Counted from the first letter of the stretch, positions 1-64,000 are shown. The stretch: DNA of 64,000 nt from a virus (IMGVR_UViG_3300006810_000046:1-64000); one strand, 5' to 3'. Notes: generated by a model not told the origin, from the sequence alone. Numbers and translations are program-made.

Positions 1-990
1 GAGATAACGGGTAAAGAAGAAAAGAAAAAAGACAAAGAGCCTGAAGAAAAAACAAAAAAAGAACCAAAAAAGAAAAAAGCAACAGACAACGATGATGATG
101 AAGACATTGTTGAAATGCTAAATAGACTTATTAATGAAGAAGAGGAAGAAGAACTTTCTCTTAAAAAAGATGAAAGTTATAACGAAGAGGAAGATATGAA
201 CTTAGAAGAACTTTTAAATGAAATCAAAATGGAAATCGACTTCGGTGAGATCGAAGACGAAGATATCGAGAGTGCTCTTCTTGAGCTCATGCCCACAGTT
301 AAAATGCTCGAGGAAGAAGAAGAAGAAGGCGACGTTGATATGGAAGCACCAGATGATGAGGGTGCAGAAGAAGACTCAGAAGGTGAAGACCTTGACTTTG
401 ACTTTTCACAACTTGAAGAACCTGCTGAAGGAGACGAGAGTGGTGAAGGTGAAGAAGAAGAACCAGTTGAAGAAGTCTTTTCAATTAACGAGGCAGCACT
501 TTCTCGCGAACTTCAAAGATTAAGAAACAATAGATCTAGCAATAGTACCAATGGGACAAGAAAAACACTTAACGAGTCTCGCTATCGTGAACAACTCCTT
601 CAAGAGCAACGCAATAATCGTCAGCTCAAAGGAAAGCTGGATGAATACCGAGGTGCTATTGAAGACCTCCGTGATCAGCTAAATGAGATGAATCTGTTTA
701 ACGCTAAATTGCTCTATGTAAATAAGCTTTTACAAACAAAAGGTTTGGATGGTTCTCAAAAGAAAACTATCATTGAATCTATTGACAATGCAGAAAGCTT
801 GAGAGAAGTGAAGCTAGTATATCAGACACTTTCAGAATCAGTAAACAAGAAAAGCACTGGTTCTTTGAATGAATCAAAAATTAGAAAGCTTGCAGGCTCT
901 TCATCAAGACCTACAAGATCAGGTGGTTCTTTATTAAACGAATCTACTGATCAGGTTGACAGATGGGCACGTCTTGCAGGTCTTAAGTAA
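1..990 (+). CDS. Prohead scaffolding core protein, gp22-like (5' end outside the window)
   Basis: The frame is open from base 1, so the start lies upstream and the first in-window Met at 115 is probably internal. At least 329 residues are visible. The N-terminal two thirds is extremely acidic with a lysine-rich stretch at the very start; the C-terminal third is a basic helical or coiled-coil region. It sits 29 bp before the major capsid gene, the place of the gp22 scaffold in T4-type phages. Three L-N-E-S motifs (codons at 571, 865 and 937) match the (I/L)-x-E cleavage preference of T4-type prohead proteases, as expected for a scaffold that is digested during head maturation. The call rests on composition, synteny and these sites, not on a domain match. 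Confidence 0.7.
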   Translation, partial: EITGKEEKKKDKEPEEKTKKEPKKKKATDNDDDEDIVEMLNRLINEEEEEELSLKKDESYNEEEDMNLEELLNEIKMEIDFGEIEDEDIESALLELMPTVKMLEEEEEEGDVDMEAPDDEGAEEDSEGEDLDFDFSQLEEPAEGDESGEGEEEEPVEEVFSINEAALSRELQRLRNNRSSNSTNGTRKTLNESRYREQLLQEQRNNRQLKGKLDEYRGAIEDLRDQLNEMNLFNAKLLYVNKLLQTKGLDGSQKKTIIESIDNAESLREVKLVYQTLSESVNKKSTGSLNESKIRKLAGSSSRPTRSGGSLLNESTDQVDRWARLAGLK

Positions 991-1019
991 GCTGACATAA
1001 TAATATATCGGAGGATAAC

Positions 1020-2903
1020 ATGTCAAATTTTAGTTTAAATCAATTAACCGAAGGAATCCGTGAAAGACACATCGGTTCCGAAGGTCGACGTTTAGTCGAA
1101 AAATGGTCTCGTACCGGTCTCTTGAGAGGCTTGGACGGAACAAAACGTGAAAATATGTCACGTCTCTTGGAAAACCAAGCAGCTCAGGTACTTCGCGAAG
1201 CTAACACTTTGGGTACTGGCGGTGCTGGTGCATCTGCTTCTGGTGATCTTCGTGGTTTTACCAATATTGCTTTCCCAATTGTACGTCGTGTATTTGGTGG
1301 CTTGGTAGCAAATGATCTGGTTTCTGTACAACCTATGTCATTGCCTTCTGGTCTCCTTTTCTACTTGGATTACACTTACGGTTCTAACGTTGGTGGAGAT
1401 CCCTCTAGCACTGAGGCCACTTACGCTGAGGGTCAGTCAATCTATAACGCTCCTACTGGAAAAGGTATTCGAAGCGGTTCTTTGGCAGTTGGTGGTCAAT
1501 ACGATCTTGCAGGGTCTGGTTTCTCTAGGCTTCACACAGATGTAACATTGACTGATGCTGCAGTTGTTGCAACGGGTTCTTTCAACATATCATCAACTGC
1601 AGGTGCACTTGTTGCTAGCAATGACTGCTCTGCAACGGGTTCTGATGCAAGATTTTTACAGTTTGATCCACAAGTTTTACAACAAATCGAAGAAGGATCA
1701 CAAACCTACCAGTTTGCTGTTATTGACCTTTCTCAATCTCTCTTTGATAACGCAGACTTAACTATGGTTAAAGATTTTGCAATTCATGGTAGCTCTTCTC
1801 CTTTGGAATCAGTTCAAGAAACTGTTCAAGGCGGAAAAGGAATCCAAAACGTTAGGCGATTAAACCAGTTAGGACAGTGGAATGGAACAAGTTTCACTTT
1901 AAACCCGATGGTCGATAAAACAGTTTCAAATAGAGCACTGTTGACAGTTGTTGCAACCTCCACAGCTAACGGATCCCCTGATGTAACTGCAGCTGACATG
2001 TCATTTGTTGTATCTGCAACTCTTGATAACACCAACGCTGACGGTACATCTCTGGTTATTCCTGCATTTGAATCAGATTTTGGGAGAGTCAATGATGTTG
2101 GTCAACCAACCCCTGTTATTCCAGAAATCGATATCAAAGTCGAAGCTATTTCAGTTACAGCTGATACTCGTAAGTTGAGAGCTCGTTGGTCACCAGAATT
2201 GGCACAAGATCTTAATGCTTATCACTCAATGGATGCTGAAGTTGAATTGACTCAAATCCTTTCTGAGCAGATTGCATTGGAAATCGATCGTGAAATCTTG
2301 AATGACTTGATTACTCAAGCTCGCGGTGCTAACTTCTTCTGGTCTCGTTCTCCAGGTAAATTCCTTAACAAGCGCACTGGTGCCACTATCGAAAGAGGTA
2401 ACACTTTGCAAGCTGGTCCAGCATTTACTGGTACAGTTCGTGAATGGTATGAAACTTTGGTTGAAACCATTGTTGATGTTGCTAACGAAATCCACAGAAA
2501 GACACTTCGTGGTTCTGCTAACTTTGTTGTTACTTCACCTGAAGTTGCTACTATCTTCGAAGCTTCTGTAATGTACAAGCCTTCTTTGAAGATTGATGGT
2601 CAAGGTCAAGTTGGTGCTCCATTCCAATTGGGTGCTCAATCAGTTGGTTCTCTTTCAAACAGATTTACTGTTTACAAAGATCCTTACTTCCCACGCAACA
2701 AGCTGTTGGTAGGTTACAAAGGTGGTTCATACTTGGAAACAGGCTATGTTTACGCTCCTTATGTACCTTTAATCGTTACTCCTACTATTTTCCAACCAGA
2801 AGATTTCACTCCAAGAAAAGGTGTGATGACTCGTTACGGTAAGAAAATGGTTCGTGGTGATTTCTACGGTACTGTAACTTGCTTGGATATGAACGTTATC
2901 TAA
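1020..2903 (+). CDS. Major capsid protein, gp23-like
   Basis: This 627-residue protein forms the icosahedral head shell. Residues about 85-125 carry the very conserved gp23 signature (NIAFPIVRRVFGG, then LVSVQPMSLPSG and a YLDYTYGS segment). The length is a little above the 520 or so residues of T4 gp23. Residues 9-11 are L-T-E, a plausible (I/L)-x-E prohead-protease site that would remove the first 11 residues. The ATG follows a strong CGGAGGATAA ribosome binding site that is repeated before the tail tube and fibre genes. Codon use is smoother and richer in C/G-ending codons than in its neighbours, as expected for the most abundant virion protein. A factor-independent terminator follows. Confidence 0.97.
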   Translation: MSNFSLNQLTEGIRERHIGSEGRRLVEKWSRTGLLRGLDGTKRENMSRLLENQAAQVLREANTLGTGGAGASASGDLRGFTNIAFPIVRRVFGGLVANDLVSVQPMSLPSGLLFYLDYTYGSNVGGDPSSTEATYAEGQSIYNAPTGKGIRSGSLAVGGQYDLAGSGFSRLHTDVTLTDAAVVATGSFNISSTAGALVASNDCSATGSDARFLQFDPQVLQQIEEGSQTYQFAVIDLSQSLFDNADLTMVKDFAIHGSSSPLESVQETVQGGKGIQNVRRLNQLGQWNGTSFTLNPMVDKTVSNRALLTVVATSTANGSPDVTAADMSFVVSATLDNTNADGTSLVIPAFESDFGRVNDVGQPTPVIPEIDIKVEAISVTADTRKLRARWSPELAQDLNAYHSMDAEVELTQILSEQIALEIDREILNDLITQARGANFFWSRSPGKFLNKRTGATIERGNTLQAGPAFTGTVREWYETLVETIVDVANEIHRKTLRGSANFVVTSPEVATIFEASVMYKPSLKIDGQGQVGAPFQLGAQSVGSLSNRFTVYKDPYFPRNKLLVGYKGGSYLETGYVYAPYVPLIVTPTIFQPEDFTPRKGVMTRYGKKMVRGDFYGTVTCLDMNVI

Positions 2904-2931
2904 CGAGATATCTTTTCTGGTTAATCCAAGA

Positions 2932-2958
2932 GGTCGCAACTTTGTTGCGGCCTTTTTT
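2932..2958 (+). terminator. Rho-independent terminator after the major capsid gene
   Basis: A 9-bp stem (GGTCGCAAC with GTTGCGGCC, one G-T pair) closes a TTT loop and is followed by six T residues. It lies 28 bp after the capsid stop codon and would isolate capsid transcripts from the next gene. Confidence 0.85.
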
Positions 2959-2978
2959 ATTTTTTATTGTCTTATGTT

Positions 2979-2986
2979 ATATTTAT
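2979..2986 (+). promoter_or_regulatory. Candidate late-promoter element ATATTTAT
   Basis: ATATTTAT lies 30 bp before the start of the 3009 gene, directly after the capsid terminator. Similar ATAYTTAT octamers occur 25-45 bp before several other structural or leader-bearing genes. The genome is A+T-rich, so single occurrences carry little weight. Confidence 0.3.
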
Positions 2987-3008
2987 TATAAGACATTTTG
3001 GAGACTAA

Positions 3009-4586
3009 ATGAATAGAAAAGAAATTAGAAGTGTAATTAGAAAAATAATCCAAGAGGTACAACAATCTCAAACAGATCAAAAAGATTGGATGAAGTCAGG
3101 GGATATTGATTTTGCTTTTTCTCAAGATCCATACGGAAAGTTATTAAAGTCAACAGGAATGAGTGTAGGATCTGTAACAAATACTAGCACAATTTGTATT
3201 ATTGACAAGCGAGAAACAGAGCAAAAAATTCGTGACAATTATCTACAAAAAGTTATGGGACCTTCTACTCCTTTACACGGCGGATTTTCCCATGCTCTTG
3301 TTCACGGTACTGATTTAAATAAGACTGTATATGAAAGAGTTTTATTAGGAATTAGAGGGAAAATTACAAATATGTGCTCAAAAAAAGGGTCTTATGATGC
3401 GTATAGAGTTGCTTTTGACCCAGAGTCAGGAAGACCTACAGGTGTTAAAAAGGTTGTTTCTAAAAAGCTAAAAAGTATTCCTGTGATTGAAATTATTAAT
3501 ATGCTTGATAGAATTAATGACGATATGATTTTAAACAATTTGGACACAATTAGTGATGCTGAACAAGAGCTTTATGATGATTTTAACACTCAGTTTTATT
3601 TACCTGAATATCTTGAGCCTGCTAGGGAGTTGTCAGCACCTGAGAATAGAGTGCTTTGTGATGACGATTATTTAACAAGCACTGATGTCATTTCAAAGGT
3701 CTTGTCAATAAGTATGAACAACAGTAGGTCAGGAATGATTCCTAGATTGAGAATTTACGATATGTTCTCTTATGAAAATGCAGAGGGTGAGACGCACGTT
3801 GCATATCCTGTCCAAACAAAACAAAACAAAATTAACTTTAAGACAACTGAAGATTCTCAATACACTAACCAGCCTGACCCAGCTGCTGCACTGGCTGCAA
3901 GCTGGACAAAAGACAGTGAACAGATAATATCAGAGATTGTTTCAAACTGGTCTAAAAACATGGGATCATTTAAATATTATATGAATACCGCCTTGCAAGG
4001 AATTGCTGCTTCTGGTAATTCAATATATTCTTATTACTTTCATAAAAGCAAACCTAAAATGATTTACTATTATACAGTTGACCTTAAAACAGGAAACTTT
4101 TTAATTGAGCATGAGTCTGAAAGTCCGTACGATCAGTCTGGTTTTTCAACATTCTACCTAAAAGCCTATAAGGTAAAAGACGGTTCTGGAAACTATGTTG
4201 ACAACGCTTATCATAATCCTTCGTCAAATACTTTTGATCAGCTTTTTGCAGGCCTTAGACTTTCACCAAATGTTAGAAAGGGTGATTCTCCTTTTACGAT
4301 TATTGACACTTTTTATGAAATTGGAAGAAGAGGAACAAGAGTTCCAAGTGATTTCGAATCTATTATGAGATCGGGTTCAAATAATCCAAGCCCAAATAGT
4401 TTTACTATTGGAGGGGAGCTTCCTTTGTTTAGCACAGTTGAAAACCTCGGAAAACATCCTGATTTTGTGGCTTTTACAAGTGACAAGTCTCAAATATTAA
4501 GTGAGTCAAAATCAGTTCAAAGATTAGACGATCGTATTTTAGAAACAGTCTTGCTTAAACTAAAAAGGCTTAAATCAGGCAGGTAA
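3009..4586 (+). CDS. Uncharacterised 525-residue protein with internal-head-protein-like leader
   Basis: I do not recognise the family. The first 18 residues (MNRKEIRSVIRKIIQEVQ) form a basic amphipathic helix ending I-Q-E, matching the leader shared by about ten proteins in this window. By analogy with T4 capsid-targeting sequences the leader may direct the protein into the prohead and then be cut off after Glu. The rest is a mixed alpha/beta, soluble-looking protein without membrane segments or an obvious catalytic motif. It follows the capsid terminator and a candidate late element, so it is probably expressed late. Its ATG is preceded by TTGGAGACTAA. Packaging is inference. Confidence 0.8.
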   Translation: MNRKEIRSVIRKIIQEVQQSQTDQKDWMKSGDIDFAFSQDPYGKLLKSTGMSVGSVTNTSTICIIDKRETEQKIRDNYLQKVMGPSTPLHGGFSHALVHGTDLNKTVYERVLLGIRGKITNMCSKKGSYDAYRVAFDPESGRPTGVKKVVSKKLKSIPVIEIINMLDRINDDMILNNLDTISDAEQELYDDFNTQFYLPEYLEPARELSAPENRVLCDDDYLTSTDVISKVLSISMNNSRSGMIPRLRIYDMFSYENAEGETHVAYPVQTKQNKINFKTTEDSQYTNQPDPAAALAASWTKDSEQIISEIVSNWSKNMGSFKYYMNTALQGIAASGNSIYSYYFHKSKPKMIYYYTVDLKTGNFLIEHESESPYDQSGFSTFYLKAYKVKDGSGNYVDNAYHNPSSNTFDQLFAGLRLSPNVRKGDSPFTIIDTFYEIGRRGTRVPSDFESIMRSGSNNPSPNSFTIGGELPLFSTVENLGKHPDFVAFTSDKSQILSESKSVQRLDDRILETVLLKLKRLKSGR

Positions 4587-4589
4587 TTT

Positions 4590-5204
4590 ATGAAGTATTT
4601 AACTCTTATATCTTCTTTGTTTTTACTCGTGGCACCTTGCCAGGCAGCTGCAGAAGACACTTCAAATATTGATGTATATATTATGAAGCCTCAAATTAAC
4701 AATTACACAACAGACGTCGAGAGCATTATAGGAAAAAAATCAGTTTATGCTTTTAATTCTGTGTATTGGAAAGACGCAAAAACAAAAAATGCAAGAGGCA
4801 CCTATGAACCCGTAACAATGAGCAAAGTTGTAAGGGTTTACGACAGAGACACTATTCAATATGCACACGATAATTGTAACTATGAGGTAGCTCCTAAAAA
4901 GTGTACTAATCAAAACGGAAACTATTTAGTTGAGACCATTATAACAATTGATGAGCACGAAACAGTTGTGCAAATGATACTTTATAATCCTGACATGACA
5001 GTTTTAAATGTATCAACAGTATCTGATCGTGGTCAAATTAACTACATCAGACAGCAAGAAATTCAAATGTCAATGACGTCTTCTAGAGTAGATGTAAAGA
5101 TACTTCCAGAGCAAAAGCCGCTTAAGTGGGTAATACCTGCTCATTTACTAGAGAGTTATGTTAGACAAGCTGCAAAAGGTTTGTGGCTGGGAATTAAAAT
5201 CTAA
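4590..5204 (+). CDS. Exported protein of unknown function
   Basis: The 204-residue product starts with a clear signal peptide: a Lys at residue 2, a hydrophobic core to about residue 16 and a likely cleavage after an Ala-rich stretch near residue 22. The mature part is beta-rich and has two Cys about ten residues apart (near residues 98 and 106), which could form a disulphide in the periplasm. It starts 3 bp after the upstream stop, so it is probably translated with that gene. Its 3' end overlaps the convergent minus-strand gene by 11 bp. I cannot assign a family; a role at the host envelope is inference from the signal peptide. Confidence 0.75.
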   Translation: MKYLTLISSLFLLVAPCQAAAEDTSNIDVYIMKPQINNYTTDVESIIGKKSVYAFNSVYWKDAKTKNARGTYEPVTMSKVVRVYDRDTIQYAHDNCNYEVAPKKCTNQNGNYLVETIITIDEHETVVQMILYNPDMTVLNVSTVSDRGQINYIRQQEIQMSMTSSRVDVKILPEQKPLKWVIPAHLLESYVRQAAKGLWLGIKI

Positions 5205-5538
5205 AATCTTTCCAAGCAAACCTTTTTCTTTTGTCCAAGTATTCCATATTATAGTGATTATTATAGGCTTCTCTTTCAAAAGGAATTGACATATAGGCAT
5301 CCTGGTTTGTCATTCCTTTAATCTTTCCTTTTAGCCAATAGTAAACATATAAAATATAGAAAAACACAACCAGCAGTTCTTTTTGCTGCTCTATGTGTAT
5401 TTTTTCGTGGTTTATTGTAGTGGGATTGTCGTAATCAGATCTTACAATAATAAAAGGAAATAGAGTAATTGCACCAACACTAATAAAGAGCGAGAGTGCT
5501 TTTGTAATCTTGTCTGATCTTATAATAATAGGTATCAT
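5194..5538 (-). CDS. Membrane protein with HExxH zinc-protease-like motif
   Basis: This 114-residue protein has a hydrophobic segment at about residues 12-32, an HEKIH motif near residue 44, a second hydrophobic segment (FFYILYVYYW) near residues 57-66 and an F-E-R-E-A-Y motif near residue 87. HExxH followed by a later Glu is the ligand pattern of gluzincin-type metallopeptidases, here in a very short membrane-embedded form. It is one of only two minus-strand genes in the window and its start overlaps the end of the other by 4 bp (ATGA), so the two form a small operon. The protease function is a motif-based guess; catalysis has not been shown for such short proteins as far as I know. Confidence 0.65.
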   Translation of the reverse strand: MIPIIIRSDKITKALSLFISVGAITLFPFIIVRSDYDNPTTINHEKIHIEQQKELLVVFFYILYVYYWLKGKIKGMTNQDAYMSIPFEREAYNNHYNMEYLDKRKRFAWKDFRF

Positions 5539-6164
5539 AAAACATCTGTTGGTGTATAACCTTTTGGCTTTGATACTCTACTTGGGATAAACTCAGTGTC
5601 TTCCAGTTCTTCATCTCTTTCTATTTCTGCTGTGTCTTCAAGTGAGTCTCTTTGGATTTCTGAAGTTCTCTCAAGCCCCGTGACTTCAAGCGAAAATGGA
5701 TCAAACTCGTCTTCAGTTGATTCTTCATCAAAATCGCCTCTGTAATTAGGTTCGTCTTGAACGAGGATGTCTGAAAGTTCCCAAGGCTCAATGTCATGAA
5801 CACCTCCATGAGACCCAACAACTGTTTCGTCGTCAAATCCTTTTGTTTGTGTTTTGTTTTCACTAGAGTCGTACATCCTATAGGGCTGTGTTTTTTCAAG
5901 GTGGTCAAGATCTTCGTCATCGCTGCTGCCTCTTAAGAAGTCTGCTGAGAAGCCGTTTACGATATCTTTAATTTCTTCTTTTGATTTTTCACCTGATTTG
6001 TAAGCGTTGTAGATTCTTTTTGCAAACTGGTATGTAATAATTCCTGCACTTGCAAGGTTCCATAGCGTTTGAAAGATTTCAGTCATTGCCATGAGATCTG
6101 CTTCTTGAAGCATCTTTTCTTTCTCAATTTGTTCAATAATAAGCTGTCTGATGACTTTTCTCAT
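5535..6164 (-). CDS. Leader-bearing acidic protein of unknown function
   Basis: The 209-residue product begins with MRKVIRQLIIEQIEKEKMLQEA, a basic amphipathic helix leading to L-Q-E-A, the same layout as the other leader proteins here. Next comes a hydrophobic helix (about residues 28-50), then a long acidic, apparently disordered region rich in E, D and T. No family is recognised. It is first in a two-gene minus-strand operon with the HExxH membrane protein. The leader suggests packaging into the head followed by cleavage after Glu; the hydrophobic helix suggests later membrane association. Both are inference. Confidence 0.75.
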   Translation of the reverse strand: MRKVIRQLIIEQIEKEKMLQEADLMAMTEIFQTLWNLASAGIITYQFAKRIYNAYKSGEKSKEEIKDIVNGFSADFLRGSSDDEDLDHLEKTQPYRMYDSSENKTQTKGFDDETVVGSHGGVHDIEPWELSDILVQDEPNYRGDFDEESTEDEFDPFSLEVTGLERTSEIQRDSLEDTAEIERDEELEDTEFIPSRVSKPKGYTPTDVL

Positions 6165-6203
6165 ATAATTCTCCCAGGATTTTATTATTTAATCAATATA
6201 TAT

Positions 6204-6211
6204 ATACTTAC
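6204..6211 (+). promoter_or_regulatory. Candidate late-promoter element ATACTTAC
   Basis: A variant (last base C) of the ATAYTTAT octamer, 39 bp before the 6243 gene and inside an alternating TA stretch. The divergent minus-strand operon starts just upstream, so this interval must hold promoters for both directions. Confidence 0.25.
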
Positions 6212-6242
6212 ATGTCATTAAAAATAAACTTATGGAGGAAAA

Positions 6243-6476
6243 ATGGCTAAAAAAGAAGAAGCTGCAGCGGCAGTAACAGAACATAAACACGCTGATCTTG
6301 AAAAAGAACTCGCAGCTCTTAAAAAAGAGTTGGAATCAGTTAAAAAAGAACTTGAATCAGTTAAAAAATCAAAATCAAGTGGTGGCGGAGCTGACCCTCG
6401 AGTTGATAAGTTAATTGAAGCTTTAAGAGACGAAAGTCCAAGATTTAAAAACTGCATTGAAAAAGCAAATCTTTAA
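6243..6476 (+). CDS. Small coiled-coil protein
   Basis: This 77-residue protein has an Ala/Glu/Lys-rich N-terminus, then a heptad-like coiled coil (about residues 15-45) in which the unit KKELESV occurs twice in tandem, a short Ser/Gly linker and a helical C-terminus. A GGAGG ribosome binding site precedes the ATG. Its place between the capsid and neck genes suggests a small structural or assembly role, but no family is recognised. Confidence 0.75.
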   Translation: MAKKEEAAAAVTEHKHADLEKELAALKKELESVKKELESVKKSKSSGGGADPRVDKLIEALRDESPRFKNCIEKANL

Positions 6477-6579
6477 ACCTATATACAATTAGGCCCAGCA
6501 CATAGCATAAAGGTGACCCCACCACCGTGTTGGAATCTTGTGGACAAGAAATCTCAAATATATTAAAATGGAGGAAATT

Positions 6580-6951
6580 ATGCCAAAAATTTCATTATTG
6601 CCAGGCTCAAAAGGCCTTGTACAAGAAACAGGAAGCGTTGTAGCAGGAGAAGCTGCAGCTGAAAGTGCGGTTCAAACTATTGGTGCATCCGGAACTATTC
6701 TTACTGCCGGCCGATTAATTGCACGAGTTGACGCAGGCGGTTCGGGCCGTACTGGTGTTATTATGCAAGACGGTACACAAGATGGTCAGATCTGTATCGT
6801 AGTTAATGTCGGTGGAGAAACTTTGACAATGGATTCTGTCGGTACATCTAACGTTGCTGCCGGAACCGGTGCAGTTATACCTGCTCTTTCTTCTGCACTG
6901 TTTGTTTATGATTCAACTATAGGTGCATGGCACTCGTTGCTTAATACCTAA
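6580..6951 (+). CDS. Small beta-rich protein, possible virion decoration protein
   Basis: I place the start at 6580 because a GGAGG motif lies 5-9 bp upstream; the frame is also open to an ATG at 6538 that has no ribosome binding site. The 123-residue product is rich in Gly, Ala, Val and Thr with alternating hydrophobic strands and no long helices, typical of small capsid decoration or fibre-base proteins. No family is recognised. Position between the capsid and neck genes supports a structural role. Confidence 0.75.
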   Translation: MPKISLLPGSKGLVQETGSVVAGEAAAESAVQTIGASGTILTAGRLIARVDAGGSGRTGVIMQDGTQDGQICIVVNVGGETLTMDSVGTSNVAAGTGAVIPALSSALFVYDSTIGAWHSLLNT

Positions 6952-6967
6952 TAGGTAATTCAATCCC

Positions 6968-6997
6968 TGTGTAAACAGTTTAAAACAGTAATATAAT
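6968..6997 (+). promoter_or_regulatory. Promoter of the GTGTAAAY-N15-TATAAT class
   Basis: TGTGTAAAC is followed after exactly 15 bases by TATAAT, 22 bp before the start of the 7020 protease gene. The same two boxes with the same spacing recur before at least seven other genes here. The downstream box equals a sigma70 -10 element; the upstream box sits where a -35 box would be. Confidence 0.75.
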
Positions 6998-7019
6998 AAA
7001 ATAAAAAAGGAGTTTTATT

Positions 7020-7499
7020 ATGTTACTGTTTTTTATTGCAAGCGCGTTTGGAGGAGAATGTAACTCTAAGCGTGCCTATCATTTAAATAGTGAATATAAC
7101 ATTTATGTATGTAATACCAATTTAAAATCTAGTACGTTAAAAGCAGTTGAATACTGGAGAAATATAGTTCCAGAAAGAATTAACATTCACACTAGCATTA
7201 ATTGCTCCTATGAAAAGAATTTAGGAAGCATATACGTTTTAAATGGTGAAGAAGAAGTAAAGAAAAAAGAAACAGACGATTTCTTACCTTATGCAGTTAC
7301 AGTTTCAACAAGAGACTTTTTTACAAAAGGTTTTCTTTCATCTGAGGTTCATGTAGGTGCAACAGCATATGACAAAGATTTGGACCTCATTGTCGCTCAT
7401 GAGATAGGTCATGGGTTGGGGTTTGACCATGTAAGTAAAAGCTGTTATGGCCATATTATGAACACAACACTTGGAGAGTCTGGTTACGACTTTTATTAA
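7020..7499 (+). CDS. Exported metzincin-type zinc metalloprotease
   Basis: The 159-residue product has a short hydrophobic N-terminus ending near Gly-Gly-Glu-Cys (residues 11-14), consistent with a signal peptide and possibly a lipid-anchored Cys. Residues 127-137 are HEIGHGLGFDH, a perfect metzincin zinc site HExxHxxGxxH with catalytic Glu128 and ligands His127, His131 and His137; I-M at about residues 147-148 is well placed as the Met-turn. The domain is close to the minimal length of matrixin-like catalytic domains and no propeptide is seen. It is transcribed from its own GTGTAAAY promoter, separate from the structural genes around it. The target (host envelope or peptidoglycan-linked protein) is unknown. 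Confidence 0.85.
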   Translation: MLLFFIASAFGGECNSKRAYHLNSEYNIYVCNTNLKSSTLKAVEYWRNIVPERINIHTSINCSYEKNLGSIYVLNGEEEVKKKETDDFLPYAVTVSTRDFFTKGFLSSEVHVGATAYDKDLDLIVAHEIGHGLGFDHVSKSCYGHIMNTTLGESGYDFY

Positions 7500-7527
7500 G
7501 GTGTTTTGAAAAAGGCACGCCGCAAGT

Positions 7528-7535
7528 ATATTTAT
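7528..7535 (+). promoter_or_regulatory. Candidate late-promoter element ATATTTAT
   Basis: Octamer 29 bp before the preferred start (7557) of the neck protein gene, the same distance as the one before the 3009 gene. Confidence 0.3.
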
Positions 7536-7556
7536 CAAATATGCAAGGAGTGTTTT

Positions 7557-8744
7557 ATGGGGAGATTTACTGACATGAGAGATGCTGGGCAGAACCCAAC
7601 ACCTTATGCGATTTTTGATAACGACGATGACTTTCCTGGAGAAGCTGATAATTTTGTAACATTTGCCAAAAGAAAACTAGGTGATGATGTCCTGTCAGTT
7701 GAGCTAACTAGAAAAATGTATTATGGAAACCTTGAAGAAGCAACACTTGAGTATAGCTCAATTATAAATCAATATCAGGCAAAGTCTCAGCTTCTCCAGT
7801 TCATGGGAATGCCGACTGGAAGCTATAATGCAGAGCAAAAACTTCCTAGAGAAAATCTTCAGTATCTTGCTCGATTTGCTGAGCCTTATTCGATGGAAGC
7901 TGGAATTGGAGGCTCCTATGACATGATGTCAGGATCAATTGACCTAGTTCAAGGTCAACAAGACTATGATATCAATACAGATCTTAAAGATTCTGACGGT
8001 AATGTTATATTTAATATTGGTCAAAATGCAGAAGAAGGTTTTAAAACCAAGCTAAAGATTAGTGAGGTTTTTCATTTTAGCCCACAGGCTGCCTATAGGT
8101 TTTTTGATACAACCTCAGCTATTAATTACTTAAATAATGAGTTTTCATTTGAGTCATTTACACCTGAGACTATTTTTTATGTTCTTCCTGTTTTTGAAGA
8201 CATTTTACGCGCAGGACAGCTAGATCTTTCAAATCGTGTAAGGAGGTCTAATTATTCCTATAAGATTATTGGTACAAAAATAAGAGTTTTTCCTACACCA
8301 ACTCAAGACAATCCTAGAAAGCTATTTTTACGTGTAATGTACAATCCAGACCCACTTAATCCTAGCTATCAAGATGATACCATACACGGAGTCTCAAATT
8401 TATCTAATATTCCATTTGGAAATATTTTATATAATAGAATTAATTCTATTGGAAGGCAGTGGATTCGACAATTTGCACTCGCTCTTTGTAAAGAACAGCT
8501 AGGTGAAATTAGGTCAAAGTTTTCCTCAGTTCCTGTTCCTGGTAGTGATGTTTCACTAAACGGATCCGACCTTTTAAGTCGAGGAAGAGAAGATAAAAAA
8601 GAGCTTGTAACACAATTAAAAGAGATGCTCGAAACAATGACTTATGACAAGCTAATTGAAGTAAGCTCTACCCGTGCTGAGATGATTCAAAAGCAGCTTA
8701 AATTTATTCCCATTCCAAATGGTGCATCAATAACAATAGGATAG
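7557..8744 (+). CDS. Neck / head-completion protein, gp13-like
   Basis: I choose ATG 7557 (395 residues) because AAGGAG lies just upstream; the frame is open to a TTG at 7506 without one. The N-terminal part has the acidic F-x-x-A-x-x-KLG-x-x-x-x-x-VELT pattern typical of gp13-type neck proteins, then a mixed-fold body. In T4-type phages gp13 and gp14 close the filled head and join it to the tail, and in marine relatives the order gp13, gp14, gp15, gp18, gp19 is common; the same order is seen here. The identification rests mostly on that synteny. Confidence 0.65.
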   Translation: MGRFTDMRDAGQNPTPYAIFDNDDDFPGEADNFVTFAKRKLGDDVLSVELTRKMYYGNLEEATLEYSSIINQYQAKSQLLQFMGMPTGSYNAEQKLPRENLQYLARFAEPYSMEAGIGGSYDMMSGSIDLVQGQQDYDINTDLKDSDGNVIFNIGQNAEEGFKTKLKISEVFHFSPQAAYRFFDTTSAINYLNNEFSFESFTPETIFYVLPVFEDILRAGQLDLSNRVRRSNYSYKIIGTKIRVFPTPTQDNPRKLFLRVMYNPDPLNPSYQDDTIHGVSNLSNIPFGNILYNRINSIGRQWIRQFALALCKEQLGEIRSKFSSVPVPGSDVSLNGSDLLSRGREDKKELVTQLKEMLETMTYDKLIEVSSTRAEMIQKQLKFIPIPNGASITIG

Positions 8745-8748
8745 TATT

Positions 8749-9414
8749 ATGGCCAGACTTTTTATAACACAAAGAGAGATGTCTTTTATCAACGACATCG
8801 CAAAAGAGATAGTTAAAGACGTTGTAGGTCAAAAGATATATTATTATTCTATTTCAGAAATTAAGACTCAAATACACGATATTTACGAAGAATCTCCTGA
8901 CAAGATATTTGATGACCCAATTGAAATAGACTGTATGGTTAAGTATCAAGAACAGGAAATAAGAACAAATCAGTTTGGATCTGAAGAGTTTTATAACATT
9001 GAGTGCTACATTCAGAAGAAAGATCTTTTAGATAAGGGAATCGAAGTAAATGAAGGTGACTTCTTTTCATACGGATCTGTTTTCTTTGAAGTTATAAAAT
9101 CACCTACATCATCTACAATTTACGGTCAAATAGAATACGGAAACTTTATAACAGTAACAGGAAAGCAGGCAAGAAAAAGACAGTTTGTTTCAAAAGTGTT
9201 TGGTCCTACATCACAAAAATATACAGACGAAGACGCCGTTCAAGATACATTTGTTCAGCAGCGCGGATTTGAAAAGAACAGGCTAGGAGAAACAGGTGAT
9301 GTTAGAGATCTAGTTAAAAAAGGTGTTCTTGAAAAGCCCATAACAGGACCCAAAGAAGTTTCTCCTCGCGGTGACAAAACAGGGGCGGGATCTTCTTTTT
9401 ATGATGAGGATTAA
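8749..9414 (+). CDS. Neck protein, gp14-like
   Basis: This 221-residue protein follows the gp13-like gene by 4 bp and precedes the gp15-like gene by 2 bp, so the three are translated as one block. It has a helical N-terminus, a central mixed region with a Y-Y-Y-S segment and a beta-hairpin-like stretch (EGDFFSYGSVFFEV near residue 105), and a charged, probably flexible C-terminus ending SFYDED. By order it corresponds to gp14, which with gp13 forms the head-closing neck. Direct sequence evidence is weak. Confidence 0.6.
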   Translation: MARLFITQREMSFINDIAKEIVKDVVGQKIYYYSISEIKTQIHDIYEESPDKIFDDPIEIDCMVKYQEQEIRTNQFGSEEFYNIECYIQKKDLLDKGIEVNEGDFFSYGSVFFEVIKSPTSSTIYGQIEYGNFITVTGKQARKRQFVSKVFGPTSQKYTDEDAVQDTFVQQRGFEKNRLGETGDVRDLVKKGVLEKPITGPKEVSPRGDKTGAGSSFYDED

Positions 9415-9416
9415 TT

Positions 9417-10601
9417 ATGAAAGGCGTAAGCAGTGGATTTGAAGGTTTAAACACAGAAGAAGAATACTCTATTCCTAACAATGGGATAGAGGATGTCGAC
9501 AGAGCTGTGTTTGAGCTGTTTGATAAGAGATTAAGCTTTGAAGTTTCAAACAAAGATAGAACTATTAAAGTCCCAGTTGTTTTTGCCTCTGGTGAAAGGT
9601 TTGCACTAACAAGAAGAAAAGAAGCATTACGTGATGATAACAACGCACTTATTTTACCAATTATATCAATTGTTAGAAAAAGCATAGACTTGTCACCAAC
9701 ACAAAGCCCTTATGGAACAGCAATTTCCAATAGAGATCAAGACCTTTATATAATTAAAAGAAGACTCGCAGAGGAGGATAGAGATTATCAAAATCTTATT
9801 AATAAATTAGGATTAAAAAATCAAGAAAACGTCTCTAAGCGCAAATATGTAAAAGGAGATGTATACCCTGGAAACATTCAAAATAAAAATAGTCAGGCAT
9901 CAAGAAGAAACGAAGGAAACTTGTCACTTTATAGAAACGAAATAGATCTTTCTTCAAGAATTGGTAGAAACATATACGAGATTATAACAATTCCTTATCC
10001 TGAGTTTTTTACTGTTGAATACGACGTAACGTTTTGGACTCAGTACGTAACTGAATCTAATCAAATGATTGAGCATCTTGTTTCAAAATTTGACGGGCAA
10101 GACAGGGGCTATAGAATATTTACAAATAAAGGATATGAGCACTTTGCTTATGTTTCAACCTCTGTTACAGCAAATGATAATTTTACAGAATATTCCTCAG
10201 AAGAAAGAATTATTAAGCATAATTTTACGGTTACAGTTCCTTCTTATCTTCTTGCTCCCGAGGTTGATGGCGTTAATACTCCTTTTAGAAGGTTTCTTTC
10301 ATCTCCTGAAATTAACTTTGAAATAAGTGAGTCAAAAACATCATCAATAAAACTTAAAGATGTAAACAACAATCAAGACAAGACAAATAAGTTTATATTA
10401 AGTGATGTTGATCTTTTGGATAGTGGTGGAAATCCTGATGAGGGTGTTGAGGATTCTGGAATTGAATTAATGTTTGAAGATATCGATCCTAAGACTGGTC
10501 AAGTAGTAAAAGAATATAGAAAAGTTTTATCTCGCAACAGAAGAAAAGGAGAAACAGTCTTGTCAGCAGACTTTTTAAGAAAAATAGAAGATATAAACTA
10601 A
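9417..10601 (+). CDS. Tail completion / sheath stabiliser, gp15-like
   Basis: This is a 394-residue protein. Residues about 195-225 (VEYDVTFWTQYVTESNQMIE) look like the core of the gp15 family that caps the proximal end of the tail and locks the last sheath ring. Its position between the gp14-like gene and two sheath genes agrees. The C-terminal 100 residues are acidic and appear to be an extension beyond the usual 270-residue T4 gp15. It is followed by a spacer with a sigma70-like TTGACT box before the sheath gene. Confidence 0.6.
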   Translation: MKGVSSGFEGLNTEEEYSIPNNGIEDVDRAVFELFDKRLSFEVSNKDRTIKVPVVFASGERFALTRRKEALRDDNNALILPIISIVRKSIDLSPTQSPYGTAISNRDQDLYIIKRRLAEEDRDYQNLINKLGLKNQENVSKRKYVKGDVYPGNIQNKNSQASRRNEGNLSLYRNEIDLSSRIGRNIYEIITIPYPEFFTVEYDVTFWTQYVTESNQMIEHLVSKFDGQDRGYRIFTNKGYEHFAYVSTSVTANDNFTEYSSEERIIKHNFTVTVPSYLLAPEVDGVNTPFRRFLSSPEINFEISESKTSSIKLKDVNNNQDKTNKFILSDVDLLDSGGNPDEGVEDSGIELMFEDIDPKTGQVVKEYRKVLSRNRRKGETVLSADFLRKIEDIN

Positions 10602-10625
10602 TATAGAAATTTGATGTTTTGACTG

Positions 10626-10633
10626 ATACTTAT
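10626..10633 (+). promoter_or_regulatory. Candidate late-promoter element ATACTTAT
   Basis: Octamer 42 bp before the first sheath gene. A TTGACT at 10619-10624 and a TATATAAT stretch near 10644-10651 lie around it, so a sigma70-like promoter is an alternative reading of the same spacer. Confidence 0.3.
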
Positions 10634-10667
10634 ATTAGAAAATATATATAATGATAGGAGACTATGT

Positions 10668-13600
10668 ATGGCTGAACAGACTTTTAAGTCCCCAGGTTTT
10701 TTTAATACTGAAACCGTAAAGGAAAGAGATCAAAACCTTGAACAAGCTATCACAACTGTACCTGCCGGGATTGTTGGATTTTCTGAGAAAGGTCCCGCAT
10801 TTGTACCTACAACAGTGCACAGTTATGAAAGTTTTGTTGAGATTTTTGGTGAAGCAAGACCAGAGTATCCGTCGACTTTGGCGGTAAAAAAATATTTAGA
10901 AAATAGAGACGCGTTAACTTTTGTTAGAGTTCTTGGTGCAGGAGCCAATACAATATCTTCACACTTTTTAGATACAGAAACATTTGGAACAGTTCAAAAC
11001 GGAGGTTTCATATTAACCTCATCAGGAGACCAGGACGATTCAGGAAAAAATGCTTTTGGAGAAGTACAGTTTATATGTGCTGAACATGATATTGCAACAG
11101 AAGAAGCCAATGGCTATCCTGTTTTTGCATCTAATAACACAACGTTATCCAGCGATGCTTTTCTTGTAAGAGGAATGCTAATGACAACGTCAGGTTCAAA
11201 ATTCACGCTAGTTGACTATAATGGAAGCTTTGATCCAGCCTCAAACAATGATTTTTCTGGATGTACATTTGGAAGGGACACAACAGACGAAATGTACGGA
11301 AAGTTTAAGCTTATTCTTACTTCAAGTGATAATTCACTAGGAACAGTTGATGGTTTCAAAGGTGCAAAAGTATTCTCTGCCTCTTTAAATCCGTCTGATG
11401 ATGCTTATATTGCAAAAGTCTTAAATACAGATCCTTCAAGATTTCAAGATGATAAACATTTGCTTTACGCTCATTTTCCTGTTGAAAATGAAATTGCTTC
11501 TATTCCAACAAATTCTAGCAATATAACAGACGGTAATGATATCGGTATTGGTCTACTAAGTGGTTCTGCTGGTATGTCAGCTGTTTCAGGAAAAGCGTTT
11601 TCTGAAATGTTTGGAAACTTTAAATCAAGATATCAAGCACCAAGAACTACATCTTTTATATCACAGCCTTTTGGAAATGTTGAATATGATTTGTTTCATT
11701 TTGAATGCATTGATGACGGATCTCACGCTAATAACTTGTTTAAGGTTTCAATTACAAACATTAGAAAACCCAAGGATTTTGAAGATCCTTATCCTACTTT
11801 TAATGTTGAATTACGTGTAAAAAGAGATTTAGACACTTCACCGCAAGTAATTGAAAGTTATGTAGGTTGCAATCTAAATCCAAATAGCGAAAACTTTATT
11901 GCTAGTAAAATAGGTGATATGAAGCTAGTTTACAATTTTGACACAACAGACCCAGCAGAAAGAAGACTTCTTGTAAAAGGAACATATCCTAATGTTTCAT
12001 CTAGAATAAGAGTGGTTCTATCTAACAGTATTATTAACGAGGACGCGCCTAAAGAAGCAGCTCCTTTTGGATTTAGAGGTTTGCCACTCATTAAGACTTT
12101 TGGTGAAGAGCCAAATAGAGAAAATCTAGACTTGGGACTACTAAATGGAGACTCTAGGTTTGTAAAGATAAACACCTCAGCTGGGCAAAAAGATGTTTTG
12201 TCAGGATCTATTCTTCCTCCTGTTCCTTTTAGGTTTAAGCTTACAATGGGCGAGGCGCTTTCATCACCTGGCTACACGGGTCACGGATCGATTAAAGAGT
12301 CAGCAATTAAAGATTTAAGATGGGGAATTCAATTTGAAAGGATTCCAAGAGAAGGAGAAATATCCAACCCAGTAAAAAGACCGAATGAGTCAATCATCTA
12401 TAACGATCTTCTTGATAATTATTCAAAGTTTCTTGGGATATCAGGATTAGATACACTTTTAACAGGTTCGGGTGCAGATGACTTTCACAGTAACAAGTTT
12501 ACACTGTCAAGAGTCGCACTAGGAAAACACATATTAACACCTGATCCCCAAACTGTTAGTGGATACACAGCACTACTAACAGGTTCAGCAAGGGATCTTA
12601 TGAGAGATTCTGCGTATATAAGAAATGCATCTCTTAATGCGGGTGACTATACTTTTAGAGATACATCATATAGCGGAACTAAAACAAGATTAACTCTTGC
12701 ATCACTTTATGCTCTAACATCTTCTGTTTACTTTAACAGACTCTCAGAATACGCTGGGTTTACTAATATGTTTTACGGCGGATTTGATGGTCTTAATATT
12801 TTAGACTCTGATATGGCAGTTATGAACGATAGAGCGTCATCAGCAGATGATGGAGGAAAAGGAAAGAATTCTCCAGATATTGGTCTAACTATGAACTTTG
12901 GGTCAGGAGAATCTAACTCAATTGTAAACTCATATAAAGAGGCAGTTAACCTCTTAACAGATCCAGCTCAATCAAGGATAAATGTGCTTTGTATTCCAGG
13001 CATCAGATCTGACGAGCTTCTTTCCCATGCCATTGAAAGGGTAGAAGAGTATTCAAAAGCAATATTGCTTATGGATGTTGCTCATGTTGATAAAAATAGT
13101 ATTCGAATTTATGAAGATTCAAAAAATCTAACGCATGTTAGAAATACTGTTGAAGACTTTGTAAGCAAAAACTATGACTCTTCCTATGCAGCTGCTTATT
13201 TTCCTGATATTGTAATGGAAGATAATGGAAAAAGATTCCAAGCACCAGCTTCAATTGCAGCGCTTGCAGCAATCGGATACAATGATAATACATCGTTTCC
13301 GTGGTTTGCTCCTGCTGGATTTAATCGAGGGGCGTTAGGGTTTGTAAATAGCACACGAGCAAGACTAAATAAAGAAGAAAGAGACATTGTATACGAAGGA
13401 AGAATTAATCCAATTGCTTCTTTTCCAAAGAGCGGTCATGTCATTTTTGGGCAAAAAACACTACAAAGAGCAAGAACTTCTTTGGATAGAGTAAATGTTA
13501 GAAGAATGCTACTTGAAGTTAAAAGAGTTGTCTCTGACGTTTCTATTGGTTTTATATTTGAAGCCAATACTCCTGAGGTTCGATCATCCTTTAAAAAGAG

Positions 13601-13799
13601 AATTGATGATCAATTGCTATCAGTTCAAGAAAATCAAGGAATTGATCAGTTTAAGGTGATTATGGACTCTACAAATAATACACAGGCGGATATTGATAAC
13701 AACGTTTTAAATGGAAGAATTGTTTTGGTGCCTACTAGAACCATCGAGTTTATTTCAATTGATTTTGTTATTTCTAATTCAGGTGTCGATTTTATCTAA
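10668..13799 (+). CDS. Tail sheath protein 1, gp18-like
   Basis: This 1043-residue contractile sheath subunit polymerises around the tail tube. The N-terminus (SPGFFNTE, then AGIVGFSEKGPAFVP at about residues 33-47) and the C-terminal 250 residues (WFAPAGFNRG, FGQKTLQRA, LDRVNVRRMLLE and a closing TRTIEFISIDFVI strand) are the conserved sheath core. The middle is variable, as in other sheaths, and makes it much longer than T4 gp18 (659 residues). It is followed after 26 bp by a paralogue with the same termini. Expression follows its own spacer rather than direct coupling to gp15. Confidence 0.93.
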   Translation: MAEQTFKSPGFFNTETVKERDQNLEQAITTVPAGIVGFSEKGPAFVPTTVHSYESFVEIFGEARPEYPSTLAVKKYLENRDALTFVRVLGAGANTISSHFLDTETFGTVQNGGFILTSSGDQDDSGKNAFGEVQFICAEHDIATEEANGYPVFASNNTTLSSDAFLVRGMLMTTSGSKFTLVDYNGSFDPASNNDFSGCTFGRDTTDEMYGKFKLILTSSDNSLGTVDGFKGAKVFSASLNPSDDAYIAKVLNTDPSRFQDDKHLLYAHFPVENEIASIPTNSSNITDGNDIGIGLLSGSAGMSAVSGKAFSEMFGNFKSRYQAPRTTSFISQPFGNVEYDLFHFECIDDGSHANNLFKVSITNIRKPKDFEDPYPTFNVELRVKRDLDTSPQVIESYVGCNLNPNSENFIASKIGDMKLVYNFDTTDPAERRLLVKGTYPNVSSRIRVVLSNSIINEDAPKEAAPFGFRGLPLIKTFGEEPNRENLDLGLLNGDSRFVKINTSAGQKDVLSGSILPPVPFRFKLTMGEALSSPGYTGHGSIKESAIKDLRWGIQFERIPREGEISNPVKRPNESIIYNDLLDNYSKFLGISGLDTLLTGSGADDFHSNKFTLSRVALGKHILTPDPQTVSGYTALLTGSARDLMRDSAYIRNASLNAGDYTFRDTSYSGTKTRLTLASLYALTSSVYFNRLSEYAGFTNMFYGGFDGLNILDSDMAVMNDRASSADDGGKGKNSPDIGLTMNFGSGESNSIVNSYKEAVNLLTDPAQSRINVLCIPGIRSDELLSHAIERVEEYSKAILLMDVAHVDKNSIRIYEDSKNLTHVRNTVEDFVSKNYDSSYAAAYFPDIVMEDNGKRFQAPASIAALAAIGYNDNTSFPWFAPAGFNRGALGFVNSTRARLNKEERDIVYEGRINPIASFPKSGHVIFGQKTLQRARTSLDRVNVRRMLLEVKRVVSDVSIGFIFEANTPEVRSSFKKRIDDQLLSVQENQGIDQFKVIMDSTNNTQADIDNNVLNGRIVLVPTRTIEFISIDFVISNSGVDFI

Positions 13800-13825
13800 T
13801 ATATATTCAAAACGAGGAAGTTTAA

Positions 13826-16800
13826 ATGAGTGAGAAAATTACAAGACTTAGTGCAGGTGTAAAAGCCAATGAAATTGACCTTTCAGCAGTTACAGCACCT
13901 CCCCCAGTTACCCCTGAAGGTGTTCCTGCCGGAGTTATTGGAACAGCTAAAAGTGGACCTGCTTTTGTTCCTGTGACTGTTCCAAATAGTTCTGAACTGA
14001 TTAGTATATTTGGAGATTCAAAAGGCGATGAATTTGGGCCTATAGCTCTAAGAGAGTGGCTTAAAAATTCGTCAGCAGGTACATATATTAGAGTTTTAGG
14101 CGCAGGAGACGGAAAAGAAAAAGCAGGAGACGGAATTGTTACTAATGCTGGATTTGTCGTAGGGGATAAACAAGTACAGGCAGATGGTGATATCGGAAAC
14201 AACCCATATGCAAATGGTTCAACGCCTATTCAAACAACTTCCAGAACATATTTTGTTGGAACACTCATGTCTGAATCTCTTGGCTCTACGTATTTATCAG
14301 ATGCAGGAATACAAAACAAAAGTTCAAATGGCTATGCTTCTTTAACTAATGCAATTCAGCTAAGTGGTCTACCTACAACAGTTGAAGTTATTGATATAAC
14401 AATACCGACTGGTTACGGAGATGACGCAGGAAAAACTTTTAATCTTAGAATTGTAGGTGCCGGGACAATTGGTACTCCTGGCGCAAATGAAATCTTAATT
14501 CAGGCAGATACAAATGCTGCAACAACAGTTGATAATATTGTTTTAGCATTTAATGGAACATCTGATACGGCAAAAGTTAAATATGGATCCAATGTTGCAG
14601 ATGGAGAAACTAACGGAATTGATTCAATAACAGCAACAGACGCTGGTGATAATGTGACGCTGACAGCTGACATTGCTGGTGAACTAGGAAACAGTATTGC
14701 TCTTGTAGAAAACGGTAGTTCATTTGTTGTAGTTTCTTTATTAGCAGGATCTTTATCTGGTGGATTTGACGGTGGTCCTGCTGTCCCAATTCTTAGAGGC
14801 ATTGTTTTTGCCCCTCAAGGAATAAATCTGAAAATAAAATCAGATGCTAGTTTTAGTACAGCTGGACTTGCAACAAATCCTACTGCTACTGCTGATGCTA
14901 CAATTGCAGGTCCAGTTGGTTGCTCAACCGGTTCCGTTGAAAACGGGCATCAATCAACACTTTTCTTAAACGGATTAAAAAGCGATGATGCAAACGAAAG
15001 AGCGATTCAGTTTTCATTTGATCCTGACTCTCCTCAATATCTTTCAAATGTTTTAAACACAGATCCTTTAAAAATAGAAGAAAAAGGACACTACCTTTAT
15101 GCAGATTTTCCTGTCTATAGATCACAGGCAGTGGCAACAGGAAGTGGATGCCTAGTTCCAGGAGGTTACTCTTTAACAGGCGAGCCTATTGCATTTTTGC
15201 TAACCGGCTCAAATAGCAGAGCTGCAGGATCAGAAACGCAACCTGATTTTGAAACATTTTCAAATAGATACCAAACAGCTTTTTCTCCTATGTTTATATC
15301 TCAAAAGAGCATGGGAACAAGACAAAATCTTTTTAGAGTTACAGCGCTTTCTGATGGGTTGGGTCCTTCAACTCAGTTTAAAGTTTGCATACAAAACATT
15401 AAGCCTTCAACAGATCCACAATATGAATATCCTTCATTTGATTTAGTTGTAAGAGACTTTAATGATACAGACATCAACCCAGTTGTTCTTGAGTCATTTT
15501 CTAATCTAAAGCTTGATCCTAACTCTGATCGCTATATATGTAGAGTAATAGGAGACCAAAAGATTAGATTTAACTTTGACGAAGCAAATGAATCTCAGTC
15601 AATTGTAGTTGAAGGAGAATACTCCAATAGAAGTAAATACATTAGAATCGAACCTAGTGATAAACTTAAGGCTGGAGAAATAACTGCTAATGCCGCACCG
15701 TTTGGTTTTAGAGGTCATTATCACTTGCAAACATCAGGATCTGCACTTTCATTACCTGATGAAAGAAACAATGCAGGTGTTATTGCTTCTGGCTCTATTG
15801 GAGACTATATTGTTCAACCACCTATTCCAATGATTCAAAAGCTAACAGTTGGAGCTGGCTCTGCAGCTAAACTAAACACAAGTATTTATTGGGGACCTCA
15901 ATTTACAAAAGTACAGTCTGTTTCTGATCCCAATAAGTCTTTTGTTAATGTTAATTCAATTTACAACTTTACAAAATACTTTGGAGACTTTAGAGAAGGG
16001 TTAGCAAATATGTGGGTAGGTGATAACGAAGGAGCAGCAAACAATGACAATCTTGGTTTAGTTGACGCTGATCTTTTTAATCACAACATGTTTGCACTCG
16101 ACAAGATTAAAATTGTAACAGGATCAGATCAAATTGCAGATCCAAGAAAATGGAGTGAAGCTGTTTATGTTAGAAACGGATCTATTACTAATGATCCTAA
16201 TTCTGCAGAAAAGACAAGAGAGATTCAACTTAAAGACTTTGGAAAAACTGCTAATAGAAAATACGGTAAGTTTACATGCTTCTTGCAGGGTGGTTTTGAC
16301 GGAGTTAATATCTTTGATGAAGAGAAATCAAAACTTTCAGATGTAGCAGCTCATAGAGAGTTTTCTAATGAGTCAACCCAGGGTGGTGTAAACGGTCCTA
16401 CCGTTGCATCCTACAGAAAGGCTATTGATATTATGGCAACTGATACTGATGTTGATATTCAACTATTGGCAATACCTGGGCAAAGAAACCAAGGTGTAAC
16501 TGACTATGCAATATCAGCAGTTGAATCAAGATTTGATTCAATGTACATTATGGACCTTGAGCAAAAAGACGAGTCAGACGCAGTTGTTACAGGTTCTTTA
16601 CAAAAAGTAAATATTGCAAATACAATATCGGGCCTTAAAAATAGAGGGGCTAATACTTCTTTTGCTGCAACTTATTTCCCTGACGTTATAATCAGACACC
16701 CAGACAGAGCTACCAATTTAACGGTTCCACCTAGCGTCGTAGCATTAGGTGCATTTTCAAAAAATGATACACTAGGTCAGCCCTGGTTTGCTCCTGCAGG

Positions 16801-17278
16801 TTTCAATAGAACAACTCTATCAAATGTTATAGAAAGTACAATGGTTTTAAAACAGGAGAATCTTGATTCTTTATATGACACAAAGATAAATCCAATAACA
16901 GCTTTCTCAGGCACAAGTCTTGTTATATGGGGTCAAAAGACATTACAGCAGGCAGCTAATGCTCTGGATCGCATTAATGTGAGAAGGCTTTTAATAGAAA
17001 TCAGAAGACTTATTAGAGATGCATCAAACCAGATTATCTTTGAGCCAAACAGGGAAGAAACACTTGTTAAGTTTAGAAACTTAGTCAACCCAATTTTGCA
17101 AAATGTTCAAGAAAACCAAGGTTTAACAAGGTACAAGGTTGTTATTGATACAACTACTACAACTCAGGCAGATGTTGAAAACAATACAATTAGAGGGAAG
17201 ATCATACTTCAACCTACGAAAACAATTGAATTTGTTGCACTTGATTTTGTTGTTACAAATAACGGAACTGAAATTTAA
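13826..17278 (+). CDS. Tail sheath protein 2, gp18-like paralogue
   Basis: This 1150-residue sheath protein has the same conserved ends as its upstream neighbour: AGVIGTAKSGPAFVPV near residue 35, then WFAPAGFNRT, WGQKTLQQA, LDRINVRRLLIE and a final TKTIEFVALDFVV strand. The two are clearly homologous but diverged over most of their length. This copy has an extra domain at about residues 150-320 (rich in Gly, Ala, Thr, Asp) that looks like an inserted Ig- or decoration-type module. Two sheath genes could form a mixed sheath or serve alternative rings. GAGG precedes the ATG. Confidence 0.92.
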   Translation: MSEKITRLSAGVKANEIDLSAVTAPPPVTPEGVPAGVIGTAKSGPAFVPVTVPNSSELISIFGDSKGDEFGPIALREWLKNSSAGTYIRVLGAGDGKEKAGDGIVTNAGFVVGDKQVQADGDIGNNPYANGSTPIQTTSRTYFVGTLMSESLGSTYLSDAGIQNKSSNGYASLTNAIQLSGLPTTVEVIDITIPTGYGDDAGKTFNLRIVGAGTIGTPGANEILIQADTNAATTVDNIVLAFNGTSDTAKVKYGSNVADGETNGIDSITATDAGDNVTLTADIAGELGNSIALVENGSSFVVVSLLAGSLSGGFDGGPAVPILRGIVFAPQGINLKIKSDASFSTAGLATNPTATADATIAGPVGCSTGSVENGHQSTLFLNGLKSDDANERAIQFSFDPDSPQYLSNVLNTDPLKIEEKGHYLYADFPVYRSQAVATGSGCLVPGGYSLTGEPIAFLLTGSNSRAAGSETQPDFETFSNRYQTAFSPMFISQKSMGTRQNLFRVTALSDGLGPSTQFKVCIQNIKPSTDPQYEYPSFDLVVRDFNDTDINPVVLESFSNLKLDPNSDRYICRVIGDQKIRFNFDEANESQSIVVEGEYSNRSKYIRIEPSDKLKAGEITANAAPFGFRGHYHLQTSGSALSLPDERNNAGVIASGSIGDYIVQPPIPMIQKLTVGAGSAAKLNTSIYWGPQFTKVQSVSDPNKSFVNVNSIYNFTKYFGDFREGLANMWVGDNEGAANNDNLGLVDADLFNHNMFALDKIKIVTGSDQIADPRKWSEAVYVRNGSITNDPNSAEKTREIQLKDFGKTANRKYGKFTCFLQGGFDGVNIFDEEKSKLSDVAAHREFSNESTQGGVNGPTVASYRKAIDIMATDTDVDIQLLAIPGQRNQGVTDYAISAVESRFDSMYIMDLEQKDESDAVVTGSLQKVNIANTISGLKNRGANTSFAATYFPDVIIRHPDRATNLTVPPSVVALGAFSKNDTLGQPWFAPAGFNRTTLSNVIESTMVLKQENLDSLYDTKINPITAFSGTSLVIWGQKTLQQAANALDRINVRRLLIEIRRLIRDASNQIIFEPNREETLVKFRNLVNPILQNVQENQGLTRYKVVIDTTTTTQADVENNTIRGKIILQPTKTIEFVALDFVVTNNGTEI

Positions 17279-17298
17279 AAGAAAATCTTTAGAAGCTT

Positions 17299-17306
17299 AT
17301 ACTTAT
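17299..17306 (+). promoter_or_regulatory. Candidate late-promoter element ATACTTAT
   Basis: Octamer 35 bp before the tail tube gene, in a 55-bp spacer that ends in the strong CGGAGGATAA ribosome binding site. Confidence 0.3.
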
Positions 17307-17333
17307 TAATGTAAACAATTATCGGAGGATAAA

Positions 17334-17825
17334 ATGGCTGAGACGCTTTCAGTGGTAGATATGCTACCAAACAAATTTGAACCAAAAAGACAATATAGAT
17401 GGGTTTTCTCTATTGAAGGTATTGATGCCTTTTTAATGAAATCTGCAAGTAGGCCTTCATATACCATTGGTGAAACAACAATTAACTTTATTAATTCAAA
17501 AAGATACCTTGCAGGAAAGTTGACATTTGGTAATATTTCTGTTAACCTTCATGACCCCATTGCACCTTCTGGTGCGCAACAGGTAATGGAGTGGATTAGA
17601 ACTCATGCTGAGTCTGTTTCAGGTAGAACAGGATACGCTGATTTTTATAAAAGAGATTGTCAAATTAAAATGCTAGACCCAGTTGGTACTGTTGTTGAGT
17701 TGTGGGACATCAAGGGTGCATTTATCACTTCAGCAAACTTTGGATCGCTTTCTTATGACGATGATGCATCACCTATGGGAATTGACTTAACACTTCGTTT
17801 TGATAACTGCGTACTTCAATATTAA
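17334..17825 (+). CDS. Tail tube protein, gp19-like
   Basis: The 163-residue length equals that of T4 gp19. The sequence starts with a short helix (LSVVDMLPNKFEPKRQYRW), continues with beta strands and has the SASRPSYTIGETTINFINSKRYLAG segment expected for the tube fold shared by gp19, Hcp and related proteins. It stacks as hexamers inside the sheath to make the DNA channel. It directly follows the sheath genes and has the CGGAGGATAA ribosome binding site also used by the capsid and fibre genes, consistent with high copy number. Confidence 0.93.
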   Translation: MAETLSVVDMLPNKFEPKRQYRWVFSIEGIDAFLMKSASRPSYTIGETTINFINSKRYLAGKLTFGNISVNLHDPIAPSGAQQVMEWIRTHAESVSGRTGYADFYKRDCQIKMLDPVGTVVELWDIKGAFITSANFGSLSYDDDASPMGIDLTLRFDNCVLQY

Positions 17826-17878
17826 TTTTACACTATGCTTTAATTTGTTATTGTTAATAATAAACCCACTGGAGACGT

Positions 17879-18733
17879 ATGAGAGAGTCTAATAAAATAT
17901 TTTCACAAGGCATTAATAGTAACGAAGTTCAATCTCAAAATGTAAGAGATGTTTCTAAAGAAGATTTTGGATGGGAAGTACCTGTTGAATTAGTACCAGT
18001 ACCGTCTGAAGGTCTTGTTTACAGTAGAGAATCAGGTCTTTTTGGTGTAAAAGGGCTTGAGATTAAATCAATGACTGCTAGAGAAGAAGACATTTTAACA
18101 AGTAGAGCTCTTATCAAGAAAGGAACTGTTATCTCTGAGCTTGTTAGGGCATGTCTTATTAATAAAAATGTAGATGTAAGAAATATGCTGGTAGGTGACC
18201 GTGATGCTTTGATGGTATCAATTAGAATCACAGGTTATGGATCTTCATATAATGCATCAGTTGATTGCCCGTCATGCGGTACTTCTCATAAAGATCATGA
18301 ATTTGATCTTTCTGAGCTGGCAATTAAAAGATTAGAATTAAATCCTGTTTCAGAGGGTGTCAACGAGTTTGAATTTGATTTACCTGTTTCTAAAAAGAAG
18401 GTGACATTTAAATTTCTAACAGTTAATGACGATGATACAATGAATACAGAGAGAGAGCGTAAGCAACAACTGTTTGGAAGTGATTATATTGCTGGCACTG
18501 TAACAGAGGCACTTAATGCTCACATCGTTTCTGTTGACGGAATCAGAGACAGGTCCAAAATATCAATGTTTGTTAACAAAATGCCAGCATTGGACTCAGC
18601 AAAATTAAGAAAATACATTGCTGAAAACAAACCTGGGTTGGATATGTCAGCACAGTTAAGGTGTCAAAATTGCAATTCTACAAATCGAATAGACTTACCA
18701 CTCGGGATCTCTTTTTTTTGGCCTGCCCTATAA
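17879..18733 (+). CDS. Baseplate hub assembly protein, gp26-like, with zinc-ribbon Cys pairs
   Basis: This 284-residue protein fits the T4_baseplate family (gp26/gp51 type): after an S-E-G-L-V-Y turn it has the typical KSMTAREEDILTSRALIKKG block at about residues 61-80. Two Cys pairs, C-P-S-C (near residue 129) and C-Q-N-C (near 262), could form a split zinc ribbon. It helps assemble the baseplate hub before tube polymerisation and lies, as usual, between tube and tape-measure genes. The reading frame ends just after a run of eight T (18712-18719), and the next ORF, in another frame, seems to begin inside that run, so a frameshifted longer product is possible. Confidence 0.8.
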   Translation: MRESNKIFSQGINSNEVQSQNVRDVSKEDFGWEVPVELVPVPSEGLVYSRESGLFGVKGLEIKSMTAREEDILTSRALIKKGTVISELVRACLINKNVDVRNMLVGDRDALMVSIRITGYGSSYNASVDCPSCGTSHKDHEFDLSELAIKRLELNPVSEGVNEFEFDLPVSKKKVTFKFLTVNDDDTMNTERERKQQLFGSDYIAGTVTEALNAHIVSVDGIRDRSKISMFVNKMPALDSAKLRKYIAENKPGLDMSAQLRCQNCNSTNRIDLPLGISFFWPAL

Positions 18734-18767
18734 TTACAAAGAGATAACACTAGAATATTTCTACTTT

Positions 18768-18962
18768 TTGCAAAAAAACCTTGGAATGTCCTATACGGAA
18801 ATAAGAAATCTTCCTGTCAGATATCGTAGTTGGTATATAAATAGAATTATGGACGATTTCAAAAAACAAAAAGAAGCACTTGAAAAACAGTCAGGTTCTG
18901 TTGAGCTTAAGCGACCAGAGCCTGTTGTTGAAAAAATGTTTAAGAGCTTTTCCAAGGAGTAA
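18768..18962 (+). CDS. Small tail-assembly chaperone-like ORF, probably starting upstream or by frameshift
   Basis: From the TTG at 18768 the product is 64 residues, but the natural-looking reading (YKEITLEYFYFLQKNLG) begins about 11 codons earlier, where there is no ATG, GTG or TTG back to the T8 run that ends the gp26-like gene. No ribosome binding site is seen at the TTG or at ATG 18786. The R-N-L-P-x-R-Y-R-S-W motif is of the kind seen in short proteins found after gp26-like genes in other phages. Position directly before the tape-measure-like gene is where tail-assembly chaperones, often made by frameshifting, are encoded. Confidence 0.6.
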   Translation: MQKNLGMSYTEIRNLPVRYRSWYINRIMDDFKKQKEALEKQSGSVELKRPEPVVEKMFKSFSKE

Positions 18963-18964
18963 AA

Positions 18965-21070
18965 ATGCCTACTGATAAAGATATAGCAGCGGCGCTAAAA
19001 CAAGTAGCAGCAGCTACAGAAAAGTCGACGACAGAGTCAGAGAAGACACGAAAGCTTCTCGCTAAAATGGATAAAAAGCTAGGCAGCGGTGGTTATGATT
19101 CAGACGGAAAGTCTTCTGGGTCTAGCAGTTATAGAAGTTCAACTAAGTCTAGTTTTGCTGAAGCTTTTGATTCAATGGGAGACAGTGGTAAGGATATATT
19201 TGAAACAAACTTAACTTCTTATATTAAAACAGCTACATTAACATATGGTGGCTTAATAAACTACGCTGCTAGTGAAATTGAAAACGTTGCATCTGTAACA
19301 GCTAAGGTTCAGGCAGAGAATTTAACAAAAATTGCGCTTGATGCATCAAAGGTAATTGGCGATAAAAGCATACAGACGCTGTATGGGAACGCAAATAAAA
19401 TAAGACATGCACTTGCAGAAATATACAGTGAAAACTCTTATTTTCTTAATAAATTAGGTCAAGATTACGCGGACTCTGCTGACGCAGGTGCATCTGTTAT
19501 GGCTGACGTGCTTGCTGTGAAAAAAGTATTGAGAATTAATGCAGGAGACTTTTCGAAAATTGTAGAAAATCAAATGTCTTCTTATAAGAAGTTTACTGCT
19601 GACATCTTTGAAGATATCGCCTTTTATGCTGAAGCTTATGCGTCAAGAACATCAGCTAGTATTTATCAAATAACAAATAATTTAACAAGGGCAGTTGCAG
19701 ATTTTGATACTTTTGGTGGAGCAGCTCCAGAAAGCCTTGGTAAGTTAGCTGGGTTTTTAGGTGAGCTTAGAATGGACACAGAAACTGTTTCTTCTTTAAT
19801 TGGAAAGATGCAGTCCTTTGAAGGCTCTGTTGGTGTTGTAAGAGAGTTGGCAGGAGCATTTCAAGCTGTTTTAGATCCTGCTGAGCTTATGAATAACGCA
19901 TTTAATGACCCAGCAGAGGCTCTTAATTCAATTAGAGAAGCAATGTTAGATGCAGGTCACTCAACAGAGTCACTTGGTCATAAAATAACTTATTTTGCAA
20001 AAACTGTAGGGATATCAACTGACGCTGCTAGACGGTTTTTAAATGGTCAAATTGATGCACAACAGGTTTTAGAAAATACTGTTAAAGCTTCTGAGAAGTC
20101 TGCCGAATCTGCTGCAAATGTTATTAGCAAGTACAATGACTCGGTTGTTGATAATAGGTCAATAAAAGAAACAATTGGCGACTTATATGAAACAAAATTA
20201 GAGACTAGTTTTAACAGCACTTTTAAGCTAATTCAAGACTTTAGAACTGCTGCAAATCAGTTTATAAGTGAGAGAGGTGCTCTTTTAGATACAATGAGCC
20301 AGAGCTCTGCTGAGCAATTTGGAAATCTTATAAATCAATATAGTTTTGGGGATTCTGCTGAAAAAAGAGCAGAAGCAAAAAAAGAGCTTGAAAAAATACT
20401 AAATGCTGAAAACTTACAAGGAGCTGCACAAAAGCAGGCTAAAGAGCTTTTAAAATATCTTAATAGCTCTGACATGGATGCTCAGGTTGGAGAGATGCAA
20501 AAGTATCTTGACGAAAAAGGAAAACTTTCGTATACTGCGACAATTAACACGGACGAGTCAATAAGGGCTATCGATATGATAGAGAGTTCTCCTGAGATGA
20601 AAAAGTTTATTGAGACGATGAAAAAACCTTATGAGTACACAGAGACACATAGCGACTCAGATTTTGTAGCAGACACGAAAATAAATGTTAGAGACTACAC
20701 GAAAGAGATTAAAAAGCTAACAAATGAAGATGGACCTCTTGAATCTCTAAGGAAAAAACAAGAAACAGTCATGGTGGCAACTGCAAACCTAAAGGACGGA
20801 TTTATCGATTTGGAAAAAAGTGCTGAGGACTCAAAACAGGCAATTATAACAGCATTTGACGACATTATGCTTGATGTTGAAGATCCTAATGCAGCTCTAA
20901 TAAAAGAAATACAAGGGTTGCGATCTGATTTAAAAGAAGTAAAATATGTTGCAGAGATTACTGACAAAGGTACTTATAATGTAGTCTTAGGGAATGAGTT
21001 TAAAAATGAAGTAGTTAAGATTTCTAATGAAGTGACATCAGAAGCATTTAAAGCAGCAGGAGTAATATGA
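18965..21070 (+). CDS. Tape-measure-like tail protein
   Basis: This 701-residue, almost entirely helical protein has a charged N-terminus, a Ser/Gly-rich linker at about residues 38-60, then long Ala-rich helices and a central hydrophobic region. Its position after the tube and chaperone-type genes and before baseplate genes is that of the tape measure (role of T4 gp29), which sets tail length and is extruded during injection. T4 gp29 is 590 residues. No single motif proves this. An AAGGAG site precedes the ATG, only 2 bp after the previous stop, and the stop overlaps the next small gene (ATGA). Confidence 0.6.
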   Translation: MPTDKDIAAALKQVAAATEKSTTESEKTRKLLAKMDKKLGSGGYDSDGKSSGSSSYRSSTKSSFAEAFDSMGDSGKDIFETNLTSYIKTATLTYGGLINYAASEIENVASVTAKVQAENLTKIALDASKVIGDKSIQTLYGNANKIRHALAEIYSENSYFLNKLGQDYADSADAGASVMADVLAVKKVLRINAGDFSKIVENQMSSYKKFTADIFEDIAFYAEAYASRTSASIYQITNNLTRAVADFDTFGGAAPESLGKLAGFLGELRMDTETVSSLIGKMQSFEGSVGVVRELAGAFQAVLDPAELMNNAFNDPAEALNSIREAMLDAGHSTESLGHKITYFAKTVGISTDAARRFLNGQIDAQQVLENTVKASEKSAESAANVISKYNDSVVDNRSIKETIGDLYETKLETSFNSTFKLIQDFRTAANQFISERGALLDTMSQSSAEQFGNLINQYSFGDSAEKRAEAKKELEKILNAENLQGAAQKQAKELLKYLNSSDMDAQVGEMQKYLDEKGKLSYTATINTDESIRAIDMIESSPEMKKFIETMKKPYEYTETHSDSDFVADTKINVRDYTKEIKKLTNEDGPLESLRKKQETVMVATANLKDGFIDLEKSAEDSKQAIITAFDDIMLDVEDPNAALIKEIQGLRSDLKEVKYVAEITDKGTYNVVLGNEFKNEVVKISNEVTSEAFKAAGVI

Positions 21071-21204
21071 AATACGAAAATATAATATCAGGAAAGCTTT
21101 TTAAGCTTTTAGAAAAGTTGGGCGTTGACAAAAAAGTAATTGATAAAGAAGAAAAGTTTTTTAATCGCTTTAAAAACGCGACAAAAAACTTAAAAAAACA
21201 ATAA
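21067..21204 (+). CDS. Small basic protein of unknown function (45 aa)
   Basis: The ATG overlaps the stop of the tape-measure-like gene (ATGA), which implies coupled translation. The 45-residue product is Lys-rich and helical (MKYENIISGKLFKLLEKLG start) and ends in LKKQ. There is no independent ribosome binding site. Codon use and tight packing argue for a real gene, but no family is recognised. Confidence 0.6.
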   Translation: MKYENIISGKLFKLLEKLGVDKKVIDKEEKFFNRFKNATKNLKKQ

Positions 21205-21230
21205 TTATATTATAACAACAAGAGATAAGC

Positions 21231-23999
21231 ATGTCAACAAGAAAAACTTTAAAAGACTTTTTTCAGTCAAAAGGTTCATCCCAGACCTCAATTTCTATTA
21301 ATCCAGTTGATACAAATGGAAATAGCACAATTGAACAAGGAGATGATATTGGAAAAGACCCTGTTTCAGGAGAAGAGCTTTTAGATCTTGACGACAATAC
21401 GACAGGTATGCTAGGAGACTATGTTAGCTTCTTAATGTCTTCTTATGATCATACAAATGGAACCTTTAACGGAACAGTTGCAAACTTTTACAGACCTGGA
21501 CCTAAAAATTCAAAAGCGCCAAATAGCAACAGAGGAAACAGGGCACATAGTCCCTTAGGTTCAGATGGCGCTAATAAAGTATATGCAAGCGAAAATACAA
21601 CCTTGGGTCAAACTCTAGGAAGGTACTCTAAATCTGGATATATATCAAATCTTGACAATATTGTTAAAAAAGAAGGCAATCCTAAAAACGGAGAAATATT
21701 AAATTTTACAACAGAAAAAGTTAATAGCACGGGCGAGACTTTTAGTAATAGAGAGATTGACGAGGATGTTGTTAGAGAAACTGTTGAAACATTTCAAGGA
21801 TATAATAGGTATTATCCTTCAAAAAATCCTGGTGACGGTCTGGCGTATTCTGAGAAGGGTGTTACTTATGGTAGCGATCTTGATGAAAGATATGTTAGTA
21901 CTTATAACAATCTAGGCAGTAGTGAAGAGATTAGTGATAAACTTAGAGTTAAAAATCTTCTTAGAATGGTTCCTAATATTTTAGAGTCATATACAGGTAT
22001 AAAAGAGTCTGACATTGTTGGAAAAACAATAGAAGAAATAGAAGCTGCCCTGGTTTTAAAAGATTCAAAAAATGTAGTATCATCTAAAAGCTTAAAGACA
22101 AACTTACAAAAAGACGTGCCTGATGGGATAAAAGAATCTGGCTATCAAATATCAAAAAACCAAATTTTAAATGATGAAAGAAGTGGAGAAGTTTTCGTAG
22201 GAGACTATTCTGATGTTTCACATGAAAATCCTGAATACATTATTTATCTTGGCGCAATAAGGCTTAAATCTATTATTGAGATAATAGTTGATATCTTTGA
22301 GTCAAATAGTTACAAAAAAGGTTATATCTCAAGGGTTAGAGGTGCTTCTTTAACACCAGGTCTCATAGATACGACATATAAGTTCGGTGAATGTATTGAC
22401 GAAGGCTTAAGCATTTTGTTTGGGAATGGTGAAAATGATGATATGAGCTTTTCAAGTCTTGTCTACGGAAGTAAAATAAAAGATTCAAAATATTTTTGGG
22501 TCGCCTTTTTTAAATCCGTTATAAAAGAGTCAGATAGGCTTTTAAACACTCTAGAGCAAAGTAGCTCAAAAGACTTTCTGGCATCTTTTGAAAATTCAAG
22601 ACTAGTTCAATTTGCAAATATGATTGCAAGAGTAGGCGATTTATCTTTGTTTAAAACTCATGGTGAAGGTCTTAAGATAAACACCGAAGTAAAAAGATCA
22701 AATCCATTAAATGTAGATGATCTTAGAGATTCATTGCCTAATGTTATATCAAAAAATAAAAATAACCAAGGTGAGATTTCTTGGAGTCAAGGTTCAACGC
22801 CTTCTCTTTTTATAATGCCAATTGCAGTTAGTAATGCTGCAACAAGTCTTGGGACTGGAATAACAGGGGCAAATCCACTAAAATCAATTTTATCAGGAAA
22901 GCTGCAAGAACAAACCTATGTTACAGAAGCTGAAGGTGACTTTTCAAGAATTCCGTCTCGTATAGTTGAAAAGCTAGAAAATCAGCTTGAAGCCTCTTAT
23001 GTTCCGTTTTATTTTCACGACTTAAGAACAAATGAAATAATATCTTTTCATGCATTTCTAAACAGTTTATCAGATAGCTTTAATGCAAGCTACAACCCTA
23101 CATCCGGTTACGGAAGAATGGATCCGGTTCAAATATATAGAAACACATCAAGATCAATAAGCCTGGGCTTTACAGTTGCTGCGACTTCAAAAAAAGATTT
23201 TAATGAAATGTGGTGGAAGATAAACAAACTCATTACACTTCTTTACCCGAAATGGTCAAAAGGAACAAAGGTTACAGATATAGAAACCGGGTCTAGCTTT
23301 ATACAACCTTTTAGCCAAATTATTGGAGCATCTCCCATGATAAGGCTCCGTGTAGGAGATGTAATAAAGTCAAACTATTCAGAGCTAGCTTTGGCAAGAA
23401 AATTTGGAATAGGAAATTCTGATACTAGCATCTCAGGTCGACCGGGAGTAACTCCTGTTTGGGGACAAAAACTAAGAAGGGAAACTTCAGACACTATTAA
23501 AATAGGCCTTGCATTTTTAGCTTCAGTTGCATTTGTCTCTCCTGTCGCTGCAGTTCAGTCAGGAGTTGACTTTTCGCAATTTCTACTTAAAACAATTGCT
23601 GACGTTGGTGGAGGTGCTAAGTTTGACAAGCTAGCTGCTGTTTTTGACACATATGCAGGAACAATTGCACAAAAGTATGCAATTAATTCACTGCCTTTGG
23701 TAAACCCTATATCTAGAAACATATTAAATAAATTTAAAAACCCAATAATTAATGATAAATACGGGCCGAAAGAAGGAGACAGGGTTGTGATAGGCGCCAC
23801 TTTGCCTGATTTTCCATACTACTCGGAAAAGGACGGCAGGTATTATCATGTAAAAAGATCACTTGTCGCCAGAATTAAAGAAAGAGTAAAAGTTGAAAAT
23901 GTTTTTCACTTTATCGCAGCCATTGAAGATATTGATGCTCCTGAAAACTTGCAAGGAAAAGAAATAATTTTAAGATTTGAAGATTTTATTATTAGCTAA
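21231..23999 (+). CDS. Large virion structural protein, probable baseplate component
   Basis: This 922-residue protein lies between the tape-measure-like and gp53-like genes, in the baseplate block. The N-terminal 200 residues are polar and Asn/Ser/Gly-rich. The best-ordered region is at about residues 585-720, with a YVPFYFHDLRTNEIISFHAF segment followed by FNEMWWKINKLITLLYPKW, which reads like a conserved domain of large contractile-tail phages. A hydrophobic stretch lies near residues 760-785. AAGAG before the ATG is a weak ribosome binding site. No T4 counterpart is assigned. Confidence 0.65.
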   Translation: MSTRKTLKDFFQSKGSSQTSISINPVDTNGNSTIEQGDDIGKDPVSGEELLDLDDNTTGMLGDYVSFLMSSYDHTNGTFNGTVANFYRPGPKNSKAPNSNRGNRAHSPLGSDGANKVYASENTTLGQTLGRYSKSGYISNLDNIVKKEGNPKNGEILNFTTEKVNSTGETFSNREIDEDVVRETVETFQGYNRYYPSKNPGDGLAYSEKGVTYGSDLDERYVSTYNNLGSSEEISDKLRVKNLLRMVPNILESYTGIKESDIVGKTIEEIEAALVLKDSKNVVSSKSLKTNLQKDVPDGIKESGYQISKNQILNDERSGEVFVGDYSDVSHENPEYIIYLGAIRLKSIIEIIVDIFESNSYKKGYISRVRGASLTPGLIDTTYKFGECIDEGLSILFGNGENDDMSFSSLVYGSKIKDSKYFWVAFFKSVIKESDRLLNTLEQSSSKDFLASFENSRLVQFANMIARVGDLSLFKTHGEGLKINTEVKRSNPLNVDDLRDSLPNVISKNKNNQGEISWSQGSTPSLFIMPIAVSNAATSLGTGITGANPLKSILSGKLQEQTYVTEAEGDFSRIPSRIVEKLENQLEASYVPFYFHDLRTNEIISFHAFLNSLSDSFNASYNPTSGYGRMDPVQIYRNTSRSISLGFTVAATSKKDFNEMWWKINKLITLLYPKWSKGTKVTDIETGSSFIQPFSQIIGASPMIRLRVGDVIKSNYSELALARKFGIGNSDTSISGRPGVTPVWGQKLRRETSDTIKIGLAFLASVAFVSPVAAVQSGVDFSQFLLKTIADVGGGAKFDKLAAVFDTYAGTIAQKYAINSLPLVNPISRNILNKFKNPIINDKYGPKEGDRVVIGATLPDFPYYSEKDGRYYHVKRSLVARIKERVKVENVFHFIAAIEDIDAPENLQGKEIILRFEDFIIS

Positions 24000-24128
24000 G
24001 AGCATGTTTTTCTTGATTTTTTATTTAAAAATATTGATAAAAGCATATTCTCTGAAGGCTCTATTTTACCTGACGAGCTCAAAGCAACTCTTAATAAGCA
24101 AGGTTTTAATGATGACGACTTTAACCCA

Positions 24129-24539
24129 ATGAAAGCTATTATGAATGAAGCTATTTTTATGAGCCCATATACAAGACAAGACGCTGGTTTGTTCTCTAAG
24201 AGTGATGAAGTACCTACAGGAAACCCTTTTGTAAAGGCATTTAACACTACAAAAGGTCGAGGCCTTCCAGGTTTTATTTCAAGCTTCTCTATGGATCTTT
24301 TATCTGAAGACACTTCATGGGAAATTGACCATAACTCCAGGGCACCTAAATTAGTAAAAATTACAATTGCATTTTCTCCTGTTCACGATATAACTCCTGG
24401 AATTGATCATAACGGATTCAATACAGCTCCAATATACAATATAGGTGATATCATGAAAGAGACATCAGGAGATCCGTGGGATTCAAAAGGCTCATTAGGA
24501 AGCAGAAGCTTTAAGCGAGGATCAGATAGTGATAGGTAG
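24129..24539 (+). CDS. Baseplate-region protein; true start probably 24004 with an interrupted frame
   Basis: From ATG 24129 the product is 136 residues, without a ribosome binding site. The frame is open back to the stop of the previous gene (24000) and reads as natural protein (FLDFLFKNIDKS, then SILPDELKATLNKQ), but it contains no ATG, GTG or TTG. An ATG at 24004, four bases after that stop, is one frame off: adding one T to the T5 run at 24007-24011 would join it perfectly, giving about 179 residues. This suggests a one-base deletion or consensus error, or frameshifting near the start. The protein is unknown; its place is between two baseplate genes. Confidence 0.55.
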   Translation: MKAIMNEAIFMSPYTRQDAGLFSKSDEVPTGNPFVKAFNTTKGRGLPGFISSFSMDLLSEDTSWEIDHNSRAPKLVKITIAFSPVHDITPGIDHNGFNTAPIYNIGDIMKETSGDPWDSKGSLGSRSFKRGSDSDR

Positions 24540-24816
24540 ATACTTTTATACACAAAAAATTAGAGGTGAAAAGTTATCAAATTCAGACTGTGTTGAAATA
24601 ATACAAAACGCAATGCTGACTGGTCAGCTAGACTTTGATTTGATGACATTAACAGGTAACCAAAGACTCGATATTATAGCAGGCCAAGTGTATGGCAATT
24701 CAGAATTTTGGTGGGTAATTGCTGCTGCCAGTGGAATCGGATGGGGAATGCAGCTTCAACCCGGAACTCTTTTAAAGATTCCTAAAAATATTGAAAAGGT
24801 ATTTTCTTTGTTATGA
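24529..24816 (+). CDS. Baseplate wedge protein, gp53-like (LysM-like)
   Basis: The 95-residue product starts at GTG 24529, overlapping the previous gene by 11 bp. The core, RLDIIAGQVYGNSEFWWVIAA followed by LQPGTLLKIP, is the LysM-like pattern seen in gp53-type wedge proteins, where it joins wedges during baseplate assembly. T4 gp53 is about 196 residues, so this is a short version, though C-terminal residues match well. It ends with ATGA overlap into the hub-like gene. Confidence 0.7.
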   Translation: MIGRYFYTQKIRGEKLSNSDCVEIIQNAMLTGQLDFDLMTLTGNQRLDIIAGQVYGNSEFWWVIAAASGIGWGMQLQPGTLLKIPKNIEKVFSLL

Positions 24817-27800
24817 TAACTTTAGCAGACATAAAAAATCAATATAACAATATTGCAAAAACTAGAAGATTGATGCTTGAAGAAGCATCAAAAGAGATAG
24901 TAAGATATTATGCTGGAAAACAGGATTCAGAGAGACTAGGTAATATTTACTCGGAAATGTTAAGTCCTGAAAGTGGCACTCCTAGCGTTGAAAACATTTT
25001 AAATAGATCGTATCTAAGCATTAGCGAACCTTACACTATTAAAAAGATATTAAGCGAGCTATCACAGCAAGGGGTAAAAGAAGAGGGAATGTCAAGTAAA
25101 ATTGATATAATATATAACAAAAACATACTTGACGAAGTGTTCAGCGGAATATCAGACTACAATGATACATCTGGGCATCTTGGTGACAATGAGACTGTTC
25201 GTGTCAACGATATAAAAGTGCTAATAGGCAATAATTTTATAAGCAATAGTGCTTTTAATAATGCTGACGATTTACAAAGCATGAACCCAGATAGGTTTAG
25301 AGATCCTCAAGTTGCTGTTTTTAAAGTTAAAAATAATAATGCTTCTTTTCAAAAAACAAAGGAGTCAGCATTTGCTCCGATTCTAGCAACAATGATTCCT
25401 GCAACTGAGCTTTCAAAATGCACACCGCACTTAAGCGTTACAATTATAGATGGAGATACTGATATTGATAACTCTATGTCCATAGGAAAATTTCTTGTAG
25501 GAAGAGGAGAATTTAGAAGTGATGGTTTTGCAAGATCAATAGCAAGAAGCACTCTTGAAGTTAAACAAGATGAAGCTTTTAACCAAATTAGAAAACTAAA
25601 TTATGGAACAGGTAGAACACTTAAGGCGTCTGGCATGGAACTTTTTCAATCTCCTCAAGCAATGGTTAATGGAGATATTAATAAGTTTCAATCTGAATCA
25701 GAAAAAGTTACCAATCCTTTTAGACCGCTTATGTCAATAGAGTCATTTAGTATTAATGATAATCTAGTCGGGTATGAGCTTTTATCTACCTCAAAGGCGA
25801 CACTTTCTTTAAAGCTATACGATAGAACGAGGCTTCCTGAGATTTCAAAGCTTGTCGCTGTTCACTATCTGGCCACAGTTTTTTTAATAATTGAGTGGGG
25901 ATGGAATCACCCAGATGGCTCTATTGTTAGTAAAAACTCATTTGGTAAATTTATGAATGCTTTAAAAAGAAGAGAATCTTTTAAGGTAAACGATTCAAAG
26001 GTAACAATAAATGATGATGGAACAGTATCTATTAGTCTAGATTTAATCTCCTTAGGATCAGGATCAGAAAACTCAAGTGGTCAATCTCAAAAGTTTTTGC
26101 CTGTTGCAAAATTTAACGAATATGTAAAAGAACTAGAAAGAAAACTCAAGTCATATCAAGCAGACGGTGTTGATGTTAATAGGTTTGAGTTTCAAGGAAT
26201 AGAAATAACTGTTTTAGAAAAAAATAAATTTAACTCAAATGATTTAATATTAAGGGAAGCTTTAGAAAACATAGAAGTTGACGGTAAAAAAGTTAGCTTT
26301 TTTAAAGAATTTGATGAGATAATTAGAATGCCTAAAAGCGAAAGCCTAATAAATATCCAATCTAGAATTAGATCTTTAATGCTCGCAGTTGATGAAGATG
26401 TGTTAAATTATAAACCTGTCCAAACTGAGAGCGAAGATACTTCAGGAATAGATGAAGATAAAAAAAGTGAATCTAGAAAAACAGAAGAAGAAATAAAACA
26501 AGAGGAAAAAAGACAAAAAGAAATAGAAGAGGAAAAAATACAATCCTCTACAAGAACTGTTATTTCCAGCTTGGTAAAGTTTATTCAGTATGGTGACGGA
26601 TTTATAAACCAAGGAGAAGTTGTAAAAGGCTTTGGGTCTCTTCCACCACAAAATACAAACCCAGCTGGCACAGGATTAGAAAGTCTACAGTCAGGATTTG
26701 GTACTTCTTTTGTAGATTCATTTCAAGCTTCCCTACCAGGAGACGCTGGAAAGAAAAAACAGCTAGACAGCAACAGGTTTTTAAATGACGTTTCAACAGT
26801 TCTATCTAGACTGGTCCTTGTGCAAGACCCAGGGACAGATATTATGGAGTCTTATAAAAAAACATTCTCATATCAACTTAAAAGAACTATTGAAGAAAAG
26901 GGTGGTAAAGAAAGTGCTTTGGTTATCGATGAGTTTACAGATTCTCCTGTTAAAAGTTACATAACACTTGGAAGATTATTGACGTATGTATACGCTTTAC
27001 CTTCAGCTCTTGAGATGATGACACATGATGAAACTCAGATTTTTTTTCATCCTGCTAACAGTCAAGCAGGAGCATTTTACAATATTTCTCTTGGGGATGT
27101 GTTTATAAGCACAAAGAGATATCTCGATAGTGTTTCTAGGTTTTTACAAAAAAACGAAGTCTCTACACTAAAAGTCGAAACTCACTTAAATATAATATCT
27201 AATATTTTAAAGTCAAATGATTATGAAATAGGGTATGGGATTAGTACGCTTAATACTGATGTCGACAATGGTGGACAAAATCTAACTGAGGAGCAAAAGA
27301 AAATAAGAGTTGAAAATTACTTGTTAAATCAAAACGACAAGTTAAAAAGAATATACGGAAGCGAATCAGGAGAAACAGGATCAAATACTCTTAACTTTAG
27401 AAACATAAATTTAAAGGTAATTGAAAAAACCCAAGAGTACTTAGATGGATCTGATGTTAAGAGAATTAGAAAAATTCATTTTTATGATCATAACAACGAA
27501 CCTTTTAAAGATGAAAAAATATTACTGTCAGCTTTAAGCTCCACTAATTTAGAATCAGTTTTATTAGGAGACGTAAATCCAGTATCTTTATTAAATGGTA
27601 ACGTTGATTTGCTAAAATTTACAAGAAATTTTAATAAAAAAAATAAAAAAAATGACTCTTGGATTAATAAAAACTTAAACGAAGTATCAATTTTAAATGT
27701 AACAAGCAAACGTGTTGTAAACAAAATTGAAGAAATTATAAAATCAAATGTTCCAACAATTGAATTTGGAACAGACAGCGGCTTTGTGCAAAGTATTAGT

Positions 27801-28178
27801 TTAAGCAATACTAATGGAAGCACAGCAGTAGATATAAATCTTAGAAATAACTTAGAGAGATATTATAAACCTCAGGATGAAGACAGATCTAGCCCGGCAA
27901 AAAAGCTCTTTGTAAACCCAGGTTCCTTAAGTATAAGCATGCTAGGGTGCCCTATTTTTTCAATAGGTCAAAAATTTTATGTCACAGCAAAAACAAACAC
28001 TATGCTAGACAACATTTATATTGTGCAAGGAATATCACATTCAGTCTCTGAAGGTAATTTCTTAACTACTCTTTCGCTTCAAAATACTAACGACGCAAGG
28101 TACCTGCCAGAAAATATAACAAATAGAATTGTCAATATCGTAAAATCAATAGACGAAAACAGCATATCGCCTTTATAA
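24813..28178 (+). CDS. Large baseplate hub-like protein
   Basis: This 1121-residue protein starts at the ATGA overlap with the gp53-like gene. The C-terminal 90 residues (LSISMLGCPIFSIGQKFYV, then LDNIYIVQGISHSVSEGNF) look like the closing domain of gp27/gpD-type hub proteins. Residues about 340-420 include an IEWGWNHPDG segment. A highly charged linker (E/K-rich, about residues 545-580) separates two halves. Hub proteins form the central ring around the tail tip. The size is more than twice that of T4 gp27, so it may be a fusion of hub domains. Confidence 0.6.
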   Translation: MITLADIKNQYNNIAKTRRLMLEEASKEIVRYYAGKQDSERLGNIYSEMLSPESGTPSVENILNRSYLSISEPYTIKKILSELSQQGVKEEGMSSKIDIIYNKNILDEVFSGISDYNDTSGHLGDNETVRVNDIKVLIGNNFISNSAFNNADDLQSMNPDRFRDPQVAVFKVKNNNASFQKTKESAFAPILATMIPATELSKCTPHLSVTIIDGDTDIDNSMSIGKFLVGRGEFRSDGFARSIARSTLEVKQDEAFNQIRKLNYGTGRTLKASGMELFQSPQAMVNGDINKFQSESEKVTNPFRPLMSIESFSINDNLVGYELLSTSKATLSLKLYDRTRLPEISKLVAVHYLATVFLIIEWGWNHPDGSIVSKNSFGKFMNALKRRESFKVNDSKVTINDDGTVSISLDLISLGSGSENSSGQSQKFLPVAKFNEYVKELERKLKSYQADGVDVNRFEFQGIEITVLEKNKFNSNDLILREALENIEVDGKKVSFFKEFDEIIRMPKSESLINIQSRIRSLMLAVDEDVLNYKPVQTESEDTSGIDEDKKSESRKTEEEIKQEEKRQKEIEEEKIQSSTRTVISSLVKFIQYGDGFINQGEVVKGFGSLPPQNTNPAGTGLESLQSGFGTSFVDSFQASLPGDAGKKKQLDSNRFLNDVSTVLSRLVLVQDPGTDIMESYKKTFSYQLKRTIEEKGGKESALVIDEFTDSPVKSYITLGRLLTYVYALPSALEMMTHDETQIFFHPANSQAGAFYNISLGDVFISTKRYLDSVSRFLQKNEVSTLKVETHLNIISNILKSNDYEIGYGISTLNTDVDNGGQNLTEEQKKIRVENYLLNQNDKLKRIYGSESGETGSNTLNFRNINLKVIEKTQEYLDGSDVKRIRKIHFYDHNNEPFKDEKILLSALSSTNLESVLLGDVNPVSLLNGNVDLLKFTRNFNKKNKKNDSWINKNLNEVSILNVTSKRVVNKIEEIIKSNVPTIEFGTDSGFVQSISLSNTNGSTAVDINLRNNLERYYKPQDEDRSSPAKKLFVNPGSLSISMLGCPIFSIGQKFYVTAKTNTMLDNIYIVQGISHSVSEGNFLTTLSLQNTNDARYLPENITNRIVNIVKSIDENSISPL

Positions 28179-28184
28179 AATTAA

Positions 28185-28214
28185 ATTGTAAATATTAAAC
28201 ATTGTTTATAGATT
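28185..28214 (+). promoter_or_regulatory. Weak member of the GTGTAAAY promoter class
   Basis: ATTGTAAAT followed after 15 bases by TAGATT, 28 bp before the polymerase gene. The upstream box lacks the leading GTG and the -10 box has two mismatches to TATAAT, but the spacing is the same as in the better copies. Confidence 0.4.
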
Positions 28215-28241
28215 TAAATAAAAAATAAAAAAGGTGAATAA

Positions 28242-29450
28242 ATGTATTGTTTGTCAAAAGAAATAACTGGTCTCAATAAAGACTTAATTTTTAACAAAGA
28301 AAAAAAGCTTATAAATAGATGTAAAAATAATTCTGATGTTTTTATTGGAGAAACAACAGACCCTAATTCAATATCCTATTTTTCAAAAAATGCAGGAGTA
28401 GACTTAGAGCTAGAAATTCCTATAAAGTATAAAAATATGTGGTCTTTTATTAAAAAGAATCCTGACTGGTCTTCTGTTTTAGGATTTGAAAAATTTGCAA
28501 CTATTGCAAAAAAACTAATTAATAAAACAGAGTGCTTTATTAACAACAAAGATAATGACTACTATTCTATAACAGTTAGACAGCATTATGAATTGCTTGA
28601 TAAGATTGAACCTGCAAGGGTTAACAAAGAAAATCTTTTAAAGTTTATAAACACGTCTGATCAATATAAAGGAAAGCAAATTATTAAAACTATTGACAAA
28701 GAAACAATGTGTTTTAAACCTATAAAATACTCACTCTTTAATACCTCAACAGGAAGAATGACAGTATCTAGTGGTTTAAACTTACTAACCTTGAGAAAAG
28801 AAAATAGAAATATTATTGGTTCTTCTTTTGAAAATGGAAAAATACTAGAGATTGACATTAAAAATCTAGAGCCTAGAATTCTAATGGGTCTCTTTAATAA
28901 AGAGGTTCCAGACGATATTTACACCTGGATACAAGAAACGGTTTTCAATACGGGATACAAATCAGAAAATGATGGTGGCCAAAGAGACTTTATTAAAGAG
29001 CTTACTTTTAAAATACTTTATGGAGCCAGTATGAGTACAATAAAAAACGATCTCAAGGACGTAGATTGGCTTTATGACATCGAAGATATCGTAGGAAGAA
29101 TCAAATCAAACATGGGTTACCATGAGCTTGCAATTAAAATAAAGTCAGAAATTCAAGAAGGTTACTTTAGAAATCACTATGGTAGAAAACTTAAAAACTC
29201 CTCTTCGAATATCAATCATTATCTTCAGTCAACAGGTGTTGACGTTTCTATGATGTGTTTTAGCAAAATAAACAGCGTTTTAAAAAGTGCAAATATGAAT
29301 TTCAAAATAATTGGATTTATTCACGATGCAATGATAATCGACGCTGATAAAAGCTCTGCAGACAAGATAACTAATAATCTTAACAAAAAAAATATTGGAA
29401 TACCAGGTTTTAATAATAAGTTTCCTATAATTATTACAGAGGTAAAATGA
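28242..29450 (+). CDS. Small family A DNA polymerase (no exonuclease domain)
   Basis: This 402-residue protein holds all three family A motifs: T-G-R-M near residue 170, motif A at D205 (DIKNLEPRI, Asp as first metal ligand), motif B with R248, K252, F256 and Y260-G261 in exact R-x3-K-x3-F-x3-Y spacing, and motif C at H361-D362. The residue after the motif C Asp is Ala rather than the usual Glu. The polymerase domain is compact, with about 165 residues before the T-G-R motif and no 3'-5' exonuclease. It would copy or repair DNA beside the family C polymerase encoded at 56 kb. The next gene starts at its stop (ATGA). Confidence 0.88.
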   Translation: MYCLSKEITGLNKDLIFNKEKKLINRCKNNSDVFIGETTDPNSISYFSKNAGVDLELEIPIKYKNMWSFIKKNPDWSSVLGFEKFATIAKKLINKTECFINNKDNDYYSITVRQHYELLDKIEPARVNKENLLKFINTSDQYKGKQIIKTIDKETMCFKPIKYSLFNTSTGRMTVSSGLNLLTLRKENRNIIGSSFENGKILEIDIKNLEPRILMGLFNKEVPDDIYTWIQETVFNTGYKSENDGGQRDFIKELTFKILYGASMSTIKNDLKDVDWLYDIEDIVGRIKSNMGYHELAIKIKSEIQEGYFRNHYGRKLKNSSSNINHYLQSTGVDVSMMCFSKINSVLKSANMNFKIIGFIHDAMIIDADKSSADKITNNLNKKNIGIPGFNNKFPIIITEVK

Positions 29451-30301
29451 AAAAATCTAATAGACATGTTTCACATCTTGGCGGGATGGGATCTGGTGAT
29501 GGCTTGTCTACAAGCTTAAATCAGGATATGAGCCCACCAAAAATTAGTGGTGGCGGGTTTGAAGGAACTGCTGACGCAAACTTTAGTAAAAAAATCGGCC
29601 AGCTTCGAGTTCACATCGATGATGATGACAGTCTTATGTTTCCAGAAAACGAAGAAATAGAAACTATTAGAAAAAAAGATACAATTAGAAGCAAGATACC
29701 TTTTGATGGGAGATATAAAATGAGAGAATCTAAAAACTCTAAAAAAACATTAATAGACCTTTTTGACGATAAGTACTTTGAAGAAGATGAAACTGCAACT
29801 CATTTTAAAGAATGGGACCCAGAAAGAAACAATCAAGATGACTTAGGAAAGGATTATGATGAGTTTAAAGAGTGGAAAAAAGACAAAACTATAGAAAAAG
29901 ACTACAACTATAACAAGTCTTTTTCTCCTGCTACACAAAAGGCACAACAGCTTTCAATTAAAAAGCTTAACGAAGCTGTTAAAAAACAAACTTTTCAAAT
30001 GATAAAAAAAGATATTGAATCAAACGGCTTTAGACTGGTGTTAAAAGAAAACGCAATGTGCAAAGAATGCGGAATGATGTATGAAGGTTGTAAATGCAAT
30101 GAATCAGCAAAAATAGTTGAAAAAGACGCTTTATGCGAAAAATGTGGAATTATGAATGAAGAATGCATTTGTGAATACATCGATGAAGCAAATTTCTTAG
30201 GAAGCGGAAATGTTGCAGGATATCAGACAAAACTTTCAACACCAAAAAACATGAAAAAGCATAAACAAAAAATGCTTCCAACAGGTTACAAATACAGATA
30301 A
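29447..30301 (+). CDS. Unknown protein with duplicated Cys-rich zinc-knuckle-like motif
   Basis: This 284-residue protein starts in ATGA overlap with the polymerase gene. It has a Gly-rich N-terminus, an acidic middle and a helix (about residues 165-185, with K-K-L-N-E-A). Then come two copies of a C-x2-C-G-(M/I)-M-x-E-x-C-x-C motif at about residues 202-214 and 227-239. Each copy has four Cys and could bind zinc, or the two could form one site. No family is recognised; coupling to a polymerase suggests a replication or nucleic-acid role, which is inference. Confidence 0.7.
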   Translation: MKKSNRHVSHLGGMGSGDGLSTSLNQDMSPPKISGGGFEGTADANFSKKIGQLRVHIDDDDSLMFPENEEIETIRKKDTIRSKIPFDGRYKMRESKNSKKTLIDLFDDKYFEEDETATHFKEWDPERNNQDDLGKDYDEFKEWKKDKTIEKDYNYNKSFSPATQKAQQLSIKKLNEAVKKQTFQMIKKDIESNGFRLVLKENAMCKECGMMYEGCKCNESAKIVEKDALCEKCGIMNEECICEYIDEANFLGSGNVAGYQTKLSTPKNMKKHKQKMLPTGYKYR

Positions 30302-30349
30302 TCATCTATAATTTCTTACACACACATTATTTCAAAAAAATTTATTCAA

Positions 30350-30379
30350 TGTGTAAACCGTATTAAATAATGTTATTAT
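30350..30379 (+). promoter_or_regulatory. Promoter of the GTGTAAAY class before the SSB gene
   Basis: TGTGTAAAC, 15 bases, then TATTAT (one mismatch to TATAAT). It lies 83 bp before the SSB start, so the transcript would have an unusually long leader of about 75 nt. Confidence 0.65.
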
Positions 30380-30385
30380 TAAAGA

Positions 30386-30461
30386 TGTGGTTAACATATA
30401 AATAAATTTAAAACTCAAACAAAAACATTAATCACAATAATTCAAAACAAGGAGAAACAAC
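30386..30461 (+). promoter_or_regulatory. A-rich leader of the SSB mRNA, possible autoregulatory operator
   Basis: This untranslated stretch is nearly free of G apart from its first 15 bases and the AAGGAG ribosome binding site, and shows no strong hairpin. T4 gp32 represses its own mRNA by binding an unstructured A/U-rich leader, and this leader has that character. The parallel is inference. Confidence 0.35.
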
Positions 30462-31058
30462 ATGGCATTTGACATCAATGCAATTCGTAACAAACTAGCA
30501 AAACTTCAAGGAAAACAAACAGGCACATCTTATTGGCGGCCACAAGAAGGAGCAGATTCAACTGTTCGCTTATTATCATTTAAAACTGATGACGGGCTTC
30601 CATTTAAAGAGTTTCATTTCTACTATAATATTGGTAAAAATCGAGGTATCTTGGCGCCTTACCAGTTTGGAAAACCAGATCCTATTCAAGAACTTATTAC
30701 AAAACTTCGTGCTGACGGCAGTGATGAAAGTAAAGAACTTTGCAAAAAGCTTTATCCAAAAATGCGAGTTTATGCACCTGTAGTTGTTCGAGGCGAAGAA
30801 GAAAAAGGTGTCCAGATATGGGGCTTTGGTAAAACTGTATATTCAGAGCTTTATACAATGCTTGCTGATGAAGATGTAGGTGATATTACAGATCCATATA
30901 CAGGTCGTGACATTACAGTCTCTTCAATTAAGACAGCAGGTCGCCAATGGGCTACAACATCAGTACGACCTAAAATGAAGCAAAGTCAATTATCTTCAGA
31001 CGAAAAACAAATGAAAGAATGGATTGATTCTGTTCCAGAAACTGATACTCTTTTTTAA
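30462..31058 (+). CDS. Single-stranded DNA-binding protein, gp32-like
   Basis: The 198-residue ORF fits a gp32-type SSB: the N-terminus (MAFDINAIRNKLAKLQ) resembles the cooperative-binding segment and the middle is an OB-like beta region. No zinc-type Cys cluster is present. It ends with DTLF and a TAA, but the same frame continues after the TAA for 58 more codons with an acidic Ser-rich tail ending LDDAFSSLT, just what gp32 C-termini look like. The full protein was therefore probably about 257 residues. It has its own promoter and is closed by a strong terminator. It coats ssDNA and recruits UvsX, helicase and polymerase through the tail. Confidence 0.8.
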   Translation: MAFDINAIRNKLAKLQGKQTGTSYWRPQEGADSTVRLLSFKTDDGLPFKEFHFYYNIGKNRGILAPYQFGKPDPIQELITKLRADGSDESKELCKKLYPKMRVYAPVVVRGEEEKGVQIWGFGKTVYSELYTMLADEDVGDITDPYTGRDITVSSIKTAGRQWATTSVRPKMKQSQLSSDEKQMKEWIDSVPETDTLF

Positions 31059-31235
31059 CTGCAGTCTTATGATGAAATTACAAAAATTGTAAACGATTGG
31101 TTAAACGGAGATGATACTTCTTCTGACGGTACTTCAAGAAACTTTAGTAGTTCTAGTGACTCAACAGAAACTAGTAGCTCTAGTGAAGGTTCAACCTATA
31201 AGTCTCTTGATGATGCATTTTCAAGTCTTACATAA
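31059..31235 (+). other. In-frame continuation of the SSB gene after a TAA (acidic C-terminal tail)
   Basis: Directly after the TAA at 31056-31058 the same frame codes for 58 residues (start LQSYDEITKIVNDWLNG, a Ser/Thr/Asp-rich linker, end LDDAFSSLT) and stops at 31235. The acidic tail is the protein-recruiting part of gp32. Because the frame is unchanged, a single indel cannot explain the stop; a base substitution, consensus error or true readthrough could. No start codon or ribosome binding site is present for separate translation. Confidence 0.6.
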
Positions 31236-31268
31236 AATAATCTAAGTTTACTTATAAAGTATTCACCT

Positions 31269-31298
31269 AGCCAGGGTGTCAAAGCCCTGGCTTTTTTT
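31269..31298 (+). terminator. Rho-independent terminator after the SSB gene
   Basis: An 8-bp stem (GCCAGGG with CCCTGGC plus a closing A-T) and an 8-nt loop are followed by seven T residues, 34 bp after the second SSB stop. Its T tract runs straight into the promoter of uvsX. Confidence 0.88.
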
Positions 31299-31325
31299 GT
31301 AAATAAAATTAGATTTTATTATAAT
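31296..31325 (+). promoter_or_regulatory. GTGTAAAY-class promoter before uvsX
   Basis: TTTGTAAAT, 15 bases, then TATAAT, 18 bp before the recombinase start. It overlaps the T tract of the SSB terminator, so one operon ends where the next begins. Confidence 0.6.
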
Positions 31326-31343
31326 CAAATAAAAGGAGAAATT

Positions 31344-32525
31344 ATGCCTAAAAAATCTAAAAATGAAGATTCACCGCCCCCTACACAAGGCGATAATTTT
31401 ACAAAAGATCTTATCAAAGCGCTTAACAAAGAACATGGATCACAAGTAGCATTTAACTTATCAAATGGAGACTCACCAACTCATGTCAAGCGCTGGATAT
31501 CAACAGGTTCTTTAATGCTAGACTACATCTGTTCAAACAGAAAAAATGGAGGTCTACCAGAAGGAAGAATTGTTGAGATATTTGGACCACCAAGTATTGG
31601 AAAATCTCATATTGCAACTCAGCTTGCAAGAAGCACACAATCGTCAGGTGGAATTGTAGTTTATATTGACACTGAAAACGGAACAAGCGTTGAGAATTTG
31701 CGAAACTTAGGTGTGGACGTTTCTCAACGATTTGTCTATGTTGATACTCATTGTACAGAAGAAGTGCTCTCTATCGCTGAATCTACTATCTTAAAGGCTA
31801 AATCTATTGACAAGGATATACCTGTAACAATTATATGGGATTCTGTTGCTGCATCTTCTCCAAAAGCTGAGCTTGTAGGTGACTATGATCAAAATAGCAT
31901 TGGTTTGCAAGCAAGAGCTATTTCAAAGGGAATGAGAAAAATCACAGGAATCATTGGAGATCAAAGAGTTTTATTTGTCTGTCTAAATCAGATTAGAACT
32001 AATATCGGTGTAATGTATGGAGACCCAACAACAACACCAGGCGGAAAAGCAATACCTTTTCATAGTTCCATCAGAATTAAACTAGGTGCAGGACAACAAA
32101 TCAAAGACGGCGAAGATGTCATTGGTATCAATGTATCAGCAAAAACTATTAAAAACAAAGTTGCATTTCCTTTTAGATCTTGTGCTTTTGAAATTCATTT
32201 TGGAAGAGGTATCTATGAGCACGAGCAAATGTTTGATCTACTAAGAAAAACAAGCCCTTATCAAGTAGGTGATTTAGAAATTGCAATCGATGGAACAGGC
32301 TCATGGAAAACTTTTTCTGTAACTGATACTAAAAAAGGAAAGCTTATCGAAGAGAAGAAGTTTAGAAAAACTGAGTTCAAAGAGCTAATTGATAGTCCTC
32401 AATATGGAGACTACATTATGGATGCTCTCGACGCATGTATGGTTAAAAAGTTTAACGATGATCCAGACATCGACCCAGAGTCATATGTTGAAATAGAGGC
32501 TATCAAAAATGAACTCGAAGAATAA
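31344..32525 (+). CDS. uvsX: UvsX / RecA-family recombinase
   Basis: This 393-residue ATPase forms filaments on ssDNA and drives strand exchange and recombination-dependent replication. The Walker A motif GPPSIGKS is at residues 81-88, followed by a Walker B region (TIIWDSVAA) near residue 163 and the L-N-Q-I-R segment near 214. A T-P-G-G-K-A-I-P motif follows near residue 231, as in RecA loop 2. Length matches T4 UvsX (391). AAGGAG precedes the ATG. Its end overlaps the exonuclease gene by 17 bp, showing a recombination-replication operon (uvsX, exonuclease, helicase, RNR, ClpP-like). Confidence 0.93.
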   Translation: MPKKSKNEDSPPPTQGDNFTKDLIKALNKEHGSQVAFNLSNGDSPTHVKRWISTGSLMLDYICSNRKNGGLPEGRIVEIFGPPSIGKSHIATQLARSTQSSGGIVVYIDTENGTSVENLRNLGVDVSQRFVYVDTHCTEEVLSIAESTILKAKSIDKDIPVTIIWDSVAASSPKAELVGDYDQNSIGLQARAISKGMRKITGIIGDQRVLFVCLNQIRTNIGVMYGDPTTTPGGKAIPFHSSIRIKLGAGQQIKDGEDVIGINVSAKTIKNKVAFPFRSCAFEIHFGRGIYEHEQMFDLLRKTSPYQVGDLEIAIDGTGSWKTFSVTDTKKGKLIEEKKFRKTEFKELIDSPQYGDYIMDALDACMVKKFNDDPDIDPESYVEIEAIKNELEE

Positions 32526-33471
32526 GGTTCTAATAATAGATGCAATGAACCTATTTACAAGACACTATGTTGCACATCCTGCTATGAATGCCAATGGCGA
32601 TCAGACAGGAGGTGTTATAGGCTTTCTCTATGAGCTTTGCAGGCACATAGAGGAGGTCTCTCCTAGTAAAACCATTGTAGTGTGGGAGTCTGGTGGATCA
32701 CAAAAAAGAAGAAATATCCTCAAAGAGTACAAGCAAGGCAGAAGACCTGCAAAGCTAAATAGATACTACGACGAAATACCTGATACGATAGTAAATAGAA
32801 ATTTTCAAATATCACTTTTAATAGAGACTATTGAAAAAACCGGATGTGACCAGATTTATGTACCTGACTGCGAAGCAGACGATATCATAGCTTATCTTTC
32901 AAATTACTATTTCAAAGATACAAAAAAAGTGATAGTATCAGCTGATAAAGATTTTTATCAGTTACTGTCAAACAATACAGTTATATACTCTCCGACCTGG
33001 AAAAGGTATGTTAATAAAAATACTGTTCTTGACAAGTTTGGAATTCACCCAAACAACTTTTGTTTGGCAAAGGCAATTGTAGGAGACAAAAGTGATAACA
33101 TTGAAGGTGTAAAAGGGGTGGGTTTTAAGTTTTTATCAAAATATTTTCCTGAGTTTAAAGAAGAAAAAGATCTTTATCTATCAGATGTAATCAAAGAATG
33201 CAATGAAAAAATCAATAATGACACAAAAATTAAAAAATATGGCAAAATCATATTAAAAAAAGATATAATTAAACGAAATATAAAATTGATGATTTTAGAC
33301 ACTGGTTGCTTAACAAATGAGCAGATCAAAAAAGTAAAGTTTTCAATTGAACACAAAGAAAAAACAAAAGACAAACTAGGAACAATAAGACTGTTGTTAA
33401 AAAATGGAATTAATAATTTTAATGTCGACAGATTGTTTCTTGCAACAAGAATCATGGGAGATAACAAATGA
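32509..33471 (+). CDS. 5'-3' exonuclease / RNase H of the FEN family (T4 Rnh-like)
   Basis: This 320-residue protein has the FEN-type metal ligands in order: LIIDAMN near residue 8, an R-R-N-x-L-K-E-Y-K-Q-G-R basic patch near residue 65, PDCEADD near residue 120, SADKDF near 145 and VGDKSDNI near residue 189, followed by an H2TH-like G-V-K-G-V-G. T4 Rnh removes RNA primers from lagging-strand fragments. It overlaps uvsX by 17 bp and the helicase gene by 4 bp, so translation is coupled. Confidence 0.9.
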   Translation: MNSKNKVLIIDAMNLFTRHYVAHPAMNANGDQTGGVIGFLYELCRHIEEVSPSKTIVVWESGGSQKRRNILKEYKQGRRPAKLNRYYDEIPDTIVNRNFQISLLIETIEKTGCDQIYVPDCEADDIIAYLSNYYFKDTKKVIVSADKDFYQLLSNNTVIYSPTWKRYVNKNTVLDKFGIHPNNFCLAKAIVGDKSDNIEGVKGVGFKFLSKYFPEFKEEKDLYLSDVIKECNEKINNDTKIKKYGKIILKKDIIKRNIKLMILDTGCLTNEQIKKVKFSIEHKEKTKDKLGTIRLLLKNGINNFNVDRLFLATRIMGDNK

Positions 33472-34856
33472 ATCAAAGTGCTCACTTTAAAAAATACGGA
33501 AAATCATATCAAGAAAAAATCTTTCAAGCTTTTATAACTGATAAAAACTGGGCAGCACAAATGTGCGAAGTAATGACACCAGAATATTTCGAGTTAAAAT
33601 ATCTAAAGTTTTTAACAGAAAACTATTTTAACTTTTATATCCAATACAAAAGCTTTCCTTCAATGCCAGCTTTGCTAAATATTGTAAAAGAAGAACTTAG
33701 AAACGACAAGGATTTAGTATTAAGAGATCAAATTGTAGACTTTCTTCATAGAATTAGAGCAAATCCGGACATCGGAGATTTAAAATATGTAAAAGAAAAC
33801 TCTCTTGATTTTTGCAGAAAGCAAGCAATGAAAGAAGCCTTAGAAAAAGCAGTTGAACTTATAGCAACTGACAAAGTTGAAGCTGTTATTGGTGTCATGA
33901 AGCAAGCCTTAAGCGCAGGACTTCCTTCTACCATTGGTCACGACTTCTTTGAAGACATGGAAAATAGATTTGTTCACATCAATAGAAACCCAGTTCCCAC
34001 AGGTCTTCACTTTCTTGATAAAGACGGAATTTTAAATGGAGGACTTGGAAGAGGTGAAATTGGTGTTATAACTGCACCAACGGGTGTAGGAAAAAGTCAC
34101 TTTCTTGTTTCTTTAGGTGCAGAGGCAATTAAGAGAGGTAGAAATGTAGTTCATTATACATTTGAATTAACTGAAAATGTTGTAGGAATTAGATACGACA
34201 GTCACCTATGTAATATACCCAGCGACGAAATTATTAAACGAAAGGACGAAGTTATAAAAGCATACAAGGACAATGATGAAGAATACGGAAGACTTATCAT
34301 TAAAGAGTTCCCGACTGGAAGTGCTTCAGTTATTACGCTTAGAAATCACATTGAAAAACTTATGCTAAAATCTTTTGCACCTAATCTAATTATTATTGAC
34401 TACGCTGATATCATGAGAAGCACCAGAAAGTTTGACTCATTACGTCATGAATTAAAGCTCATTTATGAAGAGCTTAGAAACATGTCAATGGAAATGAACA
34501 TTCCAATCTGGACAGCCTCGCAGTCAAACAAAGAGGGTTCAACATCAAACGTTGTGGGCTTGGAAAACATGTCAGAGGCATACGGAAAAGCCATGGTTGC
34601 CGATGTTGTTGTTACGCTTTCTAGAAAACCAGAAGAAAAGGCAAAAGGTGTTGCTAGACTTTTTGTTGCAAAAAACCGTGCAGGTAAAGACGGTATTTTG
34701 TTCCCACTTCATATTGATACGTCTCAATCTAGGTTTTCCATTATGCCAGACTCGGAAATAACAACACTTGATGAGGCAATGGCAATGGGTAATGTTAGCT
34801 TAAAAGAAAAATTAAAAGAGAAATGGAAAGAAGTAAACGGAGATAATAATGACTAA
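33468..34856 (+). CDS. Replicative DNA helicase, DnaB / gp41 type
   Basis: This 462-residue hexameric helicase has a helical N-terminal domain (about residues 1-170), a Walker A motif APTGVGKS near residues 203-210, an H-Y-T-F-E-L-T segment after it and a Walker B LIIIDYADI near residue 308. W-T-A-S-Q-S (sensor) follows near 345 and A-K-N-R-A-G-K near 403. It unwinds the fork on the lagging strand. Its ends overlap its neighbours by 4 and 8 bp. A primase is not seen in this window. Confidence 0.92.
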   Translation: MNQSAHFKKYGKSYQEKIFQAFITDKNWAAQMCEVMTPEYFELKYLKFLTENYFNFYIQYKSFPSMPALLNIVKEELRNDKDLVLRDQIVDFLHRIRANPDIGDLKYVKENSLDFCRKQAMKEALEKAVELIATDKVEAVIGVMKQALSAGLPSTIGHDFFEDMENRFVHINRNPVPTGLHFLDKDGILNGGLGRGEIGVITAPTGVGKSHFLVSLGAEAIKRGRNVVHYTFELTENVVGIRYDSHLCNIPSDEIIKRKDEVIKAYKDNDEEYGRLIIKEFPTGSASVITLRNHIEKLMLKSFAPNLIIIDYADIMRSTRKFDSLRHELKLIYEELRNMSMEMNIPIWTASQSNKEGSTSNVVGLENMSEAYGKAMVADVVVTLSRKPEEKAKGVARLFVAKNRAGKDGILFPLHIDTSQSRFSIMPDSEITTLDEAMAMGNVSLKEKLKEKWKEVNGDNND

Positions 34857-37341
34857 ATACACAAACAGCGAAGTATATAACGCATCGCTAAAATACTTTG
34901 GTGGCGATGAGCTAGCAGCAAGCGTATTTACAAACAAATATGCCTTGCAAGACGAAGAAGGTGGTTATCTTGAATCAACACCAGACGATATGCATAGACG
35001 ATTAGCGGGTCAGTTCGCAAGAATTGAAAGAAAATATCCTAATAACATGGTCTTGGAAGAGATCTATCAGTTATTTAAAGATTTTAAATACGTAGTCCCG
35101 CAAGGGTCACCAATGAGCGGAATAGGAAATGAAGCAAAAATTCAATCTTTATCGAACTGCTTTGTCATTGAATCCCCTGCCGATTCTTACGGGGGCATTC
35201 TTAAGACAGATCAAGAGCAAGTGCAAATCATGAAAAGACGCGGCGGTGTTGGTTTTGACGTATCAACAATTAGACCAAAAGGTATGTACACATCCAATGC
35301 TGCAAAAACAACTGACGGCATTGAAGTTTTCTTAGATCGATTTTCTAATTCATGTCGTGAAGTTGCTCAAGGTGGACGAAGAGGGGCACTAATGCTTTCA
35401 ATCTCAGTTCACCATCCCCAAGTAATGGAGTTTATTAAAATTAAACGTGACTTGACGAGGGTAACAGGAGCAAACATCTCTGTTCGTGTAACGGATGAAT
35501 TTATGAAGGCAGTTAAATCAGGAAGTGAATATATTCAACGCTGGCCTGTAGACTCAGAGTCGCCTGAAGTACATGATCATGTTGATGCTAGAGAAGTTTG
35601 GGATGCATTAATTGAAGGAGCACACGCTTCTGCTGAGCCGGGTGTTTTATTTTGGGACACAGCAACGCGTATGACTCCGTCTGACGCTTATACAGATTGC
35701 GGCTTTGGATCTGTTTCAACTAATCCGTGCGGTGAGATAATCTTGTCACCTTATGACTCATGTCGATTAATGCTGGTAAACCTTGCTTCTTTTGTAAAGA
35801 ACCCATGGAAAAAAGACGCCGAGTTTGATTATGGTCATTTTAGAGAAGTTACAAAGAAAGCTCAACGACTAATGGATGATATGATTGACCTCGAAATTGA
35901 GCAAATTGATAAAATTCTTGCCAAGATTGAGTCTGATCCTGAAAACGAATTTGTAAAAGAACCAGAAAGAAACTTGTGGCAAACAATTAAAAAAGTTGCT
36001 ATTGAAGGAAGAAGAACTGGATTGGGTGTAACTGGTCTCGGTGATGCGCTTGCAATGCTAGGAGAAACTTATGGTTCTAGCGAAAGCATTAAAACAACAG
36101 AAGAAATTTACAAGTGGCTATCACTAGCTTCCTATGAAGAGTCTATTCAGCTAGCAAAAGAAAGAGGAAGCTTTCCTATCTGGAATTTAGAAAAAGAATC
36201 GGGCCATCCTTTTCTTGATAGAGTAATATCAGAGCTTACACCTGAAGTTCAAGCTGACTATAAAAAATATGGTCGACGAAATATCGCCAATACAACAACT
36301 GCTCCTGCTGGATCAGTTTCTTGTTTGACTCAGACAACGAGTGGTATTGAACCTGCATTCATGCTATACTACAAACGACGCAAAAAAGTTCAAGCTGATG
36401 AAGAAGTGATGTTTGTGGACGATTTAGGCGACGAATGGACAGAGTTCAATGTGTATCATCATGGGTTTAAGCAATGGTTAGATAGCGATCATGGAACAAC
36501 CGCGTCTGAAGATAACTTAAATCACGCAGTTGCGTTTAGCCCGTATCATGGTGCTACTGCTAATGAGATCGACTGGCGTGCGAAAGTGAAACTGCAAGCT
36601 GCTGCACAAAAATGGATATGTCACGCAATATCTAATACCACAAATCTTCCTGCTGACATCGATGTAGAAACTGTAAAAGATATCTATATGATGGGCTGGG
36701 AGCTTGGTTGCAAAGGTGTGACAGTGTATCGTGATGGTTCTCGTTCTGGAGTTCTTGTTTCAACAGATGAAAAGAATCCTGAAGAATCAGGAATTATAGA
36801 AAGAGATGCACCAAAAAGACCAGAAGAGTTAGATTGTGATATTTATCACACGTCAGTTAAAGGTCAAAAATGGGTTGTTCTTGTAGGTCTTCTCAATGGC
36901 AAACCATACGAGGTCATTGGAGGTTCTGCAGATCAGATAGAGATACCTTCTAAATTCCGCAATGGTAAACTATATAAACGAGTCTTTAAAACAAAGAACA
37001 GCAAATATGACCTTTCTATTGGTGAGGGTGACAATAAGCTTGTTGTAAAAGACGTGGTATCTGTTTTTGACAATCCTAATCATGCAGGTTACACAAGAGT
37101 TATTTCTACTTCACTGCGACATGGTGTGCCCGTTCAGTATCTTGTAGAACAAATGCAAAAAGATAAAGAGATGGACATGTTCAGTTTCAGCAAGGTTATT
37201 TCAAGATGTTTAAAGTCTTATATCGAAGATGGAACAACATCAACAGTAAAAATATGTCCTGATTGTAATGCAGAGGACTCAGTTGTATACCAAGAGGGCT
37301 GTGCAACATGTAAAAATTGTGGATCAAGTAAGTGTGGATAA
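34849..37341 (+). CDS. nrdJ: Class II (B12-dependent) ribonucleotide reductase
   Basis: This 830-residue enzyme makes deoxyribonucleotides for phage DNA. It has the S-L-S-N-C-F motif near residue 101, the G-G-x-G-x-D substrate loop near residue 130, the N-P-C-G-E active-site motif near residue 292, and a long C-terminal part ending in a zinc-ribbon-like Cys cluster (C-P-D-C, then C-A-T-C-K-N-C and S-K-C-G). No small radical-generating subunit gene follows, which fits a class II enzyme using adenosylcobalamin. It overlaps the helicase gene by 8 bp. The host or environment must supply B12 and a thioredoxin-like reductant. Confidence 0.9.
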   Translation: MTKYTNSEVYNASLKYFGGDELAASVFTNKYALQDEEGGYLESTPDDMHRRLAGQFARIERKYPNNMVLEEIYQLFKDFKYVVPQGSPMSGIGNEAKIQSLSNCFVIESPADSYGGILKTDQEQVQIMKRRGGVGFDVSTIRPKGMYTSNAAKTTDGIEVFLDRFSNSCREVAQGGRRGALMLSISVHHPQVMEFIKIKRDLTRVTGANISVRVTDEFMKAVKSGSEYIQRWPVDSESPEVHDHVDAREVWDALIEGAHASAEPGVLFWDTATRMTPSDAYTDCGFGSVSTNPCGEIILSPYDSCRLMLVNLASFVKNPWKKDAEFDYGHFREVTKKAQRLMDDMIDLEIEQIDKILAKIESDPENEFVKEPERNLWQTIKKVAIEGRRTGLGVTGLGDALAMLGETYGSSESIKTTEEIYKWLSLASYEESIQLAKERGSFPIWNLEKESGHPFLDRVISELTPEVQADYKKYGRRNIANTTTAPAGSVSCLTQTTSGIEPAFMLYYKRRKKVQADEEVMFVDDLGDEWTEFNVYHHGFKQWLDSDHGTTASEDNLNHAVAFSPYHGATANEIDWRAKVKLQAAAQKWICHAISNTTNLPADIDVETVKDIYMMGWELGCKGVTVYRDGSRSGVLVSTDEKNPEESGIIERDAPKRPEELDCDIYHTSVKGQKWVVLVGLLNGKPYEVIGGSADQIEIPSKFRNGKLYKRVFKTKNSKYDLSIGEGDNKLVVKDVVSVFDNPNHAGYTRVISTSLRHGVPVQYLVEQMQKDKEMDMFSFSKVISRCLKSYIEDGTTSTVKICPDCNAEDSVVYQEGCATCKNCGSSKCG

Positions 37342-37350
37342 GGAGAAAAA

Positions 37351-37953
37351 ATGATTTGGAAAACTAATATTGATAATAAAATTGAAAAAGTGGATTTGCG
37401 TAAAAATCCTGTAATTATAACTGTAAATAAATTTGATGAAGAGTCAGCAAAAAAGTTTAGAGGAGACATGAATGCTGCAATAAACTCAGGTCAAGATGTA
37501 ATTCCCATTATAATTGATAGCTACGGAGGTCAAGTCTATTCTTTAATGTCAATGGTCTCTATGATCAAGGCATGTCCTGTACCGGTTGCAACAATTATTC
37601 AAGGAAAAGCAATGAGTTGCGGAATTGCTCTTGCGACCTTTGGAGACGAAGGTATGAGATACATGGATCCAGACGCCACTGCGATGATTCATGAAGTATC
37701 GTCAGGATCGTGGGGTAAAAACGAAGAAATTCAGGCAGACGCAAAAGAGACAGAAAGATTAAATGAAAAGCTTCTTACAATGATGTCTAGAAATTGTGGT
37801 CATGCTGATGATTACTTCTCTAAAATTATTCATGAAAAAGGTCATGCAGACTGGTTTTTAGATGCCAAAGAAACATTAAAACATCAGATTGTAAACCACT
37901 TGAAGATCCCAGTTTTAAATATCGATGTTAAGGTGTCTATTGGCCTAGAATAA
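37351..37953 (+). CDS. ClpP-like serine protease
   Basis: This 200-residue protein has the complete ClpP triad in correct spacing: Ser89 in KAMSCGIAL, His114 in MIHEVSSGSWG (25 residues later, as in ClpP) and Asp167 in H-A-D-W-F-L-D-A. The oxyanion-type D-S-Y-G-G segment lies near residue 52. It starts 9 bp after the RNR gene and ends the operon before a terminator. No ClpX or ClpA partner is seen here, so it may act alone, with a host unfoldase, or on phage proteins. It is unlike the T4-type prohead protease, which would be encoded upstream of this window. Confidence 0.88.
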   Translation: MIWKTNIDNKIEKVDLRKNPVIITVNKFDEESAKKFRGDMNAAINSGQDVIPIIIDSYGGQVYSLMSMVSMIKACPVPVATIIQGKAMSCGIALATFGDEGMRYMDPDATAMIHEVSSGSWGKNEEIQADAKETERLNEKLLTMMSRNCGHADDYFSKIIHEKGHADWFLDAKETLKHQIVNHLKIPVLNIDVKVSIGLE

Positions 37954-37978
37954 TATTCTACTTAACATTATTCATAAA

Positions 37979-38003
37979 AGCTCGCAAATTGCGGGCTTTT
38001 TTT
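37979..38003 (+). terminator. Rho-independent terminator after the replication operon
   Basis: A 6-bp stem (GCTCGC with GCGGGC, one T-G pair), an AAATT loop and a run of seven T residues, 26 bp after the ClpP-like stop codon. Confidence 0.8.
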
Positions 38004-38011
38004 ATATTTAT
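38004..38011 (+). promoter_or_regulatory. Candidate late-promoter element ATATTTAT
   Basis: Octamer directly after the terminator T run and 34 bp before the Dps-like gene. Confidence 0.3.
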
Positions 38012-38037
38012 AATTAACTAAAAAAAAGGAGACACAT

Positions 38038-38484
38038 ATGAGTGAAATGCACAAATTTGTAGGAAGTGTTAAAGCCATTGAAACCTGGTTCCATGCTGCT
38101 CATCACTTAACAAAAGGAATGTCTTTTATGGCAGATCATGATATTCTATATGATAAAATATACAACTTTTTTAACGAATACTTTGATCAAATAGTTGAAA
38201 AAATTATGGCAATAACAGGAGATGAAACAATAGCATGCCCTGTAACAATATCACAAAGTGTTGGGCAAGTTTTATCCCAGATACCGACACCCGCCAACAA
38301 GGATTCACAAGAGATTGCAGAGATATCTTTTAATATTATTGTTAATCATTTAAAAGAAATTGAATATGCTTATGAAGAGTTTGAAAAATATGAAATAATG
38401 ACAAAAGGGATGGATGATCTGCTAGCTTCAAACTACAATGAACTAGAAACATTTGTTTATTTCTTACAAAGAAAGCTAAAATAG
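38038..38484 (+). CDS. Dps / ferritin-like four-helix protein
   Basis: This 148-residue, all-helical protein has a Dps-type ferroxidase pattern: His22, His34, Asp39, Asp50 and Glu54. E. coli Dps ligands have spacings of 12, 4, 11 and 4; here they are 12, 5, 11 and 4, so one extra residue lies between the second His and the first Asp. The segment HHLTKGMSFMADHDILYDKIY also has the Dps helix-2 look. Dps proteins store iron and protect or compact DNA. It follows a terminator and stands before the amidase. A related ferritin-like family with another role is possible. Confidence 0.65.
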   Translation: MSEMHKFVGSVKAIETWFHAAHHLTKGMSFMADHDILYDKIYNFFNEYFDQIVEKIMAITGDETIACPVTISQSVGQVLSQIPTPANKDSQEIAEISFNIIVNHLKEIEYAYEEFEKYEIMTKGMDDLLASNYNELETFVYFLQRKLK

Positions 38485-38493
38485 GAGAAAACA

Positions 38494-39375
38494 ATGTCAA
38501 AAGCTATAGAGTACAATAAAAAAACTGCAGCTGAACTAGGGTGGGAACCAGAATGGTTTGGTGTATCAGGTTTTAATAGTGATCTAATAAATGCTATTAA
38601 AAAATTTCAAAAAGAAAATGGTCTAAATGACGATGGTATGCTGGGCCCAGGTACATTTAGAAGAGTTGTAACCGATAGAGAATCAAAAATATCAGATTAT
38701 CAACCTCCACACGGAAAAAACTCTGATCACATTGTTTGCAACGGAGAGTTCGTTAGTATTGAATGGCCAAAGGTAATTCTTTGGGACGAGGGTCTTAAGT
38801 GTGAAAAAGGTTGGAGACCGCATAGCGGAAAGCGTGATGTAAAGACATTTGTTAATCATTGGGATGTTTGTCTAAATTCAAAAACGTGTGCAAGAGTTTT
38901 AAATCAAAGAGGTCTCGCAGTTCATTTTATGATCGACAATGACGGAACTATTTATCAAGGTTGTGATGCAAATCATATTGCCTATCATGCTGGAAGCAAA
39001 ACGTGGAATGCATCGTCAATTGGTGTTGAAATATCAAATGCTCATAGCTTAAAATACCAAGACTGGTATAAGAAAAACGGATTTGGAGAAAGACCTGTTA
39101 TTGAAAATGCAACCGTGCATGGATCTAAGCAAAAACCTTTTACTGGTTTTTACGACGTTCAAATCCAAGCTTTAAAGGCACTTTGGAAAGCATGTGGTAA
39201 TTACTATGGTATTCCATTTGAAACGCCTCTAGACACATCTGGAGCAATGCTAGAAACAGTTTCAAAGGAGTGTGAGCAGGATAAGTTTAGAGGGTTTATT
39301 AATCACTTTCATCTAACAAGAAGAAAGATTGACTGTGCTGGATTAGATATTAAAGAGTTATTAGAGGATATTTAA
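38494..39375 (+). CDS. N-acetylmuramoyl-L-alanine amidase endolysin with peptidoglycan-binding domain
   Basis: The 293-residue enzyme has an N-terminal peptidoglycan-binding-like helical domain (about residues 20-60, I-K-K-F-Q-K-E-N-G-L-N-D-D-G-M-L-G-P-G-T) and an amidase_2 catalytic domain. Zinc ligands are the His of N-H-W-D-V (near residue 129), a His in N-H-F-H-L-T (near 271) and Cys in D-C-A-G-L-D (near 282). It cuts the amide between muramic acid and L-Ala at lysis. There is no signal peptide, so it needs a holin; the small two-hydrophobic-segment protein at 48403 is one candidate. It follows the Dps-like gene after 9 bp. Confidence 0.9.
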   Translation: MSKAIEYNKKTAAELGWEPEWFGVSGFNSDLINAIKKFQKENGLNDDGMLGPGTFRRVVTDRESKISDYQPPHGKNSDHIVCNGEFVSIEWPKVILWDEGLKCEKGWRPHSGKRDVKTFVNHWDVCLNSKTCARVLNQRGLAVHFMIDNDGTIYQGCDANHIAYHAGSKTWNASSIGVEISNAHSLKYQDWYKKNGFGERPVIENATVHGSKQKPFTGFYDVQIQALKALWKACGNYYGIPFETPLDTSGAMLETVSKECEQDKFRGFINHFHLTRRKIDCAGLDIKELLEDI

Positions 39376-39376
39376 A

Positions 39377-41791
39377 ATGCCAGAAATACTTAGTGAAAGT
39401 ATTAAAAAGGCAATTAAAAAAGAGTATGTAAAAAGTAAAGTAAAATCTTTAATTGCTGAAAGTGTAATGCTTTTAATTGAAACAAAATTAAAAATAATCA
39501 GACAAAAGTTTCAAGAACTTCTTAACAACAATAAAATAACAGAAGATGAATATCGAAGTGTTTTTAAGTTTGACAAAAGCGGTGTGTTTAGAGGCCTGAA
39601 AGGTCCTTTTAAGCACCCTGTCTTTACTGAAATGGTTTATAAGACATTCATTAACGAAGAAAATCATACTTTTTCTGAAATTATTGACTCATTTCCAATG
39701 TTTCAACAAAAAATTATTGATGTGCATAGTAAAAAGATGCTAAAAAATCCAAGAATTCCAGGCACATCAGACGGCTTTTTCCCTATTGTCGATCTAATTG
39801 AAAGTGAAGATTTAACATTTTCAAAATATCTTGAATATCTTGATTTAATAAATAGAACTGACGCAAGATCTGTTGTTTTACAAGAGGTTCTTGACAAAGG
39901 GTTTAGAGGGGACGTTAAGAACTTTGAAGTTATTTATGATAAAGATGATTGGATTGTAGTTTATCCAAAAACATACCTTGGCTCAATAGCCACAGCTAGA
40001 ATGGGACCAGATAAAAACTACTATACACCACCTGATACAATTGGAGAGATGAGTTGGTGCACATCTATAGATAGTCCTGGAAACATGTTTTTAAACTACC
40101 ATAGAAAACTTAACATGCACATGTACTACTTTACCAAAAAAAGCGGGTTTAACAATCAAGATGCTAATAGAAAAGTCTGCATTAGTGTTAAAAAGGTTAA
40201 CAATAATACAAGCTTGGCACTTGGCTCTGCATCCGTCAATGGTAAAAACAAGCCATTTAAAACTGATGAGGATTGTCTTGCTGCCGTAGGAAAAGAAATG
40301 ATTAATTTGGTGATCAATGATGCACGTAAACCAAATAGGTTGGAAATATCCATAAGGGACTATTATGAATCAGTTTCAGCAAGGCAATATTCAGATCTAA
40401 GAAAAGCAGCGGGATCAGATGAAGTATATATTGAGCATTTTTCACAAGAAATACCTAGCTTTTTAAAATATAATAAAAACCCAGAAATAAAGAAGTTAAT
40501 ACTTGAAGACAATAATAAACATATTGTCATGTCTACATCTCTTACTATTCAAAACGGCTTTTTTAAACCTACGAGACAAGAGGCAAACGGTTTAATTGTA
40601 AAAACTCTTTTAAATGAAAGTCTAGAAGATTTAAGAGTCAAGTCTGTAGTCATTCTAAGAATTTTGCAAAAATGCGGAGATCTAATTGAAAACAAGGTTA
40701 TAAGTGCCATACTTGAAAGCAGTGTTAATAGACTGCACGTGTCATCATCAATATTTAAATATTGTAAAGAAATAGATAGCGAAATAATATCAAAACATCT
40801 TCTAGAAGCTTCCGCTAAAGATAGAGATCACCTGATTAACAAGCTCTTAGATAATAACTTTGCTTCTAATGAACATATTTTGCAAGTTTTAAAAATAGTA
40901 ACAGGATATTCTAGAGCAAGCCTTCTTAAAAGAAGAGGTGATCTTTCAAATGAAGTTTTAAAAATAATATGCTCTGAGCCTAGAAAACTTCCCTTTGGAG
41001 GATACTATGACCTTATTAATCACAAAGGTATGACAAAAGAGCTCTTATACATTTTCTGGAAGTCTTGGTACTATCGTCTTGATGCATTTGCTGGGAGAGG
41101 TCAAAAAATACCTGTAAGTGAGCTAGATAGTGTTTCATCAAACAAATTTATTGGTGCTATTTTGACATCAAAAAATGTAACAAGCAATATTATCGATGAG
41201 GTTCTTAAAGATAAAATAATATCATCTGACAGTGTTTACGAGTTTATTTCGCAAAACAAGTTTGTTGATCCCAAATATTTTAAAGAAGCACTTAGGTCAG
41301 TTTCTCACGTTGATAAAGCACAAAGAGTAAAAATGAACATTGCAGAAAATCCTTCTGCAAGTCAGGATCTATTACGCGATTTGTTAAATGAAATAAGCCT
41401 TTCATTTGAAAACTTTGATATTTTTCTTCGACTTGCAAGAAACAGAAACTCACCAAAAGATGTTTTAAAAACGCTTTTAAAACTTGACAATCCAAGCATA
41501 AAATTTACCATTGCTTCTAACCCTAGCGCGCCGCAAGAGTTTTTGATCGAAATAATTAAAGGAGAAGGAACAATAGGATCTTCACGTCAAAATGTTCTCT
41601 ACGCTCTTTCAAATCCGTCTTCACCTATTGAGTATTTACTTCATTACATAGGGAACGACGGTATTTACTATGAAAAAGCTGTTCAAAATATTTTAAAAAG
41701 AACAGGATTAACAGTTAAAGATAGACATGATTCTTTTCACGAGTTATGTGACAAACTTGGTTACGACTATGAAAAAATACTGAATCTTTAA
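39377..41791 (+). CDS. Giant leader-WCT-LRV repeat protein 1
   Basis: This 804-residue protein starts 1 bp after the amidase stop. Residues 1-35 form basic amphipathic helices with I-L-S-E-S and L-I-A-E-S, candidate prohead-protease sites. A conserved domain at about residues 185-260 contains WIVVYPKTYLGS, M-S-W-C-T-S and NMFLNYHRKLNMHMYY. The C-terminal half is helical; from about residue 640 it shows LRV/HEAT-like repeats such as AENPSASQDLLRDLL and ASNPSAPQEFLIEII. The gene at 42493 is a full-length paralogue. The biochemical role of the WCT domain is unknown to me; packaging in the head is inferred from the leader. Confidence 0.8.
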   Translation: MPEILSESIKKAIKKEYVKSKVKSLIAESVMLLIETKLKIIRQKFQELLNNNKITEDEYRSVFKFDKSGVFRGLKGPFKHPVFTEMVYKTFINEENHTFSEIIDSFPMFQQKIIDVHSKKMLKNPRIPGTSDGFFPIVDLIESEDLTFSKYLEYLDLINRTDARSVVLQEVLDKGFRGDVKNFEVIYDKDDWIVVYPKTYLGSIATARMGPDKNYYTPPDTIGEMSWCTSIDSPGNMFLNYHRKLNMHMYYFTKKSGFNNQDANRKVCISVKKVNNNTSLALGSASVNGKNKPFKTDEDCLAAVGKEMINLVINDARKPNRLEISIRDYYESVSARQYSDLRKAAGSDEVYIEHFSQEIPSFLKYNKNPEIKKLILEDNNKHIVMSTSLTIQNGFFKPTRQEANGLIVKTLLNESLEDLRVKSVVILRILQKCGDLIENKVISAILESSVNRLHVSSSIFKYCKEIDSEIISKHLLEASAKDRDHLINKLLDNNFASNEHILQVLKIVTGYSRASLLKRRGDLSNEVLKIICSEPRKLPFGGYYDLINHKGMTKELLYIFWKSWYYRLDAFAGRGQKIPVSELDSVSSNKFIGAILTSKNVTSNIIDEVLKDKIISSDSVYEFISQNKFVDPKYFKEALRSVSHVDKAQRVKMNIAENPSASQDLLRDLLNEISLSFENFDIFLRLARNRNSPKDVLKTLLKLDNPSIKFTIASNPSAPQEFLIEIIKGEGTIGSSRQNVLYALSNPSSPIEYLLHYIGNDGIYYEKAVQNILKRTGLTVKDRHDSFHELCDKLGYDYEKILNL

Positions 41792-41815
41792 TATAATCAT
41801 AAAAAGGGAGTTAAA

Positions 41816-42490
41816 ATGAAAATTAATTTATATGATGACGGAATAGGATTTATAGAATACGACCAACACATGGGAGACGATGTAACGATTGTTAATGCAG
41901 CCAGAGTTTCTTTTGGTAAGAAAAAAGATACCTTAGATGAAAGAGATCAAAAGCTGATTAAATATCTTATTAAACATAAACATACATCAACCCTTGAACA
42001 CAACGTTGTTACATTTAGAATTAAAGTCCCACTTTTTGTCGCAAGACAACACCATAGACATAGAACGTGGTCGTATAACGAAATAAGTCGAAGATACACA
42101 GATATTGACATTCAGTTCTTTTCTCCCAAAGAATTTAGAACCCAGCACAAGTCCAACAGACAAGCTTCAAATTCAGATGATTTAATAGATCCTCAGATGT
42201 CTCATTTTGGAGGAACTGCATCAAGAATAGTTGAAAACCATCATGCTGCGTCGCTGCAATTGTATCGAAACCTTGTAAGTGCTGGAGTTTGTCGAGAGCA
42301 AGCAAGAGGTGTTCTTCCTCAAAACATGTATACTGAATACATGGCAACAGTTAACTTAAACAATTTAATTAAGTTTATTAATCTAAGAACTCATGAAGGA
42401 GCTCAAAAAGAAATAGTAGATCTTGCTCATGGGATGATAGATATTTGTAAGAAATTTTGGCCAAACATATTTGAAATACTTGAAAGGTGA
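41816..42490 (+). CDS. thyX: Flavin-dependent thymidylate synthase ThyX
   Basis: The 224-residue enzyme makes dTMP from dUMP with FAD and methylenetetrahydrofolate. The signature RHRx7S is present as RHRTWSYNEIS followed by RRY, preceded by E-H-N-V-V-T-F-R-I and followed by A-R-G-V-L-P and the N-L-x2-F-I-N-L-R segment. Length is typical. It sits between the two giant repeat proteins, with AGGGAG before its ATG and its stop beside the start of the second giant gene. A divergent relative is encoded at 52974. Confidence 0.95.
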   Translation: MKINLYDDGIGFIEYDQHMGDDVTIVNAARVSFGKKKDTLDERDQKLIKYLIKHKHTSTLEHNVVTFRIKVPLFVARQHHRHRTWSYNEISRRYTDIDIQFFSPKEFRTQHKSNRQASNSDDLIDPQMSHFGGTASRIVENHHAASLQLYRNLVSAGVCREQARGVLPQNMYTEYMATVNLNNLIKFINLRTHEGAQKEIVDLAHGMIDICKKFWPNIFEILER

Positions 42491-42492
42491 AT

Positions 42493-45039
42493 ATGAAAAA
42501 AATAAGATATGAAATAAGAAAAATAATTAAAAAGACCCTTCTTAAAGAGGCACGATTGTTGCTAGAATCTAAAAAGAAGCTTTTTAAAAAGCTTGTAGAT
42601 CAAGGAAAGCTAAGCCTAGAAGACTTTGACTCCATGATTAATCCAAGAAACGGTGGTTTTTCACATCCATTTAACGACGATATTTTTAGATCTATGCTTT
42701 TTAATACACTTGAAAAAAGTGAAAATCATTCGTTTCAAGATATTGTAGCTTTTTATCCAATGATAAAGCAAAAAATAGCTGACCCATTTAGATCCGGAGC
42801 AGAATTAAATGTATCTGTTCCCGGGACAGCAAATGAATCAATAAATCTTGGAGAGCTAATTAAAAATAAGCTAGCTACATACGAAGACTTTAAATCCTAC
42901 GTAGATATTATCTCCTCTACATCTAATAGAACTGAAGTGCTACAAAAAGTCTTAGATGAAGGATTTGCTGGAGACACTCTTCATTTTGAAGTAATTCACG
43001 AAGATGACAACTGGATTGTTTGTTACCCAGATTCATATCAAGGTTCTATAGCACTTGCTAAAATGGGTCCTGACAAAGTTTTTTATGCTAGTAACGAGGC
43101 AAAAATTGGTAAAATGAGCTGGTGTACAAGTGTAGACGGAAATGGAAACATGTTTTTAAACTATCATAGAAGACTTAATATGCACATGTACTATTGTACA
43201 AGAAAAAATGGGTTTAATCCTAGGCATGGTTCGAGAAAGCTGTGCCTAAGCTTTGTAAAGTCAGGCAACCATATAGCTCTGTCTGATGATAATTATGCAA
43301 CTGTTGATGGAGACAATAAGTCTCTAAAAGAGCCAGACTGTATCAAGCTTCTAGGCACAGCTCTATTTGAAAAGATTGAAAAAGATGTTGGCAATCCAGA
43401 CAGACCTGAAATAGACATTGTTTCGTATTTTAGCTCTATAAACTTACATCAGTATAGAAACATGAGGGCAGCAGCAAATAACTCAGAAAACGATTTGGAA
43501 ATGTTTGCAAGTGACATTGAATCCTATCTTGAATACAATAAAAGCGAAGAAGTTAGAAGAGAGATAGCATCTGATCCGAGTGAAATAGTTCAAAAAGCGT
43601 TTGTTATGTCTACATATGCAAGTGCAGATGAAGTTGAAAGTGTTTTAATGTCAACTAATTCTGAAGAGGTTAAAATTAGCGCAATATATAGAGAGTCAAA
43701 TTTAAAACATAGAATCGGAACAAATTCCGCTGAAGGTATTTCCCTCAAAACCAAAATCAGGCTTGCAAAAGAAAACAATCCAAAAGTACTAAGAAGTCTT
43801 GCTATCCTGAAAGGAGAACCTGAAGAGCTATATTATGAGATCTATGAAGTATCAAAGCCTGACAATTTACATATTATGGAAATCCTGTGCACAAATAAAT
43901 CATGTCCAATCTCAATACTGCGTGAACTTTCTTATGCTAAAAAAGCTACAATACTAAGTAACATTGCAAGCAACCCGAAATCAACAAAAGAAATAATTTT
44001 AAATGTAATAAAAACTCTCACTGATAATTTTACTACTTTGCCTGACAGTGAATTTGTTCTTCGGAGTCTTTTTTCTAATCTTCACACTCCTGAAGAGTTT
44101 ATAAACTATCACATTAAAAATGGATCTCCTGATCTCAAATACACTATTAGCTATAGTGCTCGTAAATTGCCAAGAGAGACAATTATAACCTTGCTCAGAG
44201 ACACAGATGAAAATGTTAGATACGGAGCTGTAAATAGAAAGGATTTAGACACTGATGTTGTTGAAATGTTTTTAAATGATCCAGACAGCTTTATAAGATC
44301 AGGTCTAGCAGGACAGCCTAGCCTAAGTCAGTCAGCAATTCTAAAGCTTTCTCGAGATAGAATAAAGACTGTAAGATGTGCCATTGCTCAGAATCCAATA
44401 ATAGGACCTGATATACAGATGGTTTTGGCAAAAGACAAAACAAATTCAGTAAAGGCATGTCTTGCAAACAACACCTCAATAACTCTTGAGGCGGCAAAAG
44501 AAATAGCAAAGTCCCAAGATAAAAATATATTATCCAAAATTGCCATGAATGATAAACTGCCTGAAGAAGTAGCTGACGATCTTCTTTTATCACATCCTGG
44601 AATGGCAGAAATATTTAAAATGAACTTAATTATTAATCATACACCTAGTTCAAAAGCAATTGATTTATTTTATGAAAGTATCAAAAACAACTCAGCTTTG
44701 TTAAATAAATTTGTTGGCTTGATTTCTAGCTGTAGAAAAACACCTGAAAATGTTTTGCTCGACATTCTTGGTTCCGAAAACCTAAGTGAAGAAGTCAGGT
44801 CTCGTGTTGCTTTAAATGTGGATGCGTTGACTCCTGCTATATATGAGATTTTATTTTCCGACCCAGTAGAACAAGTTAGACTGTTTATTGCAAAGTGGAC
44901 AGACGGTCGACCTAGAAGCGTAATTGAGTATTTGAGAGATAATGACCCTAGTGCTATTGTAAGAGAAGAGGCAAGAAGATCTCTTGGAGAAAAATCTCTT
45001 GAAGATTCAGACAGAGACCTCGAGGATCCACCAGTATGA
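42493..45039 (+). CDS. Giant leader-WCT-LRV repeat protein 2
   Basis: I choose ATG 42493 (848 residues) over an in-frame GTG at 42487 because AAAGGTG fits it and the resulting MKKIRYEIRKIIKK start matches the next leader gene. Residues 1-22 are the leader ending L-L-K-E-A. The WCT domain at about residues 170-245 (WIVCYPDSYQGS, M-S-W-C-T-S, NMFLNYHRRLNMHMYY) matches paralogue 1 closely. From about residue 330 the protein is made of LRV/HEAT-like repeats (for example AQNPIIGPDIQMVLAKDK, ANNTSITLEAAKEIAK). Such repeats usually bind proteins or nucleic acid. It overlaps the next leader gene by 4 bp. Confidence 0.8.
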   Translation: MKKIRYEIRKIIKKTLLKEARLLLESKKKLFKKLVDQGKLSLEDFDSMINPRNGGFSHPFNDDIFRSMLFNTLEKSENHSFQDIVAFYPMIKQKIADPFRSGAELNVSVPGTANESINLGELIKNKLATYEDFKSYVDIISSTSNRTEVLQKVLDEGFAGDTLHFEVIHEDDNWIVCYPDSYQGSIALAKMGPDKVFYASNEAKIGKMSWCTSVDGNGNMFLNYHRRLNMHMYYCTRKNGFNPRHGSRKLCLSFVKSGNHIALSDDNYATVDGDNKSLKEPDCIKLLGTALFEKIEKDVGNPDRPEIDIVSYFSSINLHQYRNMRAAANNSENDLEMFASDIESYLEYNKSEEVRREIASDPSEIVQKAFVMSTYASADEVESVLMSTNSEEVKISAIYRESNLKHRIGTNSAEGISLKTKIRLAKENNPKVLRSLAILKGEPEELYYEIYEVSKPDNLHIMEILCTNKSCPISILRELSYAKKATILSNIASNPKSTKEIILNVIKTLTDNFTTLPDSEFVLRSLFSNLHTPEEFINYHIKNGSPDLKYTISYSARKLPRETIITLLRDTDENVRYGAVNRKDLDTDVVEMFLNDPDSFIRSGLAGQPSLSQSAILKLSRDRIKTVRCAIAQNPIIGPDIQMVLAKDKTNSVKACLANNTSITLEAAKEIAKSQDKNILSKIAMNDKLPEEVADDLLLSHPGMAEIFKMNLIINHTPSSKAIDLFYESIKNNSALLNKFVGLISSCRKTPENVLLDILGSENLSEEVRSRVALNVDALTPAIYEILFSDPVEQVRLFIAKWTDGRPRSVIEYLRDNDPSAIVREEARRSLGEKSLEDSDRDLEDPPV

Positions 45040-45260
45040 AAAAAATAAGACATGAAATAAGAAAGACTATTAAAGAAATTTTAAATCCTTATGAAAAGCA
45101 TAAAGATCAAAAGTACGAAAAGTCAAATAAGAAAAATACACATTTGGATAAGCCCACGTCCCACAGTTATATGAGCGGAGAAAACAAAGATTGGCTTGGA
45201 AAAGGACCTGTTAATAAAGTCATATATGACTATTTAAAATCAATGGGAATGATAGAATGA
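45036..45260 (+). CDS. Small leader-bearing protein (74 aa)
   Basis: It begins in ATGA overlap with giant protein 2 and has almost the same leader: MKKIRHEIRKTIKEIL, containing I-K-E. The remaining 58 residues are charged and polar with a short helical C-terminus (VIYDYLKSMGMIE). No family is recognised. Its close leader match to its upstream neighbour suggests leader duplication onto a new body. It overlaps the following gene by 4 bp, so the three form one translational unit. Confidence 0.75.
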   Translation: MKKIRHEIRKTIKEILNPYEKHKDQKYEKSNKKNTHLDKPTSHSYMSGENKDWLGKGPVNKVIYDYLKSMGMIE

Positions 45261-46027
45261 AAAGAAAGACTATTTCAAAATCGCAACAAATAAGAGACAT
45301 ACTTATAAGTGTCCCAGAGAGACTTGAAGGTCCTTTTAAGCGTGAAATTCTAAAAATCCCTAAGAGCATTTTAATAAGTGAAGTAGGCTCACTTCCAATT
45401 AGAGGTGTCATAAATCTTGAAGAAAGAGTACCAAGTCTTCTTAGAATAGGCGAGCTTCATTCAACAGGCGGGGTTGAAATAGGAAAAGGGGAGCTTTTGG
45501 CAGCTTTGGCTTTTGCAGGCGGGTTTCTAAATGTAGAACCTAATGGTCCGTATGATGTCCAGATTCAAGGTGTTCCATGGCATGTAAAGTCTTATAACCC
45601 AAATCATGGTCTACGATTTAGTAATAAAGATGAACATTCAGTTCGAAACACAGGTATATTTCAACAACTTCCTGAAAGACTTCAATATATAGCTCTCGAA
45701 ATAAACAATACAGATCTTGTATTAAACATGCAAAAGTGGTACAAGCAATTTGAGCTTTATGACGAAGACGAAAATTTAATTAAAAGCGACTACCACCTTT
45801 TTGATGTCTGGTCTCGACAGTGTGTAAGAGCTGCTCTGGGTGAGGCAGTTGGCGTTATATGGTATTATAATAATCATTTTGTAGTTTCACATGCAAGAGA
45901 TTTAATATTTTTTGGCACAACACAGGATGGCCGTATAGTTCTTAAGTGCAACAAGCTTTTTACAAAAGATATGAGGCTAGCAGAACCCTATACATTTGAC
46001 GACATGAAAGAAAGAGTGCTAGGTTGA
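45257..46027 (+). CDS. Unknown 256-residue protein
   Basis: It starts at ATG 45257 in overlap with the small leader gene. The N-terminus is basic but does not follow the leader pattern. The centre (GKGELLAALAFAGGFLNVEP, then YDVQIQGVPWHVKSYNPNH, about residues 75-115) has a strand-turn-strand look like some nuclease cores (E, D, then x-V-K), but the usual acidic residue before the Lys is His, so I do not call it a nuclease. No membrane segment is present. The role is unknown; it belongs to the operon of giant protein 2. Confidence 0.7.
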   Translation: MKRKTISKSQQIRDILISVPERLEGPFKREILKIPKSILISEVGSLPIRGVINLEERVPSLLRIGELHSTGGVEIGKGELLAALAFAGGFLNVEPNGPYDVQIQGVPWHVKSYNPNHGLRFSNKDEHSVRNTGIFQQLPERLQYIALEINNTDLVLNMQKWYKQFELYDEDENLIKSDYHLFDVWSRQCVRAALGEAVGVIWYYNNHFVVSHARDLIFFGTTQDGRIVLKCNKLFTKDMRLAEPYTFDDMKERVLG

Positions 46028-46066
46028 ACTAAATATTATTTTTGATAACAACTCAATATTTCAAGA

Positions 46067-46074
46067 ATACTTAT
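46067..46074 (+). promoter_or_regulatory. Candidate late-promoter element ATACTTAT
   Basis: Octamer 27 bp before the DUF5659-like gene, in a 66-bp spacer. Confidence 0.28.
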
Positions 46075-46093
46075 ATGTAAAAGGTGACTTAAG

Positions 46094-46321
46094 ATGATTG
46101 ATAAAATTTTTACAACTAATGACATAGGTCTTGCTGCCTATCTCTTAATGAGAGGCGCACAGGTAAAAAGTGTTCAAAACTCTAGACCTTTTGTTTTTGT
46201 CTTCTTTGACGAAGATGAAGTTTGCAATAAATACTCAATTGAATATTTAAATAGCGAATCTTCAAGATTCGATGATTCGATGAAAAAAATAAAATTAATT
46301 TTGAAAAATTCAAAACACTAG
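46094..46321 (+). CDS. Small DUF5659-like protein
   Basis: The 75-residue product follows the pattern of short phage proteins of the DUF5659 type: T-N-D-I-G-L-A-A-Y-L-L-x-R-G near the start, a beta strand (PFVFVFFDEDE) and a closing helix with S-R-F-D-D-S. The function of that family is not known. AAAGGTGAC precedes the ATG. A small AGAATA/TATTCT inverted repeat and a TTAAG tandem repeat follow the stop. Confidence 0.7.
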   Translation: MIDKIFTTNDIGLAAYLLMRGAQVKSVQNSRPFVFVFFDEDEVCNKYSIEYLNSESSRFDDSMKKIKLILKNSKH

Positions 46322-46348
46322 AATATCTATTCTTGTTACAGTTCTCCA

Positions 46349-46401
46349 GTTAAGTTATGTTAAGTTAAGTTATGTTAAGTTAAGTTAAGTTAAGTTAAGT
46401 T
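46349..46401 (+). repeat. TTAAG pentamer tandem repeat
   Basis: About ten tandem copies of the 5-bp unit TTAAG, two of them as TTATG, fill 53 bp of the spacer before the fibre-like gene. Such short repeats change length easily and could alter promoter spacing for the gene 55 bp downstream, or be neutral slippage. Confidence 0.9.
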
Positions 46402-46456
46402 CGTAGTTAAAGTTTAAATAAAAAATATATAGCGTATTTAACAAACGGAGGATAAT

Positions 46457-47956
46457 ATGGCTATTAGAACACAAATTAGATTGCCTCAAATCACAGGGTC
46501 TATAGGAACTGGAAAGGATATTGATGATGCAATTAACAGTGGGGCTGCAATAGCAGCAGGTGATATCTCAGCGGGAAATCTTTCTGATACTTTGTCTTAT
46601 ATGGCAGCTGCAATCAAAAGAATTCATGGTGCAGGATCTTTTACAAACTCAGCAGCAGGTGCCTTTGCGCATACAATAGACGTAACAGGAGCTGTAACAG
46701 CTTCTCTTGGCGCAAAGATCGATGGCGACCTAGCTGTAGGCTCGAATGCATCTTTTTCTGGTAATATTGTAATTCCAAACAACGGAAACATCGGGTCTAC
46801 TGGAGCTACTACTGCTATTTCAATTGATGGAGATGGTGTTGTTACTTTTGGTGACGATATTGTAATTCCAAACGATGGATATATTGGATCTACTGGAGCT
46901 ACTACTGCTATTCAGATTTCTAGTTCCGGAAAAGTTACAATTGCAGGAGATCTTGATATTAATGGTACAACTACAACTATTGATACACAAAATCTAACAA
47001 TTGAAGATTCAATCATCGGTCTAGGTGTTTCAGGATCCGACGGTACCTGGACTGATTTAGGCGACAGAGGTATTGTTTTTGCAAAAGGAGCCACTGGCGC
47101 TAAATTACCAGCGTTTTATTATGACGGAACTGGTGATATCTTTCAATTAGGAAAATCAGCAACTTCTGCGGCATCTGCATCTTTTGCAGCTCCTGCATTT
47201 GGAGTATCAGAAAACGACTATCTTAATCTAAGATTAGCTGGAGTACAGTTTGGATCTGCCAATGACAGAATCGCCTTTACTGGAGCGGGTAGTTTAGATT
47301 TGTCAGGTTCTGGTGATACAAATGTGGTCACTGCTGGAGATCTAACTGTTAGAACAGAAGGTGGTTTTGATATCGTTTTTCAAAATGATTCAAATACTCT
47401 ATTTACCTTAGACAATGCTTTTGCTCATGAGATTGTAGGCTCTTTGACTATTGACGGAGACGGCTCAAATCCAGGCTCTTTGGTTCTTAAAGATAATGAT
47501 GGCAATGCTACAACTACAATAAAATCGGCTGGAGATGTAACAACTTATTCGATGCTCTTACCCGCCGGAGTAGGAACATCAGGACAGGTTCTTAGTATTT
47601 CAAGTGTTGACGGAAGTGAATTAACATTAGGCTTCGCAGAACAAGGTGGGGCAGCTAATTCATCAAAGCTTATAAATGAAGTTACAGCCTCTTTAACATC
47701 GGGTGATAGACTTTCAGATTCAGTTTCTGCTTCTAGCTTTGACCTTAGCGCTGTTTCCGAAGCAAATGCATTTAATGCTATCGACGTTTTTGTTAACGGA
47801 CAATTGTTGCAATCAAGCTCTGTTGCTTTCGGCGCACTTGCAGGATCTTCAGCAGGTGATTATGCAATCAACACAGATGATTTAGCTTCGTCAGATCTTA
47901 AATTTACATTTGATCTTGAGGCAGATGATACAGTAACAATTATTGTTAGAGCATAA
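46457..47956 (+). CDS. Tail-fibre-like virion protein
   Basis: This 499-residue protein is rich in Gly, Ala, Ser, Thr and Asp. It holds the DLDINGTTTTIDTQNLTIED motif (about residues 170-190) seen in many marine phage fibre or head-fibre proteins, followed by IIGLG. A 31-residue unit (IVIPN-G-IGSTGATTAI) occurs twice at about residues 103-152. The C-terminal 90 residues (ITASLTSGDR-like region, VFVNGQLLQSSS) look like a trimeric fibre tip. It has the CGGAGGATAA ribosome binding site and its own perfect terminator, so it is an abundant, separately transcribed structural protein. Confidence 0.8.
   Translation: MAIRTQIRLPQITGSIGTGKDIDDAINSGAAIAAGDISAGNLSDTLSYMAAAIKRIHGAGSFTNSAAGAFAHTIDVTGAVTASLGAKIDGDLAVGSNASFSGNIVIPNNGNIGSTGATTAISIDGDGVVTFGDDIVIPNDGYIGSTGATTAIQISSSGKVTIAGDLDINGTTTTIDTQNLTIEDSIIGLGVSGSDGTWTDLGDRGIVFAKGATGAKLPAFYYDGTGDIFQLGKSATSAASASFAAPAFGVSENDYLNLRLAGVQFGSANDRIAFTGAGSLDLSGSGDTNVVTAGDLTVRTEGGFDIVFQNDSNTLFTLDNAFAHEIVGSLTIDGDGSNPGSLVLKDNDGNATTTIKSAGDVTTYSMLLPAGVGTSGQVLSISSVDGSELTLGFAEQGGAANSSKLINEVTASLTSGDRLSDSVSASSFDLSAVSEANAFNAIDVFVNGQLLQSSSVAFGALAGSSAGDYAINTDDLASSDLKFTFDLEADDTVTIIVRA
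46764..46912 (+). repeat. Direct repeat inside the fibre-like gene (93-bp period)
   Basis: Two near-identical stretches (about 55 bp, starting at 46764 and 46857) code for the repeated IVIPN-G-IGSTGATTAI segment. The 93-bp offset keeps the frame, so copy number could change by recombination without breaking the gene. Confidence 0.85.
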
Positions 47957-47990
47957 TATTATAATACTTTCTATTTTGCTCGTAAGCTTA

Positions 47991-48018
47991 AACCAGACTC
48001 TTTTGAGTCTGGTTTTTT
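47991..48018 (+). terminator. Rho-independent terminator after the fibre-like gene
   Basis: A perfect 10-bp stem (AACCAGACTC with GAGTCTGGTT), a TTTT loop and a T run, 34 bp after the stop codon. Confidence 0.92.
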
Positions 48019-48030
48019 ATTAACAATGTC

Positions 48031-48038
48031 CTATTTAT
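48031..48038 (+). promoter_or_regulatory. Candidate late-promoter element CTATTTAT
   Basis: A one-mismatch version of ATATTTAT, 38 bp before the next gene and just after a terminator. Confidence 0.2.
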
Positions 48039-48068
48039 ATTTAAAATAGAAAATAAAAGGAGTAAAAT

Positions 48069-48368
48069 ATGAGCAATAATCAAAACAGCGAATATGAATC
48101 AATTAAAGAAATAGTTGAAAAATCGTTTGAAGAAAGTATGGCAAAATCACTTCTTCAAACTTCTGCTTTCATAGATCAGGTTTTAATTGAAATATCTTCT
48201 GACGAATATAAAAAAGAAAATATTGTTAAAAGTCTTGTAAATCTTAAATCTTTTATAGACGCATCTACTTTTGAATATAAAGTTAAATCATTAATTTTTC
48301 AAAAAGAAAAAATTAAAAAAAAAGAGAAAGAAGCATCAAAAGAATTAGAGAGTCAAAAAGAAAAATAG
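48069..48368 (+). CDS. Small helical protein of unknown function
   Basis: The 99-residue product is helical throughout, with an acidic N-terminal half and a very Lys/Glu-rich C-terminal helix that may form a coiled coil. No family is recognised. AAAGGAG precedes the ATG. It is the first gene of a group leading to the J-domain protein. Confidence 0.7.
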   Translation: MSNNQNSEYESIKEIVEKSFEESMAKSLLQTSAFIDQVLIEISSDEYKKENIVKSLVNLKSFIDASTFEYKVKSLIFQKEKIKKKEKEASKELESQKEK

Positions 48369-48402
48369 GAGAAAGACCTGTGCCGTTAAAGGAGAAAAGA
48401 AA

Positions 48403-48636
48403 ATGATTAATTTAACATTGATGTTTTTATCTTTTTATATTTTTTTATGCTTTCAATACTACACTGTGTTTCATTTTCAAAATACACTTTTAGAGGTTAT
48501 GTATCAAAATGCAAGTAGCAAAAATAGAAATGAAATTAAAAATATAAAAACAAAAGTTGAAAAAAAAATTAAACTACACATAGTTTTATTTTGGCCTGTT
48601 TTTGAGATTTACTTCTTTATTAAAAGAAAAAAATGA
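48403..48636 (+). CDS. Small protein with two hydrophobic segments
   Basis: The 77-residue product has a hydrophobic N-terminus (about residues 3-24), a polar charged middle (residues 30-58) and a second hydrophobic segment (IVLFWPVFEIYFFI) before a basic tail RKK. This layout fits a small two-segment inner-membrane protein and, broadly, a holin, but the separation from the endolysin gene by almost 10 kb makes that call weak. AAAGGAG precedes the ATG; the stop overlaps the next start (ATGA). Confidence 0.65.
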   Translation: MINLTLMFLSFYIFLCFQYYTVFHFQNTLLEVMYQNASSKNRNEIKNIKTKVEKKIKLHIVLFWPVFEIYFFIKRKK

Positions 48637-49292
48637 GAGAAGAAATATTACATTTAGGATATTTAAACCTTAGACTTTCAAGAGAACAATCAAGAAAAGA
48701 AGAAGGCGATCAAGATATAAAAATAAGAATTCATTCTTTGCATATTAATGGTGAAATATCCCTAGAAGAAGAAAAGCCAACAACACAAACTTATAACAAT
48801 CATGGCATTTTAAACACACCTCCAGCACCAAAGGTAGACGAAGTTCCTAAATGGGCAAAGAAAATTGAAAGAGAAATATTAAAAAGAACTCATCCTGATA
48901 AGCTTTTTGGAATGACAGATGATGAGAAGAAAGAAAGAAAAGAACTTCTTTTAGACGCTCAGAAAAAGATGAATAGCAAGAAGTTTGCTGATATTCTTCC
49001 TATAGCACTTACTTTAGGAATAAACATATCTAAGTTTGAAGAAAATTTTCTAAGTGACATACAAAAAAGAATCTCTGGAATTGAAAAAAAAATAAGATTA
49101 ATTCAAAGTTCAATAGGCTGGAAATGGATTGACCTAAGCGAAAATCAAAAAATTATGGCAATTGATGCAATATTAAAACAATCAGGAATAGAAAAAACGA
49201 AAGATGAGATTAAAAATGTAGTCAACAAAAGAATAAAAAGAAAAACTGGAACAAGACCTCTAACGCGTAAAGAAATAAAAAAACAAAAATAG
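48633..49292 (+). CDS. J-domain (DnaJ-like) protein
   Basis: In this 219-residue protein, residues about 75-130 resemble a J domain: a helix (WAKKIEREILKRT), the diagnostic H-P-D-K at about residue 87, then a helix (ERKELLLDAQKKMNS). The N-terminal 60 residues are beta-like and the C-terminal part is a basic helical region ending in K-K-Q-K. J domains stimulate the ATPase of Hsp70 (DnaK) and bring it to a client, so the phage may recruit host DnaK. No DnaK gene is seen here. Its start overlaps the small membrane protein gene by 4 bp. Confidence 0.65.
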   Translation: MREEILHLGYLNLRLSREQSRKEEGDQDIKIRIHSLHINGEISLEEEKPTTQTYNNHGILNTPPAPKVDEVPKWAKKIEREILKRTHPDKLFGMTDDEKKERKELLLDAQKKMNSKKFADILPIALTLGINISKFEENFLSDIQKRISGIEKKIRLIQSSIGWKWIDLSENQKIMAIDAILKQSGIEKTKDEIKNVVNKRIKRKTGTRPLTRKEIKKQK

Positions 49293-49320
49293 TGTAAATG
49301 TTATATCCTTTTATTAAAAT
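49291..49320 (+). promoter_or_regulatory. GTGTAAAY-class promoter before the DNA glycosylase gene
   Basis: AGTGTAAAT, 15 bases, then TAAAAT (one mismatch), 34 bp before the glycosylase start. Confidence 0.6.
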
Positions 49321-49353
49321 AAAATAAAAACAAATTATAAAAGGAGTTACACC

Positions 49354-50178
49354 ATGCCAGAAGGCCCAGAAGTTAAAATAACAACAGATTTTCTTAAAAA
49401 ATTTATTGGAAAAGAATTTAGCAACTTAGAAATACTATCAGGAAGATATGCTAAAAAAGGTGAGGTCCCTGGATTGTCTGATGTTTTTCTTCCTGCAAAG
49501 ATAGTTGACGTTAATTGCAAAGGAAAGTTTATTTATTTTACAATGCAATATAAAGTGAATGAAACATGTGCGAAAGTATTTCATATGTTTAGTACGCTAG
49601 GGATGACAGGAATGTGGTCACAAGAAAAAACAAAACATTCTCGTTTTTCAATTTTATTTGATGACGAAACATATCTTTATTATAATGACGTCCGAAACTT
49701 TGGAACGCTAAAATTTGTTCATCAAACATCAGAGCTTAACAAGAAACTATCTTCGCTAGGTCCCGATATGCTTTCTGAGACTTTAACAAAAGACGAGTTT
49801 AAATCAAGACTTTTAAAAAGAAAAAAGAAAACAATTGTCGAAGCACTAATGGATCAATCCGTTGTCTCTGGGGTTGGCAATTATTTAAAATCGGAAACTT
49901 TATATGCTGCTGGTATTAAACCATCAAGAACTGTAGAAAGTTTAACAGAAGCTGAATTTGACAATCTAAATAAATCTATACATAATATTATAAGAGTTTC
50001 ATACAACCAGGGTGGCGCTACAATTAAAAACTATAGACAACCCAATGGAAAAAGTGGTGTCTTTAGTAGAAGATTTGCAGTATACAATTGTAAAACTGAT
50101 CCTTATAATAATATAATTGTAAAGGAAAAAACAAAGGATGGGCGCTCAACTTTTTGGGTACCTGAATTACAAAAATAA
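49354..50178 (+). CDS. Fpg/Nei-family DNA glycosylase, zincless-finger type
   Basis: This 274-residue protein starts with MPEGPEV, the Fpg/Nei signature in which Pro2 is the nucleophile and Glu3 the general acid. A helix-two-turn-helix (DQSVVSGVGNYLKSE) lies near residue 168. The C-terminal region reads GRSTFWVPELQ where zinc-type members have GRSTYYCPxCQ, and only one Cys remains, so the zinc finger is replaced by a zincless finger as in some eukaryotic and other relatives. It removes damaged bases such as oxidised purines or pyrimidines and nicks the strand. It has its own GTGTAAAY promoter. Confidence 0.9.
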   Translation: MPEGPEVKITTDFLKKFIGKEFSNLEILSGRYAKKGEVPGLSDVFLPAKIVDVNCKGKFIYFTMQYKVNETCAKVFHMFSTLGMTGMWSQEKTKHSRFSILFDDETYLYYNDVRNFGTLKFVHQTSELNKKLSSLGPDMLSETLTKDEFKSRLLKRKKKTIVEALMDQSVVSGVGNYLKSETLYAAGIKPSRTVESLTEAEFDNLNKSIHNIIRVSYNQGGATIKNYRQPNGKSGVFSRRFAVYNCKTDPYNNIIVKEKTKDGRSTFWVPELQK

Positions 50179-50191
50179 AAAAGGAGAAAAT

Positions 50192-50410
50192 ATGACAAAA
50201 TTAAAACTAACAGATGAAGTCGTCGCACACATTGTTCAATTATTACAAATTGGGCTTCTTGAAGGAACAGATATCTCAGATCATTTTCGAAGAATTGAAT
50301 TGTCGAGTGACGAAGACGGAATGTTGTACTTAACTGAAGAATACGAGAAGACATTTCAAGAGTCATTAGAAAAAATGAAAGAGTTTATTGAAGAACAAAA
50401 AGGTGAGTAG
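50192..50410 (+). CDS. Small acidic protein of unknown function
   Basis: I start it at ATG 50192, which AAGGAG precedes, rather than at an in-frame ATG at 50138 that lies inside the glycosylase gene. The 72-residue product is acidic and mostly helical (LTDEVVAHIVQLLQIGLLEG, then a turn with IELSSDEDG and a second helix). No family is recognised. It is packed between the glycosylase and the dUTPase-like gene. Confidence 0.7.
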   Translation: MTKLKLTDEVVAHIVQLLQIGLLEGTDISDHFRRIELSSDEDGMLYLTEEYEKTFQESLEKMKEFIEEQKGE

Positions 50411-50412
50411 GC

Positions 50413-50787
50413 ATGGATTGTAAACTTGAAGCAATGTTTAAAATGAGAAAAGATTTCATTGACAGACTTGAAAAAGAGATACCTGGAAGTTATCCTAATG
50501 TTCCTGTTGATATTTCCACAAAGTCTGGTCAAAAGCTTTGTAGGGAGCTAGCTCTGAAAGGAGTTGAAGAAATGTTTGAAGCGCTACAACATTTAAAAAA
50601 CTGGAAGGACCATAAGCTAACTGACGTTCCAGATGTCGATGCTGAAGAGTACCTTGAAGAAATTGTTGATGCTTTTAACTACTTCTTTTCTTTAATTATT
50701 GCTTCAGGTTTTAGCCATGATGATCTTTTTTCTGCATACGTTAAAAAAGACAAAAAAATACACGAAAGACTAACAAATAAATACTAG
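50413..50787 (+). CDS. All-alpha dUTPase-like / MazG-type NTP pyrophosphohydrolase
   Basis: This is a 124-residue helical protein. The metal-binding pattern is G-V-E-E-M-F-E-A-L near residue 55 (E-E-x2-E) followed by E-x2-E-E-I-V-D-A-F-N-Y near residues 77-88 (E-x2-D), as in dimeric dUTPases and MazG relatives; the closing F-x2-Y-V-K-K-D-K-K-I-H-E-R is also typical. Such enzymes split dUTP (or other dNTPs) to the monophosphate. A trimeric Dut is also encoded at 61490, so this copy may have another substrate. The next gene encodes a second all-alpha domain. Confidence 0.75.
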   Translation: MDCKLEAMFKMRKDFIDRLEKEIPGSYPNVPVDISTKSGQKLCRELALKGVEEMFEALQHLKNWKDHKLTDVPDVDAEEYLEEIVDAFNYFFSLIIASGFSHDDLFSAYVKKDKKIHERLTNKY

Positions 50788-50794
50788 GTGACAA

Positions 50795-51748
50795 ATGACA
50801 TTCAAAGAAATGATGAACAAGCAATTAGAATACAATAAAAAAATAGTCGGAAGATCCGATCAATTATCGCAGGAACTAAAGGAAAAGATAACACAAGAAA
50901 ACGTATTATGCGCACATGCTGAACTCAGTGCATTAGTTAATGCAACAAACTATAAAAATCATCACCAACACTCAGAGCCTGTTGCCAATAGAAAAACTGT
51001 TCTTTACGAGACTGTTGACGTTATTAGATATATGATGGCAACATTAAACACATGGGGAATTACCCCAAAAGAGTTTGAAAGCGCCTTTGATAAAAAAGAT
51101 ATTTATCTTAATAAGCTTCATGAGTTTCAACAAAAAAAATGGAACAAAGATCAACCTGTAGTTATTGTCGATATTGACGATGTTCTTGCAGAATTTAGAT
51201 CTGGTTTTGCTGAGTGGCTTGGTAAAAACTTTAATATTGATGTTGATTTAAATACAAAAGAATATTACTTTATAAGTGCACTCTCCAAAATAGACATGAA
51301 CTCAGAAGCTGTGTTTAAAATGTTTTTAAATGAAGGCGGCTTTGCAAATCTTAGTGTAAATACTTCTACACTGGAGCTTTTGCATCAGCTAAAACATCGT
51401 GGATATTGGATTCATTTACTTACAGCGCGACCCGAGGAAGAACTACAATGTTTATATGATACTTATTACTGGATTTGGCAGCAAAACATTCCATGTGATG
51501 CAATCTCATTTTCACCTGAAAAATTTAGATGGTGTGCTAAGTCGCAGTACTATGATGAAGGCGCTATCAGACTTGCTATTGATGATGCTCCTAAGCACGC
51601 AGAAGATTATGCCAAGCACGGTATAAAGTGTTTTGTTCCTCAAAAACCGTATAATGAATACCTTGATGATAAAAACATTTTTCTTTTTAAGGACTATTAT
51701 CACATAACCAATCTACTAATGACACAGGGGTTAATAAAAGAACGATGA
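50795..51748 (+). CDS. Fusion of an all-alpha NTP pyrophosphatase-like domain and a HAD phosphatase
   Basis: This is a 317-residue protein. Residues about 1-115 are helical with A-H-A-E-L-S-A-L near residue 41 and Y-E-T-V-D-V-I-R-Y near 74, the E-E/E-D layout of the dUTPase/MazG fold. Residues about 120-310 are a HAD domain: Asp126 and Asp128 in VIVDIDDVLAEF, L-L-T-A-R-P (motif II) near 208 and a late I-D-D-A-P. HAD proteins of this size include 5'(3')-deoxyribonucleotidases. The fusion could take a dNTP to dNMP and then to nucleoside. Only 7 bp separate it from the upstream dUTPase-like gene; substrates are unknown. Confidence 0.8.
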   Translation: MTFKEMMNKQLEYNKKIVGRSDQLSQELKEKITQENVLCAHAELSALVNATNYKNHHQHSEPVANRKTVLYETVDVIRYMMATLNTWGITPKEFESAFDKKDIYLNKLHEFQQKKWNKDQPVVIVDIDDVLAEFRSGFAEWLGKNFNIDVDLNTKEYYFISALSKIDMNSEAVFKMFLNEGGFANLSVNTSTLELLHQLKHRGYWIHLLTARPEEELQCLYDTYYWIWQQNIPCDAISFSPEKFRWCAKSQYYDEGAIRLAIDDAPKHAEDYAKHGIKCFVPQKPYNEYLDDKNIFLFKDYYHITNLLMTQGLIKER

Positions 51749-51975
51749 TAATATTTTTAATAACAACGCTAGCCTTTGGACAAGAAGGTGATAGAAAAAT
51801 AAACTACCAAAAAGAGACAGAAATTGACTTCGATGGTCTAGAGATAACAGGAGAAATGATAAAACCTCAAGGAGCTTTGATCATTGAAAGAAGCGGTATA
51901 AGATTTAACCCACTTATTAGTCTTAGAACTGACTGGAACCAAGAAATGTCGTCTTCAGTTAAAGAGATAAAATAG
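51745..51975 (+). CDS. Small exported protein of unknown function
   Basis: The 76-residue product has a hydrophobic start (MIIFLITTLAFG) that reads as a signal peptide, then a short mature region with the phrase E-I-D-F-D-G-L-E-I-x-G-E-M-I-K-P-Q-G and a later F-N-P-L-I-S-L-R. I have a vague impression of similar small proteins in delta-proteobacterial relatives such as myxobacteria and Bdellovibrio-like predators, which would make it host-derived, but I cannot confirm this. It overlaps the HAD fusion stop (ATGA). Confidence 0.6.
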   Translation: MIIFLITTLAFGQEGDRKINYQKETEIDFDGLEITGEMIKPQGALIIERSGIRFNPLISLRTDWNQEMSSSVKEIK

Positions 51976-51999
51976 TTCTGATAATTATAATTGTACACT

Positions 52000-52007
52000 A
52001 TATTTAT
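52000..52007 (+). promoter_or_regulatory. Candidate late-promoter element ATATTTAT
   Basis: Octamer 31 bp before the preferred start of the leader gene at 52031. Confidence 0.3.
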
Positions 52008-52030
52008 TGTTAAGTCTCAAGGAGGAGAAT

Positions 52031-52870
52031 ATGAAAATAAGTAAAAACAGGCTTAGTAGTCTTGTAAGCCAGGTAATCAAAGAAGAGAGTGATGCCTTTG
52101 CTGTCCAGGGAGAAGCTCCTAATCTTCCGGAAGGGTTTAAAGACTTTAAATTTGATAGTGAAGCTCATTCTTATGTTAACTTTGTTCCTGGTCCTTTTAA
52201 AAAATATGACAAATATTTTTATGATCCTTATAAAAAAGGAAACGAATACATGTTTCAAGTTAAAGTCAATGGAACAGTAAAAAATATTTTACCTGGAAAA
52301 CCTGGCCATGATGTTTTAATGGGGAGAATTAAAAAAGGAAACGAATATCAAATTTCTCAAACCAAATCTGGACTTTCCAAGGCAGCTAAAGATGTCGCTA
52401 ATGCTATTGTTAGTTTTCTTGATTTAACCAACTATGGTGACGGAGAAGGAGAAATAAACGATGAATTAAAGGACTATCTTTTTCAAATAAACACAGAAAA
52501 AGGTATAGAAGCTATTAAAAACTCAAGTGATCCTTACTATAAGCACGCTGTCTTCATGCATCTAAGACAAGCGTGCCAAAAAAATAAAAATGTAAAACTA
52601 GCTGATTGTATTGATGCCGCAGCCAAGTACCTGGACCTCAAAGAGCCTAGCGAAGATGAGCTTTCAAAATCACAAAGTTATCAAAATGCTAAAAAGGCTG
52701 CTGGTGATTCTCCTTTGTTTAAAAATTCCATAGAACCTGTGCGCAGTACTTTTGGTGATCCCAAAGAGTCTGACTCTAAAGAGCCTAAAAATGAATCAAG
52801 CCAAATAAACGAAAAAAGAATAAGAGCAATAATTAGACACGAATTAATTAGAGCACAAAGAAAAAGATAA
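52031..52870 (+). CDS. Leader-bearing protein with leader-like helix at both ends
   Basis: ATG 52031 is chosen because AAGGAGGAG lies just upstream; a TTG at 52007 in frame has none. The 279-residue product begins MKISKNRLSSLVSQVIKEES, a leader-like helix with I-K-E. Its middle has a repeated Y-x-Y-D-P-Y-K-K-G-N-E-Y and K-K-G-N-E-Y segment and a Cys pair. The C-terminus (INEKRIRAIIRHELIRAQRKR) is again an amphipathic Arg-rich helix, a mirror of the N-terminal leaders of neighbours. No family is recognised. A late-type octamer upstream and a perfect terminator downstream make it a single-gene unit. Confidence 0.75.
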   Translation: MKISKNRLSSLVSQVIKEESDAFAVQGEAPNLPEGFKDFKFDSEAHSYVNFVPGPFKKYDKYFYDPYKKGNEYMFQVKVNGTVKNILPGKPGHDVLMGRIKKGNEYQISQTKSGLSKAAKDVANAIVSFLDLTNYGDGEGEINDELKDYLFQINTEKGIEAIKNSSDPYYKHAVFMHLRQACQKNKNVKLADCIDAAAKYLDLKEPSEDELSKSQSYQNAKKAAGDSPLFKNSIEPVRSTFGDPKESDSKEPKNESSQINEKRIRAIIRHELIRAQRKR

Positions 52871-52888
52871 TTTAGTCTAGACCAAAAC

Positions 52889-52916
52889 AAAAGGCCAGCA
52901 ATTGCTGGCCTTTTTT
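52889..52916 (+). terminator. Rho-independent terminator (perfect palindrome)
   Basis: A 10-bp stem, AAAGGCCAGC with GCTGGCCTTT, around an AATT loop, ending in a T run 18 bp after the leader gene. The stem is symmetric, so it may act in both directions. Confidence 0.92.
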
Positions 52917-52946
52917 ATTGTAAAATAAAAAACAAATTATTATAAT
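52917..52946 (+). promoter_or_regulatory. GTGTAAAY-class promoter before the ThyX-like gene
   Basis: TTGTAAAA, 15 bases, then TATAAT, 28 bp before the start of the divergent ThyX gene and immediately after a terminator, as at uvsX. The upstream box lacks the leading G. Confidence 0.5.
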
Positions 52947-52973
52947 AAAATAAAAACAAAAAGGAGAAAATAT

Positions 52974-53960
52974 ATGCCTCAAAATTTAGACTTAAAACCC
53001 ATTACACTTCCAATGCAATTAAAGTTTGGACAAAAACCAAATACAATTTTTTATAATAACCTTGAAGCTTTAAAAGTCGAGCTAGTTGATGCACCTACAA
53101 GATCGCAAGCACTTAATGTTGCCTGGCAGTACGTAAAGGCAACATGGGCAGATCACCACGACGATACAAACCCGAGCACAACTTCTTTAAAAGAGTTATC
53201 AGCAAATCTAGAAGATGTTCTTAACTTTCGTGCCTTACCCACTCCTATGGAGTGTCTAGGTTTTACATTTAAGCTCAGTGGACTTTCTTTTCAAGAAGTA
53301 ACGCATATTATACGACATCGAGCTGGATCCTTTGCTGCACAATGTACGGGCGATCGAGACCTTCGTGATGATAGTGCAGTAATTCCAGAAGCAGTCCAGA
53401 ACTCACCTGAATTTCTTGAAAGGTGGATTAATCTAGTAAATGAATCAAAACAGCTCTACGCTGACATGTGTGACTCTAGGGCAGTCTCTATGATGGATGC
53501 TCGTATGATTCTTCCTAAGGCAATGACATCTTTTTACCTAATGCGATTAAATCTTAAAGATCTGCTAGGTTTTATTAATCAAAGACAAGACATGCAGATT
53601 CAACCTGCTGCTGATAATTTAATTGCTGCATATATGGCACGTGAGCTTGTGAAGGTTCTACCAGAAGCTTCTACCAAGATTAATTTTGAGAAACCAGATA
53701 TGCATTATGTTAATACATTTAGAGTCCCAGATGGAAAAGGCGGTTGGACAAGTCGAGGTACAAACCTTTACTGGCCAGAACCTAAAAACGATAAATTTGA
53801 ATATCACCCACAGGACTCAATTTATCAGGCTAGACGTGAAGATATTAATGGTACAGAGAACCCGGGAACTAAAACAGTTTTTACAAAGCTATGGGAAGAT
53901 GCTGTAAATACTGTAAATGTTGTTAAGCGATCTCATGATGACTTCATGGGAAGAAATTAA
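52974..53960 (+). CDS. Divergent ThyX-like flavoprotein (RHRx7C)
   Basis: This 328-residue protein keeps the ThyX layout: H-I-I-R-H-R near residues 113-118 then R-x-G-S-F-A-A-Q-C-T-G-D-R-D-L, A-R-M-I-L-P-K-A-M-T-S near 181, and L-N-L-K-D-L-L-G-F-I-N-Q-R. In true ThyX the motif is RHRx7S; here Cys replaces Ser, the E-H before the motif is M-E-C, and about 80 C-terminal residues are extra. A canonical ThyX is present at 41816, so this copy probably does something different: another nucleotide, a hydroxymethyl-type product or a structural role. It has its own promoter and terminator. Confidence 0.75.
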   Translation: MPQNLDLKPITLPMQLKFGQKPNTIFYNNLEALKVELVDAPTRSQALNVAWQYVKATWADHHDDTNPSTTSLKELSANLEDVLNFRALPTPMECLGFTFKLSGLSFQEVTHIIRHRAGSFAAQCTGDRDLRDDSAVIPEAVQNSPEFLERWINLVNESKQLYADMCDSRAVSMMDARMILPKAMTSFYLMRLNLKDLLGFINQRQDMQIQPAADNLIAAYMARELVKVLPEASTKINFEKPDMHYVNTFRVPDGKGGWTSRGTNLYWPEPKNDKFEYHPQDSIYQARREDINGTENPGTKTVFTKLWEDAVNTVNVVKRSHDDFMGRN

Positions 53961-53984
53961 CATTTAAGAAATAGATACTTAGTT

Positions 53985-54019
53985 AAAGCAAAGATTTTCT
54001 TTCGGAATCTTTGCTTTTT
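53985..54019 (+). terminator. Rho-independent terminator after the ThyX-like gene
   Basis: A 12-bp stem (AAAGCAAAGATT with AATCTTTGCTTT), a 9-nt loop and a T run, 24 bp after the stop. Confidence 0.88.
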
Positions 54020-54111
54020 GATTTTATTCTATTTGTTGTATTTATTTTGAATAAAAGAATTTTTATGTATGTCTGGCATATATATTGTTAAAGCTTTAAT
54101 GGATGCAAAAG

Positions 54112-54771
54112 ATGAAAAAAGAAACGCGGAAGATTGTTAAACTGATGTTAATTGAGAGAATAAAAAGAATATCAGCAACTAAAAATCCTAAAGACTCAAA
54201 GTATCCACTAACAATAACAGCAGATGTTTATCCTGTTTCAACAGATCAGCTTGCTGGATTTACTCCTGGATATAGAGATAGAAAGTTAAAAATGTTACAA
54301 GGTCATGCTAGTGATTTATCTCGTACTCTGACTTTTCAAGGAGACTATGCTAAGTCTGGAAACTCAGGTTTAAAAACGCTTAGGCTAAAAATAAGCGAAA
54401 AAGACTGGCCTGATATTTGGTATTTTCCAAATACTGAAATTGAAAGAAGACTATTTCTTCAAAACTTTAGAATTCAAAATCTAGACATAATATCTCCTTA
54501 TGATGAAGGAGGGGCAGAGTATGAGAAACTTTTCTCTGATCCTGATATAAACATATCCTTTGAGTTTGAAGAAAGTGAAGAAAGTGAAGAAAGTGAAGAA
54601 AGTGAAGAAAGTGAAGAAAGTGAAAAAAGCAAAAGAGCAGAAACTATTTCTAGTATCTTAAGCGGCTTTGACTTTATTATCGAGGATGCTAGAGAAAATA
54701 ATGAAATAGAATATTCAAACATGGTTCATGAAGCAATGTTGCTATTTATAAAAGAAGTTACAAAGAGGTAA
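54112..54771 (+). CDS. Leader-bearing protein with acidic E-E-S repeat
   Basis: I choose ATG 54112 because it gives MKKETRKIVKLMLIERIKRI, matching the other leaders, and GGA lies 8 bp upstream; ATG 54103 is an alternative with no ribosome binding site. The leader contains I-E-R rather than a clear x-E break. After a soluble region with PDIWYFPNTEIERR near residue 102, residues about 153-173 are seven E-E-S-type units, coded by a 9-bp tandem repeat. The total is 219 residues. No family is recognised. It starts a small operon with the 54774 gene. Confidence 0.7.
   Translation: MKKETRKIVKLMLIERIKRISATKNPKDSKYPLTITADVYPVSTDQLAGFTPGYRDRKLKMLQGHASDLSRTLTFQGDYAKSGNSGLKTLRLKISEKDWPDIWYFPNTEIERRLFLQNFRIQNLDIISPYDEGGAEYEKLFSDPDINISFEFEESEESEESEESEESEESEKSKRAETISSILSGFDFIIEDARENNEIEYSNMVHEAMLLFIKEVTKR
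54568..54630 (+). repeat. GAAGAAAGT nonamer repeat (E-E-S) inside a coding region
   Basis: Six perfect tandem copies of GAAGAAAGT and one degenerate copy (GAAAAAAGC) code for an acidic E-E-S run. The unit is a multiple of three, so copy-number change keeps the frame. Confidence 0.92.
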
Positions 54772-54773
54772 AT

Positions 54774-55079
54774 ATGAAAGTTAATAAAAGTATTCTTAAA
54801 AAAATGATAAAAGAGGGTCTTTATAATTCAAAGGAATATAAAAGGTTAAATGAAAAGTTTTATCCTAAAAACATTAGAAAGCTTAATAAAGGTGAAGATC
54901 CTACAAAGAAGACATCTCACGAAGCTGAAGGCTTTATCGAACCTACTATCTTTCCTGATGAGTTTGATTCTGACGTTTATCCATTTGCAGATCCGTCCCA
55001 TCCGGATCATGATACAATGAAAAGAGGTTTAAAGACGACCCGAGCGCAATGTCTGATTATAGGCAGCCTGCAAAACTAA
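54774..55079 (+). CDS. Leader-bearing protein, N-terminal frame of a probable -1 frameshift gene
   Basis: The 101-residue product begins MKVNKSILKKMIKEG, a leader-type helix with I-K-E, two bases after the previous stop. From about residue 88 it reads R-G-L-K-T-T-R-A-Q-C and soon stops, an unnatural end. The next ORF lies in the -1 frame and takes over smoothly at a TTTAAAG heptamer (55028-55034), giving R-G-L-K-D-D-P-S and a continuous protein of about 238 residues. This could be programmed frameshifting or a missing base. No family is recognised. Confidence 0.7.
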   Translation: MKVNKSILKKMIKEGLYNSKEYKRLNEKFYPKNIRKLNKGEDPTKKTSHEAEGFIEPTIFPDEFDSDVYPFADPSHPDHDTMKRGLKTTRAQCLIIGSLQN

Positions 55080-55483
55080 GAACAATGTTCTATAAAGATT
55101 CAAAATCCGGACTAAAGACACATAGGCCCAAGCTAAGTGCCTCTGACCTTGAAGGCATCGAAGGCCTAAGATATCCAGAGTCTGATTCTATGTCTGCTCA
55201 AAAAATAAACACGGAACTAGGCTCTCAATCTAGAGGAGAGTTTGCACCTTTTGATGAAGGCGGTGATTCTTTTTCAGATGAGATGACAACTGCTAGAGGG
55301 CCTAGTAAAAGAGAGAGAATGGCACAAGCTTCAAATAAACTTGATGAAGTTGCAATTAGCATACAGGAAAAAATAGCTATGCTCGAAGAAGAGGGCGGAA
55401 ACGAAGAAAGAGTCGAATATCTTAAAGATCTTTATGATAACATTTTGATGGTTCTTGAAGGAATTGATTCAATTAATATTTAA
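55049..55483 (+). CDS. Second frame of the 54774 gene
   Basis: From ATG 55049 the product is 144 residues with no ribosome binding site, but the frame is open back to the TTTAAAG heptamer at 55028. It holds polar segments (RQPAKLRTMFYKDSKSGLK), E-F-A-P-F-D-E-G-G, which resembles P-Y-D-E-G-G in the 54112 protein, and a C-terminal helical hairpin (KLDEVAISIQEKIAMLEEE). The shared F/Y-D-E-G-G element and K-S-G-x-K-T phrases hint that the 54112 and 54774 proteins are distant paralogues. Confidence 0.65.
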   Translation: MSDYRQPAKLRTMFYKDSKSGLKTHRPKLSASDLEGIEGLRYPESDSMSAQKINTELGSQSRGEFAPFDEGGDSFSDEMTTARGPSKRERMAQASNKLDEVAISIQEKIAMLEEEGGNEERVEYLKDLYDNILMVLEGIDSINI

Positions 55484-55487
55484 AATT

Positions 55488-55517
55488 TGTGTAAATTAAT
55501 TTCTTCTTTATTATAAT
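55488..55517 (+). promoter_or_regulatory. Strong GTGTAAAY-class promoter before the deoxyribosyltransferase-like gene
   Basis: TGTGTAAAT, 15 bases, then TATAAT, 29 bp before the gene start. Both boxes match the consensus exactly. Confidence 0.75.
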
Positions 55518-55545
55518 AAAATAAAATAAAAACAAAGGAGAAATT

Positions 55546-56004
55546 ATGAATGGTTCTAGTTTAGGAAAAGTATATTTGGCAAGCGGATGGTTTTCACCTG
55601 AATGGCTTGAAGAAGTTGAAAATATTAAGTCTGTCTTCGATGAGTTTGGTATTAGCTATTTTTCACCAAAAGATGAAAATCTTTGTGACAATGATGCAAA
55701 CGAATCGATGCAAGATCAGATCTTTAGTGGAAATATTAAACATCTTCACGAATGTGATTGGATGCTTTGCAATACAAGAAATAAAGATATGGGAAGTATT
55801 TTTGAAGCTGGCTACATGAATTGTCTTAATAAACCAATTGTTTATTTTTGCGACGGCCTGCCACCAGGCGCTCAGTTTAATCTAATGCTAGCAGCTAGCG
55901 GACTAACAGTTTGTACTTCTTTAAAGCAACTTCGAAATTATCTTAAAGATTGCATAGGATCTGGAGAGCTTGTTGAGGCACGATATCAAGGAGAAATTGA
56001 ATAA
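55546..56004 (+). CDS. Nucleoside 2-deoxyribosyltransferase-like protein
   Basis: In this 152-residue protein, the start KVYLASGWF and the later D-M-G-S-I-F-E-A-G-Y-M-x-x-L-N-K-P-I-V near residues 85-103 fit the deoxyribosyltransferase fold (D-x-G-T-x-F-E-x-G with catalytic Glu), followed by N-L-M-L-A-A-S-G near 123. Enzymes of this family move or hydrolyse deoxyribose between bases, and in phages may recycle nucleosides or remove unwanted ones. It is transcribed from a strong GTGTAAAY promoter and ends in a hairpin terminator before DnaE. Confidence 0.8.
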   Translation: MNGSSLGKVYLASGWFSPEWLEEVENIKSVFDEFGISYFSPKDENLCDNDANESMQDQIFSGNIKHLHECDWMLCNTRNKDMGSIFEAGYMNCLNKPIVYFCDGLPPGAQFNLMLAASGLTVCTSLKQLRNYLKDCIGSGELVEARYQGEIE

Positions 56005-56025
56005 AGATGAACAATCTTTAGTCGT

Positions 56026-56053
56026 GAAAGGTTCCTAAGGGGAACCTTTCTTT
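56026..56053 (+). terminator. Hairpin terminator after the deoxyribosyltransferase-like gene
   Basis: A perfect 10-bp stem (GAAAGGTTCC with GGAACCTTTC) around a 5-nt loop, with a short T-rich end (TTT), 21 bp after the stop. The T tract is weak and merges into the DnaE promoter. Confidence 0.7.
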
Positions 56054-56082
56054 GTGTAAACGATTTAAAAATTTAATATAAT
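56053..56082 (+). promoter_or_regulatory. Strong GTGTAAAY-class promoter before dnaE
   Basis: TGTGTAAAC, 15 bases, then TATAAT, 22 bp before the polymerase start. It follows the previous terminator without a gap, as at uvsX. Confidence 0.75.
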
Positions 56083-56103
56083 AAAATAAAAAAAGGAGAA
56101 ACA

Positions 56104-58317
56104 ATGGTAAATAACAACCTAATCATCCCACCACCATCGAGGTTTGTTGGACTTCATGCACATTCAGGTGCAGGATCTCCCTACGATGGAATCGGATATC
56201 CTGACAAACATATTGATTTTGTACTATCAAATGGAATGGATGCATGGTGCTTGACAGACCATGGAAATGGAAATGGTCTTGCTCATGCGCATACGCATGC
56301 CAAGAAGTTAAAAAAGCAAGGCATTAATTATCGTCAGCTTTACGGAGTTGAGTTTTATTTTGTGCCCTCACTTGATGGATGGCGATCAGAATACGATGCG
56401 CATAGAACTTCGGTTCAAAATGCAAAAACAGAAAAAGAAGCTAAATCAACAGCAGACATCGAGTCAGAAGATGAAATTTCAGGTGGTCTTGTTATTGAAG
56501 ATGAAGAAGAAACAAAATCAGAATTTGATATGAATAACTGGAAACGAAGATATCATCTTGTAGTCTTTGCAAAAAATCAAAAAGGATTACAAAATCTTTT
56601 TACACTCGTTAAACGTTCATATTCAGAGGGGTTCTATAGATTTCCTCGAATTGACTATAAAATGTTAAAAGAACATGGTGAAGGTCTTATTGTTTCAACT
56701 GCATGTATTGGTGGGTTTCCTGCTGGAATCATTGCAAGAGGTGAAGCGTTTAAAAAATCTCATGATGAAATCATATCTGAACTTGAAAATATGTCAGATC
56801 GATTTATTGATGCTGTTGGTGTAGGAAACTTTAATCTTGAAGTTCAATTTAACTCACTTAAAATGCAACATACAACAAATAAATATCTTATTGATCTTCA
56901 TCGAAGAACCAATATCCCGCTTGTTGCAACAGCAGACTCTCACTATTATTCTCCTGATATGTGGGAAGCACGTGAACTTTATAAAAAGCTAGGTCGAATG
57001 GGTGCTAGAGGCGGAGAACAACAAAAACTGCCGGCATTTGAAGATTTAAAGTGTGAGTTATATCCAAAAAATGCACAACAAATGTGGGAAGAATATCTTA
57101 AACATCACGACTCATACGATTTTTATCAAGGGTCTGAGCAAATAATATCTGACGCCATTGAAAGGACTCATGATATTGCCTGGCAAGAGTGCAGCGAGGT
57201 TTGGTTTGATGAAGATGCAAAGCTTCCAAACTTTTCAACTCCTGAAAAATCTGCTATGGCACAGCTATCTGATCGTGTAAAGCAAGCACTTATTGATGAA
57301 GGTCTTGACAAGAAACCTGAATATGTCGAGCGTGCTATTATGGAGCTAGATGATATTAAGCATCTTGGATTTGAAAACTACTTCTTGACAATGACAAAAG
57401 TCTTTGATATCGCAGCTGAGTCAACTATTTTAGGTCCGGGTCGAGGATCTGGTGCAGGTTCACTTGTTAATTACCTTCTTGGTATTACATCAACAGATCC
57501 TATTAAATACGGTTTGCTATGGGAACGTTTTTTACATCGCCAAAAAGCAGGCTGGCCTGATATTGATACTGATGCTGGCGATCGAGATGTTTTGATTGAT
57601 GCAGCAAAATCACTTGTAGGTGAAGAATCTGTTGTTCCTGTTAGCAACTTTAATACGTTAAAGCTGAAATCACTTGTAAAAGACGTTGCCAAGTTTTATG
57701 GAATCGACTTTGGTGAAGTTAATGCAATGACAGCAAATCTGCAAGATGAAGTAATGCATAAAGCAATGGGAGATCATGAAGAAAAGTCAACGTATGTTTT
57801 AACACACGAAGACTCGATGAAATATTCAGAAAAGTATCGAGAATTCATGGAGATGTACCCCAAGGTTTGTGAGCAGGTCCAGTCTTTATTTATGGAAAAT
57901 AGATCTATTGGCCGACATGCGGGTGGTGTTTTAATTTGTCCTGACTTAGAAAAGCACATGCCTGTTATCAAGGTTCGAGGTGAACTTCAAACACCTTGGT
58001 CAGAAGGAATGAACTTTCGGCACCTTGAGCCAAACGGATTTCTTAAATTTGACTTCTTAGGACTAGCAACCTTAAAAATGGTAGAAGACTGCATTAGACT
58101 TATTCTCAGAAAGCAGAACCCAGGAAAGAAGATTACATTCTTTAACATTAAGAAATTCTTTGATGAAAATCTAAACTGTCGCTATAATGACTTAAACGAT
58201 CCTGATGTTTGGAAATATGTTTATGAAGAAGGTAACTTCGTGCAAGTGTTTCAGTTTACTCAACAGGGCGCACGTAATTTCTGTAAAGAGGCTAAACCTA
58301 CATCAATCGAGAGCTAG
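56104..58317 (+). CDS. dnaE: DNA polymerase III alpha subunit (DnaE, family C), N-terminal part up to a frameshift
   Basis: The first 737 residues carry a PHP domain (GLHAHSGAGSPYDGIGYPDKH near residue 16 and D-H-G-N-G-N-G near residue 56) and the polymerase core with W-P-D-I-D-T-D (near residue 487) holding two catalytic Asp. A G-P-G-R-G-S-G-A-G-S-L-V-N-Y motif stands near residue 445. The frame then hits TAG at 58315, exactly where DnaE should read E-L-A-A-I-T-A-I-Y-R-P-G-P-L. That continuation is present in the -1 frame. The gene therefore spans 56104-59663 (about 1186 residues) with one base missing at 58309-58312. It would be the main replicase. Confidence 0.9.
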   Translation: MVNNNLIIPPPSRFVGLHAHSGAGSPYDGIGYPDKHIDFVLSNGMDAWCLTDHGNGNGLAHAHTHAKKLKKQGINYRQLYGVEFYFVPSLDGWRSEYDAHRTSVQNAKTEKEAKSTADIESEDEISGGLVIEDEEETKSEFDMNNWKRRYHLVVFAKNQKGLQNLFTLVKRSYSEGFYRFPRIDYKMLKEHGEGLIVSTACIGGFPAGIIARGEAFKKSHDEIISELENMSDRFIDAVGVGNFNLEVQFNSLKMQHTTNKYLIDLHRRTNIPLVATADSHYYSPDMWEARELYKKLGRMGARGGEQQKLPAFEDLKCELYPKNAQQMWEEYLKHHDSYDFYQGSEQIISDAIERTHDIAWQECSEVWFDEDAKLPNFSTPEKSAMAQLSDRVKQALIDEGLDKKPEYVERAIMELDDIKHLGFENYFLTMTKVFDIAAESTILGPGRGSGAGSLVNYLLGITSTDPIKYGLLWERFLHRQKAGWPDIDTDAGDRDVLIDAAKSLVGEESVVPVSNFNTLKLKSLVKDVAKFYGIDFGEVNAMTANLQDEVMHKAMGDHEEKSTYVLTHEDSMKYSEKYREFMEMYPKVCEQVQSLFMENRSIGRHAGGVLICPDLEKHMPVIKVRGELQTPWSEGMNFRHLEPNGFLKFDFLGLATLKMVEDCIRLILRKQNPGKKITFFNIKKFFDENLNCRYNDLNDPDVWKYVYEEGNFVQVFQFTQQGARNFCKEAKPTSIES

Positions 58318-59663
58318 CAGCAATTACTGCAATTTATCGTCCCGGTCCGCTGGCAGCCAATGTACATAGAAAATATGTTAAGGCCAAAAACAATCCTCAA
58401 GACATTGTATACGATCATGATATTATTAGAGATATCCTTGAGGAGTCTTTTGGTTTCACAGTGTTTCAAGAGCAATTCATGTTATTGGCACAAAAACTAT
58501 CAGGCTTTGATAAAGGTGCTTCTGACAAAATGCGCAAGACACTTGTTAAAAAATCTCTTGATGCAAACGATGCAAAGGCAAAAGAACGTGTTGAACTTAG
58601 AAAGAAATTTGTAGGAGGCGCAATCAAGCTCTCGGGTCTAGCAGAAGATAAAGCAGTTAAACTTTATGAAACAATTGAGGCATTCTCTGCTTATGGTTTT
58701 AACAAATCTCACGCTGTTAGCTATGCAATTGACTCCTATTATTCAGCTTGGCTTCACACACATTATGAAAAAGAATGGCTAGCAACTTGTTTGCAAACAC
58801 TGAATGGATCCAATAAGTTTTCAAAGATTATATCTGAAATCAAGTCAATGGGATACAAGGTTCTTCCAGTAGATATTAATGAATCTTCTGATACTTGGGT
58901 ATATTCTGAAAAGAGAAAAGGTTTTGTTCCTCCTTTGACAGCTATTAAGGGTATTGGTTCTGCTGCAGTTGATGAAATCATTGAAAAGAGACCTTTTAAC
59001 TCTGTGTATGATTTGCTTTATGCAGGCGATAAATGGAAACCAAAGAAAATTAACAAAACCTGTCTAGACGCAATCTGCAAGGTCGAAGGATTAAACTCCT
59101 TGGTAGAATTTGAAAACGGTACCTTTAAGAATCACCGCCAGCTTCATGAAATTATCATTTCAAACTATGCTACATTAAGAAAGAATATTTACGGCATGAC
59201 AAAAACACAGCTTAAAAAACTTGAAGCTGATGGCATTGAACCCGAGAGATTTCTAGATTCGCAATTGGAAACTGTTTCAGGGCTCGAAGACTGGACACGT
59301 GTTGAAAAAATTCATAACTTTGTAAATCTTATGGAGAGCGTTGATAAATCAATTGTATTTCCCGAGGAGATTATGGAAAGAATTAATAATGCTCGCATTG
59401 ACTCTTTTGTCGAGGTGGAAAAAACCGGAAAAGGCATTGGTTGGTTTTGTATTCAAGAACTAATCAAAAAGACAACAAAGAACGGAAAGGTCTTTTATCG
59501 AGCCAAAGTTTGTGATTACGATATGAATACAGCCTGGGTAAGGATCTGGACAGAGTTTAAAGAAGAACCCTCTACTTATACAATGTGGCTAGCTGAACTA
59601 GGATACAGTGATTCGTGGGGCTATTCGACCTCTTCATACAAGATGCGTCAAATCAATGTGTAA
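58311..59663 (+). CDS. dnaE: DnaE, C-terminal part in the second frame
   Basis: From 58311 the -1 frame reads E-L-A-A-I-T-A-I-Y-R-P-G-P-L, the conserved DnaE continuation, then G-F-T-V-F-Q-E-Q-F, a K-M-R-K-T-L-V-K-K helix and the A-Y-G-F-N-K-S-H-A-V-S-Y motif near 58692, followed by the helix-hairpin-helix (AIKGIGSAAVDEI) and an OB-fold. It is 450 residues and ends normally. No ribosome binding site is present at the first in-frame ATG (58461), so it depends on the upstream frame. The last residues end just before the next GTGTAAAY promoter. Confidence 0.9.
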   Translation, partial: ELAAITAIYRPGPLAANVHRKYVKAKNNPQDIVYDHDIIRDILEESFGFTVFQEQFMLLAQKLSGFDKGASDKMRKTLVKKSLDANDAKAKERVELRKKFVGGAIKLSGLAEDKAVKLYETIEAFSAYGFNKSHAVSYAIDSYYSAWLHTHYEKEWLATCLQTLNGSNKFSKIISEIKSMGYKVLPVDINESSDTWVYSEKRKGFVPPLTAIKGIGSAAVDEIIEKRPFNSVYDLLYAGDKWKPKKINKTCLDAICKVEGLNSLVEFENGTFKNHRQLHEIIISNYATLRKNIYGMTKTQLKKLEADGIEPERFLDSQLETVSGLEDWTRVEKIHNFVNLMESVDKSIVFPEEIMERINNARIDSFVEVEKTGKGIGWFCIQELIKKTTKNGKVFYRAKVCDYDMNTAWVRIWTEFKEEPSTYTMWLAELGYSDSWGYSTSSYKMRQINV

Positions 59664-59686
59664 ATGATCTAATATATTAATATAAT
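59657..59686 (+). promoter_or_regulatory. Strong GTGTAAAY-class promoter running into a hairpin
   Basis: TGTGTAAAT, 15 bases, then TATAAT. Its upstream box overlaps the last codons of dnaE. Transcription should start at about 59693, the first base of a stem-loop with terminator character, before the kinase gene at 59762. Confidence 0.7.
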
Positions 59687-59691
59687 AAAAT

Positions 59692-59736
59692 CATAGAAGC
59701 TCAACATGATACTTTTATGTGCTTCTATGGTTTTTC
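59692..59736 (+). terminator. Stem-loop with T run between dnaE and the kinase gene
   Basis: CATAGAAGC pairs with GCTTCTATG around a 20-nt loop that itself can pair ACAT with ATGT; GTTTTTC follows. It ends dnaE transcripts and may also act as a leader attenuator or 5' protecting hairpin for transcripts starting at the promoter just before it. Confidence 0.7.
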
Positions 59737-59761
59737 TTATATGGAAAACAAAGGAGAATTA

Positions 59762-60664
59762 ATGCTATTAAAAAATGTATTTATAGAAGGTCCTGACTGC
59801 TCTGGAAAAACAACAGTTATAAACTCTATCCATAAAAACACAAACTACAGATATCATATGTTTGATAGATCAAGAATGTCACAATATTTGTTCTCAGTCA
59901 TGTATGAAAGAACTGACTTAAAATGGTCAAAGGACCTTTATCACCAAGAGCTTTGTGATCTTTCTAATCTTTATGTGGTTTTGCTGCCTGATCTTGACGT
60001 GGTGTTAGATAGATTTCAAAAAAGAGGCGATGAAATTCATGATAAGTCAGGTATTGAAAGTGTTTATTTTAATTTTAAAAAGTTTGCAATTGAAGAATCA
60101 AGATTTCCAAATGTCATAGTGATAAGAGATTCAGAAAATCAGTGGAAAGACGTTTTAAATGCAATTGAAAAGTATGAATCAAAAAAAGAATACGAAGTTG
60201 CTAAAGAGTTTGTATATGCAAAATCTTCAAAAGAGTCAGTTGGACTAAAAATATCAGAAATCGGAAGTTTAAATGACTTAAAAAAAGATTATAATTGCAT
60301 GAAGTTTAAAAAAGAAAAGGAATATTATGAAACCATTGAAAAACAATTTATTCAAAAGTTTATTAATGAAACAACAGGAGATAATGAATACTCTAGAAAA
60401 GAACTTTATGACTCTAGAAGATTTATCTTTGTTAGTGATACTTGTATATCATCTATTCATGCAATATGTCGTGATGGTAAAATAACATTCCAGGCCTACA
60501 TGCGATCTTCTAATGTAGATCAGGTTAGGCATGATTACAACTTTATAAGAAATCTAGTTATTGTATTTAAAAACTTATTACTAGGGTCTTCTAGCATTCC
60601 GTTTGACTTAGAAGCATATCAACTTGATTTGCTTTTTGGGTCAGCACATGTTGTTCAAACCTAA
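59762..60664 (+). CDS. Fusion of a P-loop deoxynucleotide kinase and a ThyA-like domain
   Basis: I start at ATG 59762 (AAGGAG upstream); the frame is open to 59717. The 300-residue protein has a P-loop, GPDCSGKT at residues 10-17, and a thymidylate-kinase-like body to about residue 145. From about residue 215 it matches the ThyA core without gaps around the active site: Cys228, then C-x9-DGK-x3-Q-x-Y-x-RS-x2-V, as in E. coli ThyA around Cys146, with Asn at the position of the Asp after RS, and it ends after S-A-H-V-V (ThyA D-T-H-L-Y region). Kinase plus synthase or hydroxymethylase activity in one chain is plausible; it is unproven. Confidence 0.75.
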   Translation: MLLKNVFIEGPDCSGKTTVINSIHKNTNYRYHMFDRSRMSQYLFSVMYERTDLKWSKDLYHQELCDLSNLYVVLLPDLDVVLDRFQKRGDEIHDKSGIESVYFNFKKFAIEESRFPNVIVIRDSENQWKDVLNAIEKYESKKEYEVAKEFVYAKSSKESVGLKISEIGSLNDLKKDYNCMKFKKEKEYYETIEKQFIQKFINETTGDNEYSRKELYDSRRFIFVSDTCISSIHAICRDGKITFQAYMRSSNVDQVRHDYNFIRNLVIVFKNLLLGSSSIPFDLEAYQLDLLFGSAHVVQT

Positions 60665-60673
60665 GGAGGAAAA

Positions 60674-61261
60674 ATGAAAAAAGAACTACAGAACAAGCTA
60701 TATGAAAAGTTTCCTAAGATATTTAGGCAAAAAGACCTTTCAATGAAAGAGACAGCAATGTGTTGGGGAATCAGTTGCGGAGATGGGTGGTACAATATTA
60801 TCGAAGTACTTTGTCATAATATCCAACATCTTGTTGATAATCCACATAAAAACATTAAAATGTATAGTGAGTGGATAGAAAAAGAGAAGGAAAAAGATGA
60901 GCCTTCAAATGATACAATTGAAAGATATGTAGAATATATTGAAAAAGAAAAAAAGAAAATCATTCCGCAACTAGAGGCGGTTCAAGTAAAGGAAAAATAT
61001 GGAACACTTAGGTTTTATTTGTATGGATATCCCGAACAAGAATTAATTAGAAACACAGTGGACGCATATATCAGCTTTGCTGAAGATATGTCAGGTGTGA
61101 CATGTGAAGAATGCGGTTCTCCTGGAAACACGAGTGGCACTCATTGGATCAAAACAATATGTCAGTCTTGTGAAGAGGAAAATGCTGCTGAAAGATCTCG
61201 AATGATTTGGGAGTCTAAACAATTAAAAATTGACTTCTCAGGAGGCAAAGATGAATCTTGA
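60674..61261 (+). CDS. Unknown protein with C-terminal zinc-ribbon-like Cys pairs
   Basis: This 195-residue protein has a conserved-looking opening A-M-C-W-G-I-S-C-G-D-G-W-Y, a long Lys/Glu-rich coiled coil (about residues 60-100), then V-K-E-K-Y-G-T-L-R-F-Y-L-Y, a motif I associate with a common phage hypothetical family. The end carries C-E-E-C-G near residue 150 and C-Q-S-C near residue 172, a probable zinc ribbon. AAGGAGG precedes the ATG. It overlaps the next small gene by 11 bp. Function is unknown. Confidence 0.75.
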   Translation: MKKELQNKLYEKFPKIFRQKDLSMKETAMCWGISCGDGWYNIIEVLCHNIQHLVDNPHKNIKMYSEWIEKEKEKDEPSNDTIERYVEYIEKEKKKIIPQLEAVQVKEKYGTLRFYLYGYPEQELIRNTVDAYISFAEDMSGVTCEECGSPGNTSGTHWIKTICQSCEEENAAERSRMIWESKQLKIDFSGGKDES

Positions 61262-61406
61262 GTGGTTTTATATTAATATTTGGAAAAAAGCTAGAAAAGA
61301 AGCAGAAGAAAGAGCTAAGGAGCGAAAGAAAAATGAAACCCGGGAGCAAAGTATTTCACCAGAAACTGGGGACAGGAGTGATACTAACAATGGAAAAGAG
61401 AAATAG
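61251..61406 (+). CDS. Small basic protein overlapping its neighbour (51 aa)
   Basis: ATG 61251 is preceded by an AGGAGG ribosome binding site. The 51-residue product starts MNLEWFYINIWKKARKEAEE and becomes very charged, ending in N-G-K-E-K. A second gene in another frame starts inside it at 61333. The strong ribosome binding site is the main evidence; no family is recognised. Confidence 0.6.
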   Translation: MNLEWFYINIWKKARKEAEERAKERKKNETREQSISPETGDRSDTNNGKEK

Positions 61407-61506
61407 AGCAATGGTTTTATTTTTTAAAAAAAGCGAATTCTTAGCTAGAATTGGAAGTGTAAAAGACTTAATAGTAATAGAGGAAAATAATGAAAATAAA
61501 AATTAA
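61333..61506 (+). CDS. Small SH3/tudor-like protein (57 aa)
   Basis: The frame is open from a TTG at 61258, but ATG 61333 with AAGGAG 10 bp upstream is the better start. The product MKPGSKVFHQKLGTGVI, then AMVLFFKKSEFLARI, resembles a small tudor-type barrel as in the UvrD C-terminus (V-x-H-x-x-F-G-x-G-x-V). It overlaps the 61251 gene by 74 bp in a different frame and ends 17 bp inside dut. Function unknown. Confidence 0.6.
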   Translation: MKPGSKVFHQKLGTGVILTMEKRNRAMVLFFKKSEFLARIGSVKDLIVIEENNENKN

Positions 61507-61906
61507 AAAACTTCACAATGATGCCGTAATTCCACAGTATGCAAAGCCAGGAGATGCTGGCATGGATTTAACTGCGGTCGATGTATCCGCTGATCTTGGA
61601 TATTTAACTTATAAAACCGGAATAGCAATTCAGATACCTGAAGGTCATGTAGGATTGCTATTCCCTAGATCTTCTATCTACAAGACTGGTCAAACACTTT
61701 CAAATTGTGTTGGAGTTATCGATTCAGGATACAGAGGAGAGATTATGATGAAGTTTACTCCTTCACCTTACAGTAATGACTATCAGATTGGTGATAGAAT
61801 AGGTCAGATAATGATTTTACCTTATCCGCAAATTAAGTTTGAAGAAGTAGAGTCGCTTGATGAATCTGATCGCGGAGAAGGCGGATATGGAAGCACCGGT
61901 AAATGA
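61490..61906 (+). CDS. dut: Trimeric dUTPase
   Basis: This 138-residue protein has all five dUTPase motifs: G-D-A-G-M-D-L (residue ~22), P-R-S-S (near 60), G-V-I-D-S-G-Y-R-G-E-I (near 76), R-I-G-Q-I-M (near 103) and R-G-E-G-G-Y-G-S-T-G-K at the C-terminus. It converts dUTP to dUMP, lowering dUTP and feeding thymidylate synthesis (ThyX). GAGG precedes the ATG. Its end overlaps the next gene by 20 bp. Confidence 0.95.
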   Translation: MKIKIKKLHNDAVIPQYAKPGDAGMDLTAVDVSADLGYLTYKTGIAIQIPEGHVGLLFPRSSIYKTGQTLSNCVGVIDSGYRGEIMMKFTPSPYSNDYQIGDRIGQIMILPYPQIKFEEVESLDESDRGEGGYGSTGK

Positions 61907-62144
61907 AAAAGACATAAAGCCTGGTGACTTTATTTTAATAAAAATAATGAGCAGGTGGAAAAAATACGAAGTGTCAAGTGTTAAGGACGATTGGATTTAC
62001 TTTAAAAATCCCGATGGGAAAGAATTTTTCCTGAATACTAAAATACACATTAATCACATGAAATATCCTAAGGTTAAAAAACCTAAAAAAGATGAGAAAC
62101 CAAAAGCTCAAAAGAAAAAAACAAGGAAAAAGAAAAATGAGTGA
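61887..62144 (+). CDS. Small SH3-like basic protein (85 aa)
   Basis: ATG 61887 is chosen over a TTG at 61857 because GGAGAAGG lies upstream. The product has a beta-barrel-like N-terminal half (I-K-P-G-D-F-I-L-I-K, then Y-E-V-S-S-V, W-I-Y-F-K-N, E-F-F-L) and a very basic Lys-rich tail. A KOW/SH3-type domain is possible. It overlaps dut by 20 bp and apt by 8 bp. Function unknown; the tail could bind nucleic acid. Confidence 0.65.
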   Translation: MEAPVNEKDIKPGDFILIKIMSRWKKYEVSSVKDDWIYFKNPDGKEFFLNTKIHINHMKYPKVKKPKKDEKPKAQKKKTRKKKNE

Positions 62145-62697
62145 ATACGATTTTATGCTAAAAAGAATACAAAAGCTGATTATTGATGTTCCAGACTTTC
62201 CAAAGTCTGGAATTCTATTTAAAGACATCTCGCCTATCTTCAGTGATCAAAGCGAGCTAAGAAACTTAATCACAGCGCAAGCACGTTTCATAAAAAACAA
62301 CGGGCGAGACTTTGATAAAATCGTGGCGATAGAATCACGAGGTTTTCTTTTAGGGGCACTTTTAGCTTACGAAACAGGTTTACCCCTAGTGCTTGCCAGA
62401 AAAGCAGGAAAGCTGCCTAGAGAAACTGTGTCAGCTGCTTACGGGCTAGAGTACGGAAGCGACAAAATTGAGATTCACACTAGTGACATTAAACAAGACG
62501 ATCACATCTTGATTGTTGACGATGTTTTGGCAACTGGTGGAACAGCGTCAGCAGTTGCTGATATTGTTGACTCGCTAGGCGGAAAAGTTGCAGGTTTTTG
62601 GTTTCTCATGGAAGTAAAAGGATTGGAAGGTCAAGATTCTTTGATTAATAACTGTCCATTTATTGATGCGAGTGATATAGAGGTAGTTTTAAGCTAA
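62137..62697 (+). CDS. apt: Adenine phosphoribosyltransferase
   Basis: I start at ATG 62137 (186 residues; the frame is open to 62092). It has the Apt layout: P-D-F-P-K-S-G-I-L-F-K-D-I-S-P, E-S-R-G-F-L-L-G-A, A-R-K-A-G-K-L-P and the PRPP-binding motif ILIVDDVLATGGT near residue 125. It converts adenine and PRPP to AMP. In the phage it fits salvage of bases released by the deoxyribosyltransferase-like enzyme or by host DNA breakdown. It overlaps the previous gene by 8 bp. Confidence 0.93.
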   Translation: MSEYDFMLKRIQKLIIDVPDFPKSGILFKDISPIFSDQSELRNLITAQARFIKNNGRDFDKIVAIESRGFLLGALLAYETGLPLVLARKAGKLPRETVSAAYGLEYGSDKIEIHTSDIKQDDHILIVDDVLATGGTASAVADIVDSLGGKVAGFWFLMEVKGLEGQDSLINNCPFIDASDIEVVLS

Positions 62698-62726
62698 GAC
62701 TGATATATGTTTAAAGCGGAGATTTA

Positions 62727-62768
62727 ATGAGAAATCATATTAGAAAACTAATATTAGAAGTCATTTAA
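62727..62768 (+). CDS. 13-residue orphan leader ORF
   Basis: ATG 62727 lies 6 bp after a GCGGAG ribosome binding site and codes for MRNHIRKLILEVI then TAA. The peptide matches the leader part (basic amphipathic helix with I-L-E) of the leader proteins but has no body. It may be a remnant whose body was lost, a free peptide, or the seed of new gene fusions. The next gene starts 80 bp later. Confidence 0.55.
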   Translation: MRNHIRKLILEVI

Positions 62769-62847
62769 AAATAATTGATGCAACTACATTTTAATTTATT
62801 TTTTGTCTTTGTTGATTAAAATATACAATATTAACAAGGAGATAAAA

Positions 62848-63849
62848 ATGAAAAGAGCATTAGTAACAGGTGGTTGTGGCTTTATTGGAAGCAACCTGAC
62901 AAAAAAACTAGTAAAACTAGGCTGGCAAGTAGATGTAGTAGACAATATGTCTAACGGTCACCTTGAGTTATTGGAAGGTTTAAAACTAAGAGTCTTGCCA
63001 AATGGCTCGTTTTTTACAGCTTATAAAATGCAGCCTGATTTAAAAAGAGAAAAAGACGAAGTCTTGGTAATTCAAGATGACTTTTCAGATGACAATGTAC
63101 TGAATGCAGTTTATCAGGGCTTGTATGATACAATATTTCACCAAGCAGCTATGCCGAGAGTTTCTTATTCTGTTGAATTTCCAGCAGAAACGACATACGA
63201 AAACATCTCTAAAACTATTAAGCTATTTGAAGCTGCATCAGAATCTGTCAATAGAATCGTTTGGGCATCCTCATCCTCAGTTTACGGAGGAGCTAAAAAC
63301 CTGCCTACAAAAGAAACAGAAAAGAAAGATCCAAAAAGCCCATATGCGTGGCAGAAATCAGCTATAGAGGATTTTTCTAAATTAGCCTATGATTTATATG
63401 GCCTTGACATTGTTTGTTTGCGATACTTTAACGTCTTTGGTCCAGGACAGTACGGCGACAGTCCTTATTCCACGGCAGTTTCTGCATGGTGTCATGCAAT
63501 TAAAAGTGGTGAAGAATGTAGATCAGACGGTGATGGCGAGCAAACACGCGACATGTGTTATATTGATAACGTTGTTAGCGCAAATATTTTGGCAGCTATG
63601 AGAAAAGAACCTTTTAAAGGTGCCTGCTATAATATCGCTTGTGGTAGAAAAGTTTCAAACAATGAAATACTTGAAGCTTTAAAAGATCGACTAGGCGATA
63701 AAGTAAAAGTTAGACATGCTCCCGAAAGAGCTGGAGATGTAAAGCACACATTAGCCAGTTATCAAAAAGCCCATACAGACTTTGGATACGAGCCACTTGT
63801 TCATTTTTGGGAAGGTTTAGAGAAAACACTTGTCTGGTGGAATATATAA
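62848..63849 (+). CDS. NAD-dependent sugar-nucleotide epimerase/dehydratase (SDR family)
   Basis: I choose ATG 62848 (333 residues, AAGGAG upstream; frame open to 62803). The Rossmann motif GGCGFIG is at residues 8-14, D-N-M-S-N-G near residue 34, and the catalytic Y-x3-K is Y-A-W-Q-K near residue 172. R-Y-F-N-V-F-G-P near 198 is typical of UDP-glucose 4-epimerase/dehydratase relatives. It probably alters a UDP- or dTDP-sugar for envelope glycans, or for modification of phage DNA or virions. Substrate cannot be told. The next gene starts 27 bp downstream. Confidence 0.9.
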   Translation: MKRALVTGGCGFIGSNLTKKLVKLGWQVDVVDNMSNGHLELLEGLKLRVLPNGSFFTAYKMQPDLKREKDEVLVIQDDFSDDNVLNAVYQGLYDTIFHQAAMPRVSYSVEFPAETTYENISKTIKLFEAASESVNRIVWASSSSVYGGAKNLPTKETEKKDPKSPYAWQKSAIEDFSKLAYDLYGLDIVCLRYFNVFGPGQYGDSPYSTAVSAWCHAIKSGEECRSDGDGEQTRDMCYIDNVVSANILAAMRKEPFKGACYNIACGRKVSNNEILEALKDRLGDKVKVRHAPERAGDVKHTLASYQKAHTDFGYEPLVHFWEGLEKTLVWWNI

Positions 63850-63876
63850 TATAGTACAATAATGTTGTGAGGAAAA

Positions 63877-64000
63877 ATGAACAAAATAATTCAGCAGCTT
63901 ATTAGAGAGCTTTTAAAAGAATCTGATGATGAAAAGAAAAAGAAGACCCAGACCCCTAAGGGATATCTTTCCATAAGAAACGTTTCAAGTCCTGTCAGCA
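63877..64000 (+). CDS. Leader-bearing protein, cut by the window end
   Basis: ATG 63877 follows a TGAGG ribosome binding site. The visible 41 residues start MNKIIQQLIRELLKES, an amphipathic helix ending L-K-E-S, the clearest match to the (I/L)-x-E break of the leader family, followed by a Lys-rich stretch and a new domain start. It continues past the window. Confidence 0.65.
   Translation, partial: MNKIIQQLIRELLKESDDEKKKKTQTPKGYLSIRNVSSPVS

Follow-up and report, generated by a model that had tools for sequence, protein, structure and literature searches.

Organisation of the fragment and its leader genes

The window, the whole 64,000-nucleotide stretch analysed, makes up nearly all of a 64,830-base (64.8-kb) IMG/VR record. 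It opens within a gene for an acidic gp22-like scaffold (1..990, plus strand), the 5' end of which is cut by the contig edge; the frame is open at the window start, with no stop upstream of position 115. The scaffold has no Pfam or PHROG match and is assigned from its position ahead of gp23, its composition and its C-terminal end, DRWARLAGLK, which carries the RWxxLAG tail of gp22 in relatives; it also contains several LxE↓S sites (arrows denote predicted cuts). The gp23 major capsid protein gene follows at 1020..2903 (plus strand; PF07068, 9.1e-78), and after it come a head–tail adaptor, tail genes and replication genes. Judged by this gene content, a gp22 scaffold and then a gp23 capsid gene, the source of the fragment is a T4-like bacterial virus of the gp23 lineage. 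Because the fragment begins inside gp22, any gp21 gene of its own would lie outside the visible part. Positions 1-8000 have no close DNA relative in the phage collection. Among annotated gp23 proteins, the nearest belong to Microcystis phage Mel-JY01, with 35% identity across 95% of the protein, and to Flavobacterium phage immuto, with 47% across 63%.

The original prediction listed ten sites in the window at which a similar N-terminal leader precedes unrelated proteins. All ten are found where they had been placed, and nine open real ORFs. Each was scored with an 11-position profile built solely from N-termini of other phages, with the window excluded. A 525-aa protein (3009-4586) starts with MNRKEIRSVIRKIIQE↓ (3009..3056, plus strand, 13.5 bits) and, by its sequence, has a possible C-terminal propeptide, ILSE↓SKSVQRLDDRILETVLLKLKRLKSGR (4506..4583, plus strand). 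On the minus strand, a 209-aa protein (5535-6164) starts with MRKVIRQLIIEQIEKEKMLQE↓ (6102..6164, 10.9 bits). The other leaders lie on the plus strand. Specifically, an 804-aa protein starts with MPEILSESIKKAIKKEYVKSKVKSLIAE↓ (39377..39460, 11.5 bits), its 848-aa paralogue with MKKIRYEIRKIIKKTLLKE↓ (42493..42549, 10.5 bits), and a 74-aa protein with MKKIRHEIRKTIKE (45036..45077, 11.5 bits), a near copy of the 42493 leader. Further downstream, a 279-aa protein starts with MKISKNRLSSLVSQVIKE↓ (52031..52084, 7.2 bits, rank 8 of 69) and ends in a leader-like C-terminus, INE↓KRIRAIIRHELIRAQRKR followed by the stop (52814..52867, plus strand, 11.0 bits in a C-terminal scan). The weakest member is MKKETRKIVKLMLIE↓ of a 219-aa protein (54112..54156, 4.2 bits, rank 9 of 69), and the best leader gene in the window is that of a 101-aa protein, MKVNKSILKKMIKE↓ (54774..54815, 16.8 bits). 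A 187-aa protein that continues beyond the window to 64440 starts with MNKIIQQLIRELLKE↓ (63877..63921, 15.2 bits). The starts at 52031, 54112 and 42493 are internal starts within slightly longer mechanical ORFs, and the leaders at 54112 and 45036 have no clean cleavage site before a small residue. The tenth site, 62727, has a leader, MRNHIRKLILEVI followed by a stop (62727..62768, plus strand, 17.5 bits), but is not the protein gene that had been supposed: it is an ORF of 13 codons that has a ribosome-binding site but lacks a body.

That the bodies behind these leaders are unrelated holds overall but fails for 39377 and 42493, which are paralogues at 32% identity. The 848-aa 42493 protein combines an alpha/beta domain with a HEAT-like solenoid (HEAT, 2.5e-5), and the structure model of the 42493/39377 pair is of low confidence (pLDDT 58) and was left out of the fold search. 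Apart from this one HEAT-like match, PHROGs and Pfam assign no function to the bodies in the window. For the 42493 and 3009 bodies, a close-pattern search of IMG/VR finds no homologues, annotated phages hold none of the 42493 body, and no Alt homologue is recognised in the window.

The leader is a modular element shared among relatives

Among the 69 window genes scored, the nine claimed genes take the top nine places. Seven reach at least 10 bits, where internal segments predict 0 and shuffled N-termini 2, and no internal segment of the window proteins scores 8 bits. The window leaders also have a higher amphipathic moment than other N-termini (0.65 vs 0.46) and a higher charge (+3.1 vs +0.8). 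Across 11 genomes, 104 N-termini score at least 12 bits against 2.9 expected (1,330 proteins longer than 110 aa), and the core motif is present at 99 of the 1,054 N-termini from the window and 80 gp23 relatives, compared with 15 in shuffled and 14 in internal sequence. The gp17 terminase, thioredoxin and gp21 itself were recognised as false positives of the profile.

In relatives the leader takes the form h-R/K-x-h-h-x-E, often MKITKRQLRRIIKEE. In long relatives, leader genes of at least 10 bits number 50 of 348 in the 273-kb G001 (2.1 expected), 25 of 358 in G002 (1.2), 18 of 200 in G007 (0.4) and 17 of 182 in G004 (0.6), and just 2 in G003. T4, S-PM2, Syn9 and HTVC008M show no enrichment, so the leader is no general property of phage N-termini. 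A search for an exact 15-codon form of the leader gives 192 occurrences, spread over 102 viral stretches. Among 84,980 prokaryotic genomes it is found in seven stretches, all of them MAG contigs, and two of the four such genomes checked encode a gp21 protease. A cultured relative, Flavobacterium phage immuto_2-6A, has candidate leader genes at 81525, 102294 and 102880 whose products carry the predicted Glu, together with genes that begin with MENFDLKKFLVEN; a literature search found no virion proteomics for immuto.

The proteins behind the leader are diverse. After removal of the first 28 residues, 152 leader proteins from 11 genomes fall into 103 unrelated body clusters, and the 165 proteins carrying the exact 15-codon leader fall into 125. 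When 94 leader proteins are aligned (consensus MxxxxxxLRxIIxE), the leader Glu is the sole near-invariant column. At the DNA level, the first 30 nucleotides of the 42493 and 45036 leaders are 93% identical, with the same codon at 9 of 10 synonymous positions, and the upstream DNA is 23% identical, which points to recent leader copying. In the leader arrays of relatives, the peptide is kept despite different synonymous codons in 34-46% of comparisons, which argues for selection on the peptide. The modularity originally predicted is thus strongly supported, both by the sharing of a single leader among more than 100 unrelated body clusters and by copying at the DNA level. The 62727 ORF, the only mini-ORF of at least 12 bits among 1,369 with a ribosome-binding site (11 genomes), may be either a relic of a lost gene or the source of a free peptide. 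Taken together, these observations make it almost certain that the leader is a genuine modular element specific to phages. A literature search found no description of it, an absence that is not proof of novelty.

Leader genes are associated with the head-gene block and with gp21-type sites

Of the 36 relatives with enough upstream sequence, 33 have a leader gene no more than 4.5 kb ahead of gp23, in the block that also holds gp21, small core-like proteins and gp22. The gp21 protease (PF03420) is encoded in 14 of the 16 long relatives, and the motif at the end of the leader is the one at which T4 gp21 cleaves. The gp23 of the window is itself predicted to be cut after residue 60, at VLRE↓A, and relatives keep (V/L)L(R/K)E; 65 residues are removed from T4 gp23 (PMC9958956). 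A genome-wide control in T4 with a hydrophobic-hydrophobic-x-E site recovers IPI and IPIII (MKTYQEFIAE↓A) together with N-termini of the gp21-gp22-gp24 region. Additionally, a second hhxE occurs in 107 of the 165 exact-pattern leader proteins, at residue 22 in 85 of them, compared with 12 of 105 for internal sequence.

Cargo in relatives includes a superoxide dismutase (SOD). In G001, one of the leader proteins is an Fe/Mn SOD (PF02777, 1.4e-20) in which the metal ligand positions H, H, D and H align with solved SODs, and these solved enzymes align just from about residue 31 of the phage query. A scan of IMG/VR yields 33 phage SODs. In each of the 33, a helix-like segment and a spacer that varies in length stand ahead of the enzyme, and xE↓(A/S/N) marks the SOD start, with L, I or V two residues before the Glu in 32. 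A variable leader joined to a fixed site at the edge of the SOD domain is what a removable propeptide predicts. A gp21 gene is present in eight of nine additional contigs that carry an SOD and are at least 140 kb long. In the cultured jumbo phage PA5oct, a distant SOD begins with MNDSIKKYISIAE↓A and is annotated as detected by ESI-MS/MS; since the same list also includes ribonucleotide reductase, detection there is no proof of packaging. Genome-wide in PA5oct, such sites occur in 18 of 93 MS-detected proteins versus 17 of 163, which is not significant (P = 0.058).

Other cargo includes a zeta-toxin-like kinase (4.5e-12) and HAD-like, leucine-rich and PAP2-domain proteins. One family of leader proteins, in G002, conserves YRG, S-W and ExE in that order, as do ADP-ribosyltransferases such as T4 Alt. 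The family has no Pfam match and no significant fold match (best E 0.3), and we tentatively regard its members as putative ADP-ribosyltransferases.

Tags may also be present at C-termini. In G006, the HAD-like protein at 125976 has no N-terminal leader and ends in TNE↓SSLLHLIRSLIREDLRDF, and the window 52031 protein has the leader at its start and a similar helix at its end. By count, C-terminal copies are not significant (3 vs 2.9 at 12 bits or more; 11 vs 4.5 at 10 bits), and the best two, the G006 HAD-like protein and G002 198606, compare with 0.5 expected at 18 bits; we regard these copies as a lead. RWxxLAG, the C-terminal end of the scaffold in relatives and in the window, has 36 occurrences, compared with 6.5 among shuffled proteins, and it or a close variant also ends eight other proteins of at least 275 aa. 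The original reading of the leader-bearing products as head proteins therefore gains indirect but mutually consistent support from the gp21-gp22 block, from gp21 in relatives, from (L/I)xE at the SOD boundary and from the scaffold-tail motif on other proteins.

Discussion

Comparison with known packaging signals

Capsid-targeting sequences (CTSs) are defined by function and not by sequence similarity to the leader of the T4 internal proteins. Like the CTS of IPI, IPII and IPIII, the leader described here is a short N-terminal extension, of 10-30 residues, on unrelated proteins and ends in (I/L)-x-E, and LLKE↓A here is akin to FIAE↓A. Unlike the T4 CTS, it is a basic I/L/R helix rather than MKTYQEFIAE, and it occurs on up to about 50 genes per genome rather than a few. 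The T4 internal proteins score below 8 bits with the profile, which argues against recent common descent of the leader but not against a shared mechanism. T4 internal proteins are injected (PMC9026906, PMC9958956). T4 Alt, an ADP-ribosyltransferase that is packaged, is cleaved at both ends (PMC5694885); the possible tags at both ends of the 52031 and 3009 proteins and the YRG, S-W, ExE pattern of the G002 family recall it, although the fold search does not confirm that family as ADP-ribosyltransferases. In phiKZ and SPN3US, a prohead protease strips propeptides from many head proteins and genome-packed proteins are ejected (PMC5694885), but those propeptides often exceed 100 residues and end at A/S/G-x-E, whereas the phages considered here are T4-like with gp23 and gp21. 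For P1 DarB, the N-terminal 30 residues are enough to carry a reporter into the capsid (PMC9024508), a signal reported for a single protein, in a phage that has no T4-type scaffold.

Alternative explanations for the leader

We consider it probable, at about 85%, that in this T4-like lineage the leader acts as a lineage-specific capsid-targeting propeptide of the T4 kind, a reading drawn from gene order, motifs and domain boundaries. Points that weigh against it include the dissimilarity in sequence to the T4 CTS, the weak enrichment of such sites among the MS-detected proteins of PA5oct, the 54112 and 45036 leaders with no clean site, and the need for the 804- and 848-aa cargo to unfold in order to exit via the tail. 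The strongest competitor, improbable in our view, is that the leader marks consumable subunits of the prohead core or scaffold which the protease destroys, as it does T4 gp67 and gp68, rather than delivered cargo. The most conserved leader genes do sit in the gp21-gp22 block, many leader proteins are small (70-140 aa), and T4 gp22, gp67 and gp68 are digested (PMC9958956). Yet the bodies include entire enzymes (the Fe/Mn SOD and the zeta-toxin-like kinase) as well as HAD-like and PAP2 domains, they are too diverse and lineage-specific for core subunits, and the one conserved site in the SOD falls exactly where its domain begins.

The leader could instead be an address with no relation to the head and direct proteins to the host inner membrane, a replication compartment or a protein complex, for example, since helices that are basic and amphipathic can bind membranes. 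This is very unlikely, given that the leader occurs together with gp21-type sites, with the block of head-core genes and with the motif of the scaffold tail, and that marine cyanophages and a pelagiphage show no such enrichment. A similarity that acts on nucleic acid, for instance by enhancing translation or favouring recombination at gene starts, would suit the near-identical DNA of the 42493 and 45036 leaders, but it hardly deserves credence, as the arrays of relatives spell the same amino acids with other codons and the motif also stands in frame at a few C-termini.

A proposed route of cargo into the head and the next host

Under the capsid-targeting reading, we infer core binding, cleavage, retention and ejection as follows. 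Late in infection, the basic amphipathic leader helix would bind the growing prohead core and pull the leader-bearing proteins into it; a protease would then cut at the gp21-type site, (I/L)-x-E↓, right after the helix or past a short spacer, and remove the leader, so that the cargo remains with the DNA; and at least some cargo would enter the next host. Delivery into the host is likely, if less assured than targeting itself, and it is plausible that the cargo acts as injected effectors, given the SOD, the zeta-toxin-like kinase and the possible ADP-ribosyltransferase family. A broader proposal, for which the odds seem to us about even, is that large environmental T4-like phages use a two-ended address code (an N-terminal helix, sometimes a C-terminal helix, and the RWxxLAG tag) by which dozens of exchangeable effectors, among them SOD, the zeta-toxin-like kinase and possibly families of ADP-ribosyltransferases, are loaded into the head and delivered along with the DNA. 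New cargo would be gained by leader copying, and the 62727 ORF would be a by-product of this copying or a donor for it.

T4 already set the principle (PMC9026906); the novelty here lies in a leader sequence specific to the lineage, in the scale, in enzymes as cargo and in a second tag that resembles the scaffold. Large phage genomes consist mostly of genes of unknown function, and a readable tag would sort their products into those that enter the head and those that stay in the cell. Sequence alone would then be enough to list, for testing, the proteins that are probably delivered, about 50 in one phage, and the leaders might serve as new signals for directing proteins into phage heads. By implication, some phages may arrive with a ready protein kit that includes a superoxide dismutase, and a role of such a kit in early counter-defence can be tested.

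Leader-bearing proteins in relatives

In IMG/VR, 33 viral contigs (L169-L201) carry a gene for an Fe/Mn superoxide dismutase whose leader is predicted to be removable. In G002, the genome of a gp23-bearing relative, paralogous leader proteins form arrays at L161 357-7190 and L163 7930-13862; many of these proteins contain leucine-rich repeats, and some possibly carry ADP-ribosyltransferase motifs. A tail motif, RWxxLAG(I/L), is common to the C-terminus of the relatives' scaffold protein gp22, to window 960-987 and to eight other proteins, and also lies close to the N-termini of some proteins (G002 12599 and, in a second such relative, G008 10419). RWxxLAG(I/L) probably serves as a second motif for head addressing or for contact with the scaffold.

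Other ORFs of the window

The leader genes at 39377-41791 and 42493-45039 form a paralogous orphan pair with a conserved SWCTS...NMFLNYH...MHMYY domain plus a HEAT-like solenoid; no relatives of 42493 were found by a close-pattern search of IMG/VR or among annotated phages. Two large adjoining ORFs (10668-13799 and 13826-17278), similar in their N-terminal parts, look like two tail sheath proteins. DNA polymerase III alpha (56104-59663) is spread over a pair of ORFs (56104-58317 and 58461-59663). Its finger domain resumes in a different frame near 58300, which points to a frameshift, either real or assembly-derived.

Leaders in MAG contigs and in phage immuto

Repeated phage leaders also occur in two contigs filed under bacterial MAGs, NHDW01000006.1 (305,838 bases) and PBIO01000025.1 (101,404 bases), which are probably misbinned phage contigs, since the same assemblies encode the gp21 prohead protease. 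In the cultured Flavobacterium phage immuto (MW353175.1), several proteins (1803, 103806, 117631 and 118632) share a repeated leader, MENFDLKKFLVENKLTxNSxLLxE, that differs from the window leader; given this distinct sequence, the leaders seem to be lineage-specific.
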